DNA of 64,000 nt from Luzula sylvatica (lineage: Eukaryota; Streptophyta; Magnoliopsida; Poales; Juncaceae), in assembly GCA_946800325.1 (NCBI GenBank), contig OX326960.1, positions 18,276,893 through 18,340,892 on the forward strand, given 5' to 3'. The position numbers and the translations under genes were made by a program. Positions 1 to 64,000 of the stretch are shown here, piece by piece (position 1 is the stretch's first letter; each line of letters starts with the position of its first letter). The notes beneath the pieces were generated by a model that searched no databases, was not told the DNA's origin, and was given only the letters and a program-made list of their open reading frames with translations.

Positions 1-570
1 GACCCCCCCCCCCGAGGCCCGGCCCCCTTTCGGGCCGGACCCCCCCCCCCGAGGCCCGGCCCCCTTTCGGGCCGGACCCCCCCGAGGTCCGGCCCCCTTT
101 CTGGCCGGACCCCCCCCCCCCGAGGCCCGGCCCCCTTTCTGGCCGGACCCCCCCCCCCGAGGCCCGGCCCCCTTTCTGGCCGGACCCCCCCCCCCCGAGG
201 CCCGGCCCCCTTTCGGGCCGGACCCCCCCCCCCGAGGCCCGGCCCCCTTTCGGGCCGGACCCCCCCGAGGTCCGGCCCCCTTTCTGGCCGGACCCCCCCC
301 CCCCCGAGGCCCGGCCCCCTTTCTGGCCGGACCCCCCCCCCCCCGAGGCCCGGCCCCCTTTCGGGCCGGACCCCCCCCCCCCAAGGCCCGGCCCCCTTTC
401 GGGCCGGACCCCCCCCCCCCCCCGAGGCCCGGCCCCCTTTCGGGCCCGGACCCCCCCGAGGCCCGGCCCCCTTTCGGGCCGGACCCCCTCCTCCCGAGGC
501 CCGCCCCCTTTTGGGCCGGACCCACCTCCTCCCGAGGCCCACCCCCTTTTGGGCCGGACCCACCTCCTCG
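1..570. repeat. GC-rich minisatellite, left end
   Basis: About 15 tandem units of 33-40 bp. Each is built from GAGGCCCGGCCCC, CTTTCGGGCCGG and a run of 5 to 13 C. Length variation lies mostly in the C run. The unit contains a GGCCC/GGGCC palindrome, and the minus strand carries repeated long G runs. The array ends near 570 in degenerate units that read CCCACCTCCTC. Confidence 0.95.
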
Positions 571-1230
571 CGTGTACCTGCAAATACAAGTAAAACATAC
601 AACACATACAAATTACATATGTACACATGCACCTACACACATACACACTAACACACACATATACACCATACACAATAACACACACAGAAATACACCATAC
701 ACAGTAACACACATACGCATAGCAACTAGCAAGAGATGCTGGGTTTGTTATTCATCCCCCAAAACCAGTAGTTGGCCTTTCTCCATTTCACTATTTGTTG
801 GATCTTTGCATCGAGACGAAACAATCTACAAACCAAATATGCAAATAAATTAAGCCACTGAGAAGCCATAACTAAAAAAAATATTGATCATTAGAAAACA
901 ACAGTAAATTTACTAGTTTTTTCTTGTAAAGCAATAACTGAAAAGCCATAACATAAAATTAGTTTTTTCTTTTAACGAAACAGAAAGTTAAAGGTGTTCC
1001 TTTTTATTTTTTCAAAAATTAAGAAATTTTTTGGGTGTCATTCATAATTCAGGGGCTTTTTAGCTAAATACACAAATTAGGATAGATAATAGGTTAATTA
1101 TAAATTGGAAAATATTTCCACATAAAAAAACAACAAGATACAAACATTACTTGAAAAAAAGGAACAAGATACAAGCAGAAGAGACAAAAAGAGAGAGAAG
1201 AATAATCATCTAACTTTCATATGCCTAGAG

Positions 1231-1267
<37 letters not shown>

Positions 1268-1542
1268 AGAGAGAAAGAGAAGAGCTATCCCTCTTTTCAA
1301 AATTCCAAAAAATTTCATATGCCTGAAATCAAGAACAGAACTTTTACTTTACCTGTTTGTGCTTTGCTACTCAGCCTCGGCACTTCTAATCTGCTCGTCA
1401 TCATCATCCTGCGTTGAATCCATCGAGGGGTAACTCCATTATCGGACCACAATTAGAAATTACGGAGAGAGAGGAAGAAGCTGCTTGACTCTCTCCCTCT
1501 CTGAGCTCTCGCTTTTGCTTGAATCCATCTCGTTGTTGTCAA

Positions 1543-1602
<60 letters not shown>
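1231..1602. repeat. GA and CT microsatellites in the left arm
   Basis: (GA)n at about 1,231-1,263 and (CT)n at about 1,541-1,602. The CT tract separates two near-identical blocks that read, on the minus strand, ACAACGAGATGGATTCAA and then AGCGAGAGCTCAGAGAG. The same arrangement, mirrored, occurs in the right arm at 23,450-23,850. Confidence 0.85.
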
Positions 1603-1605
<3 letters not shown>

Positions 1606-1720
1606 CTCTCGCTTTTGATTGAATCCATCTCGTTGTTGTCAAGACTCTCTCTCTCTGAGCTCTCTTGAGAAATTAGATCTGAAAAGTGAATTGGCGAGAG
1701 AATGGAAGGGGTTGCTTATA

Positions 1721-1728
1721 CTTATAAA
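1721..1728 (-). promoter_or_regulatory. TATA-like box facing outward in the left arm
   Basis: On the minus strand the sequence reads CCCCTTTATAAGTATAAGC, followed about 95 bases later by ATGGATTCAA and a GA-rich leader. Spacing and composition resemble a plant core promoter. Transcription would run leftward, toward the GC minisatellite. The function is inferred from sequence only. Confidence 0.35.
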
Positions 1729-3383
1729 GGGGAGCGGATACACGCGTCTAACGTTCGGATCCAGCTGTCAATCCCAACGTTCGAATTTCCAACTCTTATT
1801 CGACCGTTGGAGAAATTCGGATCTCGCAGCACACTAAGACATTGCAACATATTTCATTATAAATGGGGTCGCTCTCTCTAGAATATTCTAATTTTGCTTC
1901 TAAAAGGTTTCTCAAACTTTTTCACTTCATTTCCTATTCCAATTTCCAGTACATTCATGATTTAGTGCTTAGTTTTCGCATGATTCAGGTACAGTAGCGC
2001 AATCGAAAGAAAATCATGATGCTATTACAACTGGGTCTTAGGTCTACAGGAGGTATTGTTCTTCGATTCATCAACACATTTTGCCATTTTCTATATCGAA
2101 TTAAATATTAGCAAGTTTATCCAACTCGAATTCATCTAAAAATGCTAATGCAGCAATGCAATCGAAGCGAATTAGGGATCCAAGCTCGAAATCATCTCAA
2201 TTTTGCCCGACTCTTTGTATGATGTAACTTCAATTGCATACTCACTCAATCATGAATTATTATAAGCAAGGTAACCCAAAACTTATATTTTAGAAATTGG
2301 ACTCTCATTCTCATACTCAATTGAAATTCCTAATCTTTTTCAACAGATTCGTGATGCAATCTGGCTACAATTGCTTTTCACCGAGCAATTTATAATCTCG
2401 GAACTGTTTCGGTAAATAAAATATTTGAATTTAAATTAAATAGCTATACATTAAATTATTTTGATTAATTGCAGAGCATGGCTTAGCAGAGGATAATATG
2501 AGATCTGGAAGACAAATCAGTGCCAAAGAAATATCTCCGATTCATCCAGTTTGCTAGGTATTATTTGGTCAATTTAGAAGGGGAGGGGTATTGGTGATAT
2601 TCTCATATTTTGTAGGGTTATTTCAATTTTAGTTAGTATATATTTCAAATTAAATATTTCAATGTATATATGTTTTTTTGTGCATATGTGCAGGTATATC
2701 GCAGTACTCCTGAGCAATTTTGCGGCGATACAACTTGCAGTTACCAATGGTACCGACGGTACGATTGGTACGGAGATAGTCAATGGAAAATAAACTGGCA
2801 CATGCTTTCGACAGTTTGACCAATGATGGGGTATTGAAAAGGGTATGGCTCCAATTAGGACAATAAGAGGGTTCGATCAGAAAATGGCATGACTTTTATT
2901 AACAAAAGATCCTTCTCGCTACAGTGAAGGTATTAATTGATCTTCATCTTTTCCAATTCAAAAACAAATTTAATCTTCCAAAGCCAATTAAAGAATAGAA
3001 ATCTTCTATGCAATTCCCAAAATTGGTACAGAAAATAACACGCGTCGGTACGACTGGTACGAAATCCAAAAGAATAGCTATTTGGGGCATTTTTCATATT
3101 TACCCCTGTAAAATCTCAAAATTATTGATTTGTTTTTTTGGTTATTTAGGATGCCGTATTTTGAGGTATAGCTGCAATTCTTCACGGTGGGAAGTGATAG
3201 CGTCGGTACCAAAATATGAGAAATCTCGATACCATCTTCATACCGCAGCCGAGCTTTCCATGTACATTCCCTAACTTTTTCTAAATCTTTTTCTCTTTGT
3301 TATGCACTGGTATTTATGCAAATAGATCCATGGAGTTTTGTAATTAAATTGTTTGTTTGTGTAGGTGTGATGCTGAAGAACTC

Positions 3384-4524
3384 TTGTGTGTGTTAAATAT
3401 TTTGGGAACATGGCTGGAACGAGGCTGGTGTGTGACTGGTACGGAACTAATCTATTTGTATAAATTGGATCTAATATGGTGCTGGTTCGGGGCTCGTAGG
3501 GTACTACAGGGTGCTGGGTTGGAGCTCTTAGGGTACATGTTTGAGGGTACATATTTGTATAAAGTGGATCTTGATTTCTTGATTTCAGTTGAGAGAGATG
3601 AAAATAGTGGGATTTGCAGGGTTATATAGAGAAATATGCTGTAACGGTTAGTTTGTTTGGAGGAGGGAAATTTATGAAATTTCATGTTTTTAGACTGGCA
3701 GAGAAGTTATAGAATGGAAAGAGAGGGATTTGTGAGAGTCTAAAAGAAGACAGAAGGGTTAATGTAAATTTTATAAGTGCAGGGGTTAATATGCATATTA
3801 CTTTCTTAGTGGGTTAATGGGTTTGAATAATCAGATGGTTTTTGACGAATGTTGTGAGAAGAAGAAAGATTGGAAATGAGATGGTGAATGTAGTGATATA
3901 GGATTTCGATGTTTGTACCGACTACGAGTTTGTACCGGTTGAGAGAAGAAGAGAGAAAAATACCGCAGCTGTACATGTACTGATTGTATTTCGATTGTGT
4001 TTACTAAACTTAATTATCATTATGAGATATTGTGCAGTTCGGTTAGAGGAGCTGTTTAATATAACATTATTTATAGTACAGTTAGGTTAGACTGTTAGAT
4101 GGGCTGTTTTGCAAATTTTTAGTAATGTAGTGATTTGTGTGTAATTTTAAAGTAATTGAGGGGCTAAATTGCGATTAAACAACATTACAGGGGCATTTTG
4201 CACAACATGTGGTTCCGGGCTGTTTTTCTAAGTTTCATAATAATGCAAGGACTTGTTTGTATTTTTTTAGTAATTGAGAGGCTAATTTGCAATTAAACAA
4301 ACGTTTGAGGGACTTGTATGCAATACATACATAGTTGTTGTTCAAGAATTGTAATTTCAATCTACTTCAAATTGTATGTGTTAAATAGTTTCTGAAACAT
4401 GGCTGATATGAGGCTGGTACATGGACGGCGGTAGGAAGCTGCTGTGTTCCTGGTTTGGGGCACGTATGACGTAGGGCACTACACGCTTGGAGCAATAGTT
4501 TTCAATTTTAAATTCTGACAGTTA
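3384..4524. other. AT-rich spacer inside the left arm junction
   Basis: No gene or structured repeat is recognised. The word GGTAC with variable neighbours recurs here and in the left arm (2,740, 3,045, 3,201, 3,434, 3,925). Paragraph-like variants of 'aattgaggggctaaattgc' recur near 4,155 and 4,273, which suggests a degenerate internal duplication. Confidence 0.4.
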
Positions 4525-4917
4525 GGGGCCGTTTGGTTCGTGTTTTGGAGAATGCCTTGGCATGAAGTATGCCAAGGAATCTCATGCCAAGGCATATCAT
4601 TCCATGGCATACTCTAATACTTTGTTTGGTTGGTACATTTATTTATTTCATGACATAATCAAAAAATATAAAAATGAGTTTATTTATAGAAACCTTGAAC
4701 AATTTATTTTTGGAAATTAAATTAAAATGTATTCTCTCGTCATGGGAATAGAGAAAAGCCACCAATTTTGGTGGTAATCCTATTCCCATCAATTATGCCC
4801 TAGGGAATGGAGTATGTCATTACTTTATTACCGAGCGCGCAAACCAAACATGTGAATGGAATCCATGATTGAGTATGCCAAGGCATTCTGATTGTAAAGC
4901 TTCAACCAAACGCCCCC
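4525..4917. mobile_element. PIF/Harbinger (Tourist-like) MITE
   Basis: A 393-bp element with terminal inverted repeats GGGGCCGTTTGGTT and AACCAAACGCCCCC, flanked on both sides by TTA, the 3-bp target duplication typical of PIF/Harbinger. The interior has the words ATGCCAAGG and CATGCCAAGG, with matching ATGCCAAGGCATTC near the right end. No coding capacity. Non-autonomous. Confidence 0.75.
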
Positions 4918-7277
4918 TTATATTGATATGTCCGCCAGTACAAAAATTCTTGCATTGTTGCAATTTGATCATCAACACCAACTCTTAGGCATTTTGTCGA
5001 ACACGTTGTCTACAGCCTCAAAAAGATTGATGTATCCTATATAAAAATCAAAGAGCATTCATCCCAATTAGTATAAAATATCTCTAACTACCCTGAAATT
5101 AAACTTCAAAACAGCACAAGTTACCACTAGTTATTCTTGGGGCAGTGTGAGCTCTAGCACATAGAAGAAAAACTTCCTTCAGAGTTTGAGGGGAGTCGTG
5201 AGATGGGTTAGGATTGTCGTGGGCTACAGTTGCGACATGAGAGTTGAAGCTTCTTCGACATCGACATGGCGAGGGTTAGGGACCACGACGAAGAAGGGAT
5301 TCGACAAGTAAGCTTCTTCACCAGATTATGCGTCGCCGGAGAAAGGGGCGTCAGGTTCTGCCGTCGCCAGATTCGAGCCGTTCGCCATGCCCAGAGAGAA
5401 GGTGATTCCAGCAATCCAACGAATGGAGAGAGAATATGGGTTCACGGGAAGAGAATTGACTAATTGAGTAGCCTTAGCTTAGTTTTAATTTATATAATTT
5501 AAAAAATATTTATGAAGATTTTCTAAATTAATACAAAAATAGTAAGTAAAATTAAATATGAAAAAGAATATTTTTGTCAAAAAAAACAACACCATCAAAA
5601 TTTCAAAATTAGGATTTTTTACTTGAGTTAAAAAAAAAGAAGGAATAATTGCTTGTATAGCCTCGCAAAAGTATAAAATATCATATTTAACCCTCTAAAT
5701 ATGCAAATATCAAATTTGTCCCTCAAAACTTAAATTCCTATCAAAATTGTCCCTACCTTTAACACTACTGTTTAAATTAACGTAGTTAATATCAAATTAC
5801 CTTTCTACCCACATATTTCTCCTTTCTTTTTGACGCTCCATTCCTCTCATTTGTCTCTGTTTTATTGGTTGTCGTCTTCATCATTTGAACTAACACTCTT
5901 ATCAATAGAACGCCTCAACTCTCATCACGATGCGACTACTATACTATATAGTTCGTCGACCATGATTTCATCGTGTGCATAAGTAAAGATTGTACTTATC
6001 TTGATATCGTCGATCAACTTGTCTGTATTCCTCTTCATCTCTCTCGTATCATTTTTTCGTATGGCCTTGGAATTATCTAAACATTTCACTTTTCTTCTCT
6101 AAAATTAACTTATGGTCAGGTCGGAGGCTAATTTTGTTGAGATATCAACCATCGATACTCAATTATGCGCTAATCATACCTCAATAGTCCCAAGTACAAC
6201 CATATTTGCCTTGATGTAACCTCACATGTGTAATCGATAATCACTTTTTTCTCTTTTATAAATATTACAAAAGATTTTGAGGATTATTAATCGCACCCGT
6301 CATGAAAAGCCCAAATCACAGATGAAAAGGTTTTACATTGCCGAATTTTTTTTTTTTAGAACTAGTTGCCGAAACATTTATTTTTTTTACTTTTTTATTT
6401 GTGCTTATTTATTGACTTTATTTTTTCTAATTTTTTGGTGATTTTTGACTTTATTTATTTGTTTTTGTGTATGGCATGATAGCATCTCTAATTTATTTTT
6501 CTTTGTTTCACTTTCTTCGGTTATTGACTTCATTTATTTGTTTGTGTAGCATGATAACATCTGTATAACTTTACAAATACAAAAGAATGGAATACTTTAA
6601 TAAACAATATAATCATATTGAAGGGGAGCTCTTGAAAAATTGAATGTTGTTGGTTCATTTTATATGCATTTTTTTATTGTTTTACATTAAAAAAAAATAA
6701 AGAAAATGTATTATACTACTCATTGACTATCTCATTATTTTAAAATAGAAATACATTTCATCAAATAAGTTCTTAACGCATAAATAATAATAATACATCC
6801 AGAGTGTGCAAATAATTTCGAAATTATATAAAGCAATTGAGTATAAAATATAAATAAAACCAAAATTATATAAATTGAAGAAATCCAATAATTGGATATA
6901 CAAACACCATGTCCATTAAAAAGAATAAAAGCCCTGAAATTATATAGACTAGGAGAGAAATTATATACTGAACAACTGATTAATATTCGAGTTAACTAAA
7001 TTGAGCTAAAACAATATTATAATATTCTAAATGGTACCCTCGTTTCGATTCATAATTATTGTTTTTAATAATAAATTGATATATAATGACTACAATTGAT
7101 ATTGATAAAAAAATAATTATGTTCTTATAATTAATAATTATGTTTTTGATAAAAAAAAAATGAATTAAAAACAATTAATCTAAAATATTATAATTATTAG
7201 TGAGATCATACAAAGAGAGAGTTATTTTGCAAATTAAAAAAACATCCAAGAAAGTAGTCTCTTCGGCCCGATAATGT
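4918..7277. other. Intergenic AT-rich DNA
   Basis: No supported gene. A locally GC-richer patch at about 5,190-5,460 has open frames on both strands with no recognisable domain, start context or introns. The block at 5,650-5,820 (words such as TTTGTCCCTCAAAA) resembles the edge of a decayed transposon. The rest is AT-rich without structure I can name. Confidence 0.4.
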
Positions 7278-7363
7278 GAATTGAAGAATGATTCATTTGA
7301 TTAAACAAAATAAGAAATATGAATTGAAGAATGATTCATTTGATTAAACAAAATAAGAAATAT
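7278..7363. repeat. Two-copy 43-bp tandem duplication
   Basis: The 43-base unit beginning GAATTGAAGAATGATTCA occurs twice back to back with no visible difference, which suggests a recent slippage or repair event. Confidence 0.9.
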
Positions 7364-9160
7364 CCAAGGATAATTCATAATTCATAATTATTTTTAAAAT
7401 GAAACAATGATTATTCTTAATAAGGGACTCACATGAATAGCTTGTGTTATTCATTTAAAATAAATAATATCATTTTTTTCTTATTATTATTGATAGAAGT
7501 GATTTAGTTACAATAAATTATCATACACAATATTACAATTTACTTAATACATAACAATTATAATTAAATGATTGGAAAATATATATTGAGAGTTTCAAAT
7601 TTTGAGTGAACTGTTTATACACAAACATTCACACCATCTTGATATAAATTATGTTACAATGAATATATTTATATGGACCATTTTTGGTCCGCTAATGATA
7701 TGTCATTTATGCAATGAAATGGCTTCATGTGTTCGTGCATACAAGCTGCTCAAATTGATGTTCATGCATTAATATATAAGAAACATTTCATGTTCAGTGA
7801 TTAAAAGCAGACAAAAATCTATTGTTATATCATTATTTTTATTCAAAGATCAAAGCAAATAAAATTAATTCATCATTCATATTCATAATCTAGTAAGCAT
7901 TGGAGAAAAAAGAAAAAGAGAAATACATAATTAGTTAAAAATTATATCATAACAAATGGGAAAGAAACCAAATAATAAAGGATTAGCATGCTACAAGAAG
8001 AAAACAAAAAAAAATAAACAAATATTTTTTTTTACAATCGCCTGAAAAAAAATTGAGTTAAATTTTACATAAACAAATTGATATTGATATCCATTTTTAA
8101 GTATATAGAGACATTGATTAAACACGAAATAAATAAAGTGTGGTAAACACTATTAAAATGGTGTAATTAAAATTTATTAAAAATGTTTAATCCATTGAAA
8201 TGTATATATCACAATACAAATTTATAAATTAATCTTACTAAAATTTAAAAAAAATGTTCAATCCATTTATGCAAAAATTTACGAGAAAAAAGAAAGAATG
8301 GCCCAATTCCATCTATCAGGGGAGGAAACCCTTTGTTAATTATTTATAACTTAAGATAATACCCGCCCTACGCTACGGGCATTTTGGTTTTCTTATCAAA
8401 TATACTAAAACAATTATTAAATATTTCTATAGAAATTTCATTGTGTATAATATAAAAATGGCCTTGCGGTTATTTGGTCTCATTGTTAATTTATTCAAAA
8501 CAAGATTCTAATGCAACGAGGTAAATAATATGGATGTTAAACTTGTTCTATTATATAAAGAAATTACAGCTTAAGTTTACAGTAAAGTTGGAATTTATAA
8601 TTCATAGTTTTCGTACACTCCTAATAATATTGAAGTGCATAAATTATAATTCATAGTTTTCTTACACTTTTTATATTCAAGTTCATAAAATATAGATCAA
8701 AACATTTACAATCTTAGACATTTTAGTCATGCAAAGAACATGACAAGCAAAAAGTTAAAATACTTTTATATGCAACAAAATGCAATTCAATTCACGATAT
8801 TTTTCTTAAAAAACAGCTCATATCAAAATTCGCAAAGTGGCTTTTAGGTTTTACAAAATGATAAATCTACGTCGCCTTATTTATATTATAAAGCTATGAT
8901 TTCCAACCAAACAAAAATATTTTTTTTCTTAATATTGAAACTATTTAGTATGCTTAGAGATGAATTAGTGTATGATCATGAATACCATTGCCGACTTAAA
9001 TTAATTCTTCTTATCAGTAAGAAAAGAGTAATTCCCTTGTAAGAAATTTGCAACAATCATAATTTATTGTATTGGAAAAAGTTAGTCGTCAAAAATTAAA
9101 TTATAATGATATAATAGTGTAATTTTGATATATCAAATTAAATTGTTTACTATGTGTACA
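7364..9160. other. AT-rich DNA with a degenerate Helitron-like end
   Basis: No gene seen. At 8,361-8,380, ACCCGCCCTACGCTACGGGC forms an imperfect GC hairpin in AT-rich DNA. Read on the minus strand it is followed by GGTATTATCTTAAG, similar in layout to Helitron 3' ends but with CTTA instead of CTRR. Treat as a possible decayed terminus only. Confidence 0.3.
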
Positions 9161-9345
9161 TGATATATATTGATAAATCAATAATACCACAAGCTAAATA
9201 TGTCCAACATAATAAATGACATATGTAATTAACATGTTATTTATATGATATATATTGATAAATCAATAATACCACAGGTCCACAAGCTAAATATGTCCAA
9301 CAAAATAAATAAATAAATGACATTTGTAACTAACATGTTATTTAG
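9161..9345. repeat. Two-copy 85-bp tandem duplication
   Basis: Units starting TGATATATATTGATAAATCA at 9,161 and 9,246. The second has a short insertion (GGTCCACA) and an extended TAAA tract. Non-coding. Confidence 0.85.
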
Positions 9346-9453
9346 TGTATAAAATATTAACTAGATAAAAAAAAGTCATGCACAATGTCATTTGTGTGAG
9401 GTTGGCGCAAGGGGAGGCCTCGGAATCTGTGAGAGTTTATTGATAATTCTCGG

Positions 9454-9918
9454 CTATGTTGCGCGGATACTTAAAAAATCAAGCCGTATCGTATCGGATA
9501 CCGATACTCTCCAGATACTCGTCAGATACGTATCGAATACTCCACGTGGCGTATTCGAATATTTTATTTCAAAATAATATCGGATACTTTCCGGATACTT
9601 CCGGATACTTGTCGGATACTTCTAACGTATAAATAAATGTACTAAAAAAAATAAAAATACAAAATTGAGATCGAAATATATGAATAATCATATACTTAAA
9701 CTTAATATGAAGTTATTTTTATAAAAACAAACATTTAATATATTTTATTTCAAATATATAATATATATAAATATTAAATATATAAATTATAATTAATAAA
9801 ATAATAAAAATATATATATATATTACACGTATCGTTTCCTATGTTTTTTTAAATTGTCATATCGTCGTATCTGTATCATGTCAGATATGATATCCGTATC
9901 CGCATCCGTGCAACATAG
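9454..9918. mobile_element. hAT-type MITE, 465 bp
   Basis: Termini CTATGTTGCGCGGATAC and GTATCCGCATCCGTGCAACATAG form an inverted repeat. Flanks are ATTCTCGG (9,446-9,453) and ATTCTTGG (9,919-9,926), an 8-bp target duplication with one mismatch, the length expected for hAT elements. Subterminal parts are rich in CGGATAC/GTATCGG words on both sides. The centre is AT-rich with no coding frame. Confidence 0.75.
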
Positions 9919-10148
9919 ATTCTTGGCCTTTCTTTCAGCACTTCTCCGCGTCGAGTATAGACCCAAAGAAAGGGGAGGGGGGGAAAAGAGAGACTAGAGG
10001 GTGCACAGAAGAGGCGGGGCGTGGAGCATGGCTCCCGTAGTCCCGTGTAGTGGAGTGGAGGTGTGGTTTCGTTAAAAAGCATAATAGTTCAAAATAAATG
10101 TTGAATTTTTTAACAAAAATTCTTCTTGTCCCGAATTGTTTTACTAAA

Positions 10149-10319
10149 GAGTAATGATAGAAACCACACCCTTTTTCCCACGAATTTACCACAACTGCCA
10201 CGTGTCAGCACACCATTGGCTGCAGCAAAAGTTGATGGAAACTTGCAGCCAATGGTATGCTGACACGTGGCAGTTGTGGTACATTCGTGGGAAAAAAATG
10301 TGGTTTCTATCATTACTCC
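10149..10319. mobile_element. 171-bp hairpin MITE with 8-bp target duplication
   Basis: Almost the whole element is one inverted repeat: arms of about 75 bases (10,149-10,224 and 10,244-10,319) beginning GAGTAATGATAGAAACCACA, around a loop of about 20 bases. TTACTAAA flanks it at 10,141-10,148 and 10,320-10,327. The 8-bp duplication points to the hAT class. The transcript would fold into a long, nearly perfect hairpin. Open frames here on both strands are shadows of the inverted repeat. Confidence 0.8.
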
Positions 10320-10327
10320 TTACTAAA

Positions 10328-11793
10328 CTATTCCCGAAGAATGAATTCATATGTATTTTACATGAATGTTGGGCCTCAGCCCATTATAACAGGTATGTTA
10401 AAATATAATTCGGTAATAATTTGAGAGTTGGTTTCAGTGCACTGTGGTATTTCTCTGAGGTGTTAAATAAATAAAATCACCTTTAGGAAGTGTTAAACGG
10501 AAAGAAAAAAAAAAAGTACTTTATGCAGGTGCATTAGTAATTAAAAAGGTAATATAAATGAAAAACAGTAATTGAATTATCATTATTTTATAAACGTGTT
10601 AAATGAGAAACAATTAGATTTAGCAAGTATTAACGTTAAGTGAGAAAACAAGTACTTTTTAGCAGGTGTTAAATGGTTATTAAAAAAGGTGATAAACGAA
10701 AAATGAGGGTAAACAAAAAGTAAGATTATCATAAATAATAAATGGATATTCCGTACTGTTATTTATTCTTTCGTATTAATTTCATTAGTACATCTCATTT
10801 AACAAGTCATTAATATTAGTATCAAATTAAACAATTCACGGGGAGAAAAAAAAAAAATTAATGTAAAAATATAATAAAAATTAATGTAAAGAGTTGAATT
10901 AGACTAAAATTAATGTAAAATATAATAAAAATAATAAATTATCATGATGTTTTAAAAATAAAATTCCTTACAGAATATTTCAATAAAATATTTACAATAT
11001 TCACATTTTATGGTGTAAATACTAAATGGATTTTGATCGACCTGCGATTGGCAGTCCAAATGACAATTTATTTGAAATGAAGAATGGGATGGATATGATT
11101 GTATAACTGGATTTTGTAGGACTGGACCTGGGGGTCAATTATTTGTAAATATATTACCTGGCATTAACATGTAGATATTCTTATTTTTTTTTTAACTCTT
11201 TGATATTATTATAAATGCATTAAAATTGTGAATGTTTAATATTATTATTCTCTTTCAGTTTATTTATTTATTTTTTAAAGAAAAAATAATTTGCACGTTG
11301 AATTTGATGTGTACTATTTGAAATATTATTATACTCTGTTAGTATCTTTGGAAAATATTATTTCATGCTCATAAATTCAGAAATGACATAATTCTTCTTT
11401 GAACTAGTTATAAAATCCTCAAAACTAGTTATAAATTATTGAGCAAACAAAACATTTAAAAAAACTAGGAAAATTCAACCATTCACAATTTTAATACATT
11501 TATAACAACAATATCAAAAAATGTGTAACGGGTAAAAATCTCCCGACCGATTAGGCACACAGCCGGTCCCAGATTTTCAACGACCCGAGGCCCATATTGA
11601 AACCAGACCCCTTCAATTATCGTTCCATAAAAGAAATCTTAATTATAATCATATTATATAACATAATTTTAATTCTATTTTAATTATCCAAATTATAACC
11701 CTAATTGAAGACAAAAAAGGAAAAACATGAGATTACACGAGACTTTATGCAATCCTGCAGAAAAAAGAAATTGGGTAAAAGAAAACGAGATCA
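10328..11793. other. Intergenic AT-rich DNA
   Basis: No gene or clear element found. Degenerate repeats of 'aggtgttaaa' occur at 10,460-10,690. A patch at 11,530-11,620 is less AT-rich (GGCACACAGCCGGTCCCAG) with no recognisable product. Confidence 0.4.
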
Positions 11794-11801
11794 GTTTAAA
11801 T

Positions 11802-11986
11802 CAATGTTTTAAATTGCGATATAACGGTCCATTGCGATTGGACTATAATTTACATATGATGACCGATATTGCGCGATATTGCGGCAATATTGCGGCGCAA
11901 TTTTGTTGTTTGTGACATTGCGTTTTTGAAATATTTATTGCGATTTGCGCTATTGCGGTGCAATTGCGCCGCAATTTAAATCATTG
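11802..11986. mobile_element. 185-bp hAT-type MITE, 'GCGATAT' family, copy 1
   Basis: Terminal inverted repeat CAATG-TTTTAAATTGCG / CGCAATTTAAATCATTG. Perfect 8-bp duplication GTTTAAAT at 11,794-11,801 and 11,987-11,994. The interior is dense in ATTGCG/CGCAAT words. A second copy in opposite orientation lies at about 27,326-27,510. Confidence 0.75.
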
Positions 11987-11994
11987 GTTTAAAT

Positions 11995-12907
11995 ATATGA
12001 AGTGTTTAAAGATCATATTAGAGAAAAACGAAATATAATAACTTAATTTTCAGAAATTCGAGCATTTCGAACACTCTCCAATTTTAACTAAATCTGTCCA
12101 TTTTGGTATTCTAGTTTCCCTCTTTACAAGTATTTGTTCAATTCCTTTTTCTATTTCGCATCTCCACAAAAGCTCAAAAGCAGTAAATTTGAGAATAGGA
12201 GTCCATGGACACTGCTCTCTTCAAAACATCAAGCCTCGTGCTTTTTTCCTCACCTGGTCTGCTACGCAAGCATTGAGCGGCTAGGGTTTCGAGTCGGAGA
12301 ACAAAATGCAAGAGAGAGAACAGACTCGGATCGGATACCATTTTCTATAAAACCGGGTTCATTTGTGGTTCCAAAGTTGGTCATTAACTTTAGACATTAA
12401 ATAAATTTTAATTGCCCAAGATAGTCTTTGGAACTATTAATTGTTCTTATATTGTATCGTAACACAATTTTTGTTAACAAAAAGTTCTTTTATTTTTAGA
12501 CCTGAAATTTTAATTCACCTATATGTCATGTTTCTCGCTCAAATTTTAATTGGATGCATTCATTGTAAATTTGTAATAAGCAATCACATTCAAACAATTT
12601 AATGTTTTTTATGAAAATTCGAATTGACGTGTCCATACTTCATTGTAACAAGCACAACGAAATTTATTGTTTTCTAAACAATTCATTAAGTTTTATCTCA
12701 TTCATGCAAATGATTTGCCCACGTTAAATCTTCAAATGAATGTATCCATTGTAACATTTTTTTATATACAAACCATTTTACAATTGAAACTTCCGAACAT
12801 TAAAACCTTGCAATCATTTATAAAATTAACCGTTAGATACAAACCATTTATATAATTTTGGATGTATTTCTAATTGAGCTTGATTGTAAAATCTATTTAT
12901 TTAATAC

Positions 12908-12909
<2 letters not shown>
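11995..12909. other. Intergenic DNA left of element B
   Basis: No supported gene. The open frame at 12,134-12,400 has no recognisable domain. The region 12,480-12,860 is AT-rich with loose repetition of 'aatcattcattgtaa'-like words. Confidence 0.35.

Positions 12910-12940
<31 letters not shown>
12910..12940. repeat. AT microsatellite at left end of element B
   Basis: An (AT)n tract directly abuts the GGGAGAGG terminus of element B. The matching tract on the other side begins at 15,993. A TA-rich insertion target fits, but a target duplication cannot be read inside the microsatellite. Confidence 0.9.
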
Positions 12941-12942
<2 letters not shown>

Positions 12943-15900
12943 GAGAGGTTTCATTGAGTTTCTATTTGGAGTCCTTATTTAGAGTACCAATCTGGATCGT
13001 TGATCCTGCTTCGATGAACGTTCGAGAATTGATAGAAGCAACATGCTGCCCACTATTCACCCTCTGCCCAGACACTTACGCTCCTAGACTGCAACCTCTT
13101 CTCTCTCTCTCTCTCTCTCCTAAACGGCTCATTTGCCCCTCACACGACGGCACAATCCTCTAATCGCCTAGACGACGGCAGCGTGTCCAGAGGCTTCCTC
13201 TCTCTGCTCGACGAGCCCCAATACTCGTCGTCTCGGTTGAAAGATCGGATTTGACTCATTCGGAGAAATCTATCGAGGTTTGTTCTGATTTTTTGGGATT
13301 TTTTAGACTTCGATTTTGTTTGCTGCTTTTCTCTTCATTTGCTTTAAATCTCTGATAATAACGAAAAAGTTGCAATCAAGATTTGAACTTTAAATCTCTG
13401 ATAATTCCCTCAAACTCTTTTTTTGTTTCAATTTACTATTTATCAAAAACTATTAAGAGTTGCCCAATATCCTTGAGAAACGATTATTTACAAAAATATC
13501 CCTAATAGTTTATATCTTTCATAATTAATTTAAGTTAATAATGATTTAAGATAAATTTATATTAACTGATTGAACAAATCAGATCTGGAAGATAGCTTTG
13601 TGGGCAGGGCTAGAAATATTTATCACAATCCTAAAAAATTTCATGGCAATATGTCTTATCTTAGTCGTAACAAATGATCTAATTTTGCATATATACCCTT
13701 CCGAATTTTGCATATATATCCTTCAAAATGGCTCAAAGAACAATGTTTCAAGACTGGTACCAAGAGAGACTGGTATCAGTTTGGATTAGGGCTTGTTAGG
13801 GATAGAGTTCGGGTTCATGATTATAATTATTGGAGATAAATTGAGTTCTAATTTGAGTGTCAATATGAACTTTTTATGATTTGTTGAGAAAGATATACAG
13901 GAAAAACAAGGGCCGACTGGAGGACTGGAAGGAAAGACCCAATCTCAATGCCATTACCCTCCTTCTCGCGTGACTGGTTCCAACAGCAAGATTAGGACAA
14001 AGGTGCTCAAATCACATTTATGAAGAAAGCCCTAATTTTTTGTTTTATCTCCATTTCTCTAAATTATAAAAGTATGTTTTTATATCTTTTTGTTTGTACA
14101 ATTTCAAAATGTCATGAATCAAATGTACTTATTTTACTTCTGATTTCATTATAGGCACAATCATAGGTTCCGTTCACATCATTTGCACGGTCTTACGAGT
14201 AAAGATTGGTCTCGATCGCACGAGAGGAAAAGCGGCTCGATTACTTGAGCAGGGCTTGAACTTGATGCAAAGAGAAGAGGTCTGACTTGGAGTTTTATGA
14301 CATTTTTAGTGTTTCGTGGTTTTTAAAAAAAAATTATGGTTGTGGACTTATTTTCGTAATTTTATGGTTTTGCGGACTTCATTTTTATTGTCAAGTTACT
14401 AAGGACCTCTTTGTAGAATCTATAAGAAAATGTTGGATTTATTTTGAAAATGTGATTTTTAGTTGAAATTTATTCAAAAAGCCCCTTTACAAGGATTTAT
14501 ATTTTTAAGACCCCTGCACCATAAAAAGACTATTTATACATTCGCTGCGGGTAATTTTTTATTCATGCTTCATTTGTTGTTTTTTGCATTTATTCGTATA
14601 ACTGCCCCGGAATCTATTCTTGTTAAATCATTTAACGAAAACAATAAATCATTGCATTAAAAATATCTATTCTTATTAATTCTATAAACCGAAAGAATAC
14701 ATATTTGCATTATAAGGATCATTTGACTATTCATCCCAATAACATAATCTGACAACTATGCATTTTATCATCACTCAAAAAAATTCAATTTCAACTACCC
14801 TAAATATAATCCCTGTGACACAAAAGAATTAACGTTGTTCAATAATTACAATAAAATTCATAATATCATAGAAATTCAAAATGCCTGCGCTAGACGAAAA
14901 ATGTATATAAATTACAATTCAGAACCGAAATCATAATCACAATAAACATGGATAGTCAAAATGCCGACCCCACTATTTCTTCTTCTCAGTCGACCACAGG
15001 GACTCAACAAGAGCTCGATCAGAGCCTTGACTCGGGCTCAATCAGAGACCGGTTGCAGACACTTGTGAAGTTTGTATTGTGCAAGATAGGACTCGGTCGT
15101 ACCATACGAGTTGGTACCAAATAGGCACATAGGTCTTCTTCCTGTAATAATAATATATTCATGTAATAGTAATATATAGTATTCGAAATCTCAAGATAAT
15201 GGAAAACAAAAGAAAAGAAAAAGAAAACCATTATGAAAATAATGATTTTTTTTACTCGCCTTTATGAAGAAGGAATGCCAGGCTGTCAAGAAAGATACTA
15301 AAACATATTTTACAACAACAAAATTTATGTATACCAATAAAAGTGTTTTTCGTCTAGTCCTGCTCATTAGAAAAGCTCACAATATCATGATAGGTAACTA
15401 AAAAAGAATCAAATAAATCAATTGCCGACAACCTATTTTCCTTATAAATAATCAAGAAAAGCAAGGAGATTAATACAAACAGAGGACTTAAATAGTTCCA
15501 TCAAGAAAAGCAAGGAGATTAGCCAAATTGATCCTAAATTCAACTCAAATCAGTCTATAGATAAGTAATTTGAAACGACAAAAAGAGTTTGAGGGAATTA
15601 TCAGAGATTTAAAGTTCAAATCTTGATTGCAACTTTTTCGTTATTATCAGAGATTTAAAGCAAATGAAGAGAAAAGCGGCAAACAAAATCGAAGTCTAAA
15701 AATCCCAAAAAATCAGAACAAACCTTGATAGATCTCTCCGAATGAGTCAAATCCGATCTTGCAACCGAGACGACGAGTATTGTGCCGTCGTGTGAGGGGC
15801 AAATGAGCCGTTTAGGAGAGAGAGAGAGAGAGAGAGAAGAGGTTGCAGTCAAGGAGCTGAAGTGTTTGGGCAGAGGGTGAATAGTGGGCAGCGTGTTGCT

Positions 15901-15989
15901 TCTATCAAATCTCAACCGTTCATCGAAGCGGGATCAACGAACCAGATTGGGACTATAAGGACTCCAAATAAGGACTCCATGGAACCTCT

Positions 15990-15992
<3 letters not shown>
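12941..15992. mobile_element. Long-TIR element B (3.05 kb) inserted in a TA microsatellite
   Basis: Inverted arms at about 12,941-13,425 and 15,580-15,992, both beginning GGGAGAGGTT from the outside, about 87 percent alike by eye. The left arm carries roughly 55 extra bases near 13,160. Each arm holds a short CT/GA run and the word CCGTTTAGGAG or its complement. The interior (13,430-15,580) is mostly AT-rich with one GC-richer short frame at 14,948. No transposase seen; non-autonomous. The superfamily is uncertain; long arms are commonest in Mutator-like elements. Confidence 0.7.
14948..15124 (+). CDS. Short hypothetical ORF inside element B (58 aa)
   Basis: ATG at 14,948, TAG at 15,122. The product starts MDSQNADPTISSSQSTTGTQ and ends IGLGRTIRVGTK. 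It is polar at the N-terminus (Ser/Thr/Gln-rich) with a short helix-like centre (RDRLQTLVKFVLCKIG). The frame is less AT-rich than the DNA on both sides, which is what a captured exon would look like. No family is recognised, and no promoter or splice pattern is convincing. It may be the first exon of a fragment or simply a chance frame. Confidence 0.25.
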   Translation: MDSQNADPTISSSQSTTGTQQELDQSLDSGSIRDRLQTLVKFVLCKIGLGRTIRVGTK

Positions 15993-16033
<41 letters not shown>

Positions 16034-16049
16034 ATATATATATATAGAG
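15993..16049. repeat. TA microsatellite shared by elements B and C
   Basis: (TA)n with two CC interruptions separates the right end of element B from the left end of element C. Both elements therefore abut the same simple repeat. Confidence 0.9.
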
Positions 16050-16749
16050 AATAACTAAAAAGTTTGTACAAGTTGTACATCTTATTTGCTTGTAAGTTTT
16101 GAACCGTATGATCCACTGTAAGATTCGTGCAAAGCTTTCAAGTACACACTCCGTTTACTTTTAAAAAGAGTTCCGTCAGAACCATCCTTCTCAGTCAAAA
16201 CCTTCTCTCGCTTGTTACCTTCCTCTCATGAACTCCTCTCTCGAGCGACTTTCAGACCAACTCTCTCCAGCGACGCCGCTCATCCCAAAGCCTTTCTCAC
16301 AGGAGACGATGGTGATAATTCTCTCTTGCACGAGAAGCATTAGGAAGGAGCATTCTATCCTTTCAGTTGTCATGAGGGTATGGTGAAATAATGGTTGTAG
16401 CTATTTGAATGGATGAGGGATATAGAACCAATTTTGGTCACTACGAAGATTTTTTTTTTTTCTTTTCTATTTCAACTCTTCAACATGCCCAAATCTAAGA
16501 GGTACTGATTTTTTTAGTATTTAATTTACTTACTGATCAATTTCGTGATTAAACTTTCTGCAAAATTAATATTCATCATCGCATTCATTTCCAGTTTTTT
16601 TGCAGGAATTGTTTACTTTCAGTAATATTTCCTGCTGATTTTATTATTTTCTTTATAACGTTTGTTTAACGAATTGCCTAATTTTGGATCTTTTTGGTCT
16701 TAATTGAGGTTGTTAACAATCAATGTTGACTTGATGTTTGTACTTGGAG

Positions 16750-16803
16750 TGCAGATCGGTGCACAACACGTGTTCGACGAAATGCTCCCCATGCCTCTAT
16801 AGA
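16750..16803 (+). pseudogene. PPR-like gene fragment in element C
   Basis: After an acceptor-like GTGCAG the plus strand reads QIGAQHVFDEMLPMPL and then a stop at the codon after CCTCTA. The VFDEM core preceded by an A-x-x-like helix resembles the start of a pentatricopeptide-repeat (PPR) motif in plant organelle RNA-binding proteins. Only about 17 codons are recognisable. The same sequence is repeated on the minus strand of the tandem array at 17,729-18,027. Assignment rests on one short motif. Confidence 0.3.
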
Positions 16804-17728
16804 ATGGTTCTCAACTTAATTTGTAGAACATAACTATCACCATTTCTTCAAACATTTTTTGTGATTTTTTATTTTTTTTTGCAAAATTTCCCTGATTCTT
16901 TGTTCTTTTCGTTCAGAAATAGGTGGTGGCAATGAAAATTCGAAGATGCCAAGCCACATAATTATCCTCAAGAGGCCAAGCTAGCTCTAATTCCAAATTA
17001 AGTTCTGATGAATTGAGGTCGAGTTGCATAAATTGGCTATGAATGAGTTGAGACATGCTTATAATCCAATAATTTGTCGAGGCATGCATACAAGCCGTGT
17101 AAGCACGAAGTGACTTTTTTGGAGTGCATTGCAAAATTCTCAGTGTTTTTAAGGTGACTTTGCAAATTTATGAGCATTGACAATGCATAGAATTGTATAT
17201 ATAGCTGAATGAAGGATACATATGATTTAGGATTGTAATTGAAACATGAATTGTTTCTGATGATATTTAAGATCTTTTATGAAAAATAATCAATATATGA
17301 TATGTTTTGTGGTGAAATGAAAATAAAATATTAATTTTAGTGTCTTATATTTTTAATCCTATGTACATCATTTAAATGTATGTTCTTATTTAAGCATCAT
17401 GCCAATACAATAATACCGGTACCGTACCTTCGTTTTGATACACATATACAACTAAAATTATATTAGATATTTGATTTCATAGTACACGACATAAAATTAT
17501 ACAACGTGTAAACACTTATATATTTAAACCTAATTACTTACCCTAATACATAATCAGAATTAGAGGCCCATAACACTATTACAGCCAGTGAAAACCTAAT
17601 TACTCAAAAAACCATAATACACGGTCACTGTTACAACACCTTAGATTAGTCATAATACAATCTAAACTTTTTCAACATTGTGTAATTGGAAGTTCAACTT
17701 ATTATCGAAACATTGTAATTGGAGCTCA

Positions 17729-18027
17729 AGGAGCATTTCGTCGAACACGTAATGTGCATCGGCCTACACTCCAAGTAACAAAATCGAGTACCATTCTATA
17801 GAGGCAAGAGGAGCATTTCGTCGAACACGTAATGTGCATCGGTCTGCATTCAAAGTAAAAAAAAAACGAGTACCATTCTATAGAGACAAGAGGAGCATTT
17901 CGTCGAACATGTAATGTGCATCGGTCTGCATTTAAAGTAAAAAAACCGAGTACCATTCTATAGAGATAAGAGGAGCATTTCGTCGAACATGTAATGTGCA
18001 CCGGTCTGCACTCAAAGTAGCAAAACA
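17729..18027 (-). repeat. Four-copy 80-bp tandem array carrying a PPR-like motif
   Basis: Units start AGGAGCATTTCGTCGAAC at 17,729, 17,809, 17,891 and 17,971. On the minus strand each contains DAHYVFDEMLL or a close variant, followed by a stop in CTATAGAATGG. A 176-codon open frame crosses the array on the minus strand in another frame and simply repeats with the same period. The array and the single plus-strand copy at 16,750 make an internal inverted repeat. Confidence 0.8.
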
Positions 18028-18552
18028 CATGTAATGTAACTGTAGGCTCGTTCATCATAAATTGAGTCTTATTTTGAACTCGATTAACACCATAGGAAAA
18101 GAGAGAGGAGTGGTTTTCGTGGGTTCCTCGTTTGCACGGCTGAGAAGTGGAAGAGAGCTTCCTTCCGTGGATTCGAAGAGAAGAACACAAGGGGCAACAA
18201 GGAGGAGGACACGGAAGAAGAAAACTGGAGGTAACCTTCTGACGGAGAGATGTCAAAATAACGGAGCCTGTTTTTTCTTAGAGTGGCACGGATCAGGAGC
18301 AAAATCCAACGGTTAGAAACTTACAAGCAAAAAAGCAGCACAACTTGGGAAAGTCGCTCGAGAGAGGAGTTCATGAGAGGAAGGTAACAAGCGAGAGAAG
18401 GTTTTGACTGAGAAGGATGGTTCTGACGGAACTCTTTTTAAAAGTAAACGGAGTGTGTACTTGAAAGCTTTGCACGAATCTTACAGTGGATCATACGGTT
18501 CAAAACTTACAAGCAAATAAGATGTACAACTTGTACAAACTTTTTAGTTATT

Positions 18553-19349
18553 ATATATTAAAAAAATGAAAAATTGGTATCTCACTGATATGATCTGATA
18601 GCGTTCCGTTATATCGGTCAAATTATTTATCGATCGTTGATTGATTTGTAAACGATATGCGATATCTAACGTTGTTTATATGCACTAGTCGAGGTTCGTT
18701 GTTACCTATTCAATGCCATTAAATAGGAAATGCAAATGAATGGTCTATGACCGTGCATTGACACGTCCTTATCCACATCATTGTAGCACTCGGGTATTGT
18801 CTCGTACAAAATTGTGATGATATTTCTCAAACATGTTTGGACCGAATAAGTGACTATTTTTTATGGATAGTAATAATTAGAGTTCTTATGTAAATGCTGG
18901 CATGCTTATAATTTACCAAATGTTGTGTTTGGTATAAGAGAAAATAGTTTAATGCATATTAGATGGGCTCAGCACTTGTTTGTCAAGGATTCTAAAAAAT
19001 ACCTTGTTTTTAAAATGGTATTTCCCAGAAAATCCAAAAGTGAATCCTATTTGTTTCGAAGATGTAAATATCTTTTTATCTTTTTAGATTGTTTTTTCCC
19101 ATTAAACTACATTCAATTCAATTTTTTTAATCTAGAAGCCTTTTTCTCTCTGAATGTTAGAACACACGTGTGTATTTTTGCACTAATTAGGCCCCTCAAT
19201 TTTCGTATTTACAAAAATAACATAATCGATCCATGGGCTATTTATTATGCAAAGTCGAACATGAAATCCACCGTCATAAACAAACTTGTAAGAATATCAA
19301 ATACATATGTAATCTCATAAAACCAAAAATATCAACTTTAATCAATTTT
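18553..19349. other. Intergenic AT-rich DNA
   Basis: No supported gene. The 131-codon frame at 18,925-19,320 has low-complexity, Phe/Lys/Asn-rich composition expected of translated AT-rich DNA and no motif. Confidence 0.35.
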
Positions 19350-19365
19350 AAATGTTATTTTCTTT

Positions 19366-19426
19366 TATATCATTTATTTGGAAGGGGGATGTGGAAGCCC
19401 TCTCTGAATTTATTCAAAAAAAAAAT
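19366..19426 (-). mobile_element. 61-bp remnant of a LINE 3' end with target duplication
   Basis: A tiny insert flanked by a perfect 16-bp direct repeat, AAATGTTATTTTCTTT, at 19,350-19,365 and 19,427-19,442. Read on the minus strand the insert has TTCAGAGAGGGCTTCC and CCCCCTTCC, closely resembling the sense-strand 3' end of the full LINE at 36,222 (GAGAGAGGCTATCG, CCTCCTTC). This is what an extremely 5'-truncated retrotransposition would leave. A poly(T) run at its right side blurs the orientation. Confidence 0.6.
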
Positions 19427-20540
19427 AAATGTTATTTTCTTTGTTCAGTAAAACGGTTCGCATCATTGCAGGAATTGGTTTATATACGCAAATATATGAG
19501 ACTGGAGTGATTCTCAAAACAAGGTGTGACTATTGTTATAATCTGACTCTCTCCGGATGCAATCCAAAAAAAAAGAAATAAAGATATTTTGTGTCATTTT
19601 GTGTACAATTTTTTTATAACCAGTCAATTCAACAATTAACAAAATTAAATTTTTATACTAGAATGAATAAATTTTTGTAACGAGCCATTTTTATATTACA
19701 CATCGCCCATAATATTATGAATATTTTTTTGTTATAATACATACATATGTATTGAGTATAATATATCGTATTCTATTAAATATTAATTTTGAGAATTGAT
19801 GTCTTTTCGTATCAGTATCATATAGGACTTTATGAGACCAAAACATATTTCACCTATATCCAAATTTTATGCAGCTATTGTTTACAAGGAAATAGGATTC
19901 ATTACACAAATACACAATTTCATGTCTTTTTGCCTGACTAACATTCTTTATGTATTGCAACATAAAAATAATTTTAATTAAATCTCAGTCGTTCATCCGA
20001 GATAGATAAAGGGTTGAGATTTATAATCTTAATAAGTTAATAACAAAAAATATAACATGATTATATTGGTGGTCGGGTCATTGTGATTTATCATAAATGT
20101 TATTTTCTTTGAAATTCTCTTTTTCAAAAATGTTAGGAGTGATTGCCCAAATTTTTGCCCTTACCCCAAGACCAACCCCTGTTTTCAAATTAGAACTTAA
20201 TGACTCTAAAACATGTTCCTAATAGCTCAATTTGAGTAATTTAAGATTAATTAGATTGTTCTTTTAAAATAAATGATCCAAACGAAAATTAATTATTTGA
20301 TGTATGTTGATGCATGTTTTTGTATTACTTTATAGTATCATTTAACTTTTTATATGTTTTATTAGAATACTAAATAATTTTTTCGCATTATATCATATTC
20401 CAAAATGATATAATGAATTTTGTTATCATCAAACTTAATTAAGCAACGTAATATATGTAAATTCAAACACTCAACACAATATTTATTAATTATTTGATAA
20501 CGAATGATAATTCATAATTATGATAAAATAAATGAAACAA

Positions 20541-20570
20541 ATCCGTCGCGAAGCACGGGTGATTTAATAG
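20541..20570 (+). mobile_element. Helitron-like 3' terminus (degenerate)
   Basis: CCGTCGCGAAGCACGG forms a short GC hairpin, followed by GTGATTTAATAG and T. The layout matches Helitron 3' ends (hairpin, about 10 bases, CTRR, then T), but CTAG has become ATAG. The 20 bases upstream (AAAATAAATGAAACAAATCC) match the terminus at 27,062 on the opposite strand, so the two belong to one family. The 5' end was not located. Confidence 0.45.
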
Positions 20571-20766
20571 TTTTATGATAATTTGTTAAGCAATTCTTAA
20601 TAACGAGTCTTACTTTTGCAGCAATAATGAGAAAAGAAAATGAAGGAATAAGATGAAGAACAACATACGATAGTTTGATTCTCGATTTCAGAGAGGCCTT
20701 CATGGCGATGAGATGGACCTAAAACAAAGTGTTGTTGAGTTATCTGATTCTTGCATTCTAAATGGT

Positions 20767-20866
20767 AAATAATAAATATATCTCGATTTAAATTGTGTAA
20801 TTTTAATGATAAATAATAAATATATCTCGATTTAAATTGTGTAATTTTAATGATAAATAATAATAG
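20767..20866. repeat. 44-bp tandem duplication
   Basis: Units starting AAATAATAAATATATCTCGA at 20,767 and 20,811, essentially identical, plus the start of a third. Non-coding. Confidence 0.85.
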
Positions 20867-23356
20867 ATATGTAACAATATAACCTTCTTTCTCCACAAGT
20901 CTGTATATTTGATAAAATCTTTTGCGCTACAAGAGCACACCAAAATAATTGCCTTAAAAATTTACCTATCTCATACATAAAAATGTAGATGAAGTATGCA
21001 TTCGTGTCAAAAATTTACATCACAGGCATAAAACAAGTTCGCACTTTTTTCTTTTTGAAACACACAACAAACTAATGAACAGTAACACAATTACTATTTA
21101 GACCCCATAAACATTGATAATTGCATAATATCCCCCAAGCCCTCATTTTCAAAACTAACAAGATAACAAACAGTAAAAATTTACTATTCAAACATACTAA
21201 TTCCATAATCAATAAGAATGAACAATCTTTCGCAATTTGACCCATGAAAGCTTACTCGGACAAATGGAGAATTCAATTGCATGTAATCTTCAAAATTAAA
21301 TTCCTTATAGCTTGATTTCGGATTACAAGAAAGGCAAAAATTGAGCAGAATTGAGAAGATGCTATCTTACCAAGTAGCAAATTCAAAACAGTACGTAAAA
21401 AGGTAATAAACCCCAAATCAAATTTCTCAGTGAAACATTTGTTTCATTCGCAAATTTTAGTAGAACTGAGGTAATTATCTTACCAGAATAGCTTATTTTC
21501 TCGACCTAAGTCAGGTATCTTGGATCTGGAGTCTCGCTAGTATTGTAGATGGATAGTGACGCCTCGAGTTCTTCAGCATCACACCTACACAAACAAACAA
21601 ACAATTTAATTACAAAACTCCATGGATCTCTTTGCATAAATACCAGTGCATAACATACAGAAAAAGATTTAGAAAAAGTTAGGGGATGTACATGGAAAGC
21701 TTGGCTGCGGTATGAAGATGGTATCGAGATTATTCCAAACGAGAGGCCTTCCACAGTTAAGAATGTAAGATACACAATTGATTCGTTACTTCCTCTTGAG
21801 ATAACCTTCAAATAATCTACAATGAAATTAATAAAAATTGCAAATATTAGAAATTTCGAAATTCCACTCTATTATTTTTAACAGTCTTATATTCTTTTTT
21901 CAGTACACATTTGAGTTTCAGTAGATTAAATTCTGCCTTTTAATCATTTATTTTTTCAGTACCTTTTTTCGATTTGCTCCCAATTCTTGATGAACCAAAC
22001 TACCTGTATGGCTATATGTATAATAAACAATATAACATTAATTATTGTATGAAATAATAAAAAATAATTATTACAACATAAGAGTATAACCTTTATTAAT
22101 TTAATTGTGTTGTCCATCTCTCTCCCTGCCAAAAAAAAAATAATATAACAAAAATGCTACAATCACATATATAATTCACCGAAATGATACCGAATTGATT
22201 TTTCAGGTAAATATAAAATGGACCCCACATGTTTTTATTTCCATAAGAACATAATCGGTGTTGTTTCCGTGGATTAATTATGGGACTGTATCATTTTTTA
22301 TAATATAAACATCAAATTTTCCTATTAATTTCGTAAAATAATAAATTTGTTAAAAACCAGGGGTATAACTGCAAAAAGTAAAATAATTCAAGAAAAAATA
22401 AATTTAGTAATTGTAATATACCCAAGATGTTGTACCAGGTCTGTATTCCTTAGCAGTCGTACCGACGAGTGTTATTTTCTGTACCAATTTTGGGAATTGC
22501 ATAGAAGATTTCTATTCTTTAATTGGCTTTGGAAGATTAAATTTGTTTTTGAATTGGAAAAAATGAAGATCAATTAATACCTTCACTGTAGCGAGAAGGA
22601 TCTTTTATTAATAAAAGTCATGCCATTTTCTGATTGAACCCCTCTTATTGTCCTAATTGGAGCCATACCCTTTTCAATACCCTTTTCAATATTTAATTGA
22701 TGGGTGAAAATCAATTGTAGCTGGATTGCATCACGAATCTGTTGAAAACGATTAGGAATTTCAATCGAGTATTAGAATGAGAGTCCTATTTCGAAAATAT
22801 AAGTTTTCAGTTACCTTGCTTATAATAATTCATGATTGAGTGAGTATGCAATTGAAGTTACATCATACAAAGAGTCGGGCAAAATTGAGATGATTTCGAG
22901 CTTGGATCCCTAATTCGCTTCGATTGCATTGCTGCATTAGCATTTTTAGATGAATTCGAGTTGGATAAACTTGCTAATATTTAATTCGATATAGAAAATG
23001 GCAAAATGTGTTGATGAATCGAAGAACAATACCTCCTGTAGACCTAAGACCCAGTTGTAATAGCATCATGATTTTCTTTCGATTGCGCTACTGTACCTGA
23101 ATCATGCGAAAACTAAGCACTAAATCATGAATGTACTGGAAATTGGAATAGGAAATGAAGTGAAAAAGTTTGAGAAACCTTTTAGAAGCAAAATTAGAAT
23201 ATTCTAGAGAGAGCGACCCCATTTATAATGAAATATGTTGCAATGTCTTAGTGTGCTGCGAGATCCGAATTTCTCCAACGGTCGAATAAGAGTTGGAAAT
23301 TCGAACGTTGGGATTGACAGCTGGATCCGAACGTTAGACGCGTGTATCCGCTCCCC

Positions 23357-23364
23357 TTTATAAG
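23357..23364 (+). promoter_or_regulatory. TATA-like box facing outward in the right arm
   Basis: TTTATAAG sits in CCCCTTTATAAGTATAAGC, followed by a CT/GA-rich leader and an ATG at 23,457. It is the mirror image of the box at 1,721-1,728. Downstream lie GT-AG-like sites: donor-like CACAAACAG/GTAAAG near 23,731, an acceptor-like TTTGTAG before 24,249, and TTTGCAG before 24,526. A spliced transcript running into the GC repeat is possible but unproven. Confidence 0.35.
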
Positions 23365-23456
23365 TATAAGCAACCCCTTCCATTCTCTCGCCAATTCACT
23401 TTTCAGATCTAATTTCTCAAGAGAGCTCAGAGAGAGAGAGTCTTGACAACAACGAG

Positions 23457-23479
23457 ATGGATTCAATCAAAAGCGAGAG

Positions 23480-23540
<61 letters not shown>

Positions 23541-23815
23541 TTGACAACAACGAGATGGATTCAAGCAAAAGCGAGAGCTCAGAGAGGGAGAGAGTCAAGC
23601 AGCTTCTTCCTCTCTCTCCGTAATTTCTAATTGTGGTCCGATAATGGAGTTACCCCTCGATGGATTCAACGCAGGATGATGATGACGAGCAGATTAGAAG
23701 TGCCGAGGCTGAGTAGCAAAGCACAAACAGGTAAAGTAAAAGTTCTGTTCTTGATTTCAGGCATATGAAATTTTTTGGAATTTTGAAAAGAGGGATAGCT
23801 CTTCTCTTTCTCTCT

Positions 23816-23855
<40 letters not shown>

Positions 23856-23860
23856 GGCAT
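23457..23860 (+). other. Duplicated ATG-GATTCAA leader blocks with GA tract
   Basis: Two copies of a block ending in ATGGATTCAA(T/G)CAAAAGCG flank a (GA)n tract at about 23,486-23,538. A third ATGGATTCAA at 23,660 opens a short frame, MDSTQDDDDEQIRSAEAE, that stops at 23,716. A donor-like site follows near 23,731. This could be the 5' part of a captured gene or of the element's own transcript. No protein family is recognised. Confidence 0.3.
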
Positions 23861-24248
23861 ATGAAAGTTTGATGATTATTCTTCTCTCTCTTTTTGTGCT
23901 TGTATCTTGTTCCTTTTTTTCAAGTAATGTTTGTATCTTGTTGTTTTTTTATGTGGAAATATTTTCCAATTTATAATTAACCTATTATCTATCCTAATTT
24001 GTGTATTTAGCTAAAAAGCCCCTGAATTATGAATGACACCCAAAAAATTTCTTAATTTTTGAAAAAATAAAAAGGAACACCTTTAACTTTCTGTTTCGTT
24101 AAAAGAAAAAACTAATTTTATGTTATGGCTTTTCAGTTATTGCTTTACAAGAAAAAACTAGTAAATTTACTGTTGTTTTCTAATGATCAATATTTTTTTT
24201 AGTTATGGCTTCTCAGTGGCTTAATTTATTTGCATATTTGGTTTGTAG

Positions 24249-24350
24249 ATTGTTTCGTCTCCATGCAAAGATCCAACAAATAGTGAAATGGAGAAAGGCC
24301 AACTACTGGTTTTGGGGGATGAATAACAAACCCAGCATCTCTTGCTAGTT
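24249..24350 (+). other. Exon-like segment in the right arm
   Basis: After an acceptor-like TTTGTAG the plus strand stays open for about 33 codons: it begins LFRLHAKIQQIVKWRKAN, continues with YWFWGMNNKPS and stops near 24,350. The left arm holds the mirror copy at about 738-838 with one visible change (H to D). Composition is more protein-like than the surroundings. No family assignment. Confidence 0.25.
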
Positions 24351-24530
24351 GCTATGCGTATGTGTGTTACTGTGTATGGTGTATTTCTGTGTGTGTTACT
24401 GTGTATGGTGTATTTCTGTGTGTGTTAGTGTGTATAGTGTATATGTGTGTGTTAGTGTGTATGTGTGTAAGTGCATGTGTACATATGTAATTTGTATGTG
24501 TTGTATGTTTTACTTGTATTTGCAGGTACA

Positions 24531-25147
24531 CGCGAGGAGGTGGGTCCAGCCCAAAAGGGGGCGGGCCTCGGGAGGAGGTGGGTCCGGCCCAAAAGGGGGC
24601 GGGCCTCGGGAGGAGGGGGTCCGGCCCGAAAGGGGCCGGGCCTCGGGAGGGGGGGTCCGGCCCGAAAGGGGGCCGGGCCTCGGGGGGGGGGGGGTCCGGC
24701 CCGAAAGGGGGCCGGGCCTCGGGGGGGTGGGGTGGGGGGGTCCGGCCCGAAAGGGGGCCGGGCCTCGGGGGGGGGGGGGTGTCCGGCCCGAAAGGGGGCC
24801 GGGCCTCGGGGGTTCCGGCCCGAAAGGGGGCCGGGCCTCGGGGGGTCCCGGCCCCCCGGGCCTCGGGGGGTCCGGGGGGGTTCCGGCCCGAAAGGGGGCC
24901 GGGCCTCGGGGGGGTCCGGCCCCGAAAAGGGGTCGGGCCTCGGGGGGGGAGGTCCGGCCCGAAAGGGGAACGGGCCTCGGGGAGGGGGGTCCGGCCCGAA
25001 AGGGGGCCGGGCCTCGGGGGGGTCCGGCCCGAAAGGGGGGCGGGCCTCGGGGGGTCCGGCCCGAAAGGGGGGGGGTTCCAGCCCGAAAGGGGCCGGGCCT
25101 CGGGGGCCTCAGGGGGGGGTGGTCCGGCCCGAAAGGGGTCCGGCCCG
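24531..25147. repeat. GC-rich minisatellite, right end
   Basis: Mirror copy of the array at 1-570: about 17 units with GGTCCGGCCCGAAAGGGGGC followed by GGGCCTCGGG and a G run. Here the G runs are on the plus strand. The array begins directly after TTTGCAGGTACACGCGAGG, where an acceptor-like TGCAG precedes the repeats. It ends abruptly at GTCCGGCCCGTAAAAAG, where AT-rich DNA resumes, so this is the visible right boundary of the structure. Confidence 0.95.
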
Positions 25148-25404
25148 TAAAAAGCCTTAAAGAATTTTTTTTCTCTTTTTTATCTTGGATAGGATAGAGT
25201 TTTTTATTATATAAATTTTTGTAATATAAACTCTGAAAAAACATTTGTTTCTTATCTATTTATAGAAAACATTCAAGAGGAGGGTGAAAAAACCTCCTTT
25301 AAATTTAATCAAAAAAATAAAAATAATAATTGATTTCATTAGAATTTAAACAAATTATTATCACCAAAAAGAACAGGTCCTACAATTGGATTTTATTAGA
25401 TACT

Positions 25405-25690
25405 CTTTTAATACATACTCGTTACATTTCCCCAAAACATCATCTTGATTATCATAATTAATTATCATATGATATATACTTAATATATTAATTAAGTAGC
25501 GCAATTTTTTGGTACAAATTAAAAAAAAAATCTTACAAGAGATCTTTGTTTATTAATTACATGGATGATGATTTAAAAACGGTGTATCACCCAATTAATT
25601 AAATAAAATGATGTATCGCACAATTGGCCTCTAATTTAATTGTTAATTTGGCATATATTAATTAATTATATATTATATATTATTAATTAA
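25405..25690 (+). repeat. Direct repeat, copy 1
   Basis: About 285 bases that recur at 28,955-29,230 in the same orientation, with shared words such as CATCTTGATTATCATAATTA and GGATGATGATTTAAAAACGG. Weaker similarity continues downstream of both copies (GAAGAAGAGTTTA near 26,444 and 29,470), so the duplicated segment was longer and has since been interrupted. Confidence 0.8.
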
Positions 25691-27061
25691 CATAAGTAAT
25701 GTCATGACAAAGTGTGTATGTTATACATCTAAAACAATTTTATGCTTTGTCCATCGGGATAGGCCCCATAAGGCCCGTAAGGCCCGGGTCTGGGATTTGT
25801 TTGTGAGAAGGGGTCTTATGTAAATCATAGCACGCGTATATATATATATTATTATATAGAATAAATTCAAGGTTTTCATTTTCATTTTCATTTTATTGTT
25901 TTACTTGGTATGGACCCGTTTGCATCCCAATTTCAATTTCGAATCCGTTTTTAGCTCAACTGGGACCCGTTTGAAAAATATGATCCAAGAAGTCATTTTC
26001 TTCTCCTCTGGGCTGTGAATTCAGTCCGTATTTGCAAATCACAAATACAAACTTTGAGTTATCTTTGATGAGCTGTAAGGGTCCAATGAAAATGAAAAAA
26101 GTGAAGGGCCATCCATGTTTGTTTGTATGTTTGTATTATTTTTATGGGGCTTCTATCATGCGCTTTTTTTCTTTATCATACATCCATTTTCAAGGGTATT
26201 TTGAGTAATTATCTATTTATGAATATTTAAGTTAAGATCTCAAATATATTTATCAATTAATGTTTGACTAAATAGGAATTTTTTGTTGTTCATTTAAACA
26301 AAAATGTCCATAAAAGATAAATTTTATGATACATCATTTTACAAATATAATTAATTGCTAAAATACCCAAAATACCTTTGTAAAAGGGTGTATGATAGAA
26401 TTCCCTTATTTTTATTATAGATTAAATTAAATGAGCAAAGTGGAAGAAGAGTTTAAACGAGCACCTTGTCATGTTAATTATATTATCACATTTGTTAACA
26501 CGTGGTTTATAAAAAGGAAAATTATATTCTTATACCAGATTTTACAGTAACATCCGCACTTCTATAATTAACATAACCCATTAAATGTGTTAAGTACAAA
26601 TTTAAAAAATATGTTGTTATACAGAACAGTTTGTTAATACAATAAATAATTTATTAACTTTGAAATCATTATATTCCTATGCAAATGATACATTCATTTA
26701 GAAATTATTATGATAGCAATATGATATAACAATATTAATATCATTTGTATGAATTGATATTGTAATATTGAAAATTGGTATTAAAAAATGGTACTGTCGG
26801 ATCTAGATTAAAAAAAAAATGATATGCGAAATAGAATTATTTGTATTGAAAATGATAGCTAGGAGGATGTGTGTGTGGCTGCATGCAGTCAAATTCATTT
26901 CCCGTGTATAAACTCTCCAATTACCACATCATATAACTCTTCTCTCTCCTCTCTTCTCTCTGGATATGATATTTTTGCTTTTTAATTGTACCAGACCTGT
27001 GTTTTTGTTTGTATTGTGAGAAATTACCCTGAATTACTATTCAAATTCGCTTTGAATATAA
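25691..27061. other. AT-rich DNA downstream of repeat copy 1
   Basis: No gene recognised. GC-richer words GGCCCCATAAGGCCCGTAAG at about 25,762 stand out from the background. A (TA)n tract lies near 25,836. Confidence 0.35.
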
Positions 27062-27089
27062 CTAGGAGAATACCCGCGCTTCGCGGCGG
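27062..27089 (-). mobile_element. Helitron 3' terminus on the minus strand
   Basis: Minus strand: hairpin CCGCCGCGAAGCGCGGG, then TATTCTCCTAG and T. CTAG preceded by a GC hairpin about 7 bases upstream, and followed by T, is the standard Helitron 3' end. The element body would extend to the right (higher coordinates). Its 5' TC end was not identified. It shares the AAATAAATGAAACAGATCC approach sequence with 20,541. Confidence 0.55.
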
Positions 27090-27325
27090 ATCTGTTTCAT
27101 TTATTTTGTCATACATATAATATTTAGTTGTAAGTTTTTGAAAACAAACATAACACTTTGAAAAAATAAAAATCATATTCATTAAAAAAAGTCGATGATG
27201 ACAAAATTAATATATTAGTTTTAAATCTGACACAATACGAAATATTTATTTAGTGATCTAATACGGCGTACAAAAAAATGAGACTATAAGATGATAGAAT
27301 AACATTCGTGCACATAAATAAAAAG

Positions 27326-27510
27326 CATTGATTTAAATATTGGCGCAATAGCGGCGCTATAGCGCAAATCGCAATAAATATTTCTAAAACGCAATACCGC
27401 AACCTACTAAATAGCATCGCAATATCGACGTTATATCGCGCAATAGCGGTGATGATATGTAAATAACAGTCCAAGCGCTACGGACCGCTATATCGCAATT
27501 TAAAACATTG
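27326..27510. mobile_element. 'GCGATAT' hAT-type MITE, copy 2
   Basis: Reverse-orientation relative of 11,802-11,986: begins CATTGATTTAAATATTGGCGC and ends CGCAATTTAAAACATTG, with an interior of ATAGCG/CGCTAT words. Diverged from copy 1, and a clean target duplication is not visible, so this insertion is older. Confidence 0.65.
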
Positions 27511-28954
27511 AATTAAAAATCAAAATCATATGACATTTTTAAATTTATATATCTAAAATATAAGAATAATAACATTTTAGAAGTTGAAGAATTTATTTGT
27601 GCGGTAAATTATATCTTTCATGTTTATTGTTGAAAAAATATTTATAAGATGACGAAGTAATTTGTGTTCGGTAAATTAATATCCTTTATATTTATTAATT
27701 TTTACAAAATTAACATGAATTTTTTTTAACAAAATACAAATACAACATATTTAGTAGTATGTAAATTTTTTAAAATTATAGTTTTAAAAATGCTAATAAT
27801 TAGACTTACAAGTCACTACTGTAATTATATCTTTTTTTAGATGGTATTTTTTTTACATAAATTTTTTCATTACTTTAAGCTAGAAAAAAATTATTGGATA
27901 TATGATAATATGGAACTCAAAATAAAAATAAAATTCATGTGAACATGTGTCATGTTTTTTAAAATTATATTTTGGAAAATATTAATAATATTTGATGTAT
28001 TTTTGATGATATTATGTATTAATGTATTAGTGTTGGATATTTAAACTTTTCATATTCCATTTATATTCACATTTGATTATGTAACTTGTTGTGAAATGAT
28101 TCAAAATTAAATACAACGGGTCCATCATGAACCTAACGAATAATAATTTGACACATCATCAATGTAAGGTGATGTGGCCTTCTAAAATTGCTCAAAACTA
28201 TTTGTAAAATAAAGGACACATAAATGTTTACAAAAAAAACATAATCATAAAAAATCAATGATTAATCCATGGTTTATAATTTGCCACATATCATAATCTA
28301 ATGGTTGGAAATATTGTGATGATGTGGCGTGAGGAGATTGCACAAAGATAAGTCTAATTAAATATGATCAGGATAATTTCTATCTCGACTAAACTCATCC
28401 ATTTATTTTAAATCATGCATGAATTGGACTTCACACCTGCAGGTATACTCGAAATGGACGGCTCCATTCACTAGCTTCCCCGTTTGATTTGTAGGAAAAG
28501 AATAGCGTCATGTCATATGATATAATATACACGAGTTTGATTTGTAGTTCAATTTTACAAATCTAATTAAATCTGATCAGTCTTTTTTATAATATAATAC
28601 AGTAATTAGTAGAGTGATAATTGTCCCATAGGCCTTATAAACTTGAAAAATAAACAAGACCAATAAACATGTATTTGTGTTTGTATTTGAGGGTAGTTTA
28701 TTTGTTTCTTCGAATCAAGAAGCTAAAAGTTAATTACTACTTACATCTCACACACATGAAACACCCCAACTAATACTACTATATATGAAACACTAATAAG
28801 TCATAACCCTATAGCTCGGATTATGATTTCATTGCATGTAATTCATTAACAAGTCAGGTTTTGAATTCCTCATGTCACATTTGAACTTGTCCAGCCTAGA
28901 AAGTGAGTTCCGGTTATTTCTTTAAAAACCTAGAGTATATATTTCTCTTCCTCT
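27511..28954. other. Intergenic AT-rich DNA
   Basis: No gene recognised. This interval may be the body of the Helitron that ends at 27,062 but carries no Rep or helicase sequence. Confidence 0.3.
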
Positions 28955-29230
28955 TTTAATATATACTTTTTACATTTCTCCAAAACATCCTCTTGATTAT
29001 CATAATTAATTAGCATATGATATATACTTAACATATTAATTAAGTAGGGTAACTTTTCCGTATATTTTTCTAAAAAATGTTTCGGATATTTCTTACAATA
29101 AATAGATCTTTGTTGATTAAGTGGATGATGATTTAAAAACGGTGTATCACCCAATTAATTAAAAAAAAATGATGTATCACATAATTAGCCATTAATTTAA
29201 TGTTAATTTCGCATATATTAATTAACATGG
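28955..29230 (+). repeat. Direct repeat, copy 2
   Basis: Second copy of 25,405-25,690, about 80-85 percent alike by eye, with several indels, for example around 29,050-29,110. Confidence 0.8.
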
Positions 29231-29324
29231 TAATTGGTAGTTACTTATGTTAGTTATTATATAGAGACTGATTTATGTTGAAATGTCTATGACAAAGTAT
29301 AAGTTCAAAATCATCTTTTCCTGA

Positions 29325-29345
29325 CCCCCCCCCCCCCCCCCCCCC
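29325..29345. repeat. 21-base poly(C) run
   Basis: An uninterrupted C tract followed by ACCACCCACTCTCTC. In an AT-rich region this is striking. Its exact length may be affected by sequencing error. Confidence 0.9.
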
Positions 29346-29589
29346 ACCACCCACTCTCTCTCTCTATAAATAACAAACAAATGTGGAGATTGAGTGGGAG
29401 ATGTGTACTACTTATCTAAAACTATCTGTGCTCGAAGAAGAGAAGGCCCGATGAAAAGTGAAGGGCAAAGAAGAAGAGTTTATTAAATGAAGTATCTTGT
29501 CACATTATATCTTATATATAAATCAAACAAATTTCTTGTAATTCTAAACCTCCACGTCATCAAGAACTTTTGTATAAAAAAATATTTTT

Positions 29590-30040
29590 TTAATTTACAT
29601 TTTGATCATTTTTAGTTTTAATTTACATTTTAGTCTTTTTTATTTATATTTTGGTCTTTTTTATTTATATTTCGGTCATTTTTTACATTTTTTAATTTAC
29701 ATTTTGGTTATTTTTATTTATATTTTGGTTCTTTTAGTTTTAATTTACATTTTGGTTCTTTTTTACATTTTTTATTTACATTTTGGTCATTTATTATTTA
29801 CATTTTGGTCCTTTATTATTTATATTTCGGTCATTTTTTACATTTTTATTTACATTTTGGTCCTTTTTATTTACATTTGGGTTCTTTTTAGTTTTAATTT
29901 ACATTTTGGTCCTTTTTATTTACATTTTGGTCATTTTTAATTTATATTTCGGTCCTTTTGTACATTTTGATCATTTTTTCTTATTTTACATTTTAGTCCT
30001 TTTTTACATTTGATCTTTTTTTCCTATTTTACATACATAT
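29590..30040. repeat. Degenerate minisatellite of TTTACATTTTGGTC-type units
   Basis: About twenty loosely repeated units of 18-30 bases built from TTTTTATTTA(C/T)ATTTTGGTC. The plus-strand frames across it encode repeated YLYFGHF/FTFWSF and have no protein meaning. Confidence 0.85.
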
Positions 30041-30278
30041 TAAAATTTGCGAATATGTCCTGATTATATTAATCGATTTTAGAAGCACCTGAACAAATGC
30101 TATTTATACAAATTATATTAGAAAATAATATCCGTGATAGACTAATTTCATGAACCTTATGCATCTATTGACATCATGATATGTGCAAATATATCATGAT
30201 TAGATTAATTTAGTTCAAACGCATGCGTGTTAATTCGCACACGCGTTAATTCTATTTAAATAATTATATAAAAAACAT

Positions 30279-30307
30279 CCCGCGCAATTGCGCGGGGGTA
30301 AAGCTAG
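30279..30307 (+). mobile_element. Helitron 3' terminus
   Basis: Perfect 18-base palindromic hairpin CCCGCGCAATTGCGCGGG, then GGTAAAG and CTAG at 30,304-30,307, followed by T. This is a textbook Helitron end: GC hairpin, short spacer, CTRR, insertion before T. A 5' terminus upstream was not found. The minisatellite and repeat copy 2 may lie inside the element. Confidence 0.65.
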
Positions 30308-30308
30308 T

Positions 30309-32397
30309 AATATTCAAGGAAACACTAAGTATATGTATTTAACAACTATTTTCTTATTTCCATTCTTTTTTATGTATTTTTTTTTTTAACAATTTTATAA
30401 TATTTTTAAGATGTTTTTTATTATTATTATTATTATTTTATATTATTTTTCATAAAAAAAATAGGAAAAGTCAAAAATATATAACGAATGAAATAATAAA
30501 ATTTTATAAATATAACTTATAATTATTATATGCTAAAAATATATGAATTTTTTTAAATTTAATAAAAGTAATAAACAACTTTTTGATTACTAAAAATATT
30601 ATTCAAAGCTAGTTATAATTCCTATAGGGAATATTTGAAGACAAAAATTTGGTTAGATGTTTTTTTTTTTTGAGTATCCAAAAAGTTAAGGTCTTTTTTT
30701 TTTCAAAATATCGAAAAAAATAAGAATTTTTTAAAAAAATTCCCTAAAATAAATATATTGGAATATAAAAATATGGGCTATTGTGTTCGGCTTGCTATTA
30801 GGCTAGACGGGCTTTGCACCGGCACCGTATATGGAGAGATGTTGCATACAACGACATGATAGTAAGAATTGAATCAAGTGTACTTGGTTAGATATGACAG
30901 TGATTTCTTTAGTTCATGATCAATATAGACAAAAAAAAATTTATAACCTCACAAGTCGCAATTATCAAAATAATATGCATCTCCTATAAAATTAAAATAC
31001 ATGACATGATCTTTTTATAATCTCATAACAAAAATGGAACATAATATTTTTTTATTGTTTTTTAAAATACAACCTACAAAAGAAAAATAAATTTTTTGCA
31101 TCGTAAATTTTATATTTTATGTTTTCGAAACGGAGCGAGAGTGCCTTCTAGTATTAATCAAATGTTTTTTATTGTGTATATTTCAAATATTGTATATTGT
31201 ATATCATATTTTGAAATTTGAAATATAAAAATATGAAATAACTAAACAAGTGAGAATATAAACTTCTAGCGCAAATATTGACACTGGTCACGACTCACGA
31301 CTAACATTGGCTAAATATGATGTAAACCAAAATTCACACATGATAATGCGAATGGTAGACCCGAGTTAAGTTTATAGTGTTTTATTTGTATTGGGCCCAA
31401 TATTTGATACGGGCTCCAAATTGTGAGATTGTTTCTTTCTTAAATGCTTTTTGGGCTAGAACAAATAATTCAATTGTAAATAATTTCCTTAGCAGTATTG
31501 AAATTATGGAAGGGGGATACGAATGCCCTCTCACATTGGTTAAAAAATGATGGAAACCAAAATATTTGATGCAGATTAAGTTAATAGACTATATAGCAAA
31601 TATCTTTAGGGGCATTTGGGAGAGCGATCCAACATTTTTTTTTATTATATGTCATGTGTAATTTACTAATTTTTAATTGTCTTTTTCAAAAAATTGGACA
31701 CACATATTTTTTAGTTCATCTTTGCAGAGTTTAAAACTTTCAAAAGAACTTCTGTGTGGAAGGTTGTTATAAATATTAGTTCATGAAAAGTTGAAACATC
31801 ACATTTGTGTGTCCATTCTGTTCCAATTTGTTTATTCAAACTTTGTAGGTTAAGTTTTGTACAATAATTTTGATAAATTATCTTCTATTTCTTTTTTTGG
31901 TAACTGAGGTTTTTGAATTCGTGTAATTTATTTCATTACGTTATGAATCATTTTGGTTACTGATATATATATATTTTATTTTATTTTTTGAAAAAGAAAG
32001 ACCGGGCCTTGCTCAGCTATTTACTTAAATTAGAGACCAATTTTACAGGGGGTTAATTACAACTTAATACTACACGAGATATTTAATTGGATATATATGA
32101 TTTTGTTGTTTGTAATTGATTTTTTGAATTTCGCAAGAAAAGGATCGCATACTATTTTTATATAGCTATCATTTAAAAAAATATGTGTTTTTTAATTCTG
32201 AGATGGATTATTCAGGGGTGAGTATTCAAACGAAGCAAGAAATATATAATATCATATCATATAAGTTTCCCCCAATTAACTCCATGAATATGATTGATCT
32301 TTATATTTCTTCCACTTTTCTCATTTTATTTTTATTTTTTTAACCTCGATCATTTAATCATTGTTACGTGATTTTTCTGATTATTGGGGTGGCGACT
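30309..32397. other. Intergenic AT-rich DNA with a LINE-tail relic
   Basis: No gene. At about 31,505-31,545 the minus strand reads GAGAGGGCATTCGTATCCCC then CTTCC, similar to the LINE 3' tails at 19,366 and 36,222, and is likely a decayed copy. Confidence 0.35.
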
Positions 32398-34385
32398 ATT
32401 TTGTTCATTTTAGACATCAATTTTGATATTCACTTGAAAAAAATGATAATTGATATTTTTCAAGGTGTTAGTCTCCACTTTTTCCATTTTTTTTTTCAAA
32501 TTGTTTGAAAAGAAAATAGAAATTCGCATGTGTTAGCCTTTCATTATGGAGTTTTTTTGAGGAAAACATGAAAATTAAAAATTTTGTTCATTTTAGACAT
32601 GAATTTTGGAATTTCTTAGAAAAATATGATAATTGATATTTTTGAAGGTGTTAGACTACACTTTTGGTATTCTTTTCAATTTTTTTAACAAAAAGAATAG
32701 AAATTCGCATGTGTTAGTTTTCGATTTTGGAGTTTTTTGAGTAAAACATGAAAATTATGTATTTTGTTCATTGTAGACATCAATTTTGACATTTACTTGA
32801 AAAAACTATAATTGATATTTTTGATGATGTTAGACTTCACTTTTTGTTTTTTTTCAAATTGTTTAAAAAAAAATAGAAATTCACATGTGTTAGTCTTTCA
32901 TTATGGAGTTTTTTTGAGGAAAACATGAAAACTAAGAATTTTGTTCATTTTAGACATTAATTTTGGAATTTATTAGAAAAAATATGATAATTGATATTTT
33001 CGAATGTGTTAAGACTACACTTTTGGCATTCTTTTCAGCTTTTTTAACAAAAAAAATAGAAATTCGCATATGTTAGTTTTCGATTTTGGAGTTTTTTTAG
33101 TAAAACATGAAAATTAAGTATTTTAATTGATATTTTTGAAGGTGTTAAGGCTTCACTTTTTGCATTTATTTTCAAATTGTTTGTACAAAAAAAATATAAA
33201 TTCGTATGTGCTAGTCTTTCATTTTGTAGTTTTTTATGAGGAAAACTTGAAAATTATGTATTTTGTTCGTTTTAGACATGAATTTTGGAATTAGAAAAAA
33301 AAATGATAATTGATATTTTTCAAGGTGTTAGTCTCCACTTTTTCCATTTTTTTTTTCAAATTGTTTGAAAAGAAAATAGAAATTCGCATGTGTCAGCCTT
33401 TCATTATGGAGTTTTTTTGAGGAAAACATGAAAATTAAGAATTTTGTTCATTTTAGACCTGAATTTTGGAATTTCTTAGAAAAATATGATAATTGATATT
33501 TTTGAAGGTGTTAGACTACACTTTTGGTATTCTTTTCAATTTTTTTAACAAAAAGAATAGAAATTCGCATGTGTTAGTTTTCGATTTTGGAGTTTTTTGA
33601 GTAAAACATGAAAATTATGTATTTTGTTCATTGTAGACATCAATTTTGACATTTACTTGAAAAAACGATAATTGATATTTTTGATGATGTTAGACTTCAC
33701 TTTTTGTTTTTTTTCGAATTGTTTAAAAAAAAATAGAAATTCACATGTGTTAGTCTTTCATTATGGAGTTTTTTTGAGGAAAACATGAAAACTAAGAATT
33801 TTGTTCATTTTAGACATTAATTTTGGAATTTATTAGAAAAAATATGATAATTGATATTTTCGAATGTGTTAAGACTACACTTTTGGCATTCTTTTCAGAT
33901 TTTTTAACAAAAAAAATAGAAATTCGCATATGTTAGTTTTCGATTTTGGAGTTTTTTTAGTAAAACATGAAAATTAAGTATTTTTTTTTAGACATAAATT
34001 TTGACATTTATTAGAAAAAAATGATAATTGATATTTTTGAAGGTGTTAAGACTTCACTTTTTGCATTTATTTTCAAATTGTTTGTACAAAAAAAATATAA
34101 ATTCGTATGTGCTAGTCTTTCATTTTGTAGTTTTTTATGAGGAAAACTTGAAAATTATGTATTTTGTTCGTTTTAGACATGAATTTTGGAATTAGAAAAA
34201 AAAATGATAATTGATATTTTTGAAAGTGTTATTAGACTTCACTTTTGGCATTTTTTTCACCTTTTTTAAACAAAAAAAAATAGAAATTCGCTTGTGTTAG
34301 TCTTCGATTTTGGAGTTTTTTGAGAAAAACATGAAAAATAAGTATTTTGTTCATTTTAGACATAAATTTTGACATCTATCTTACT
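32398..34385. repeat. Satellite array, ~178-bp monomers with five-monomer higher-order repeat
   Basis: About eleven monomers, each starting near TTTTGTTCATTTTAGACAT and including AATTGATATTTTTGAAGGTG, TAGAAATTCGCATGTG and GGAAAACATGAAAATTA. Starts fall near 32,399, 32,581, 32,759, 32,937, 33,115, 33,260, 33,440, 33,618, 33,796, 33,974, 34,161 and 34,345. A block of five monomers recurs almost unchanged: features at 32,461 recur at 33,321 (860 bases), and those at 33,261 recur at 34,162 (901 bases). The first block lacks about 41 bases in its fifth monomer. Non-coding. Confidence 0.9.
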
Positions 34386-34837
34386 TTGTATCGTACCCTC
34401 GAAGTCAATGCGTGTTCTCGGATTTGAGAAACTGGACCGAGCCTTCATATCCGCTGTGCGAGCCCGGAGTCAGGACTATTCCCTACAAAATCTCTCAAAA
34501 CCAATCTCATGAATGATTCTCATCTTGCTGATAAATTCCGATGCAAGAATCATGAAATTTGTTGAAGAAACGAGAAAGATGTTAGTATTTTTTTTTCTAA
34601 CGGGTCACAAACCTGTACAAACCCTAATCCGCTATACATAAGGCTATAAACGATCACAAAATGACTCAATACAACAAGAGCACGTGGATTCATCAGTCAA
34701 ATCCAACCCAACCCAAGATCCTATGTGGGAAAGAAATCATGTGGCACCCACTAAAAATCTATAGTCTCTCTCTCAAACCAACTACACGAGTGACTACATG
34801 GATTTATACACAAAAGAACATCTCGATCCAGTTCTCG
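34386..34837. other. Intergenic DNA
   Basis: A GC-richer patch at 34,390-34,480 directly after the satellite has no recognisable gene. The rest shows nothing I can name. Confidence 0.35.
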
Positions 34838-34845
34838 ATCAAGAT

Positions 34846-35359
34846 TAGAGATGTCAAGGAGCGGGTCAGGTTCGGGTAAGCCTCCCCCATATATCCGAAC
34901 CCGAATTTTCAGGTATTACCCGAACTCGAACCCAAAATATTCGCGGATAAAAAATCATATATAAATCCGAACCCGCGGGTAACGGATATACCCGAACCCG
35001 AATCTGTTACCCGAAAATCACTATTATTATACAAATACGTAAAGTCACCAATAATTTTATATACATAAAACAAACAATTTGTACAAAATATATTAAAAAT
35101 GCAAATATCACAAATAATTAATCGGGTATTTTCGAATATTTCTCGGATATTTTTCGGGTTCGAGATCAGGTTCGGATATTTTTCGGGTTCGGGTTCGGGT
35201 ATACCCGTGGGTTAAAAATTATCTCCGTCCGAACCAGAATCCGGAGCGGGTATTTTTTTCGGATAAAACCCGACCCGCGAGTATTTTTTTGGGTATTACC
35301 CGTCCCGTTCGGGTCGGGTATCCGCGGGTTCGGGATTTATCCGACTCATTGACATCCCT
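34846..35359. mobile_element. 514-bp hAT-type MITE
   Basis: Ends TAGAGATGTCAAGGAGCGGG and GACTCATTGACATCCCT are inverted. The flanks ATCAAGAT at 34,838-34,845 and 35,360-35,367 form a perfect 8-bp target duplication. Subterminal regions are full of CGGGTTCGGGTA/ACCCGAACCCG words, typical of plant TAGGGATGTCAAT hAT MITEs. The central part is AT-rich. No transposase. Confidence 0.8.
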
Positions 35360-35367
35360 ATCAAGAT

Positions 35368-36205
35368 CCAATTCCAAACCCGTCATTGTTTGAAAGATTT
35401 TCTGTGATAGGAATGCCATATCAGCCACACGGAAGAATGCTTTACCAATTCCTTGAGCTAGACGAGTTGCTACACAGATCTATCACAGAGAATTAATTGA
35501 GTTGGTTTTGAATCAAATCAAAAGAGCCAACTGCCCGCAGCAACACCTCCAGTTATTTTTAACTGGTGCTCTCCAGTTTTTCTCTTTCCTCACTAATTAT
35601 ACAATAAAAAATGCACCGGACTCTCCATTACAAGAATTAAACATATAGGAGTATTTCGTCTCTCCCAAACCGCCCGAACGATCCTCAGATAGTCGTACGA
35701 TCGTCGTTTTCCCTCTATCTTCCTCTCCTGAGTATCATGGAGGCATCGTGACCACCCTAGTACCCTTCTTCTCCCTCAATTCGGGTTAAAAATGGATCTC
35801 TACATCAAAATCAAGCCTATCAATATATTGTCCAGCACCAGAACCAGGGCACGCTTTCTCAAGGCCTTCTGACCTCTCTCTCCCTCTCTCTGGACTCGTA
35901 CTCATCTTATAACTCCCCCCTCAAGGTTCTACTTTCTAGCCATTAATTTGCACAAAGCTTTGGGCTTTCTTCAATTTTGTGCAAGTTTCACCCCCAAATC
36001 ATACTAGATCTTGATCAGAGCTTTCTCTGGTCTTGATCATCTCTCTATCTCAGTTTCTACATCATCATCGCCTCCTAAGAAACAAGTGGGAAGAATCAAT
36101 TACATCCAATTCAGAAGAAGTTGAAGACTCTACTTTGCTCACTCAAGCTTTCTTGGTGGGTAAAGAGATCATGAAAGGGCAAATTTCAACTCTTAAAGCT
36201 TTCTT
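35368..36205 (+). other. Possible 5' leader of a host gene split by the LINE
   Basis: The sequence from about 35,870 is CT-rich and transcript-leader-like, with a donor-like GGTGGGTAAAG near 36,155 and an ATG at 36,171 that stops after 13 codons (MKGQISTLKAFFN). The DNA on the far side of the LINE (42,552-43,000) is T-rich and intron-like. Together this could be exon 1 and intron 1 of a gene. No downstream coding exon in the right frame was found, so this stays tentative. Confidence 0.25.
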
Positions 36206-36221
36206 TAATTGATTTGGTATT
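36206..36221. repeat. LINE target-site duplication, left copy
   Basis: TAATTGATTTGGTATT matches 42,536-42,551 exactly. On the plus strand it is followed directly by a T run, the complement of the LINE poly(A) tail. Confidence 0.85.
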
Positions 36222-36468
36222 TTTTTGAAGGAGGAGGCGATAGCCTCTCTCAAATTTGTATTAAATATATTAGAGTTGATCTTTACAAGGCATTCAAAAG
36301 AGAAGGAAAGAAATAAATGTTTAAACTAAAACTAAAAATCTAGGTAGTGGAGGGGCCGTCTGATTGGTGCACCATTCGAAGGCAGGGGAGGGACCAAAAA
36401 ACGTGCGCCAGGGAGAGAGCAGGGGGAAGGCCGGAGTTAGCCCCCGGATTGGAGTGGTGGATTGAGAC

Positions 36469-39400
36469 TTAGCAATATACTTGCCATCTCAAAATTTCTT
36501 CTTTTATAATTGCAGTTAGCATATTCGTTGAAGTCGCTTTTGAGGCAAAAATTCGACGATTTCTCTCTTTCCATAAGTTCCATGCCGTCGCAATCCAGAT
36601 TGTACTCCATTTCTTGTTGTGGATGTCGTCCCCCTTTGTTTTGTTTGCATTCCACAACGTGAGTAGCGTGTTTTCGATTCGGAAATGTGTGAGATGAAAA
36701 GTGAGTGCTATCTTTTCCCATACTTGTGTTGCGTAATTGCAAGAGACAAGTAGATGGTCTATTACCTCACGATGTTGAGCGCACAATGCGCATCCTTCGT
36801 TATTCGGCCATCCTCGTTTTTCAAGATTTACCGCCGTGAGTAGTCTATCTTGAATAGCTAGCCACCCAAAAAACCGCACTTTTGATGGTGCCCGAACCCT
36901 CCATAAATGAACGTTCCAAATTTCAATTACGCCCGGGTTACGTAACGCTTGGTAGGCCGATTTTACCGAAAAGTCACCTTTTGAAGTCCAAAACCATGAC
37001 GGTTGTACGATGTTGCGGCTCGGCGTAAGGGACCTATTGAAAAAGTTTATTAATTTGGAAAGATCTCGTACAAAGAAGGATGAGTAGTTTGACGCGAGGT
37101 CGATTTCATGCAGCGGATTAGGCCCGTATATTTCTCGAAAAATATCAGTCCACAAAGAAAGCGGTTGGAAAACGAGTTTACTTATGCTTTTAAGTAACAA
37201 TGCATCATTTTGTGTTTTTAAATGGTGCAACCCTAGGCCCCCATTATTTTTTGGGAGACAAACTTTGTCCCACGCCACTAGGCAATGGCCACCTTTGCAC
37301 GTCTTATCGCCCCTCCAAAGAAAAGACCTCATGATTTTGTCGCATTCCTTAACTAGCCAATCGGGTAGCGAGAAAGCTTGCATGAAATAAGTCGGCGTCG
37401 CCGCTAAGACGGATTGCACTAGAGTTAGTCTACCTCCCAAAGAAAGTAGTTTGCCCTTCCACGAGGCCATTCGAGAGTTCATCTTTTGAATTAGAGGTTG
37501 AAAATGTAGCTTTCTTGGTTTCCTAATCGAGAGAGGCAAACCGAGGTATTTGATGGGCAAAGTTTTTTTGGGACATCTTAGAATATCCCCGATTAAAGCA
37601 TGAAACTCGGCCGGTATCGCTATCGGGACGAAAGAGCTCTTGTCTTTATTAATACCCAATCCGGTCATCTTTGAGAAACAATCCAAAGTTTGCGCTACCA
37701 ACTTTAAATTTTCCGGGTATGCTTGGACAAAAATAATCGTATCGTCCGCGTATTGAAGGGCTTTGGGCGCTAGCGGGGCCGACCCTTTTAAGAGGATTGA
37801 GATATTTTTTAGCAAGCTTTGGAGTACATCAACCACAATGTTAACAAGCAAGGGAGATAGGGGATCACCTTGTCGGAGTCCCTTTTGGTGGAAGAAGGAT
37901 TCTCCCGTTTCTCCATTAATACGGACACTAGAGCTCGAAGATATTAGGATGTGGCGTATCCACTCAATCCATTTGGAGGGGAAGCCTCTTGCATGAAGGA
38001 GGTTTAGGAGGAAAGGCCATGAGATACAATCGAAAGCTTTCGAGAAGTCCACCTTGATCATCACCATAGGAATATTTTTTTTGTGATAGTAACTCAACAT
38101 CTCTCTAGTTGTTAGAAACGTGTCTATGATTGATCGCTCCTTAATGAACGCCGTTTGATACTTACTTATCAAAACCGGCATAAACGGTTGCAATCGTTCG
38201 GCTAACATTTTCGTGATTAATTTTATCGGCACATTGATAATACTAATAGGTCGGAAATCACTTATAAATTCAGGCGGATCTTTTTTAGGTAAGAGAGATA
38301 TTGTGGCCTTGTTGAAAAGCTCGAGTCTCAAAGAGTGATCATAGAAGTCAGAGATCATCCGTGTGATATCGATTCCTAATATGTTCCAATATTTTTGTAG
38401 GAACTCCGCCGGAAGCCCATCGGGACCCGATGTTTTTCGTTTTTTTAGCGACTGGACCGTTTGTCCTATTTCTTCTTCCAAAAATGGGCGGGACAAGATG
38501 TGAAGTCCCTGAACCCTGTTCGGATACAGGAGCTCGAAGTGCACTTCATCCTCAAGATTTTCTGCTATCGAGCCCAACAGGGACTTATAATAGTTCGAGA
38601 ATAGGTTTAACAATGTTGGCGAATCGGTTATTTGAATACCTTCATGTGAGATGGAATTAATGCGATTATTTAGTCTTTTGGACGATGATACGGCGTGAAA
38701 GAAGGAGGTGTTGTTGTCGCCCAAACTCAACCATCTACACGAAGCTCTTTGAGACCACTTTTGTTCATTAATTTGAACGATATCATATACTTGCTGTTTT
38801 AGTTGTATTCGGAGGGATAGTTCCTGACCAAAAAGAGGCCACAACTCTTCTTTATGATCGAGGAATTTAATGAATTCTTTGCAAGAATAAAGGATAGAGT
38901 TTTGTGAATGGAAGGTGGAGTTGGCCCATAGTCGTAGCTGAGAAGATAGGTTGGCCAGCTTTGCCAAGTAAATTTTTGCCCCGCATCTACCTTGGTAACC
39001 CGAGTTCCAACTATTCAATACTAGTGTTGCGAAATCCTCATGATTCATCCAAAAAAGTTCCATCTTGAAGGGCCTTTTTGGTGACCGTCCATTTGTTGAG
39101 ATAGTAAAAAGAATAGGGGAATGATCCGACGTTGGCATCGGTAAATCCTTCGCCAACGGAATTAGATCTTGCAGCAAGAAATGATTGGAGACTAGAACTC
39201 GATCTAGTTTGGCAAGTGTTGGATGCTCCCTTTTGTTGGACCAAGTGAAGCGTCGTCCCTCTAAAGGGATCTCTACGAGATTAAGCTCATTTATGGTATG
39301 ATTGAAATTGTTAATTAGATTAGTGTTAGTGGAGGAGGAGGTCGATTCATCGGCCGATCTAATAAGATTAAAATCGCCTAGAACTATCCATGGGATATTC

Positions 39401-39807
39401 TCGGCCACATCAATTGTTTTCAATTCTCCTAAGAAATCTAATTTGTGGGCCTCTTCGGAGGGACCATAAATATTAGAGATACAAAACGTGAAACCGCAAG
39501 ATGATTTTAGGATGACATTTAAAGAGTAGGGAGTAGAGAACGAGTTTACTAGAGTGAACATGCTTTTCCATGCCGTTATCATACCACCCTTTGAGCCGGT
39601 GGATCCTTTGAAAGAGAAATTAGAGAAAGAAGAAGGACAAAATCTCAACAGATCGAACGTAGAAGGAGATTGTAATTTTGTTTCTTGAAGACAAACAACA
39701 TTACATAGCGAGTCTAAAATAGAGTTTTTGACCACTCCACATTTTTCCTTACATCCGAGACCTCTCACATTCCATGATAGGAAAGAGCAAAAGTTGTACA
39801 TAATCAT
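36469..39807 (-). CDS. LINE ORF2: AP-type endonuclease and reverse transcriptase
   Basis: 1,112 codons, no interruption. It nicks target DNA and copies the LINE RNA by target-primed reverse transcription. The endonuclease domain spans about residues 1-235: N13 in SWNVRG, E42 in LQETK, D145/N147 in GDFN, and SDH at 227-229. The reverse transcriptase spans about 450-760, with KRKTSGPDGLPAEF (457-470), KVDFSKAFDCISW (585-597), GLRQGDPLSPLL (643-654) and catalytic YADD (686-689). A C-terminal zf-RVT-like region follows (SKVRFFGWLAIQDRL and C-x2-C...H-x3-C in CALCAQHREVIDHLLVSC). No RNase H domain, as in many plant L1 elements. All visible catalytic residues are present. Confidence 0.95.
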   Translation of the reverse strand: MIMYNFCSFLSWNVRGLGCKEKCGVVKNSILDSLCNVVCLQETKLQSPSTFDLLRFCPSSFSNFSFKGSTGSKGGMITAWKSMFTLVNSFSTPYSLNVILKSSCGFTFCISNIYGPSEEAHKLDFLGELKTIDVAENIPWIVLGDFNLIRSADESTSSSTNTNLINNFNHTINELNLVEIPLEGRRFTWSNKREHPTLAKLDRVLVSNHFLLQDLIPLAKDLPMPTSDHSPILFTISTNGRSPKRPFKMELFWMNHEDFATLVLNSWNSGYQGRCGAKIYLAKLANLSSQLRLWANSTFHSQNSILYSCKEFIKFLDHKEELWPLFGQELSLRIQLKQQVYDIVQINEQKWSQRASCRWLSLGDNNTSFFHAVSSSKRLNNRINSISHEGIQITDSPTLLNLFSNYYKSLLGSIAENLEDEVHFELLYPNRVQGLHILSRPFLEEEIGQTVQSLKKRKTSGPDGLPAEFLQKYWNILGIDITRMISDFYDHSLRLELFNKATISLLPKKDPPEFISDFRPISIINVPIKLITKMLAERLQPFMPVLISKYQTAFIKERSIIDTFLTTREMLSYYHKKNIPMVMIKVDFSKAFDCISWPFLLNLLHARGFPSKWIEWIRHILISSSSSVRINGETGESFFHQKGLRQGDPLSPLLVNIVVDVLQSLLKNISILLKGSAPLAPKALQYADDTIIFVQAYPENLKLVAQTLDCFSKMTGLGINKDKSSFVPIAIPAEFHALIGDILRCPKKTLPIKYLGLPLSIRKPRKLHFQPLIQKMNSRMASWKGKLLSLGGRLTLVQSVLAATPTYFMQAFSLPDWLVKECDKIMRSFLWRGDKTCKGGHCLVAWDKVCLPKNNGGLGLHHLKTQNDALLLKSISKLVFQPLSLWTDIFREIYGPNPLHEIDLASNYSSFFVRDLSKLINFFNRSLTPSRNIVQPSWFWTSKGDFSVKSAYQALRNPGVIEIWNVHLWRVRAPSKVRFFGWLAIQDRLLTAVNLEKRGWPNNEGCALCAQHREVIDHLLVSCNYATQVWEKIALTFHLTHFRIENTLLTLWNANKTKGDDIHNKKWSTIWIATAWNLWKERNRRIFASKATSTNMLTAIIKEEILRWQVYC

Positions 39808-39856
39808 AAAAGTTTAATAACTACTAAGAACGAGATACTTGAGCACGGTCTTTATG

Positions 39857-40090
39857 TCAAACGACATAATCCGTCTCGTCATCCCCGTAATCAACAATGT
39901 CCCCATAGGGTTCCTCTTCCTCCTCCTCTTGTTCAATGTTTTCCTCCTCATTTGTATTCACTGTTTGAATCAAATTTGAGATGTTAGCATTTATGTTTAC
40001 AATTGAGACAGGGGCTGCCGAACTCTTTGTTGGCTCGGCCTGCTTGTCTTGTAAACCACAGAGCACTTGGATCCTGGATATAGATTCCAA
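39857..40090 (-). CDS. Short acidic frame between LINE ORF1 and ORF2
   Basis: 77 codons: MESISRIQVLCGLQDKQAEP at the start and an acidic end (EEEEEEPYGDIVDYGDDETD). It begins 41 bases after the ORF1 stop and ends 49 bases before the ORF2 start, in a frame different from both. It may be the original C-terminus of ORF1 cut off by a frameshift, or a small accessory frame. Acid-rich composition is compatible with either. No homologous domain is recognised. Confidence 0.45.
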   Translation of the reverse strand: MESISRIQVLCGLQDKQAEPTKSSAAPVSIVNINANISNLIQTVNTNEEENIEQEEEEEEPYGDIVDYGDDETDYVV

Positions 40091-40131
40091 GGTAATTTCT
40101 TTTGGGTCATTTAATTCTATTTGTAAGGCAT

Positions 40132-42492
40132 TTAATAGTTGGGCCCTTTTGGCTTTGTGATCAATTGAATTTGATGGTCGATATTTTTTTTTGGCTTGCT
40201 AGTTTGATCAAAAGAGGATCCATCCATAAAGATTTTCTTTTTGATTATTCTATTGGATTTCCTTAAACCGTCCACTACAGGCTTCAAGTTTTTTGAATTA
40301 GAGATTATATTATTGACATATTTTTGAGGAAAGAATTTAAGAGATGGAGTTGGCCTTATTGCCAGTATATTTTGGCCCGTTTTAGAAATAGATAAAGAGA
40401 GTTTCTTTTTCATACCCTCAGCTGGGCCTGCTGGCCCAGAATTGTGGCATGTTGTACGTGTGAGTGGGGAGTCAGGTTCCTGGGGCGCATTAATTGCATG
40501 TTTGCCTTTGCGCACTCTTTCTTCCTCCAACCATTCATCCTCTCGAGCCATGAGCCCATCATCTCCTCTTTCCATCTCATTTATTGCTTCCTCAGTCATT
40601 AATGGCCCGTCTACCGTACCGCATGGTGCTTGCTCAACTTCTATCACGACATCGTCACGTGTCAGTGGATTGGATGGAGATTCTCCTGCTCGAGTCGCAT
40701 CATTAGCTTGCACTAGAGTAGTAGCCGGCATTATTACGATTTCCTGGGACTGGAGGGTCTGTTTTGCTCGGACCTCTGGCCTTGAATTCGATCGGAGAGA
40801 GCTAGAGCTGCCGGAGTCGGGGTTCGGTGCAGCCTGTTGTATGCCTAGTTTTTTTGCGAGAAGGTTCCTGCCCATTGAATCCGGGACTGAAGCCCAGACT
40901 TGGCGCAGCCACAACTCGTCTACATTAATTTTATCGTTTCCGGTTATCTCATCCGATTTCTGTGAGAATTGCTCCGCTAAATCTGCTTGATAGAAAGGGA
41001 TCCTCGTCGATTTATCTAATCGAGCCATTCTTTGCTCCTCTTCATTGACGATGTCTGCCATTACCATATCATAATCTTCGTTGGGGGGTGTTGGGTCATC
41101 TGGTACGTAACACTTGAATTCCTCGTCTGCGCGACCGAGGACCTTAATGGGAATGACAAAGAACATGGTTCCCGCTGTGTAGCCGACTGCTTTGGGTATT
41201 AGTTTGAGATCACTTGTTGCGATGACCATGCGAAATTTTTGCATGGTTGTTAACTCTACAAGGGGTCCGAATTGGACAGGGATTCCGAAAGACCCCGTAA
41301 TGTGAGCTATTTCTTCGACACACCACGCCGGGACAGGAAGATTGATTAAATCTATCCAAACTCGGTGGACGTATGATTTAGAACCCGCATCTATAGATAG
41401 TTCCCACGGAAATATCACAAACTTTGCTCTTCTGAAGGAGCCCATTTTGTATTTCATGTAATCCTCGCGGTTGACTTCCTCGGGCATAATCAGGAGGTAC
41501 CTATCATCATTCCAATGGAGAATGTGAAATGGATTTTCCCATTTCCTTGAGCGTTGTGTGAGGATTTGGACAGCCATCAGATTATGATTGTCCACAAATC
41601 GACCATCTATGACTATTGCTCGACGCATCCTTGCGACCTCCTCATTATGCTCGTTTGTCTGACTGGCGAAACACATTACCATTTCCGGCCTTCCATCAGG
41701 TAGCCCCTCTTCTCCTAAAATACCTCTTGGCTGCAGATCGTCGAAATCCCCTGCGTGTTTTTGTTGTGTCGAGGGTCGTTTGATTTCTGGTTCGTCATCC
41801 TCAGAAGCATGCGGGCAGTTCTTCGCTAGGTGATCTTCAGCTTTGCAATGGACGCATCTCCTCGGGTTAGTGCAAGTAGTAGAATAGTGGCCTATTTCGA
41901 TGCAGCGGTAGCATTTTCGAAACCAGAAGGGGTCCTTCGGATCGGGAGGCCAAGATGTTTTTTTCCTGATTTGCTTTGGGTTTGAAGAGTCGGGGAGATG
42001 CCTTTTCCTAGAAACAAATACTGCTCCAGTCGGAAGCATGCTTTGCTCTGCTTGGTGTGGAGCTTGTTTCGTAGCGAGCTGGTCTTGGTCTCCTGTCATT
42101 TTGAGAAGAGGTTTAGGTTGTGTATTTGGCTTCTGGACATGAGCTTGTTTCGCATGCAGTCTCTTGTTGTTTGGGCGTGGGTGGGTGGGGTGAGGCGCTG
42201 AAGAAAAAGGAGGGCGTGCTGGCATTGAAGAGACTGCATGTGCGTAAGACGCCCTGGGGGTTGGCAAGAGAGGTGGTCTAGCTCCATTAATGGCTGGTGT
42301 GGGTCTCATGTTTTGTTGTTGTTTAGTAACGAATGGTTTCCAATTTGTGTGATTTGAAAGAGCAGAGGAGGGGAGGAGTGGGGTAGGGGAGGTGGAGTAT
42401 GGTGTGTAAGCGTGCAAGACCTTGCCTATGAGCTTTTTGGGGACCCACCTAAACCAGCCTCCTTCCTCTTCAATCGCCTTCTTTCCTCTCAT
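40132..42492 (-). CDS. LINE ORF1: zinc-knuckle, DUF4283-type nucleic-acid-binding protein
   Basis: 786 codons, intact. ORF1 proteins of plant L1 elements bind the element RNA and form the ribonucleoprotein used in target-primed reverse transcription. Residues 1-180 are Pro/Gln/Lys-rich and probably disordered. Two CCHC zinc knuckles follow: C194-x2-C-x4-H-x4-C207 (CYRCIEIGHYSTTC) and C213-x2-C-x4-H-x4-C226 (CVHCKAEDHLAKNC). Residues about 285-400 resemble the DUF4283 domain found in plant retroelement Gag-like proteins (motifs HWNDDRYLLIMP, VHRVWIDLINLPVPAWC). The C-terminal part is acidic, then Lys-rich. The first ATG in the frame is used; the start is not independently confirmed. The antisense 182-codon frame at 40,442-40,990 is a shadow. 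Confidence 0.9.
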   Translation of the reverse strand: MRGKKAIEEEGGWFRWVPKKLIGKVLHAYTPYSTSPTPLLPSSALSNHTNWKPFVTKQQQNMRPTPAINGARPPLLPTPRASYAHAVSSMPARPPFSSAPHPTHPRPNNKRLHAKQAHVQKPNTQPKPLLKMTGDQDQLATKQAPHQAEQSMLPTGAVFVSRKRHLPDSSNPKQIRKKTSWPPDPKDPFWFRKCYRCIEIGHYSTTCTNPRRCVHCKAEDHLAKNCPHASEDDEPEIKRPSTQQKHAGDFDDLQPRGILGEEGLPDGRPEMVMCFASQTNEHNEEVARMRRAIVIDGRFVDNHNLMAVQILTQRSRKWENPFHILHWNDDRYLLIMPEEVNREDYMKYKMGSFRRAKFVIFPWELSIDAGSKSYVHRVWIDLINLPVPAWCVEEIAHITGSFGIPVQFGPLVELTTMQKFRMVIATSDLKLIPKAVGYTAGTMFFVIPIKVLGRADEEFKCYVPDDPTPPNEDYDMVMADIVNEEEQRMARLDKSTRIPFYQADLAEQFSQKSDEITGNDKINVDELWLRQVWASVPDSMGRNLLAKKLGIQQAAPNPDSGSSSSLRSNSRPEVRAKQTLQSQEIVIMPATTLVQANDATRAGESPSNPLTRDDVVIEVEQAPCGTVDGPLMTEEAINEMERGDDGLMAREDEWLEEERVRKGKHAINAPQEPDSPLTRTTCHNSGPAGPAEGMKKKLSLSISKTGQNILAIRPTPSLKFFPQKYVNNIISNSKNLKPVVDGLRKSNRIIKKKIFMDGSSFDQTSKPKKNIDHQIQLITKPKGPNY

Positions 42493-42535
42493 TTTTCGAA
42501 TCTGTTTTGAGTTTTTAGGGTTGTGAGGTTTTTTC

Positions 42536-42551
42536 TAATTGATTTGGTATT
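42536..42551. repeat. LINE target-site duplication, right copy
   Basis: TAATTGATTTGGTATT, identical to 36,206-36,221, at the 5' side of the minus-strand LINE. Confidence 0.85.
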
Positions 42552-44108
42552 GTCACTCTCTTTTAGGGTTTTGAGTAGATTTTAGTGAAATTTGTGCTTA
42601 AACTGTTATATCATTGTTTGATCTTGGATCATTGAATGTTATAAACATGTTTGATATTTTATAGAATTTTTCTAGAGCTTATTTGATTTGTTTATGTTTG
42701 TGTTTGAAAATATCTGAAAATCTGAGTACCTAACTGCAAAATCCAATTCAAGCTTTCTTCATTGCATTTAGGTCTCGAAAAAGTAGTTTTATGTTTCATT
42801 CATGTTTATCTACCAATCTGTGTAAGAAAAAAAAATTAGTCTTGAGAAAGTTATGAAAAAACCCCAAAGTTTATTGTAATTGTAAATCTGTCATTTTTCT
42901 TGTTTACTTACTGTTTTGAAAATTAATTCAGATCAAGTGTGAATTTGTGAAATTGTTATTTTATGTTGAATTTTATCAGGACTTTTCTGTAAGTTGTCAA
43001 GGCTAAAACGCGGATTACTTTTTATTTTTATTGGAAACTCCAATTTGACTTCTATTTGTTGTGTTAAATCGAATATTGTGTGAAGTATCTTTGTGGAAAG
43101 TTTGAGAACTAAATTTTGAGAATTAAATTTGAGATTTCTAAATTTTGAGATGATAAGAATAAATTGTCGTCGTGTCTGAAAAATTGTGTACCCATCAATT
43201 GAATCAAAATTTGAAATTTGGACATCAACTCAATATAGATTTAATATTTAAATTGTGGTGATTATTAGAGTCAAGAAAAGAAAATAGATTGTAAAAAATT
43301 GAAATTCTCAACAAAAATTATTCTAAACAAATAATTTGTTTTGAACCTTTTGTATTTTTCTTTTTAATTGAAATTCTCATATTTCCTTGGGGAACGATGT
43401 TGTACTTGCCATTATAAGTAGGTATAAGAATATTAAATGTGTTGGTAGACTTTTGAGATTAGAAACTAAAAAGGACACTATTTTTCGAGTTTTCGCAAAT
43501 TAGAACATATGCGGAGGTGCCTCATAATTTAGGCAGATTTTAAGATATATTTCCACGGCTCCTTCGTTAGTTTCATCAAAATACCCTATTATTTTCATAT
43601 ATAATATTTTAAAAATATGTTTTGTTATATTTATTAATTGGAAAATTTCCATTAAAATTTTTTAACATATAATAATTTAAAAAATAGTAATTATTATATG
43701 TTATATTTATATAGTTTTAATCGTTCATTTATTATATATTTTTTTATAAAAAATTTACATCAACTAATAATAAATTAAACAACAATATTAAAAAAAAAAA
43801 CTAAAATATAAACCAAAATGATAATTACAATATAAATATTAACCAATATGTACATACTATTTATTTGTTAATTGTATGTTAATGTATAATAAATAAAACT
43901 AGTTGTTATCCCTGAAATATAAATATTAACAAAATTAGTTTTGACATATCAAAATCAAAATAAAATACTTGAATCCCCACGGCCCAACAAAATAATTTAT
44001 TCATCAGCAGGCCCCTGCAATCGAGTACTTCTAGGGTTTTTGCGGAGAAACCTCCAAATCCCCCAACGAAAACTACGCGACGATTACAAAGCTCAAGTGT
44101 CTATTGCA
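42552..44108. other. Intergenic region upstream of the mTERF gene
   Basis: No gene. The left part is T-rich and intron-like (see 35,368). The part from 43,560 to 43,960 is extremely AT-rich. The stretch 43,980-44,108 is less AT-rich and is the likely mTERF promoter/5' UTR (TCTAGGGTTTTTGCGG). An in-frame ATG at 43,941 is upstream of the chosen start. Confidence 0.5.
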
Positions 44109-45257
44109 ATGGCTTCTCTTCTAGCAAAGAGGCTCGCCTCCCTGCGGTGGATCCCTCGCCACCAAAACTCAACAATCTTAATCCCTTTCTTCCATTTCTC
44201 AACCCAAATCCAAGTAAAGGAGGAAGTACCCTTCATAACCCAATACCTCGTCTCCTCATTCGACTTCTCTCAGGATCGAGCGCTCAAGCTCGCATCTTCC
44301 AAGGACTTTTGCCGAATCAAAACCCCAGAAGGTCCTGAATCTGTGATTCGCTTCCTTAAGGATATTGGTATGACTGATATCCAGATCAAGAGTGCCATAT
44401 CTTTGGTACCTCAACTGCTTCTTAAAAGCGTGGGCAACACCCTTGAACCGCGTGCCCGCGAGGTAATTGCTAGTGGCTTCTCAAGGGAAACACTTATCCA
44501 ATTGATTCGGTATAATCCTACTGCTCTAACCATTGCTAAGATCCTCTCGCGGCTCCAATTCTGGAGAAGTTTTTTTAATGATAGCGAAGATGATTTGTTG
44601 ATGTTTATCAAGAGGAACTATGAAATCTTTACTAGGGATATTGATACAGCCATTATACCAAGAATTAATCTTTTACATGGATATGGCTTATCTAATCAAC
44701 AAATTGCAACTCTGACGATGGGATCAACAAGTCATTTAATGCGTAGAAATTTAGATACTATAAAACAGATTCTTAAGCGGACAGAGAATCTTGGATTCCA
44801 ACGGGGATCTGGAATGTTTGTTCGTTGTTTAATAGTGTTGTCTTTTTTATCTGAAGACACGGTGGAAAGAAAAATTAGCTTCTTTAGAAAGACTTATAAC
44901 TGGTCGCAGGACGATGTAAACTCGCTTATCAGGAAAGTTCCTTGCATTCTTACTCTTTCTGAGGAGAATGTGAAATCAACTATGCATTTCCTTGTTGCGG
45001 AATGTGGTTTTCCACCAAAGACGGTAGCTTCCCGACCATGGCTTCTTAATTTTAGCTTAAAAGGAAGATTAATGCCTCGGCATTATGTCATAGTTACGTT
45101 AAAATTAAAGGGGTTGGACATAAAAAGCTCACTTTTTACTGCGGCAATGATGACAGAAAAGAAGTTTGTGGAGAAGTTTATTGTGGCATATGAAAAGGAT
45201 GTGCCAGAGCTCGGGGAGTCCTATGCGGCTTTCCGTGGCGAGAAGATATCCAATTGA
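44109..45257 (+). CDS. mTERF family protein (mitochondrial transcription termination factor-like)
   Basis: 382 codons, single exon, as is usual for plant mTERF genes. These helical-repeat proteins bind organelle nucleic acid and act in transcription termination, splicing or ribosome assembly. The start at 44,109 (GCAATGGCT) gives MASLLAKRLASLRWIPRHQN, basic, Ser/Leu-rich and without acidic residues, a good mitochondrial presequence ending near HFSTQ. From residue about 50 the family pattern is clear: ITQYLVSSFDFSQDRALKLA, VIRFLKDIGMTDIQIKSAIS, repeated LxxxP(x)LL-type helices (RYNPTALTIAKI, IRKVPCILTLSEENVKS) and FLVAECGFPPKTVASRPWLL near the C-terminus. The start at 43,941 would add 56 residues unlike the family and was rejected. 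Which mTERF subgroup, and mitochondrion versus plastid, cannot be settled. Confidence 0.93.
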   Translation: MASLLAKRLASLRWIPRHQNSTILIPFFHFSTQIQVKEEVPFITQYLVSSFDFSQDRALKLASSKDFCRIKTPEGPESVIRFLKDIGMTDIQIKSAISLVPQLLLKSVGNTLEPRAREVIASGFSRETLIQLIRYNPTALTIAKILSRLQFWRSFFNDSEDDLLMFIKRNYEIFTRDIDTAIIPRINLLHGYGLSNQQIATLTMGSTSHLMRRNLDTIKQILKRTENLGFQRGSGMFVRCLIVLSFLSEDTVERKISFFRKTYNWSQDDVNSLIRKVPCILTLSEENVKSTMHFLVAECGFPPKTVASRPWLLNFSLKGRLMPRHYVIVTLKLKGLDIKSSLFTAAMMTEKKFVEKFIVAYEKDVPELGESYAAFRGEKISN

Positions 45258-47020
45258 TTTTCTTCGGTTTTTTTTTTTTTTTTTTTGTACATCGTGACAT
45301 TTTTCTCAATTGGATTACTCACTTGTTTAAGTATAATTTATTTATGAGAAATTTGGTTTTAATACATGTTTATCTATGCAATATTTATATTTCCCTCTAT
45401 AAAATCAAAAAAGAACCAAAAAAGGGCAATGCTAATATGAGAAACATAATTCAAAAAAAAAAGGAAATGAGAAAACTTATCATATAATCAATTAAACTAT
45501 CTTAAAACATGCATCCAAGGAAAAAAAAAATGTACGTGTTCCTTCGTTATATTGTGTTTGTGCTAGTAACGATTTTGCTCCTTCATTGTATTGTTTTTGT
45601 GCTAGTAACGATTGTATATTGTAAAAAAAAAAACATTTAACTAGAGTATAATAATTATTTTAGCAACGGTGTAGGTGCTAAAAAAAATAAGTGGGCATGT
45701 TTGGTTTGAGGGATTTAGCTGGATATGTAGTTTGAAATCCATAATATCATACAAATTCAATGTTTGATTTCATGGTGTAGTGCATTTGGACTCAAAATAC
45801 CTGAATCTTGTTATACATATAAAAAATCGGTATTTCATCTCTCGTCCATGTATTTCATCCCTAAATTGAACTCTGTCTAGCGCCAAGTTCACAACTCCCA
45901 TTATTATTCATTCTTCCTTCGCCCAGGCTATAGCATGCTCGCCAAGGAGATGAAGCTTAACCCGCTCGTCGGATCTGCATTGAAGAGTTGAAGCTCCCCG
46001 CCTTCTCTCCCTCACCATTTCAAACATGTGGAGTATTTCTGAGAGTGTCTCCTTCCTTTGCCTCTTGATGATAGCCAATTATACTTGTACTAAAATTATT
46101 TTAAGCACACTAAAAAATAAATAGTACTTGGGATGTTCTCGCTATCCTACCCATTGGAATGACAATTTTTCAAAAAAAAAAACTACTTTTAAAAGAAATG
46201 ATTATGCTTCCTTTATTCGTTGACTCTTCCTTCCCTATAAGTCATTTATTGCTTGGTTCGGGTGAATGCCCGGAGATAGCAGACGGAGCTATTGAATAAC
46301 TTCTTAAATGAAATACGCTTCAAAGCTAAGGAACGAAGTAACTCGGCCAGGGGATTGCACGCTCGTTCTACACACCCTAGCGTGCCACATGACATATTTA
46401 CATATACAAAAAAAAAAGATTTGTTACTATTTTTTCTGCCTAGCGAATGTTGTCACTCATCAAGGTGTTAATATATTTTAGATATATGTCATACATTTTT
46501 ACATGTACTTTCAGAGTATGTTATACATTTTAGATGTATGTTATATATTTTTACATATATAATATACATTTATATCTAATTTTTATATATTTTCAGATCA
46601 AAATGATTTAGTTAGTTTTTTTTTGAGGTGAATGTGCAAAAATCATGATTAAACACATTCGTTAGAATCTCTGGTGAAAAACTAATCTCTTTCGCCAGAG
46701 CCTATGGCGAAAGAAATATATTTGCAAATTTGGAACTTTGCTTGCTATTTCTGTAAGTAGGGTTTTTCAAAATTCTACAGGTCAAAAATATTGGGTAAAA
46801 CATGAATCCGATGAATGGGTTAATTTTCATGCGTATTTCAAATAGAAAAAGTAAATAATAATTACGAAGAGAATGTTCTCATTTAAGTTTTATTTCATAA
46901 ATACAAAATACACTATTAATCATAATTCGTGATGTTTATTTTCAAATAATGATATAAATACATAAATCGAATTTGACACAAATACATAAATAATAATTAT
47001 GCAATCACCTTGTTTGTGTT

Positions 47021-47058
<38 letters not shown>

Positions 47059-47487
47059 GTGGCGGCTGAAAATGAGAGAGATGAGAGAGTGTGTTTCGGG
47101 TTTGGGTAATTATATAGGTCGGCCCTCAATTAACTGTTAATGTAGGACTGAGTTAATTGGGACCAATATTATTTCTCTATAGGAAGTTTTTTTTATGAAT
47201 GGTTAAAATAAAAGTGCTCTCTATTAACGTGACGTCATACATATTCAATCAGTATGATCATGATTTTGGAGAAATGGAGGGACACTATATATGAGTTCTA
47301 AAAATATTACATATATGTCAATGACGAAAGTTTCTTTTTTATAATTTATGATAAAAAAAAACAATAACTATAGTATAATTATTTTTTTAGCATCAGCGTA
47401 AGTGCAATAAAATTAGTGCAATAAAAAATGAGTATGAGACAATTATTATGAATCAATTATGAAAGGAATGATTATAAGGTATTTAGT
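45258..47487. other. Intergenic DNA downstream of mTERF
   Basis: A T18-like run directly follows the stop codon. A 2-copy repeat of about 45 bases (GTGCTAGTAACGATT at 45,565 and 45,600) lies near 45,537-45,621. A locally GC-richer island at 46,255-46,385 (GTGAATGCCCGGAGATAGCA) is unexplained. (GA)n occupies about 47,025-47,053. No supported gene. Confidence 0.4.
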
Positions 47488-47649
47488 GTAGTATTAATTA
47501 TTTGTATTGTAATTTATCTTTTGACATAACACTCATCATCTGTTATATAAGGAAAGTAGTGGCTATTGTATTGATCCATTCATTTGAATAGAAGATTTAT
47601 TTTTCTATTTCTTGTTTATCTCTTCTTGTTTGTGCTTAATTTTATAATA
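47488..47649 (+). mobile_element. Probable copia-type LTR relic with adjoining primer-binding site
   Basis: A short LTR-like block starts TGTAGTATTAATTATTTG, has TATATAAGG at about 47,543 and ends in a T-rich stretch TTAATTTTATAATA. Directly after it, TGTTATCAGCACGACGCTCT matches the sequence often seen right after 5' LTRs of plant Ty1/copia elements (a primer-binding site). No gag or pol sequence follows, and no second LTR was found, so this is a truncated relic. The boundaries are estimates. Confidence 0.4.
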
Positions 47650-50400
47650 TGTTATCAGCACGACGCTCTGTAATTTCAAACGAAGGTAAAACAATCGAAG
47701 TTACAAATATTTTTTTTGAATCACGACGTCTCTAATCAAATCAAAGATATGTACAACTAATATTATTCTTTTGAAATCTCTACAGTAGTATTTATTTACT
47801 TTATTTATGTTGTGATGGTTTTTTTTGTGAAATTAAATAATCAAAGAGGAAGACTCTGGCAGAAAGCATGAGGCCGGTCTATGAAGTAAATATAAGGTCC
47901 CATTATCGTCAGATTAATCGTCTGAAAACCCTAACGAAAGTGTCAAAATGAAAAGAGAATAAAGATGTTTGCATCTCTGATGATATCGATAGTGGTTTCA
48001 TTTTCTTCTCTGATGATACCGATAGGGATTCAATTTATCTGACGAGCTTTGAATGGTAAAGTTCAACGTCATTTTCATTGAATTGGGTTAATTTCGAAAA
48101 TATATGCTCAAATTTGAATAATTAGAGACACTTGTGTGCTAATTTAAGTTATATTTCAAAAACCAGTCTTGAGATGTTTAAACTTGAAATGACATTGTCA
48201 TTGAAAATAATATATAAAATTTCTCTTTTTTTATGTACATTTTGAATGTTATAGTTAGTGTACCCATTCGATCCTCATAATATTTATGGATATTTATTTT
48301 AATAAATTCAACACTCGCGTAAGGAAATTTTACATATTAAAAAAAATTCCAAACAGGGACGCGCCGAATTTTCCGTGCAAGTCCGGCTAGGTCAAATTTA
48401 ATCTTGCAAAATCTTAAAATGCTATCTTTTGGTTTAAAATCTAAATAGCATGCATGTAACCCGATTAAAAATATCAACACTTGCACTATATTTTGATTTT
48501 AACTGCAAATACAATTTTAATAATATATTATATTATATTATATTAATGTAATGTAATGCAACGTGATATAATATAACATAATATAATATAAAAATTATAA
48601 CATGACATAACGTAATAAAATAAAACATAACATAACATAATTTAACATTACATAATATAACACAACATAACATAACATAACATAATTTGGAATACAAAAA
48701 ATGAGAAAAAACAATTTCCGCATGTCGTTTCTAATAAAAAAAATTGAAACTTGGTCTATTGAAGGTCAAAATTTTAACTCCCTTATTTTAAATTTTTTTA
48801 TTTTTTATTTTCTCTATTATTTATGTCCAGGCTTATATTTTAAATTTTGTCAATTTTTAATATTGCAACCTTTTAAATTCCCCAATTTTGTAAGTATAGT
48901 TGAATGTCTGGAATGCGTTGTCAAGAAGGCTATATACACTTTTTCTTGTTCATTTGTTTATTACTTTATTTGTTGCAATATTTATGTTAGGAGCCGATGG
49001 TGCTTGTAGAGATCATTACAATTATCTCTTTTGAATTTCTCCGATATTTCACTATTATAATTAAACATTTTAATAAAAAAGCAATTCAGAAGTCGTTGCA
49101 TTCCCTTCTCTTTCTCAACTTTTATTCATACTTTTTTATGTGATTTTTCTTTTTAGATAATTGTGATTCTCTTTCCCCAATCAAGTTTGAAACTGAATAT
49201 ATAAATTAACTGATTATATTACATTGCCCATCGCATCATGTTTTTTCCATTGTAACACGATTCTTGTATTGAATTATATCATCAATCATGCATGATAAAT
49301 AGAAGACGAAGGGACATGCATAGATGATGAATCACGAGTTCACTCTCTTTTGTAAGAATTTTATCATCTCAACCATATAGTTACACTTACAACTATCCTC
49401 GAGATTCGTGGCGTACATATGACTTAATCTTATATTTCACACAATTATCGCGAATTTATTTATGAGGAGTTCTATGATAACTCAATTTTCTTATGATAGA
49501 CTCATTTTCAAAAAAATATTTTGAATATTTATGAATTAATGATTTTTTTGTAAGATTCAAATGTGTATATTTATCATTTAATACTATACAAAATAAAAAT
49601 TATATATAATTAATTGAAAAATACTTAAAATATATTTAAATACTTTTTTGGAAATGAGTCTATCGTAAGAAAATGTATTTATTTAGAACTCCCTTTTATT
49701 TTAATATCATATAACACATCCTAAATGATATGAACCATAATGAATACACTATTCTTTCAAAAAAAAAAAAAAAAAATAGACAACCTCTATGATCCTTACA
49801 ATACAACATAGTAAGAAAAGATTTCTTTTGATAATTCAGTAATAAAGAAAGATATAATGAGAATTAGTTTTCATATTTTGAAATTATATTCATCATTGGT
49901 CAATTGACAGTTCATTTTGCACCCATGTATAGAATAAGTACCCACCGTCACATCGACCACGGCATTAAATTCCTAAAATATTTTCGCAATCTCAAAACCG
50001 CCATCCAAATTATCATGTTCTTTTTATTTTGCAAATTGGCCCTAAATTTAGAAAATAAATTATCGACCAAATCCATATTTAGTATCTACCGTGAAAATAT
50101 TGAGGATAAAAACTGACATCAAAATAGAGTTTTGTTGCGGTCATGAGAGATTTTTTTCCACTTTGTGCGTGTTGAATTTGTTAGTGTTTATATATGTATG
50201 TATGTACAATGGTGTTTTTACTTTTTAGTATTATGTATGACGATAAAGTTCGTAGAATTCTTGTTGTGTGTTAGGGGTTTATGTGGACACTCGTGTATAC
50301 ACGTTGTGTGTGTTTTCGAAAATTATGTTTGTGCTTTCGACGATATTATTTGTTGTTTTCAGTTCCAGATTAATAACATGTAGATTTTTTTTTAAAAGAA
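47650..50400. other. Intergenic AT-rich DNA
   Basis: Possible decayed copia leader up to about 48,400. An ATAAC/ATAAT-type simple repeat runs over about 48,519-48,688, and a poly(A) run lies near 49,757. The 102-codon frame at 48,701 is AT-rich translation with no motif. No gene supported. Confidence 0.4.
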
Positions 50401-50402
50401 AT

Positions 50403-50660
50403 TGTCGACGGCCCGTCAGGTATAGAAGTTGTTGACAAAGGTAAAAAGAAAGTGTGTGACGAGTTTTCGACAAAAGATTTTTTATATGACGGGCCGTTGG
50501 CAAAAAACCGAAAAGCGGATCCAAGATCGGTCGTCAGTAACTCACAAACATGTCGGTTATAGGAAAAAAATCAGATTTAGGACGGGCCGTGAAAAAACTT
50601 TATGATGGGTAGTTGTGGGACTAGAAACCGTCGGGAAAAATATAAAATCAACGGGCCGTA
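50403..50660. repeat. Dispersed GACGGGCCGT motifs, CACTA-like subterminal region
   Basis: ACGGGCCGT or its complement occurs four times within about 250 bases (near 50,408, 50,497, 50,582 and 50,650), with related GTCGACGG and CCGTCGGG words. Clustered short motifs on both strands are typical of CACTA transposon subterminal regions. No CACTA terminus is visible nearby, so this is a suggestion only. Confidence 0.35.
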
Positions 50661-51059
50661 GCGAGAATAGTCAACAACGAACATATTTTAGCCGTCATTT
50701 GCTTTACTTTTTGCAACAAAAAAAAAACCAATATTCTAGGACTGAGGACTCGTCTGGATGAACGGCAGTAAGATATACCTTTTTTGATTGAGTAATATTT
50801 TGCATAATTTTTCTTTAACGAGATTATACACTTTTTATAATAATTTATATCTTTTAGTGGTTTGCGTTCGGAATGTACAAATACGGTCAAAATTAAAAAA
50901 AAAAATCAAACTATCAACTATCGCGCTCTTGTTTAATTCGATGATTGGTTCATGTCTGAAATTTGTTTGTATCTGACAATATACAAATTGTATACGTATT
51001 CATATTCATATATGAACATTATTTATATTTGTATCTGAAAAATAAAACAGATACGATGT

Positions 51060-51186
51060 GATTTTTTTTTTTTTGTTACACACACTAGAGACTAAATGAT
51101 ATCATAATAAAAAATCTCTTCATAGTCATGTTGCACGCAGGACTTGAAGTTAGATACCATCCGCTTGAGCTATCAAAGCGGTGGTA
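51060..51186 (-). mobile_element. tRNA-related SINE with poly(A) tail and target duplication
   Basis: About 127 bases on the minus strand. The head carries an A-box-like TGATAGCTCAAGCGG and a weak B-box-like ACTTCAAGTCC, the body is short, and the A-rich tail appears as a T run at 51,062-51,074 on the plus strand. The perfect 11-bp flanks AGATACGATGT occur at 51,049-51,059 and 51,187-51,197. Head, tail and duplication together make a SINE the best call. Confidence 0.65.
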
Positions 51187-51359
51187 AGATACGATGTAGT
51201 ATAACTGTTATTGGAGGGTATTTTTTCTGTTCACGCCCCTAGTTTTTGTGGAGATTAAAGGATACTAGGGGTATCTCGTTCCGCTTCGACCGATTGTTTC
51301 AATTACGAACTAAGATTATTTTCGAGAGTTAAAGTCACATATATATAATTGAATGCAAG

Positions 51360-52240
51360 GGAAAAAATATTTTTCAAATTATAGAAGAAATTATTTTTTT
51401 ATTAATAATATTGTATAAAAATATAGTTTGATATTTTGTAGTGTTTAATTATAATTTTGACTCTTTTTAAATTTCTATTTATTTTCTTCCACAATTAATT
51501 TTTTTTCAAATTATAGCATAAATGGAATTTAGTAATAAGATTAGGATAAATATATAGCTCGATATTTTTTAGGGTTTCATTATAATTTTAACTCTTTTAG
51601 TTTTATATTAGTTTTCTTGGACAACAATTTTTTTTTTTTCAAATTATATCTAATATTATTTTCATTAATAAGATTATGAACAAATATAGTTCGATATTTT
51701 TTAGGGGTTGATTAAAATTTTGACAATTTTTAGTTTCTATTTATTTCATTTTTTACTCTTTTTAACTTCTATTTATTTTCTTCCACAATAATAAAAAAAA
51801 ATCAAATTATAGCATAAATTAGTTTTAGTAATAAGATTAGGAAAAATATATAGCTCGATATTTTTTGTAGGGTTTCATTATAATTTTAACTCTTTCGGTT
51901 TTCCATTAGTTTTCTTGGACAACAATTATTATTTTCAAATTATATCTAAAATTATTTTGATTAATAAGATTCTGAAAAAATATAGTTCGACATTTTTTAG
52001 GTGTTGATTATGATTTTGACTATTTTAGTTTCTATTTATTTTCTTGGGACAGTAAAAAAATATTTCTCAAATTATACCAAAAAATATTTTGATTTATAAG
52101 ATTGCGCAAAAATATAGTTTGATATTTTTTAGAATTAATGTTAACTCTTTTTTGTTTTTATTTATTTTCATGGACAATAGAAAAATAATTTTCAAATTAT
52201 AATATAAATATTTTTTATTAATAAGATTTTTGAAAAGAAT
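51360..52240. repeat. Six-copy 132-bp tandem array
   Basis: The anchor (C/T)GATATTTTTTAG occurs at 51,430, 51,561, 51,693, 51,857, 51,989 and 52,121: spacings 131, 132, 164, 132 and 132, the longer one from an extra partial unit near 51,745. Units include AATTTTGACTCTTTT, TTTATTTTCTT and CAAATTATA. AT-rich and non-coding. Confidence 0.85.
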
Positions 52241-52397
52241 ATATTGTGTACATGTTGGAGCCATGAATCAATAAACTATTTGTTAAATATAACACTTTGA
52301 TCAAAATATGTGTTTGTGGGAATCATCAATCATTTCCTATTTTAAATCACTTAAAACTATATTTTAAATCACTTAAAGCCATTCAAAAGTACAACAT

Positions 52398-52470
52398 GTT
52401 GTCATAGGGTTTCGAACCCTGGTTGGCACGTTGGGAACCATGCTATTTCACCAACTGGACTAAATGGATT
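52398..52470 (-). other. tRNA-like sequence (tRNA pseudogene or SINE head)
   Basis: The minus strand has TTAGTCCAGTTGGTGAAAT (A-box pattern) and GGGTTCGAAACCC (perfect B-box, with a T-arm stem). The spacing is tRNA-like, but I could not fold a full acceptor stem. No A tail or target duplication was identified. A parallel, tRNA-less copy of the flank occurs at 52,560-52,605 (CATAACTTCTATCTATTTTA), suggesting a local duplication. Confidence 0.45.
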
Positions 52471-52660
52471 AGTTGTTTAATCGATAACTTCTATTTATTT
52501 ATACTTTCAGGCACATGTGAAACTATATAAAAAAAAGGAATAAATGCTACCCATTAACTTAACTGGGCCAGAGGAATTATTTGTTTGGATCATAACTTCT
52601 ATCTATTTTATTATGTATGGACACGTGTCAAAATGTGATACTTTTCATTAAACTTTAAAG

Positions 52661-53830
52661 AAAAAAGCTCGCTTTTGCCTCGTGAACTGTATCAAAAAGT
52701 GCAAGTTGCCCCCCAAACTTTAATTTTGTTCATTTTACCCCCTGAATTCTCGATTTTGCTCACTTTTGCCCCTTCCATCAGTTAACTGCCCAGTCAGCAG
52801 TTAAGTGATGACGTGGCAGTGTGACGTGGCAATTTTTAGGTAATTTAACTGATGACGTGGCAAAATTTTGAATATAAAATTACACATAAGTAAACTCAAA
52901 CCATTAACAAATAATTAACCCATTTAACCCAAATCCAAACCCAAACCCAAACCCATTAACCCATTTAACTCAAACCCAAACCCAAACCCAAACCCATTAC
53001 ATTAACCTCTCTCTCAACCCGATCCCTCTCTCTCCCTCTCTCTCTCTCTGCACGCTCACCATTGTTGGCTCTCTCGCGAAGCTTGAATAATTGAAATCTC
53101 TCTCGACGCTGACCTCTCTCTCTCTCGCTCTCTCGCTCTTCTTGCTCGGTTCGGAATTCCTCTCACGGTGCATTCTGTGAAAAGAGAATTTGCAAAAAGG
53201 ACCCTGTGTTATGATTCAATTTTGAGGTAAATGTTTTGGGTATGAATTGAATTACCGATTGATTCGGCCATGAATCCAGCCAATCTTCTATCCTCGTTGT
53301 TTAATCGACGCTCCCAACTACACATTTCTGCATTATTTGATTTGGAAGGTTAAATTTTGTACATTTGATCCCAAATTAAAACGAAAATGCATTTTTAATG
53401 TAAAAAAAGAGATGGTCTGCGAAAATGGAGTTGGAAATAGAATCAAAGATACAAGTTTTCGTACACACACCTTCGAATTCGGACTCGCTTTCAGTGGTTT
53501 CGGCTTCATCGGCGCTGAATTCAGAATCTTTGGAGCTAATATTGAGCCATTTTCAGCATGGAGCTTCCATGGAAGAGGAAGAAAAAGGAACGAAAGACAA
53601 CGAGACGAGAGAGTCTAGAGAGGAAGAAGAAATCAGTGGAGCTTCCATGGAAGAGGAAGAAGAAAGGTTATAACTTTTCAGCATGGCGAAACAGCAATTT
53701 TGCTCTTTTGCTAACTTCACGAGAGAGTCCAGAGAGAGAGTGGAGCTTAGTCCGAGTCGAGATTGGTGCTTGGCGTCGCGAGGGATTGGAGCTTGGCGAC
53801 AATGGCAGAAGCTAATGGCGAGAGAGCGAG

Positions 53831-53872
<42 letters not shown>

Positions 53873-54200
53873 TAAAATAATGAGTTAATGGGTTTGGGTT
53901 GAAAGGTTTGGGTTCAAATAATGGATTTGGGTTTAATTAGTGATTAATGAAATCTAATTAAATGAGTTAATGGATGTATAATTTTATAATTTAAATTTTG
54001 TCACGTCATCAGTTAAATTACCTAAAAATTGCCACGTCACACTGTCACGTCATCACTTAACTATTGACTGGGCAGTTAACTGATGGAAGGGACAAAAGTG
54101 AGCAAAATCGAGAATTCAGGGGGTAAAATGAACAAAATTAAAGTTTGGAAGGCAACTTGTACTTTTTGGTACAGTTCAGGGAGCAAAAGTGAGTTTTTTT
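52661..54200. mobile_element. Long-TIR element D (1.5 kb), Mutator-like
   Basis: Inverted arms of roughly 400 bases: from the outside, AAAAAAGCTCGCTTTTGCC / CTCACTTTTGCTCCCTGAAC, then shared AAGTTGCC, TTAACTGCCCAGTCA and GATGACGTGGCA, an (AACCCA)n tract and a CT/GA microsatellite in each arm. Flanks AACTTTAAAG and AACTTTTTAAAG are a plausible 9-10 bp duplication altered by a T slip. The centre (about 53,130-53,830) is GC-richer with unrecognised short frames, so it may hold captured host sequence. No transposase. Confidence 0.65.
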
Positions 54201-54622
54201 GAACTTTTTAAAGTATGGTATTAAAGTATTAATATTAATTTGCTCTGTTCACGCCCCTAGGTTTTGTGAAGATTTTAGATATTTTAGGGTCTATAAGTGA
54301 CTCAATCTATCAATCTCTTTCTTTTATTCTTTTATATAATTATCAGGTAATTTGTATCTAATATTTATGACTAATTTGACAATTTATTGAGGCAAATAGA
54401 AAAAAAAAATTGGGATAATTATTGTGTTCTTTTTCCCTTTCTGTTTCTATAGGGATGGGTATGATATTTTGGGATTTTGTCAGGGGTATATGTGAAATTT
54501 TCAAATCCAACCTCCCTGATCCCTTCTCGTCTCCGCCGCTCAACCCTCGTCTCTCTCTCTCTCTCTGACCAGCCGCAAAAGCCGAGCATTTCCCTTGGAG
54601 GTCTATAGCTCGTTATTCGTCC

Positions 54623-55444
54623 ATGGCGGTTTCAAGTAAGGGCGAAGAAGAACGTAAAACAGAGCTGTTGTTTTCAGTCGAAGATGCCGCGTGGCTCTCC
54701 TCCCTCTCCGAACCCGAACTCGTAAGTATACCATCCCATCTCTCTCTCGTTGATTGTCAGAATAAACCCAATTAAATTTCTCGAACAACCTTCGATTGAA
54801 CTCAATTTCAATTTTCCGTTACTTTTTAATTGCAAAAAAGATATTATCTTTTGCAGGATTTTCTAATTAGCTTGAAAGAATTAGTCGTAACACGCGCAAA
54901 AAATGCTGGGCACAAAGATATCGCTGCGAAATTTGATCTGAGGATGCTTCGCGCAATTGGTACAATATATAAATTAACAAATTTCTCTTTTAATTCTTAT
55001 CAAAATAATAACAATATTATTCCTGACCTTTCAATTTCCATTTTATGCGAGTTTTGATATTGTTTGATTTGATATTTTTTATACTTTTCAGGGACTATAT
55101 TGCTAGAACAATTTAAGGAGAGAGTAAAGAACAGTCCATTCTCGATAAATTCAGATTTGATTGATAAACTACCTTTCTTGAGTTCTCATAATAAAAACAA
55201 CAATAATTCAGAGATTCAAATGCCCAATATTTCCACACCGAGTCGAAAAAGGATGTACGAGGGGTAAGATAGTAAATGCATAATTTTAATTGGTTAAATT
55301 AAATTTGGAAAGTTTCGAGGGCCACATCATAAATTTCATCTATTGTTTTATTTTTATTTCAGATCGAGTGCGCAAAGTACCAAGCGACAAAAAACAAGAG
55401 AGCGAAGTAACAAAGTTGCAAGCAGAAGTAGCCTTCACTTTTGA
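54623..55444 (+). CDS. Small plant protein of unknown function (151 aa, four exons)
   Basis: Exons 54,623-54,721, 54,857-54,959, 55,092-55,263 and 55,363-55,444, all with GT-AG introns and consistent phases; 456 bases including TGA. The start is ATG in TCCATGGCG. The product opens MAVSSKGEEERKTELLFSVE; residues about 16-95 are predicted helical (EDAAWLSSLSEPELDFLISL, ELVVTRAKNAGHKDIAAKFD, LRMLRAIGTILLEQFKERVK). An Asn-rich linker (about 100-110) and a basic C-terminus follow (TPSRKRMYEG, STKRQKTRERSNK), which looks like a nuclear localisation signal. I cannot name the family. A CT-rich leader precedes it at 54,540-54,570. Splicing is predicted by eye; the final exon could extend differently in other isoforms. 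Confidence 0.75.
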
Positions 55445-56197
55445 TATATTTTTAGTTTTTTACTGGTTAATCATTTAATTTATCTTTTTGGGGGTTTTAG
55501 GTGTTAATAATACATATGATTTTGAATGTAGTTGATTATTAATTTTAATTGATAAACTTGTTGTACTACATAGCAAAGTTCATTTCATACATTACCGGTT
55601 TGTTTACAAGTTTTTTTATTTTTATGATTTAGCATTTAATAAATTTGATGATGAAATAGGGGAAAGCTGCGACTTTTTAATTTAGTTATTTAATGCACGT
55701 TAACATATAATAGATTAATCTTATGATAAACTGATGCACGAGATTCCAATAGATTTTCTTTTAAGATCAAGATTTACGTAAAGAAGTATATGGAAGTTAC
55801 TATTTTTATTAATTCATGAGACGCTGTCTCAAAATCAAATGTAATTATATATGCAGCGCGCTAATAGCAAATTTGGAGATATTTGAAATGCAGGATTCTG
55901 ATTTTGTTCGAAATCGAATGTCTGTTACAATGTATCATGAATGAAAACCAACAAGAAATGGAGTACAATATTACCCATAACATGAAAATATTAAAATCTG
56001 AGAATCTTAAAATCAACGACTCGGATGAATTTTATTGACACAAAAGATTTGAAAGTCAGGAATATATAATTCAGGATATGAAATACCGTGATTCATGCAA
56101 CCATATCCAATCCCAGATTTTTAAGTCTGGAGTAATATAAAGCCCAGAATTTGAAATCTCGGGTCATATAAACCCTGATTCAGGTTATGTACACAGT
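55445..56197. other. Intergenic DNA
   Basis: No gene. From about 55,960 to 56,180 short words such as GATTCA and AAATCT(G/C) recur and continue on the far side of the MITE at 56,198. Confidence 0.4.
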
Positions 56198-56824
56198 TAG
56201 GGATGTAAATGGTTCGGATATTATCCGAACCGACCCGAACCGAATCCGCCTAAATATCCGGATCCGAATAAAATTATCCGGATCCGACCCGGATCCGTTT
56301 TTTCGGATCCGGATCCGGATTCGGTTTTGATAATAGGGATCGGATCCGGATCCGAATCCGAATAACAGTATAAAAACGGATATCCGTTTTTGAAAATTTA
56401 TTATGCTTTTAAATAACTATGGTCTTATAAACCTAATATAAATTTATGTTTGCATGACTTATAATTGATAAACCAAGTCCGTTATAAAAGAAAATGAATC
56501 TTTCATGTATGTTTTTCCAAATCCCAAAATATTTGACAAATACTTGATTTTGTTTCGTAAAATTATAATGTCCTTTTATGTATTATATAAGTATTATTTT
56601 GATATTGTTTGAGATTCGTTGGTAAAATACATACAAATTATCCGTCTGAACTATCCGAATAATATCCAGATTCGTATCCGTATCCGAGATATCCGAACCG
56701 AATCCGTATCCGTTTAATATCCGAACCGTATCCGGATCCGGGAATATCCGTATCCGAAAAAAAATACGGATCCGGATCTGGTATGACCACTATCCGAACC
56801 GGATCCGAACCGTTTACACCCCTA
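56198..56824. mobile_element. hAT-like MITE, about 627 bp
   Basis: Ends TAGGGATGTAAATGGTTCGG and CCGAACCGTTTACACCCCTA are inverted. Subterminal blocks are packed with ATCCGGATCCGAAT words. The same structural type as 34,846-35,359 but with different words. No convincing target duplication (GTACACAGT versus AAACTCGTG), so the exact ends are uncertain or the flanks have changed. Confidence 0.65.
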
Positions 56825-56871
56825 AAACTCGTGATTCAGATTTCAGGTTAATATATAAAAATCCAAGATTT

Positions 56872-56960
56872 CAAAACTGGGATTACGATTCTCCGCCCTT
56901 TCCAAAACGGGGATTATGATTCTCCGCCCTTTTCAAAACTGGGATTACGATCACCGCTAC
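56872..56960. repeat. Three-copy ~30-bp tandem repeat in a promoter-proximal region
   Basis: Units AAACTGGGATTACGATTCTC and CGCCCTTTTC, varying slightly, repeated at about 56,872, 56,905 and 56,935, directly upstream of the TATA-like box at 56,977. Confidence 0.8.
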
Positions 56961-56976
56961 TCCCGCCTTCTCCGCC

Positions 56977-56984
56977 TATATATA
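56977..56984 (+). promoter_or_regulatory. TATA box candidate
   Basis: TATATATA within CGCCTATATATACTCC, 54 bases upstream of the ATG at 57,038, preceded by GC-richer repeats and followed by a purine-rich leader. Confidence 0.4.
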
Positions 56985-57037
56985 CTCCTATTCAGATTCA
57001 GAGAGTCAAGCAGAAGAAAGAAGCGAACAAGACTGTG

Positions 57038-57109
57038 ATGGACGAAGCTTCCATTCACCGGATAAATGGCGTGCTGATTCACGACGATCTTGTGCGCATT
57101 CAACACTGA
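57038..57109 (+). CDS. Short hypothetical ORF behind a promoter-like region (23 aa)
   Basis: MDEASIHRINGVLIHDDLVR then IQH and TGA. The leader and TATA-like box are good, but the frame ends after 23 codons and no clear next exon was found. A donor-like GAG/GTTTTA follows at 57,110. This may be the first exon of a gene cut off by the repeat array at 58,061, or a short peptide frame. Unrecognised. Confidence 0.25.
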   Translation: MDEASIHRINGVLIHDDLVRIQH

Positions 57110-58060
57110 CGAGGTTTTATTTTCTTTCTTTTTTATTTTTTTCGAATTTGCATCTGAGTTTTTGATCTGTACATGATCTTACCTGTCTAATTAGAATGCG
57201 ATTTTTTTCACCAGTGGCCTTTTTCTTTTTAATTTATGTTTGTTTAGTTGTTCTGTTTGATGATTGCATTTTGAAAATTCTTTCTTTGTTTTTTAGTCGC
57301 ACTCGCATCTGAGATTCAATTCATCTCCCCTTTCTTTTTTGTACAATCTGATATTTTATTGTGGTATTATGTAAATTGGAATTATAATTCAGTTCAATTT
57401 GTATTTCATAAATGTAGCATCATTGAAATTGAATCGAACTAGGATATCTTTATATCTCTTGACTCAAGAAAGTGTGTAAATTTCATTCTTTAGCTTTCAA
57501 TTTTGGAATTGATGGATCTATGAACTAAGTTTTGAACTTTGATGTTGAAAAGTGTGAAAAAGATTCCGGACTGCATTTGGAACTAGTAATCTTTTCTGTT
57601 TAGTTTGAGTTATTACATTTAATTTGTTTGTTGATGGTTAAAACTTTATAATCCTAATTGAACTAGTATGTTTAGTTTATATTTGGTTAAATCTATCAAT
57701 TTCTCATTAGTTTTTAATTTTGGTACTGATGGATCTAAGTTTGGAACTAGTATGTTAAGTTTATAATCCTAATTGAACTCGTTTGGAGTGAGTTATTTTT
57801 CTCTACAATTAGAAAAATTAGATATCAATTTTCCTCCGATTTGTTCTTGCACCGTAACCGCACAGTCTCCTCTGCAATTTCTGCCAAACATCCACAATCT
57901 CCTCCCCTGCAGCCATTGGATCCGCTTTCTCCACATCAGCCTCGTAGGAGGACAAAAATGGAAACCCAATTTTAGCGCAACGCACTTACGCCAACTCGGA
58001 TTCTACGCAATCTCAAGCTACTCCTTTCGATATGGGAAATGGGTTCGAAAATGCCACCTC
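57110..58060. other. Intergenic or decayed gene region
   Basis: 57,110-57,830 is T-rich and intron-like. 57,840-58,060 is GC-richer and open in several frames (for example HLRQLGFYAISSYSFRYGKW) without a domain I recognise. Confidence 0.3.
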
Positions 58061-58640
58061 TGCCCTTGAACGGTTTGCATGCATCGAGAACCGTGCAAAC
58101 GGTCCATCAAAGATCGACCTCGCCAAACAAACCGATGATTTGGTCTGCGTGCATTCGTCACGGCTGCCCCTAAGTGGTGAAGGACCGTGCCTCGAGAACT
58201 GTGCAATGTGATGAGCGGTCAATAAAATCCATCTCAGATCGACCTCACCAAACAAACCGATGATTTTGTCCGCGTGCATTCGTCACGGCTGCCCCAAATG
58301 GTGAAGGACTGTGCATGCATCGAGAACCGTGCAATGTGATGAACGGTCAATTAAATCCATCGCAGATCGACCTTGCCAAATAAACCGATGATTTGGTCCG
58401 CGTGTATTCGTCACGGCTGCCCCAAATGGTGAAGGACCGTGCATGCATCGAGAACCGTGCAATGTGATGAACGGTCAATAAAATCCATCTCAGATCGACC
58501 TCGCCAAACAACTGAATATGTTGTCTGTGTGCATTTGTCACGGCCGCCCTAAATGGTGATGGATCGTGCGTGCATCGAGAACCGTGCAAGGCGTTGGACG
58601 GTCAATTAAATCTATCGTCGGATCGACCTCGCCAAAAACG
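58061..58640. repeat. Five-copy 127-bp tandem array
   Basis: The anchor GATCGACCTCGCC occurs at 58,112, 58,237, 58,365, 58,493 and 58,620 (spacings 125, 128, 128 and 127). Units contain CGTGCATTCGTCACGGCTGC, GAGAACCGTGCAATGTGATG and AACGGTCAAT. The unit is much GC-richer than its surroundings. A further 1.4 copies lie at 61,375-61,560, on the other side of the WD-repeat gene. Open frames here are period-locked shadows. Confidence 0.9.
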
Positions 58641-59258
58641 GTGAATATGAGGTAATAACAATTTCGATGGATTTTACAACTCAGAATCCCCAAATGGATA
58701 ATTTCGCTGAATTTACAATATACAAGTAACAAGATGAGAATCGAGAAAAAATGAAAATTGAAAGGGTGCAAGTAACAAGATGAGATCATGCCGGCCTGAC
58801 GCGTAGTTGTGCCAGCCTACCATTGAAAATTGAAATTTCGCTGATTTTTAACTCATCTGTTAAGTTTAGGTAAATTTGTAATAAATTAAGTTTACAAGGG
58901 ATAAATATGTAATTATCTACTTTGGAGGGATAAAGAAGAAATCCCTCAAAATTAAAAACATAATCACAATACTCGCAACGCAACATAAGCATTATCCCAA
59001 GACATTCAATTTGGAAATGTATCAAAACAAATTACAAACACATGCAAAAAAATGTATCAAAATACATCAATATTCTACATGACATTTTGTTTTATACCTA
59101 AATTCTAAAATCTCGTCATTAAAAACTACATCGAAATATCACCAAAATCACTAAACAAGAAATATCCCCTATACTTCTAGGGAATATTTACGACATTTCT
59201 CATCTATTAGTATGGTGGTGGCATAAACCAAATTTCAAAATTTTACGAGGGTACGAAA
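58641..59258. other. Intergenic DNA, 3' flank of the WD-repeat gene
   Basis: AT-rich. It probably includes the 3' UTR of the minus-strand gene, with no certain polyadenylation signal picked out. No other gene. Confidence 0.45.
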
Positions 59259-61037
59259 TCAAATTTCACATTGAGTCCACAAGTAAAGCTTTCCACCACC
59301 AGCACAAGCTAAATGGCCCTCTTTATAAGGATTAATCGCAAAACGGCACGGTATATTTGTCATGTACTCGCTTTGAATCGGCGTAATTATACTATCATTT
59401 GTAGAAATTACATCTATTGCCCTTTCCATATTTCCAATTAATACATTCGAGTCATTCCATCCCCATATTGCCCTGAAATAACAAGTCAAATTCATATATA
59501 GCCTTCCAAAAAATCGAAATAACAAATTTATCTTTTAAATTTTCAAAATGTTGGATTTACCGGAATGAAGATAACCATCTACCAGTTTGATTATTATGAT
59601 TTATTGTCGATACATTATCGAAATTGGAGCCACTTGAAATCTTAATTGTATCATCAACGCTATAATATAACAAACAAAAAACAATCAATATTTGAATATC
59701 GCAAAATTTCTCAAATTTGGAAAAAAAGAAATATATCAGAGAACATACCTTGTTGAGACAAAACTGGTACCAGTCGGAGAGAAATAAGCTGAATGTACCG
59801 CCCTGTTATGTTTCATTTCTTTTATACTCCCAAAAAAATTTTTGTTTAAAATTCTTAAATCCCAAATTCGTGCGAATCCATCTGTCGAACTAGTCAAGAA
59901 CAAGTTTGAATTTTGGGGGTGAAAATCAATTGTATTGATTCGATTTTCATGCAATTCCCACGTGTTACAAATTTTATTCTTTTCTCTTTCATCAAATGAT
60001 TTAACCTATGAAAAAAGGAAAAAAAATATTGTACTGTTCCTTTTAATTTCGAATACAATATATTATGAATAATTATTGAATAAAATAGTATATTGACCTG
60101 ACCGGCTTGACCTAAGTAGAGCAAATTATGATTATTTGGGGATTGGCAAAGAGAGAAGATTGCATAATCTGAAGAATATATTGTGTCAAACATTTCTTTT
60201 TCAATATCCATCAAACATAAATTTCCCTCATAGCTCGAACTATAAATCTGCATTTCGAAAAGAAAAAAAAAAAGTATCTTTGATTTATTTGGAAATTGGT
60301 ATAGTAGAAATATATATATTGAAAATGGTATACTACACATTAAAACAGGGTATTACCTTCTTTATCGAATTAGGATGAAAAGAAATGCCAGAAACAGGGC
60401 TTCTGTGGGGCAAAAACACGAACACATCCTCTGCATCATTATCTCCTTTCTGCGAACTCACGTCCCAAAACCCCAAAAACCCTTGCTTATTGCCCGAGAC
60501 GATAATTTCTCGATCCGAAACTGGGAGAAACTTCAAAACCATAATCCTCTCTCCAAAAAATTTTCTCACGTTTTCCTTTTTTAACTCCAAATTAGTCCTC
60601 GGATCCAAATTTGAATTCATATCTGGTCGATTTTCAATTCTTTCTTCAAACGATCGAATTGTCTTCACCAAAGGCCCGTATGGCTCGGGGTTTTCGAACA
60701 TTTTAACTGCGTCGGAAAAGGAAAACTGGCCAGTTGGTATTTGTGGGGGCGTAGATGGAGGGGAAGAAGTAGAAGTGGCGTTGGGAGGGAGACCACGAGC
60801 ACGAAGCGACCGACGAGGCGAAGTTATGGGACTTTTAATCAGTATTTTTGAGATCTTTTTTGTGGGTTTTTTGGGAGTGCCCAAAAGGGAAGAGAGGTCG
60901 GAGGATTTTTGTTGAAGAAGGAGAGAGGACATCTTTTCCTGGTTTCTGCGTATATTCTCTTCGCGCTCTTGCTCGTACTTCGAAGCCATGGTTACGGACC
61001 TTTTGGTGCTTTCTTTGGTTTTCTTCGGAGGCGCCAT
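59259..61037 (-). CDS. WD-repeat protein of the WDR76/CMR1 (DRS1-like) family
   Basis: Five exons on the minus strand: 61,037-60,357, 60,247-60,098, 60,005-59,749, 59,659-59,561 and 59,472-59,259. All introns are GT-AG and the phases agree; 1,401 bases, 466 aa. The N-terminus is basic and low-complexity (MAPPKKTKESTKRS, KKPTKKISKILIK, PRRSLRARGLPP), typical of this nuclear family. Then EQEREENIRRNQEKMSSLLL, FGERIMVLKFLPVSDREIIV and a series of WD-type blades: GFLGFWDVS, YEGNLCLMDIE, TDGFARIWDLR, DDTIKISSG and KLYLWTQCEI at the end. Human WDR76, yeast Cmr1 and Arabidopsis DRS1 (DROUGHT SENSITIVE 1) bind chromatin or damaged DNA and work near CUL4-DDB1; the same role here is inference. A TTG-initiated frame from 61,067 was rejected in favour of GCAATGGCG at 61,037. 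Confidence 0.9.
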
Positions 61038-61374
61038 TGCTTTGAGAGGAGAGAGAAATGGCGGCAAGTGAATAACCAGAGGGAAAGACGAAGAGAGTGA
61101 TAGAAGGATATTCTGTGAGGATTTAGATACATCGAAATGTGTAGCGAGTGACTGGCGGGGACAACTTGTAGCTAGGAATCAATATGATGGTAAATTATTT
61201 TTATACATTTAAAATTTAATTGAACTATTTTGTTAAAAAAATAGTGCACGTTTGATTATGGATATTTTGATTTTGAGATACATGAATTATGAATTATATT
61301 ATAGCTATACCTACCACTGATGCATTTCAAAATCGCGCAAACAAAAATTCATTGTTTGTTTTATTCTTCAGAGA

Positions 61375-61560
61375 AATTCATCTGAGATCGACCTCGCCTG
61401 ACAAACCGATAATTTGGTCCGCATGCATTCGTCGCGGCTGCCCCAAATAGTGAAAGATCGTGTGTGCATCAAGAACCGTGCAATGTGATGAACGGTCAAT
61501 CAAATCCATCTCAGATCGACTTCGCCAAACAAACCGATGATTTGGTCAGCGTGCATTGCA
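61375..61560. repeat. 1.4 copies of the 127-bp repeat, right of the WD-repeat gene
   Basis: Anchors GATCGACCTCGCC at 61,386 and GATCGACTTCGCC at 61,514, spacing 128, in the same orientation as the array at 58,061-58,640. Confidence 0.85.
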
Positions 61561-61943
61561 AAAGGTATGAGGACTAAATGCAGTTTTTATTTCTCTTCTA
61601 CGACATTTAGGAGTGTCGGAGTTCTCTCTAATTTCAGTAATATTTGAGTTCGATTTTCAACTTGTCAGATATTCAAAAATTAAATTCAAATGTCAATTTG
61701 TTTGGTATAAATTTTGGTGTTTTGAGTATATTTATGATTTTTTGTTGTTTTTTTAGGATTGATTATTGCAATGTTTTTTATGGATAAATTAGGAGGAAGA
61801 GTGCTTCTCTAACTCTTAAAATACCCTTGTTAATTTGTATAAGAATTAAAAAAATTCTACCATTGAATCATCTTTTATATAAATAATAAAATAAGAGAAA
61901 CTACAAGGATATTTTTTTAAATGTTTCATTTTTTTAATTTCAG

Positions 61944-62189
61944 GCCGTTGCAATGGGAATTCAAGTTGGAGCAGCGACTCTACGTGGTTCAATAGTTCTG
62001 TTGTTAGTATATTTAAAATGATATTGATCATGATTTTAGAGAAAAGAAAGTTAAATTAATATTATTTTTGTAGATCTGTATTCGCGTTCTCGTCAGGAGC
62101 GGGACCGGTTCCGGGTCTTCTCTTGCCCGGAATTTTCCCAAATAGAATCCGCGCAAAAGCAATGGCTTTATGCATGTCCGCTCATTCGG
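61944..62189 (+). pseudogene. Fragment of a plastidic glucose transporter gene
   Basis: Two exon-like pieces. The first (from 61,944 after TTTCAG) reads AVAMGIQVGAATLRG and runs into a stop. The second (62,074-62,189 after TTTGTAG, ending at a GT) reads AFSSGAGPVPGLLLPGIFPN, then RIRAKAMALCMSAHS. The second strongly resembles the conserved cytoplasmic-loop region of plant pGlcT-type major-facilitator transporters, where PEIF would be expected instead of PGIF and HW instead of HS. No other exons are present in the window. The conserved acidic residue is lost and the first exon does not continue, so this is a relic or captured fragment. Confidence 0.65.
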
Positions 62190-62929
62190 GTACGTATAAA
62201 TTATAATTATTTTATTCTCTCTAAAAATATGTTTTCTTTGATTTGTATTTTTATAACTTTCGTTGGTATTTTTGGACATTCTCAAGTTTATAATGTTATA
62301 GATTTGGTTAATTTTGTAAGCAATTTTTAAGTGTTGTTAACGAGCCACTGGAGAGAATATCATTAGATCTGAATTTCGCTGTAAACAAATAAAAGGAGAA
62401 TTTTGATGATTTTAGGTTTATTTTATGATTTAAGAGTAATGTTAGAACAATAATTTATTAATGTTAAATTGTTACTTAAAATCGATACTGTTTCATATCA
62501 TTCCAACATATAATTTTCTTATTTCTCCAAATCACCAAAATAATATCTATTAAATTATTTCTCAAATCGTTTTAGCAAAAATCGGTGCAAATATTATATT
62601 AATGTTTTTTTTATATAGAACAACTTATTTTAAAGATATGCCACGTCATTCATCTGAGATGGCATCCATCTATCATAGATTCATAATTAAACTGTATGGT
62701 CAACAATTAAAGACCAAAAAGAAACTTTGAAAAAAAATAACAATGTGGGGTCAAATGCAAATATTTCACATAAATGATATAATAAATATTTACAAGAATT
62801 CAAGGCATAAATAGATAGATACCTAAACTCTACGAAGTTCTTAATTAAATCCAACCCTAAATAAATCGTTCGATAAAATAATATAAACTAACAATAATTA
62901 AAAATAGGAAAAAAAAAATAATTACCAAA
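62190..62929. other. Intergenic AT-rich DNA
   Basis: No gene. The right part, toward 62,930, is probably the 3' UTR of the minus-strand zinc-ribbon gene. Confidence 0.4.
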
Positions 62930-63986
62930 TTAAATGCCTAACCTTTTAGTCCCACACTCCGAACAAAACTTTGAAGTTTCTCTCAAATAAGGGGACCCAC
63001 ATTCGTCACAAAATTTCGCCGGACTCGTCGGCTTTAAAAAAAAAGCAAAAAAAAATCAATTAATTCAAATTATTACTACAGAAGGGCAAAACGGTAATTT
63101 AATTTAACTCACCAAGACATGCACGCGTCCAGACAAATGAGCGTTACTGATCGATTGCAAACAAGCTAAATGCGGCATCACCCCATTATTATTATTATTA
63201 ATACTATTTACGTTCGTAATCAAATGCTGATGTGGCACGATGCTGTCAGGAGGAGGCATGTGTGACGTGGCGACGAGAGTACACGGATGAATGTACGGGT
63301 TGAATTGGGGAACATTTTGGAGACCCGTTTGGGGATGCGAATGGTTTGTACGCTGGAAATGAACTTGCTGAGCTGGCACTGGAAAATGGGGCTGCTGAGC
63401 TGGCAATTCTTGTTGTTGATCGTGCGGTTTTGTTTCGGGTTCGTGATGCTCGTTTTGGGGCTGAATATTCAATGAATTAAAAAAGGTTATTATATATAGG
63501 GGTATTTATGATATTTGTATGTCTTCAAAAAGGATATTATTTATAGGGGTATTTATGATATTTTTATGGTTTCAAAAATATATTATTTATAGGGGTATTT
63601 ATGATATTTTTATGGTTTCAAAAAGGATATATTTATAGGGGTATTTATGATATTTTATGGTTTCAAAAAGGATATTATTTATAGGGGTATTTATGATAGT
63701 TTTCTGTTTTAAAAACGGAGCTTACTTCGTTGTTTTGAGGGTATTCAGAAGGAGTAACTACTAATGGAGAACTATCGCTTCCCGAAAAAGCCTGAAAAAA
63801 AGGAAACATGAACAATATCAAGAATACCCCTGCAAAAATGGAAATATCAGATATGCCCTTACAGCTGATTCGTGGATATTAAAAAGGGGCTGCGATGGGG
63901 ACCGCCTATATTTGTGACGTGGTGAATAGTATTTATAATCTCTTGCCGAAATCGCCACCTCAGCACGTCCAGTCAACCTTTTAAAC
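62930..63986 (-). CDS. C-terminal part of a zinc-ribbon protein of unknown function (gene continues past the window)
   Basis: Minus-strand exons: about 63,986-63,863 (start tentative), 63,791-63,726, 63,460-63,113 and 63,031-62,930, with GT-AG introns in phase 0. The first readable exon has TGRAEVAISARDYKYYSPRH then KYRRSPSQPLFNIHESA. The second is AFSGSDSSPLVVTPSEYPQN NE. The third is Gln/His/Pro-rich (PQNEHHEPETKPHDQQQELP). The last holds a zinc ribbon, KFCDECGSPYLRETSKFCSE then CGTKRLGI and TAA: two CxxC pairs 12 residues apart. A structural zinc site is clear; the role is not. The 5' exons are outside the window, and the most upstream acceptor (TTAAAG/G) is a weak prediction. Confidence 0.7.
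63485..63712. repeat. Five-copy 46-bp minisatellite in an intron
   Basis: The anchor AGGGGTATTTATGAT occurs at 63,498, 63,545, 63,591, 63,637 and 63,683 (spacings 47, 46, 46 and 46). It fills most of the intron 63,461-63,725 of the zinc-ribbon gene. Confidence 0.9.
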
Positions 63987-64000
63987 CTTTAATTAAGGAA

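Follow-up and report, generated by a model that had tools for sequence, protein, structure and literature searches.

Our analysis showed that the first 25 kb of the window (the whole stretch of 64,000 nucleotides of Luzula sylvatica DNA that was analysed) are bounded by near-identical inverted arms of ~3.4 kb, which lie at 1-3383 and 21566-25147 in a self-BLAST and are separated by ~18.2 kb (18,182 bp). We regard this structure as probably one non-autonomous foldback-like long-TIR DNA transposon, later filled with smaller transposons; the element is most likely old and non-coding. The initial annotation had placed inverted ~3.4-kb arms around ~18 kb here, and both the self-BLAST and a detailed alignment confirmed them. 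It had left a choice between a large transposon and a recent inverted duplication. The transposon is favoured, though not proved, because of the shared tandem-repeat tips, the sharp right edge and inverted repeats that, as in foldback elements, are long and composite; the duplication is kept as a rival. A single insertion event would have brought in composite inverted termini of ~3.4 kb, each with an outermost GC hairpin minisatellite followed inwards by a 1.8-kb core and inner blocks, and smaller transposons would then have accumulated in the middle. Mobilisation would have occurred in trans, by a transposase encoded elsewhere and acting on the array-tipped ends, and gene conversion between the arms would have produced a near-identical tract.

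Table 1. Parts of the 25-kb structure (positions in the window).
Feature	Position	Strand	Details
Left GC minisatellite, C-rich on + strand	1..561	+	15 loop units; outer end beyond window
Left arm core	562..2390	+	99.06% identical to reverse complement of right core
Left-only stretch	2391..2828	+	Opposite short right-arm junction with duplicated 12-bp unit
Left arm inner block 2	2829..3068	+	96.7% identical to 22442-22682 reversed
Left-only stretch	3069..3221	+	No BLAST match; faces right-only 21732-22441
Left arm innermost shared block	3222..3383	+	96.9% identical to 21566-21731 reversed
Nested MITE, presumably Tourist-like	4525..4917	.	TIR GGGGCCGTTTGGTT, TTA on both sides
Nested palindromic MITE	10149..10319	.	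Self-inverted match 10140-10327; 8-bp target duplication TTACTAAA
Nested 3.1-kb element	12941..15992	.	~0.5-kb TIRs starting GGGAGAGGTT, within (AT)n tract
Nested 2.5-kb element	16044..18558	.	210-bp TIRs, 99% identical
Presumed Helitron-3′-end-like piece	20296..20576	+	GC hairpin GTCGCGAAGCACGGGT; 68% identical to 27056-27323 reversed
Right arm innermost shared block	21566..21731	-	Aligned to 3222-3383
Right-only stretch	21732..22441	-	No BLAST match in left arm; no Pfam family reaching its cut-off
Right arm inner block 2	22442..22682	-	Aligned to 2829-3068
Right arm core	22695..24541	-	Aligned to left core
Right GC minisatellite, G-rich on + strand	24542..25147	-	16 loop units, ending abruptly at 25147

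The self-BLAST alignment of 23-2390 with 25071-22695 reached 94.6% identity over 2,418 columns with 91 gaps, the minisatellite counted in, and two further inverted matches joined 2829-3068 to 22682-22442 and 3222-3383 to 21731-21566. When the minisatellite was left out, the core (562-2390 against the reverse complement of 22695-24560) had 17 mismatches in 1,818 aligned positions, i.e. 99.06% identity, and 59 gap columns. Mismatches were found at 8 of 240 positions in inner block 2 (96.7% identity) and at 5 of 162 in the innermost block (96.9%). The arms are collinear yet incomplete: the left arm alone has 2391-2828 and 3069-3221, and 21732-22441 is confined to the right arm. TRF reported the unit ATACCCTTTTCA at 22665-22691, in the right-arm junction opposite 2391-2828, and because this junction is short and carries a duplicated 12-bp unit, the missing stretch was perhaps deleted from the right arm. 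Comparison of 3069-3221 with 21732-22441 gave a local score of 44 (shuffle mean 30.3, largest 45), ~3 standard deviations up, and a distant common origin of these two stretches is possible; for 2391-2828 against the same right-only stretch, the score was 54 (shuffle mean 40.8, largest 66).

Inward of 3383 and 21566 there is no inverted homology (local score 47; shuffle mean 46.0, largest 64; 60 shuffles in 2-base blocks), and the middle between the arms has no symmetry. The collinearity of the arms and the lack of homology above shuffles beyond these points count for the transposon. The middle without symmetry counts against it, as do the arm length, which is far above that of typical plant TIRs, the size of at least 25 kb (~19 kb minus the four recognised insertions), which is large for a TIR element, and the failure to match any terminal motif to a named family.

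By eye, the left arm core contains CT/GA microsatellites, with TATA-like strings near 1717-1730 and 1858. The CpG observed/expected ratio falls from 1.01 in the flank and 0.92 in the interior to 0.74 and 0.69 in the arms, a slight depletion that may reflect methylation. Eleven of the 66 GGTAC/GTACC strings of the window lie at 3001-4000, and the right arm has no similar cluster. Just inward of the left arm, 3384-3526 and 4372-4494 form an imperfect direct repeat (local score 68 against a largest score of 36 in 60 shuffles).

The core mismatches are clustered: up to and including 1233 there are 5, the stretch from there to 2276 is free of them, and the other 12 crowd into ~115 bp (2276-2385). 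The longest mismatch-free interval is 1,043 bp and has one indel inside, a CT tract of 58 bp on the left versus 56 bp on the right. When all 30 arm mismatches were placed at random 20,000 times, no trial reached such a length, in a test that presumes uniform mutation, leaves out indels and demonstrates clustering, not its cause. The clustering fits gene conversion between the arms, and a recent event of this kind would best explain the near-identical tract. An assembly artefact, either a false palindrome or collapsed haplotypes, might also yield a core of 99.06% identity with a 1-kb mismatch-free stretch. Outside the arrays, however, 30 substitutions, several indels and three non-shared blocks distinguish the arms, which lie 18 kb apart. 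Chimeric fold-back reads are expected to yield adjacent, near-identical arms. The unshared blocks and the 18-kb spacing thus argue against an assembly fold-back, and we judge an artefact to be highly improbable.

Both arms are tipped outwardly by the same GC minisatellite, as had been claimed from the first inspection, with ~37-bp units (spacing 33-41 bp in the left array), of which 15 loop units were counted on the left and 16 on the right. The G+C contents of the two arrays are 83.6% and 82.3%, and the consensus unit has a potential GGCCCG-loop-CGGGCC hairpin. With up to 2 mismatches allowed, a 25-base pattern of the unit matched 22 times in the window, 12 times in the left array and 10 times in the right, with no match elsewhere (shuffle expectation 0.00). 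One scan of viral_contigs with a pattern gave 0 matches, a viral set being uninformative for a plant. When the minisatellite was folded as RNA, two 146-nt stretches beat shuffles (z -3.9 and -5.5), and a 40-nt stretch (31-70) folded no better than shuffles (z -0.57). G4-type motifs number 13 in the left array, 12 in the right and 6 in the rest of the window.

The arms share their two innermost array units (CTTTTGGG variants), and the outer units are arm-specific; within the left array, listed units six to nine repeat the series of variants seen in units one to four. Because the innermost units are shared and the outer ones differ, the ancestral arm probably already carried the array, whose units would then have turned over. 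At ~25147 the right array gives way abruptly to AT-rich DNA, the sequence directly to its right being TAAAAAGCCTT..., while the left array runs off the start of the window, so that position 1 is no boundary of the structure. Just right of the palindrome edge, 25403-25665 and 28951-29225 form a direct repeat with 82% identity.

These edges bear on the inverted segmental duplication, in which repair or template switch, with no transposase taking part, would have placed a reversed copy of a ~3.4-kb minisatellite-bearing stretch at a distance of 18 kb. Such an event would agree with the ragged inner edges and their non-shared stretches, with the result that no transposase domain was found in the six-frame Pfam search of 560-24560, and with the look of the arms, which by eye resemble ordinary promoter- or 5′UTR-like sequence with microsatellites. 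We nevertheless consider it unlikely, as the visible outer end is the end of a tandem array and both arrays have the same innermost units, which a random edge would give only by coincidence.

Long inverted termini containing tandem arrays of variable copy number, as in foldback elements, were found here, and the foldback-like interpretation draws on excerpts of PMC3169594, PMC4079207, PMC3310237 and PMC9168764. The excerpt of PMC3169594 describes elements of foldback type that have 9-bp duplications and TIRs made of variable tandem repeats, and Tm1, a Mutator/Foldback family of root-knot nematodes, whose units are mostly 14 bp, with 1-9 per end; some Tm1 elements encode transposase. As far as this excerpt goes, our structure is like Tm1 in its long composite inverted termini and in its variable tandem-unit numbers, unequal between the ends of one element, but its units are ~37 bp, very GC-rich and at least 15 per end, and its arms reach 3.4 kb. 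The excerpt of PMC4079207 reports that copies of Tetris of Drosophila virilis lack conserved ORFs, similar to the lack of any Pfam domain at cut-off in our scans, and that foldbacks are known also from rye and Arabidopsis.

According to the excerpt of PMC3310237, plant MULE TIRs are typically 100-500 bp with duplications of 9-11 bp, and plant Mutator-like elements have long or multiple, possibly promoter-bearing TIRs, non-autonomous forms being common. Our structure shares long TIRs with these elements but differs in having 3.4-kb arms instead of 100-500-bp TIRs and in showing no MULE domain. In the six frames of 560-24560 no Pfam match to the MULE transposase domain was found, an absence which alone would be compatible with membership of the Mutator superfamily because non-autonomous members lack the domain; a Mutator-type relationship is a guess by analogy. 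The initial annotation had held that the ends of a single transposon here would be unlike standard plant TIR families. This holds for their size relative to MULE TIRs of 100-500 bp (excerpt of PMC3310237) but not for their type, since composite tandem-repeat foldback TIRs are already known.

It is conceivable, but doubtful, that the structure represents a plant foldback family not described so far, whose outermost hairpin- and G4-prone GC minisatellite would itself serve as a multi-site transposase-binding end and ongoing gene conversion across 18 kb would keep the arms near-identical. No paper on this element was found among the literature matches listed, as judged by titles and the beginnings of abstracts, which does not prove that none has been published.

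At least four smaller TIR elements or MITEs were identified inside the structure, two of them with clear target duplications of their own, which supports the earlier description of the palindrome as nested. The four recognised smaller elements make up 6,131 of the 18,182 bp between the arms. The MITE with a TTA target duplication on both sides is presumably Tourist-like (PIF/Harbinger type), and the other is bordered on both sides by identical 8-mers, which we take to be a duplication of hAT-type size. The 3.1-kb element is Mutator-like by form only, and the AT tract around it makes its target duplication unreadable. For the 2.5-kb element, which carries an 80-bp tandem repeat at 17729-18026, no target duplication was recognised by eye. 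A GC hairpin lies near 20544-20571, in the piece taken as Helitron-like. The interior also holds dispersed repeats, since an inverted repeat with 82% identity has one copy inside the 25-kb structure (11795-11999) and one outside (27313-27517).

Pfam scans of six-frame translations, with stops read as X, revealed no transposase domain and no Pfam family at cut-off in 560-21600 and 21500-24560, and a search of the whole window for RNA families gave 0 matches at gathering score. The Pfam method works on this sequence, as a LINE was recovered with high confidence when the three minus-strand frames of 34000-43600 were scanned in the same way. The absence of a transposase domain in the scanned parts counts for a non-autonomous element. 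Matches to TCP, Atrophin-1, DUF3915 and CCB1 were rejected as transposase remnants, all being below cut-off; the strongest, DUF3915, had E 0.00043 and scored 20.6 bits (cut-off 26.9). Those to DUF3915, Atrophin-1 and TCP are taken as compositional, from GA/CT-rich low-complexity stretches of the arms. An LTR retrotransposon was also rejected, because the terminal repeats are inverted, not direct, and the six-frame Pfam scans contained no gag-pol domains.

The asymmetric middle, a patchwork of unrelated insertions, would also suit two opposed insertions of one ~3.4-kb element, the 18 kb between them being made up of host DNA and other transposons. This seems quite unlikely to us: the inner (...GTGACGCCTC) and outer (TAAAAAGCCTTAAAG) flanks of the right arm have only GCCT in common, i.e. 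no target duplication in an unsystematic comparison by eye, and no terminal inverted repeat was noticed within a single arm.

The suggestion that the arms could form a cruciform or hairpin RNA found no support in the sequence. To judge from the layout, pairing of the arms in a hairpin RNA would need a transcript across the 18 kb between them, and transcripts starting inside each arm would share the same sense. The predicted local hairpin and G4-type potential sits in the minisatellite instead. Should the structure be a single transposon, the known foldback-type elements would gain a very large member, and one that illustrates how gene conversion between arms keeps far-apart inverted repeats similar. 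Inverted repeats of such length can also promote rearrangement and confuse assemblies.

The recovered LINE, at 36206-42551 on the minus strand, is a full-length-looking plant L1-type element. Its ORF2 is open over 1,114 aa and has endonuclease, RT and zf-RVT domains (Pfam), and an upstream ORF of 800 aa has DUF4283 and zinc-knuckle matches slightly under the cut-offs. The 16-bp sequence TAATTGATTTGGTATT, present in identical form at 36206 and 42536, looks like the target duplication of this LINE. An AT-rich satellite-like tandem array of ~180-bp units, with periods of 183 and 359, lies at 32397-34379; sedges and rushes are often holocentric. A 128-bp tandem repeat was found at 58103-58649, with a related copy ~2.7 kb away at 61374-61557. 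An mTERF protein encoded at 44109-45254, the one protein used to place the host, points to a probable monocot close to Cyperaceae: of its 9 database matches with E no higher than 1e-30, the best four were from Rhynchospora and Carex (44-48% identity) and four were from Musa.
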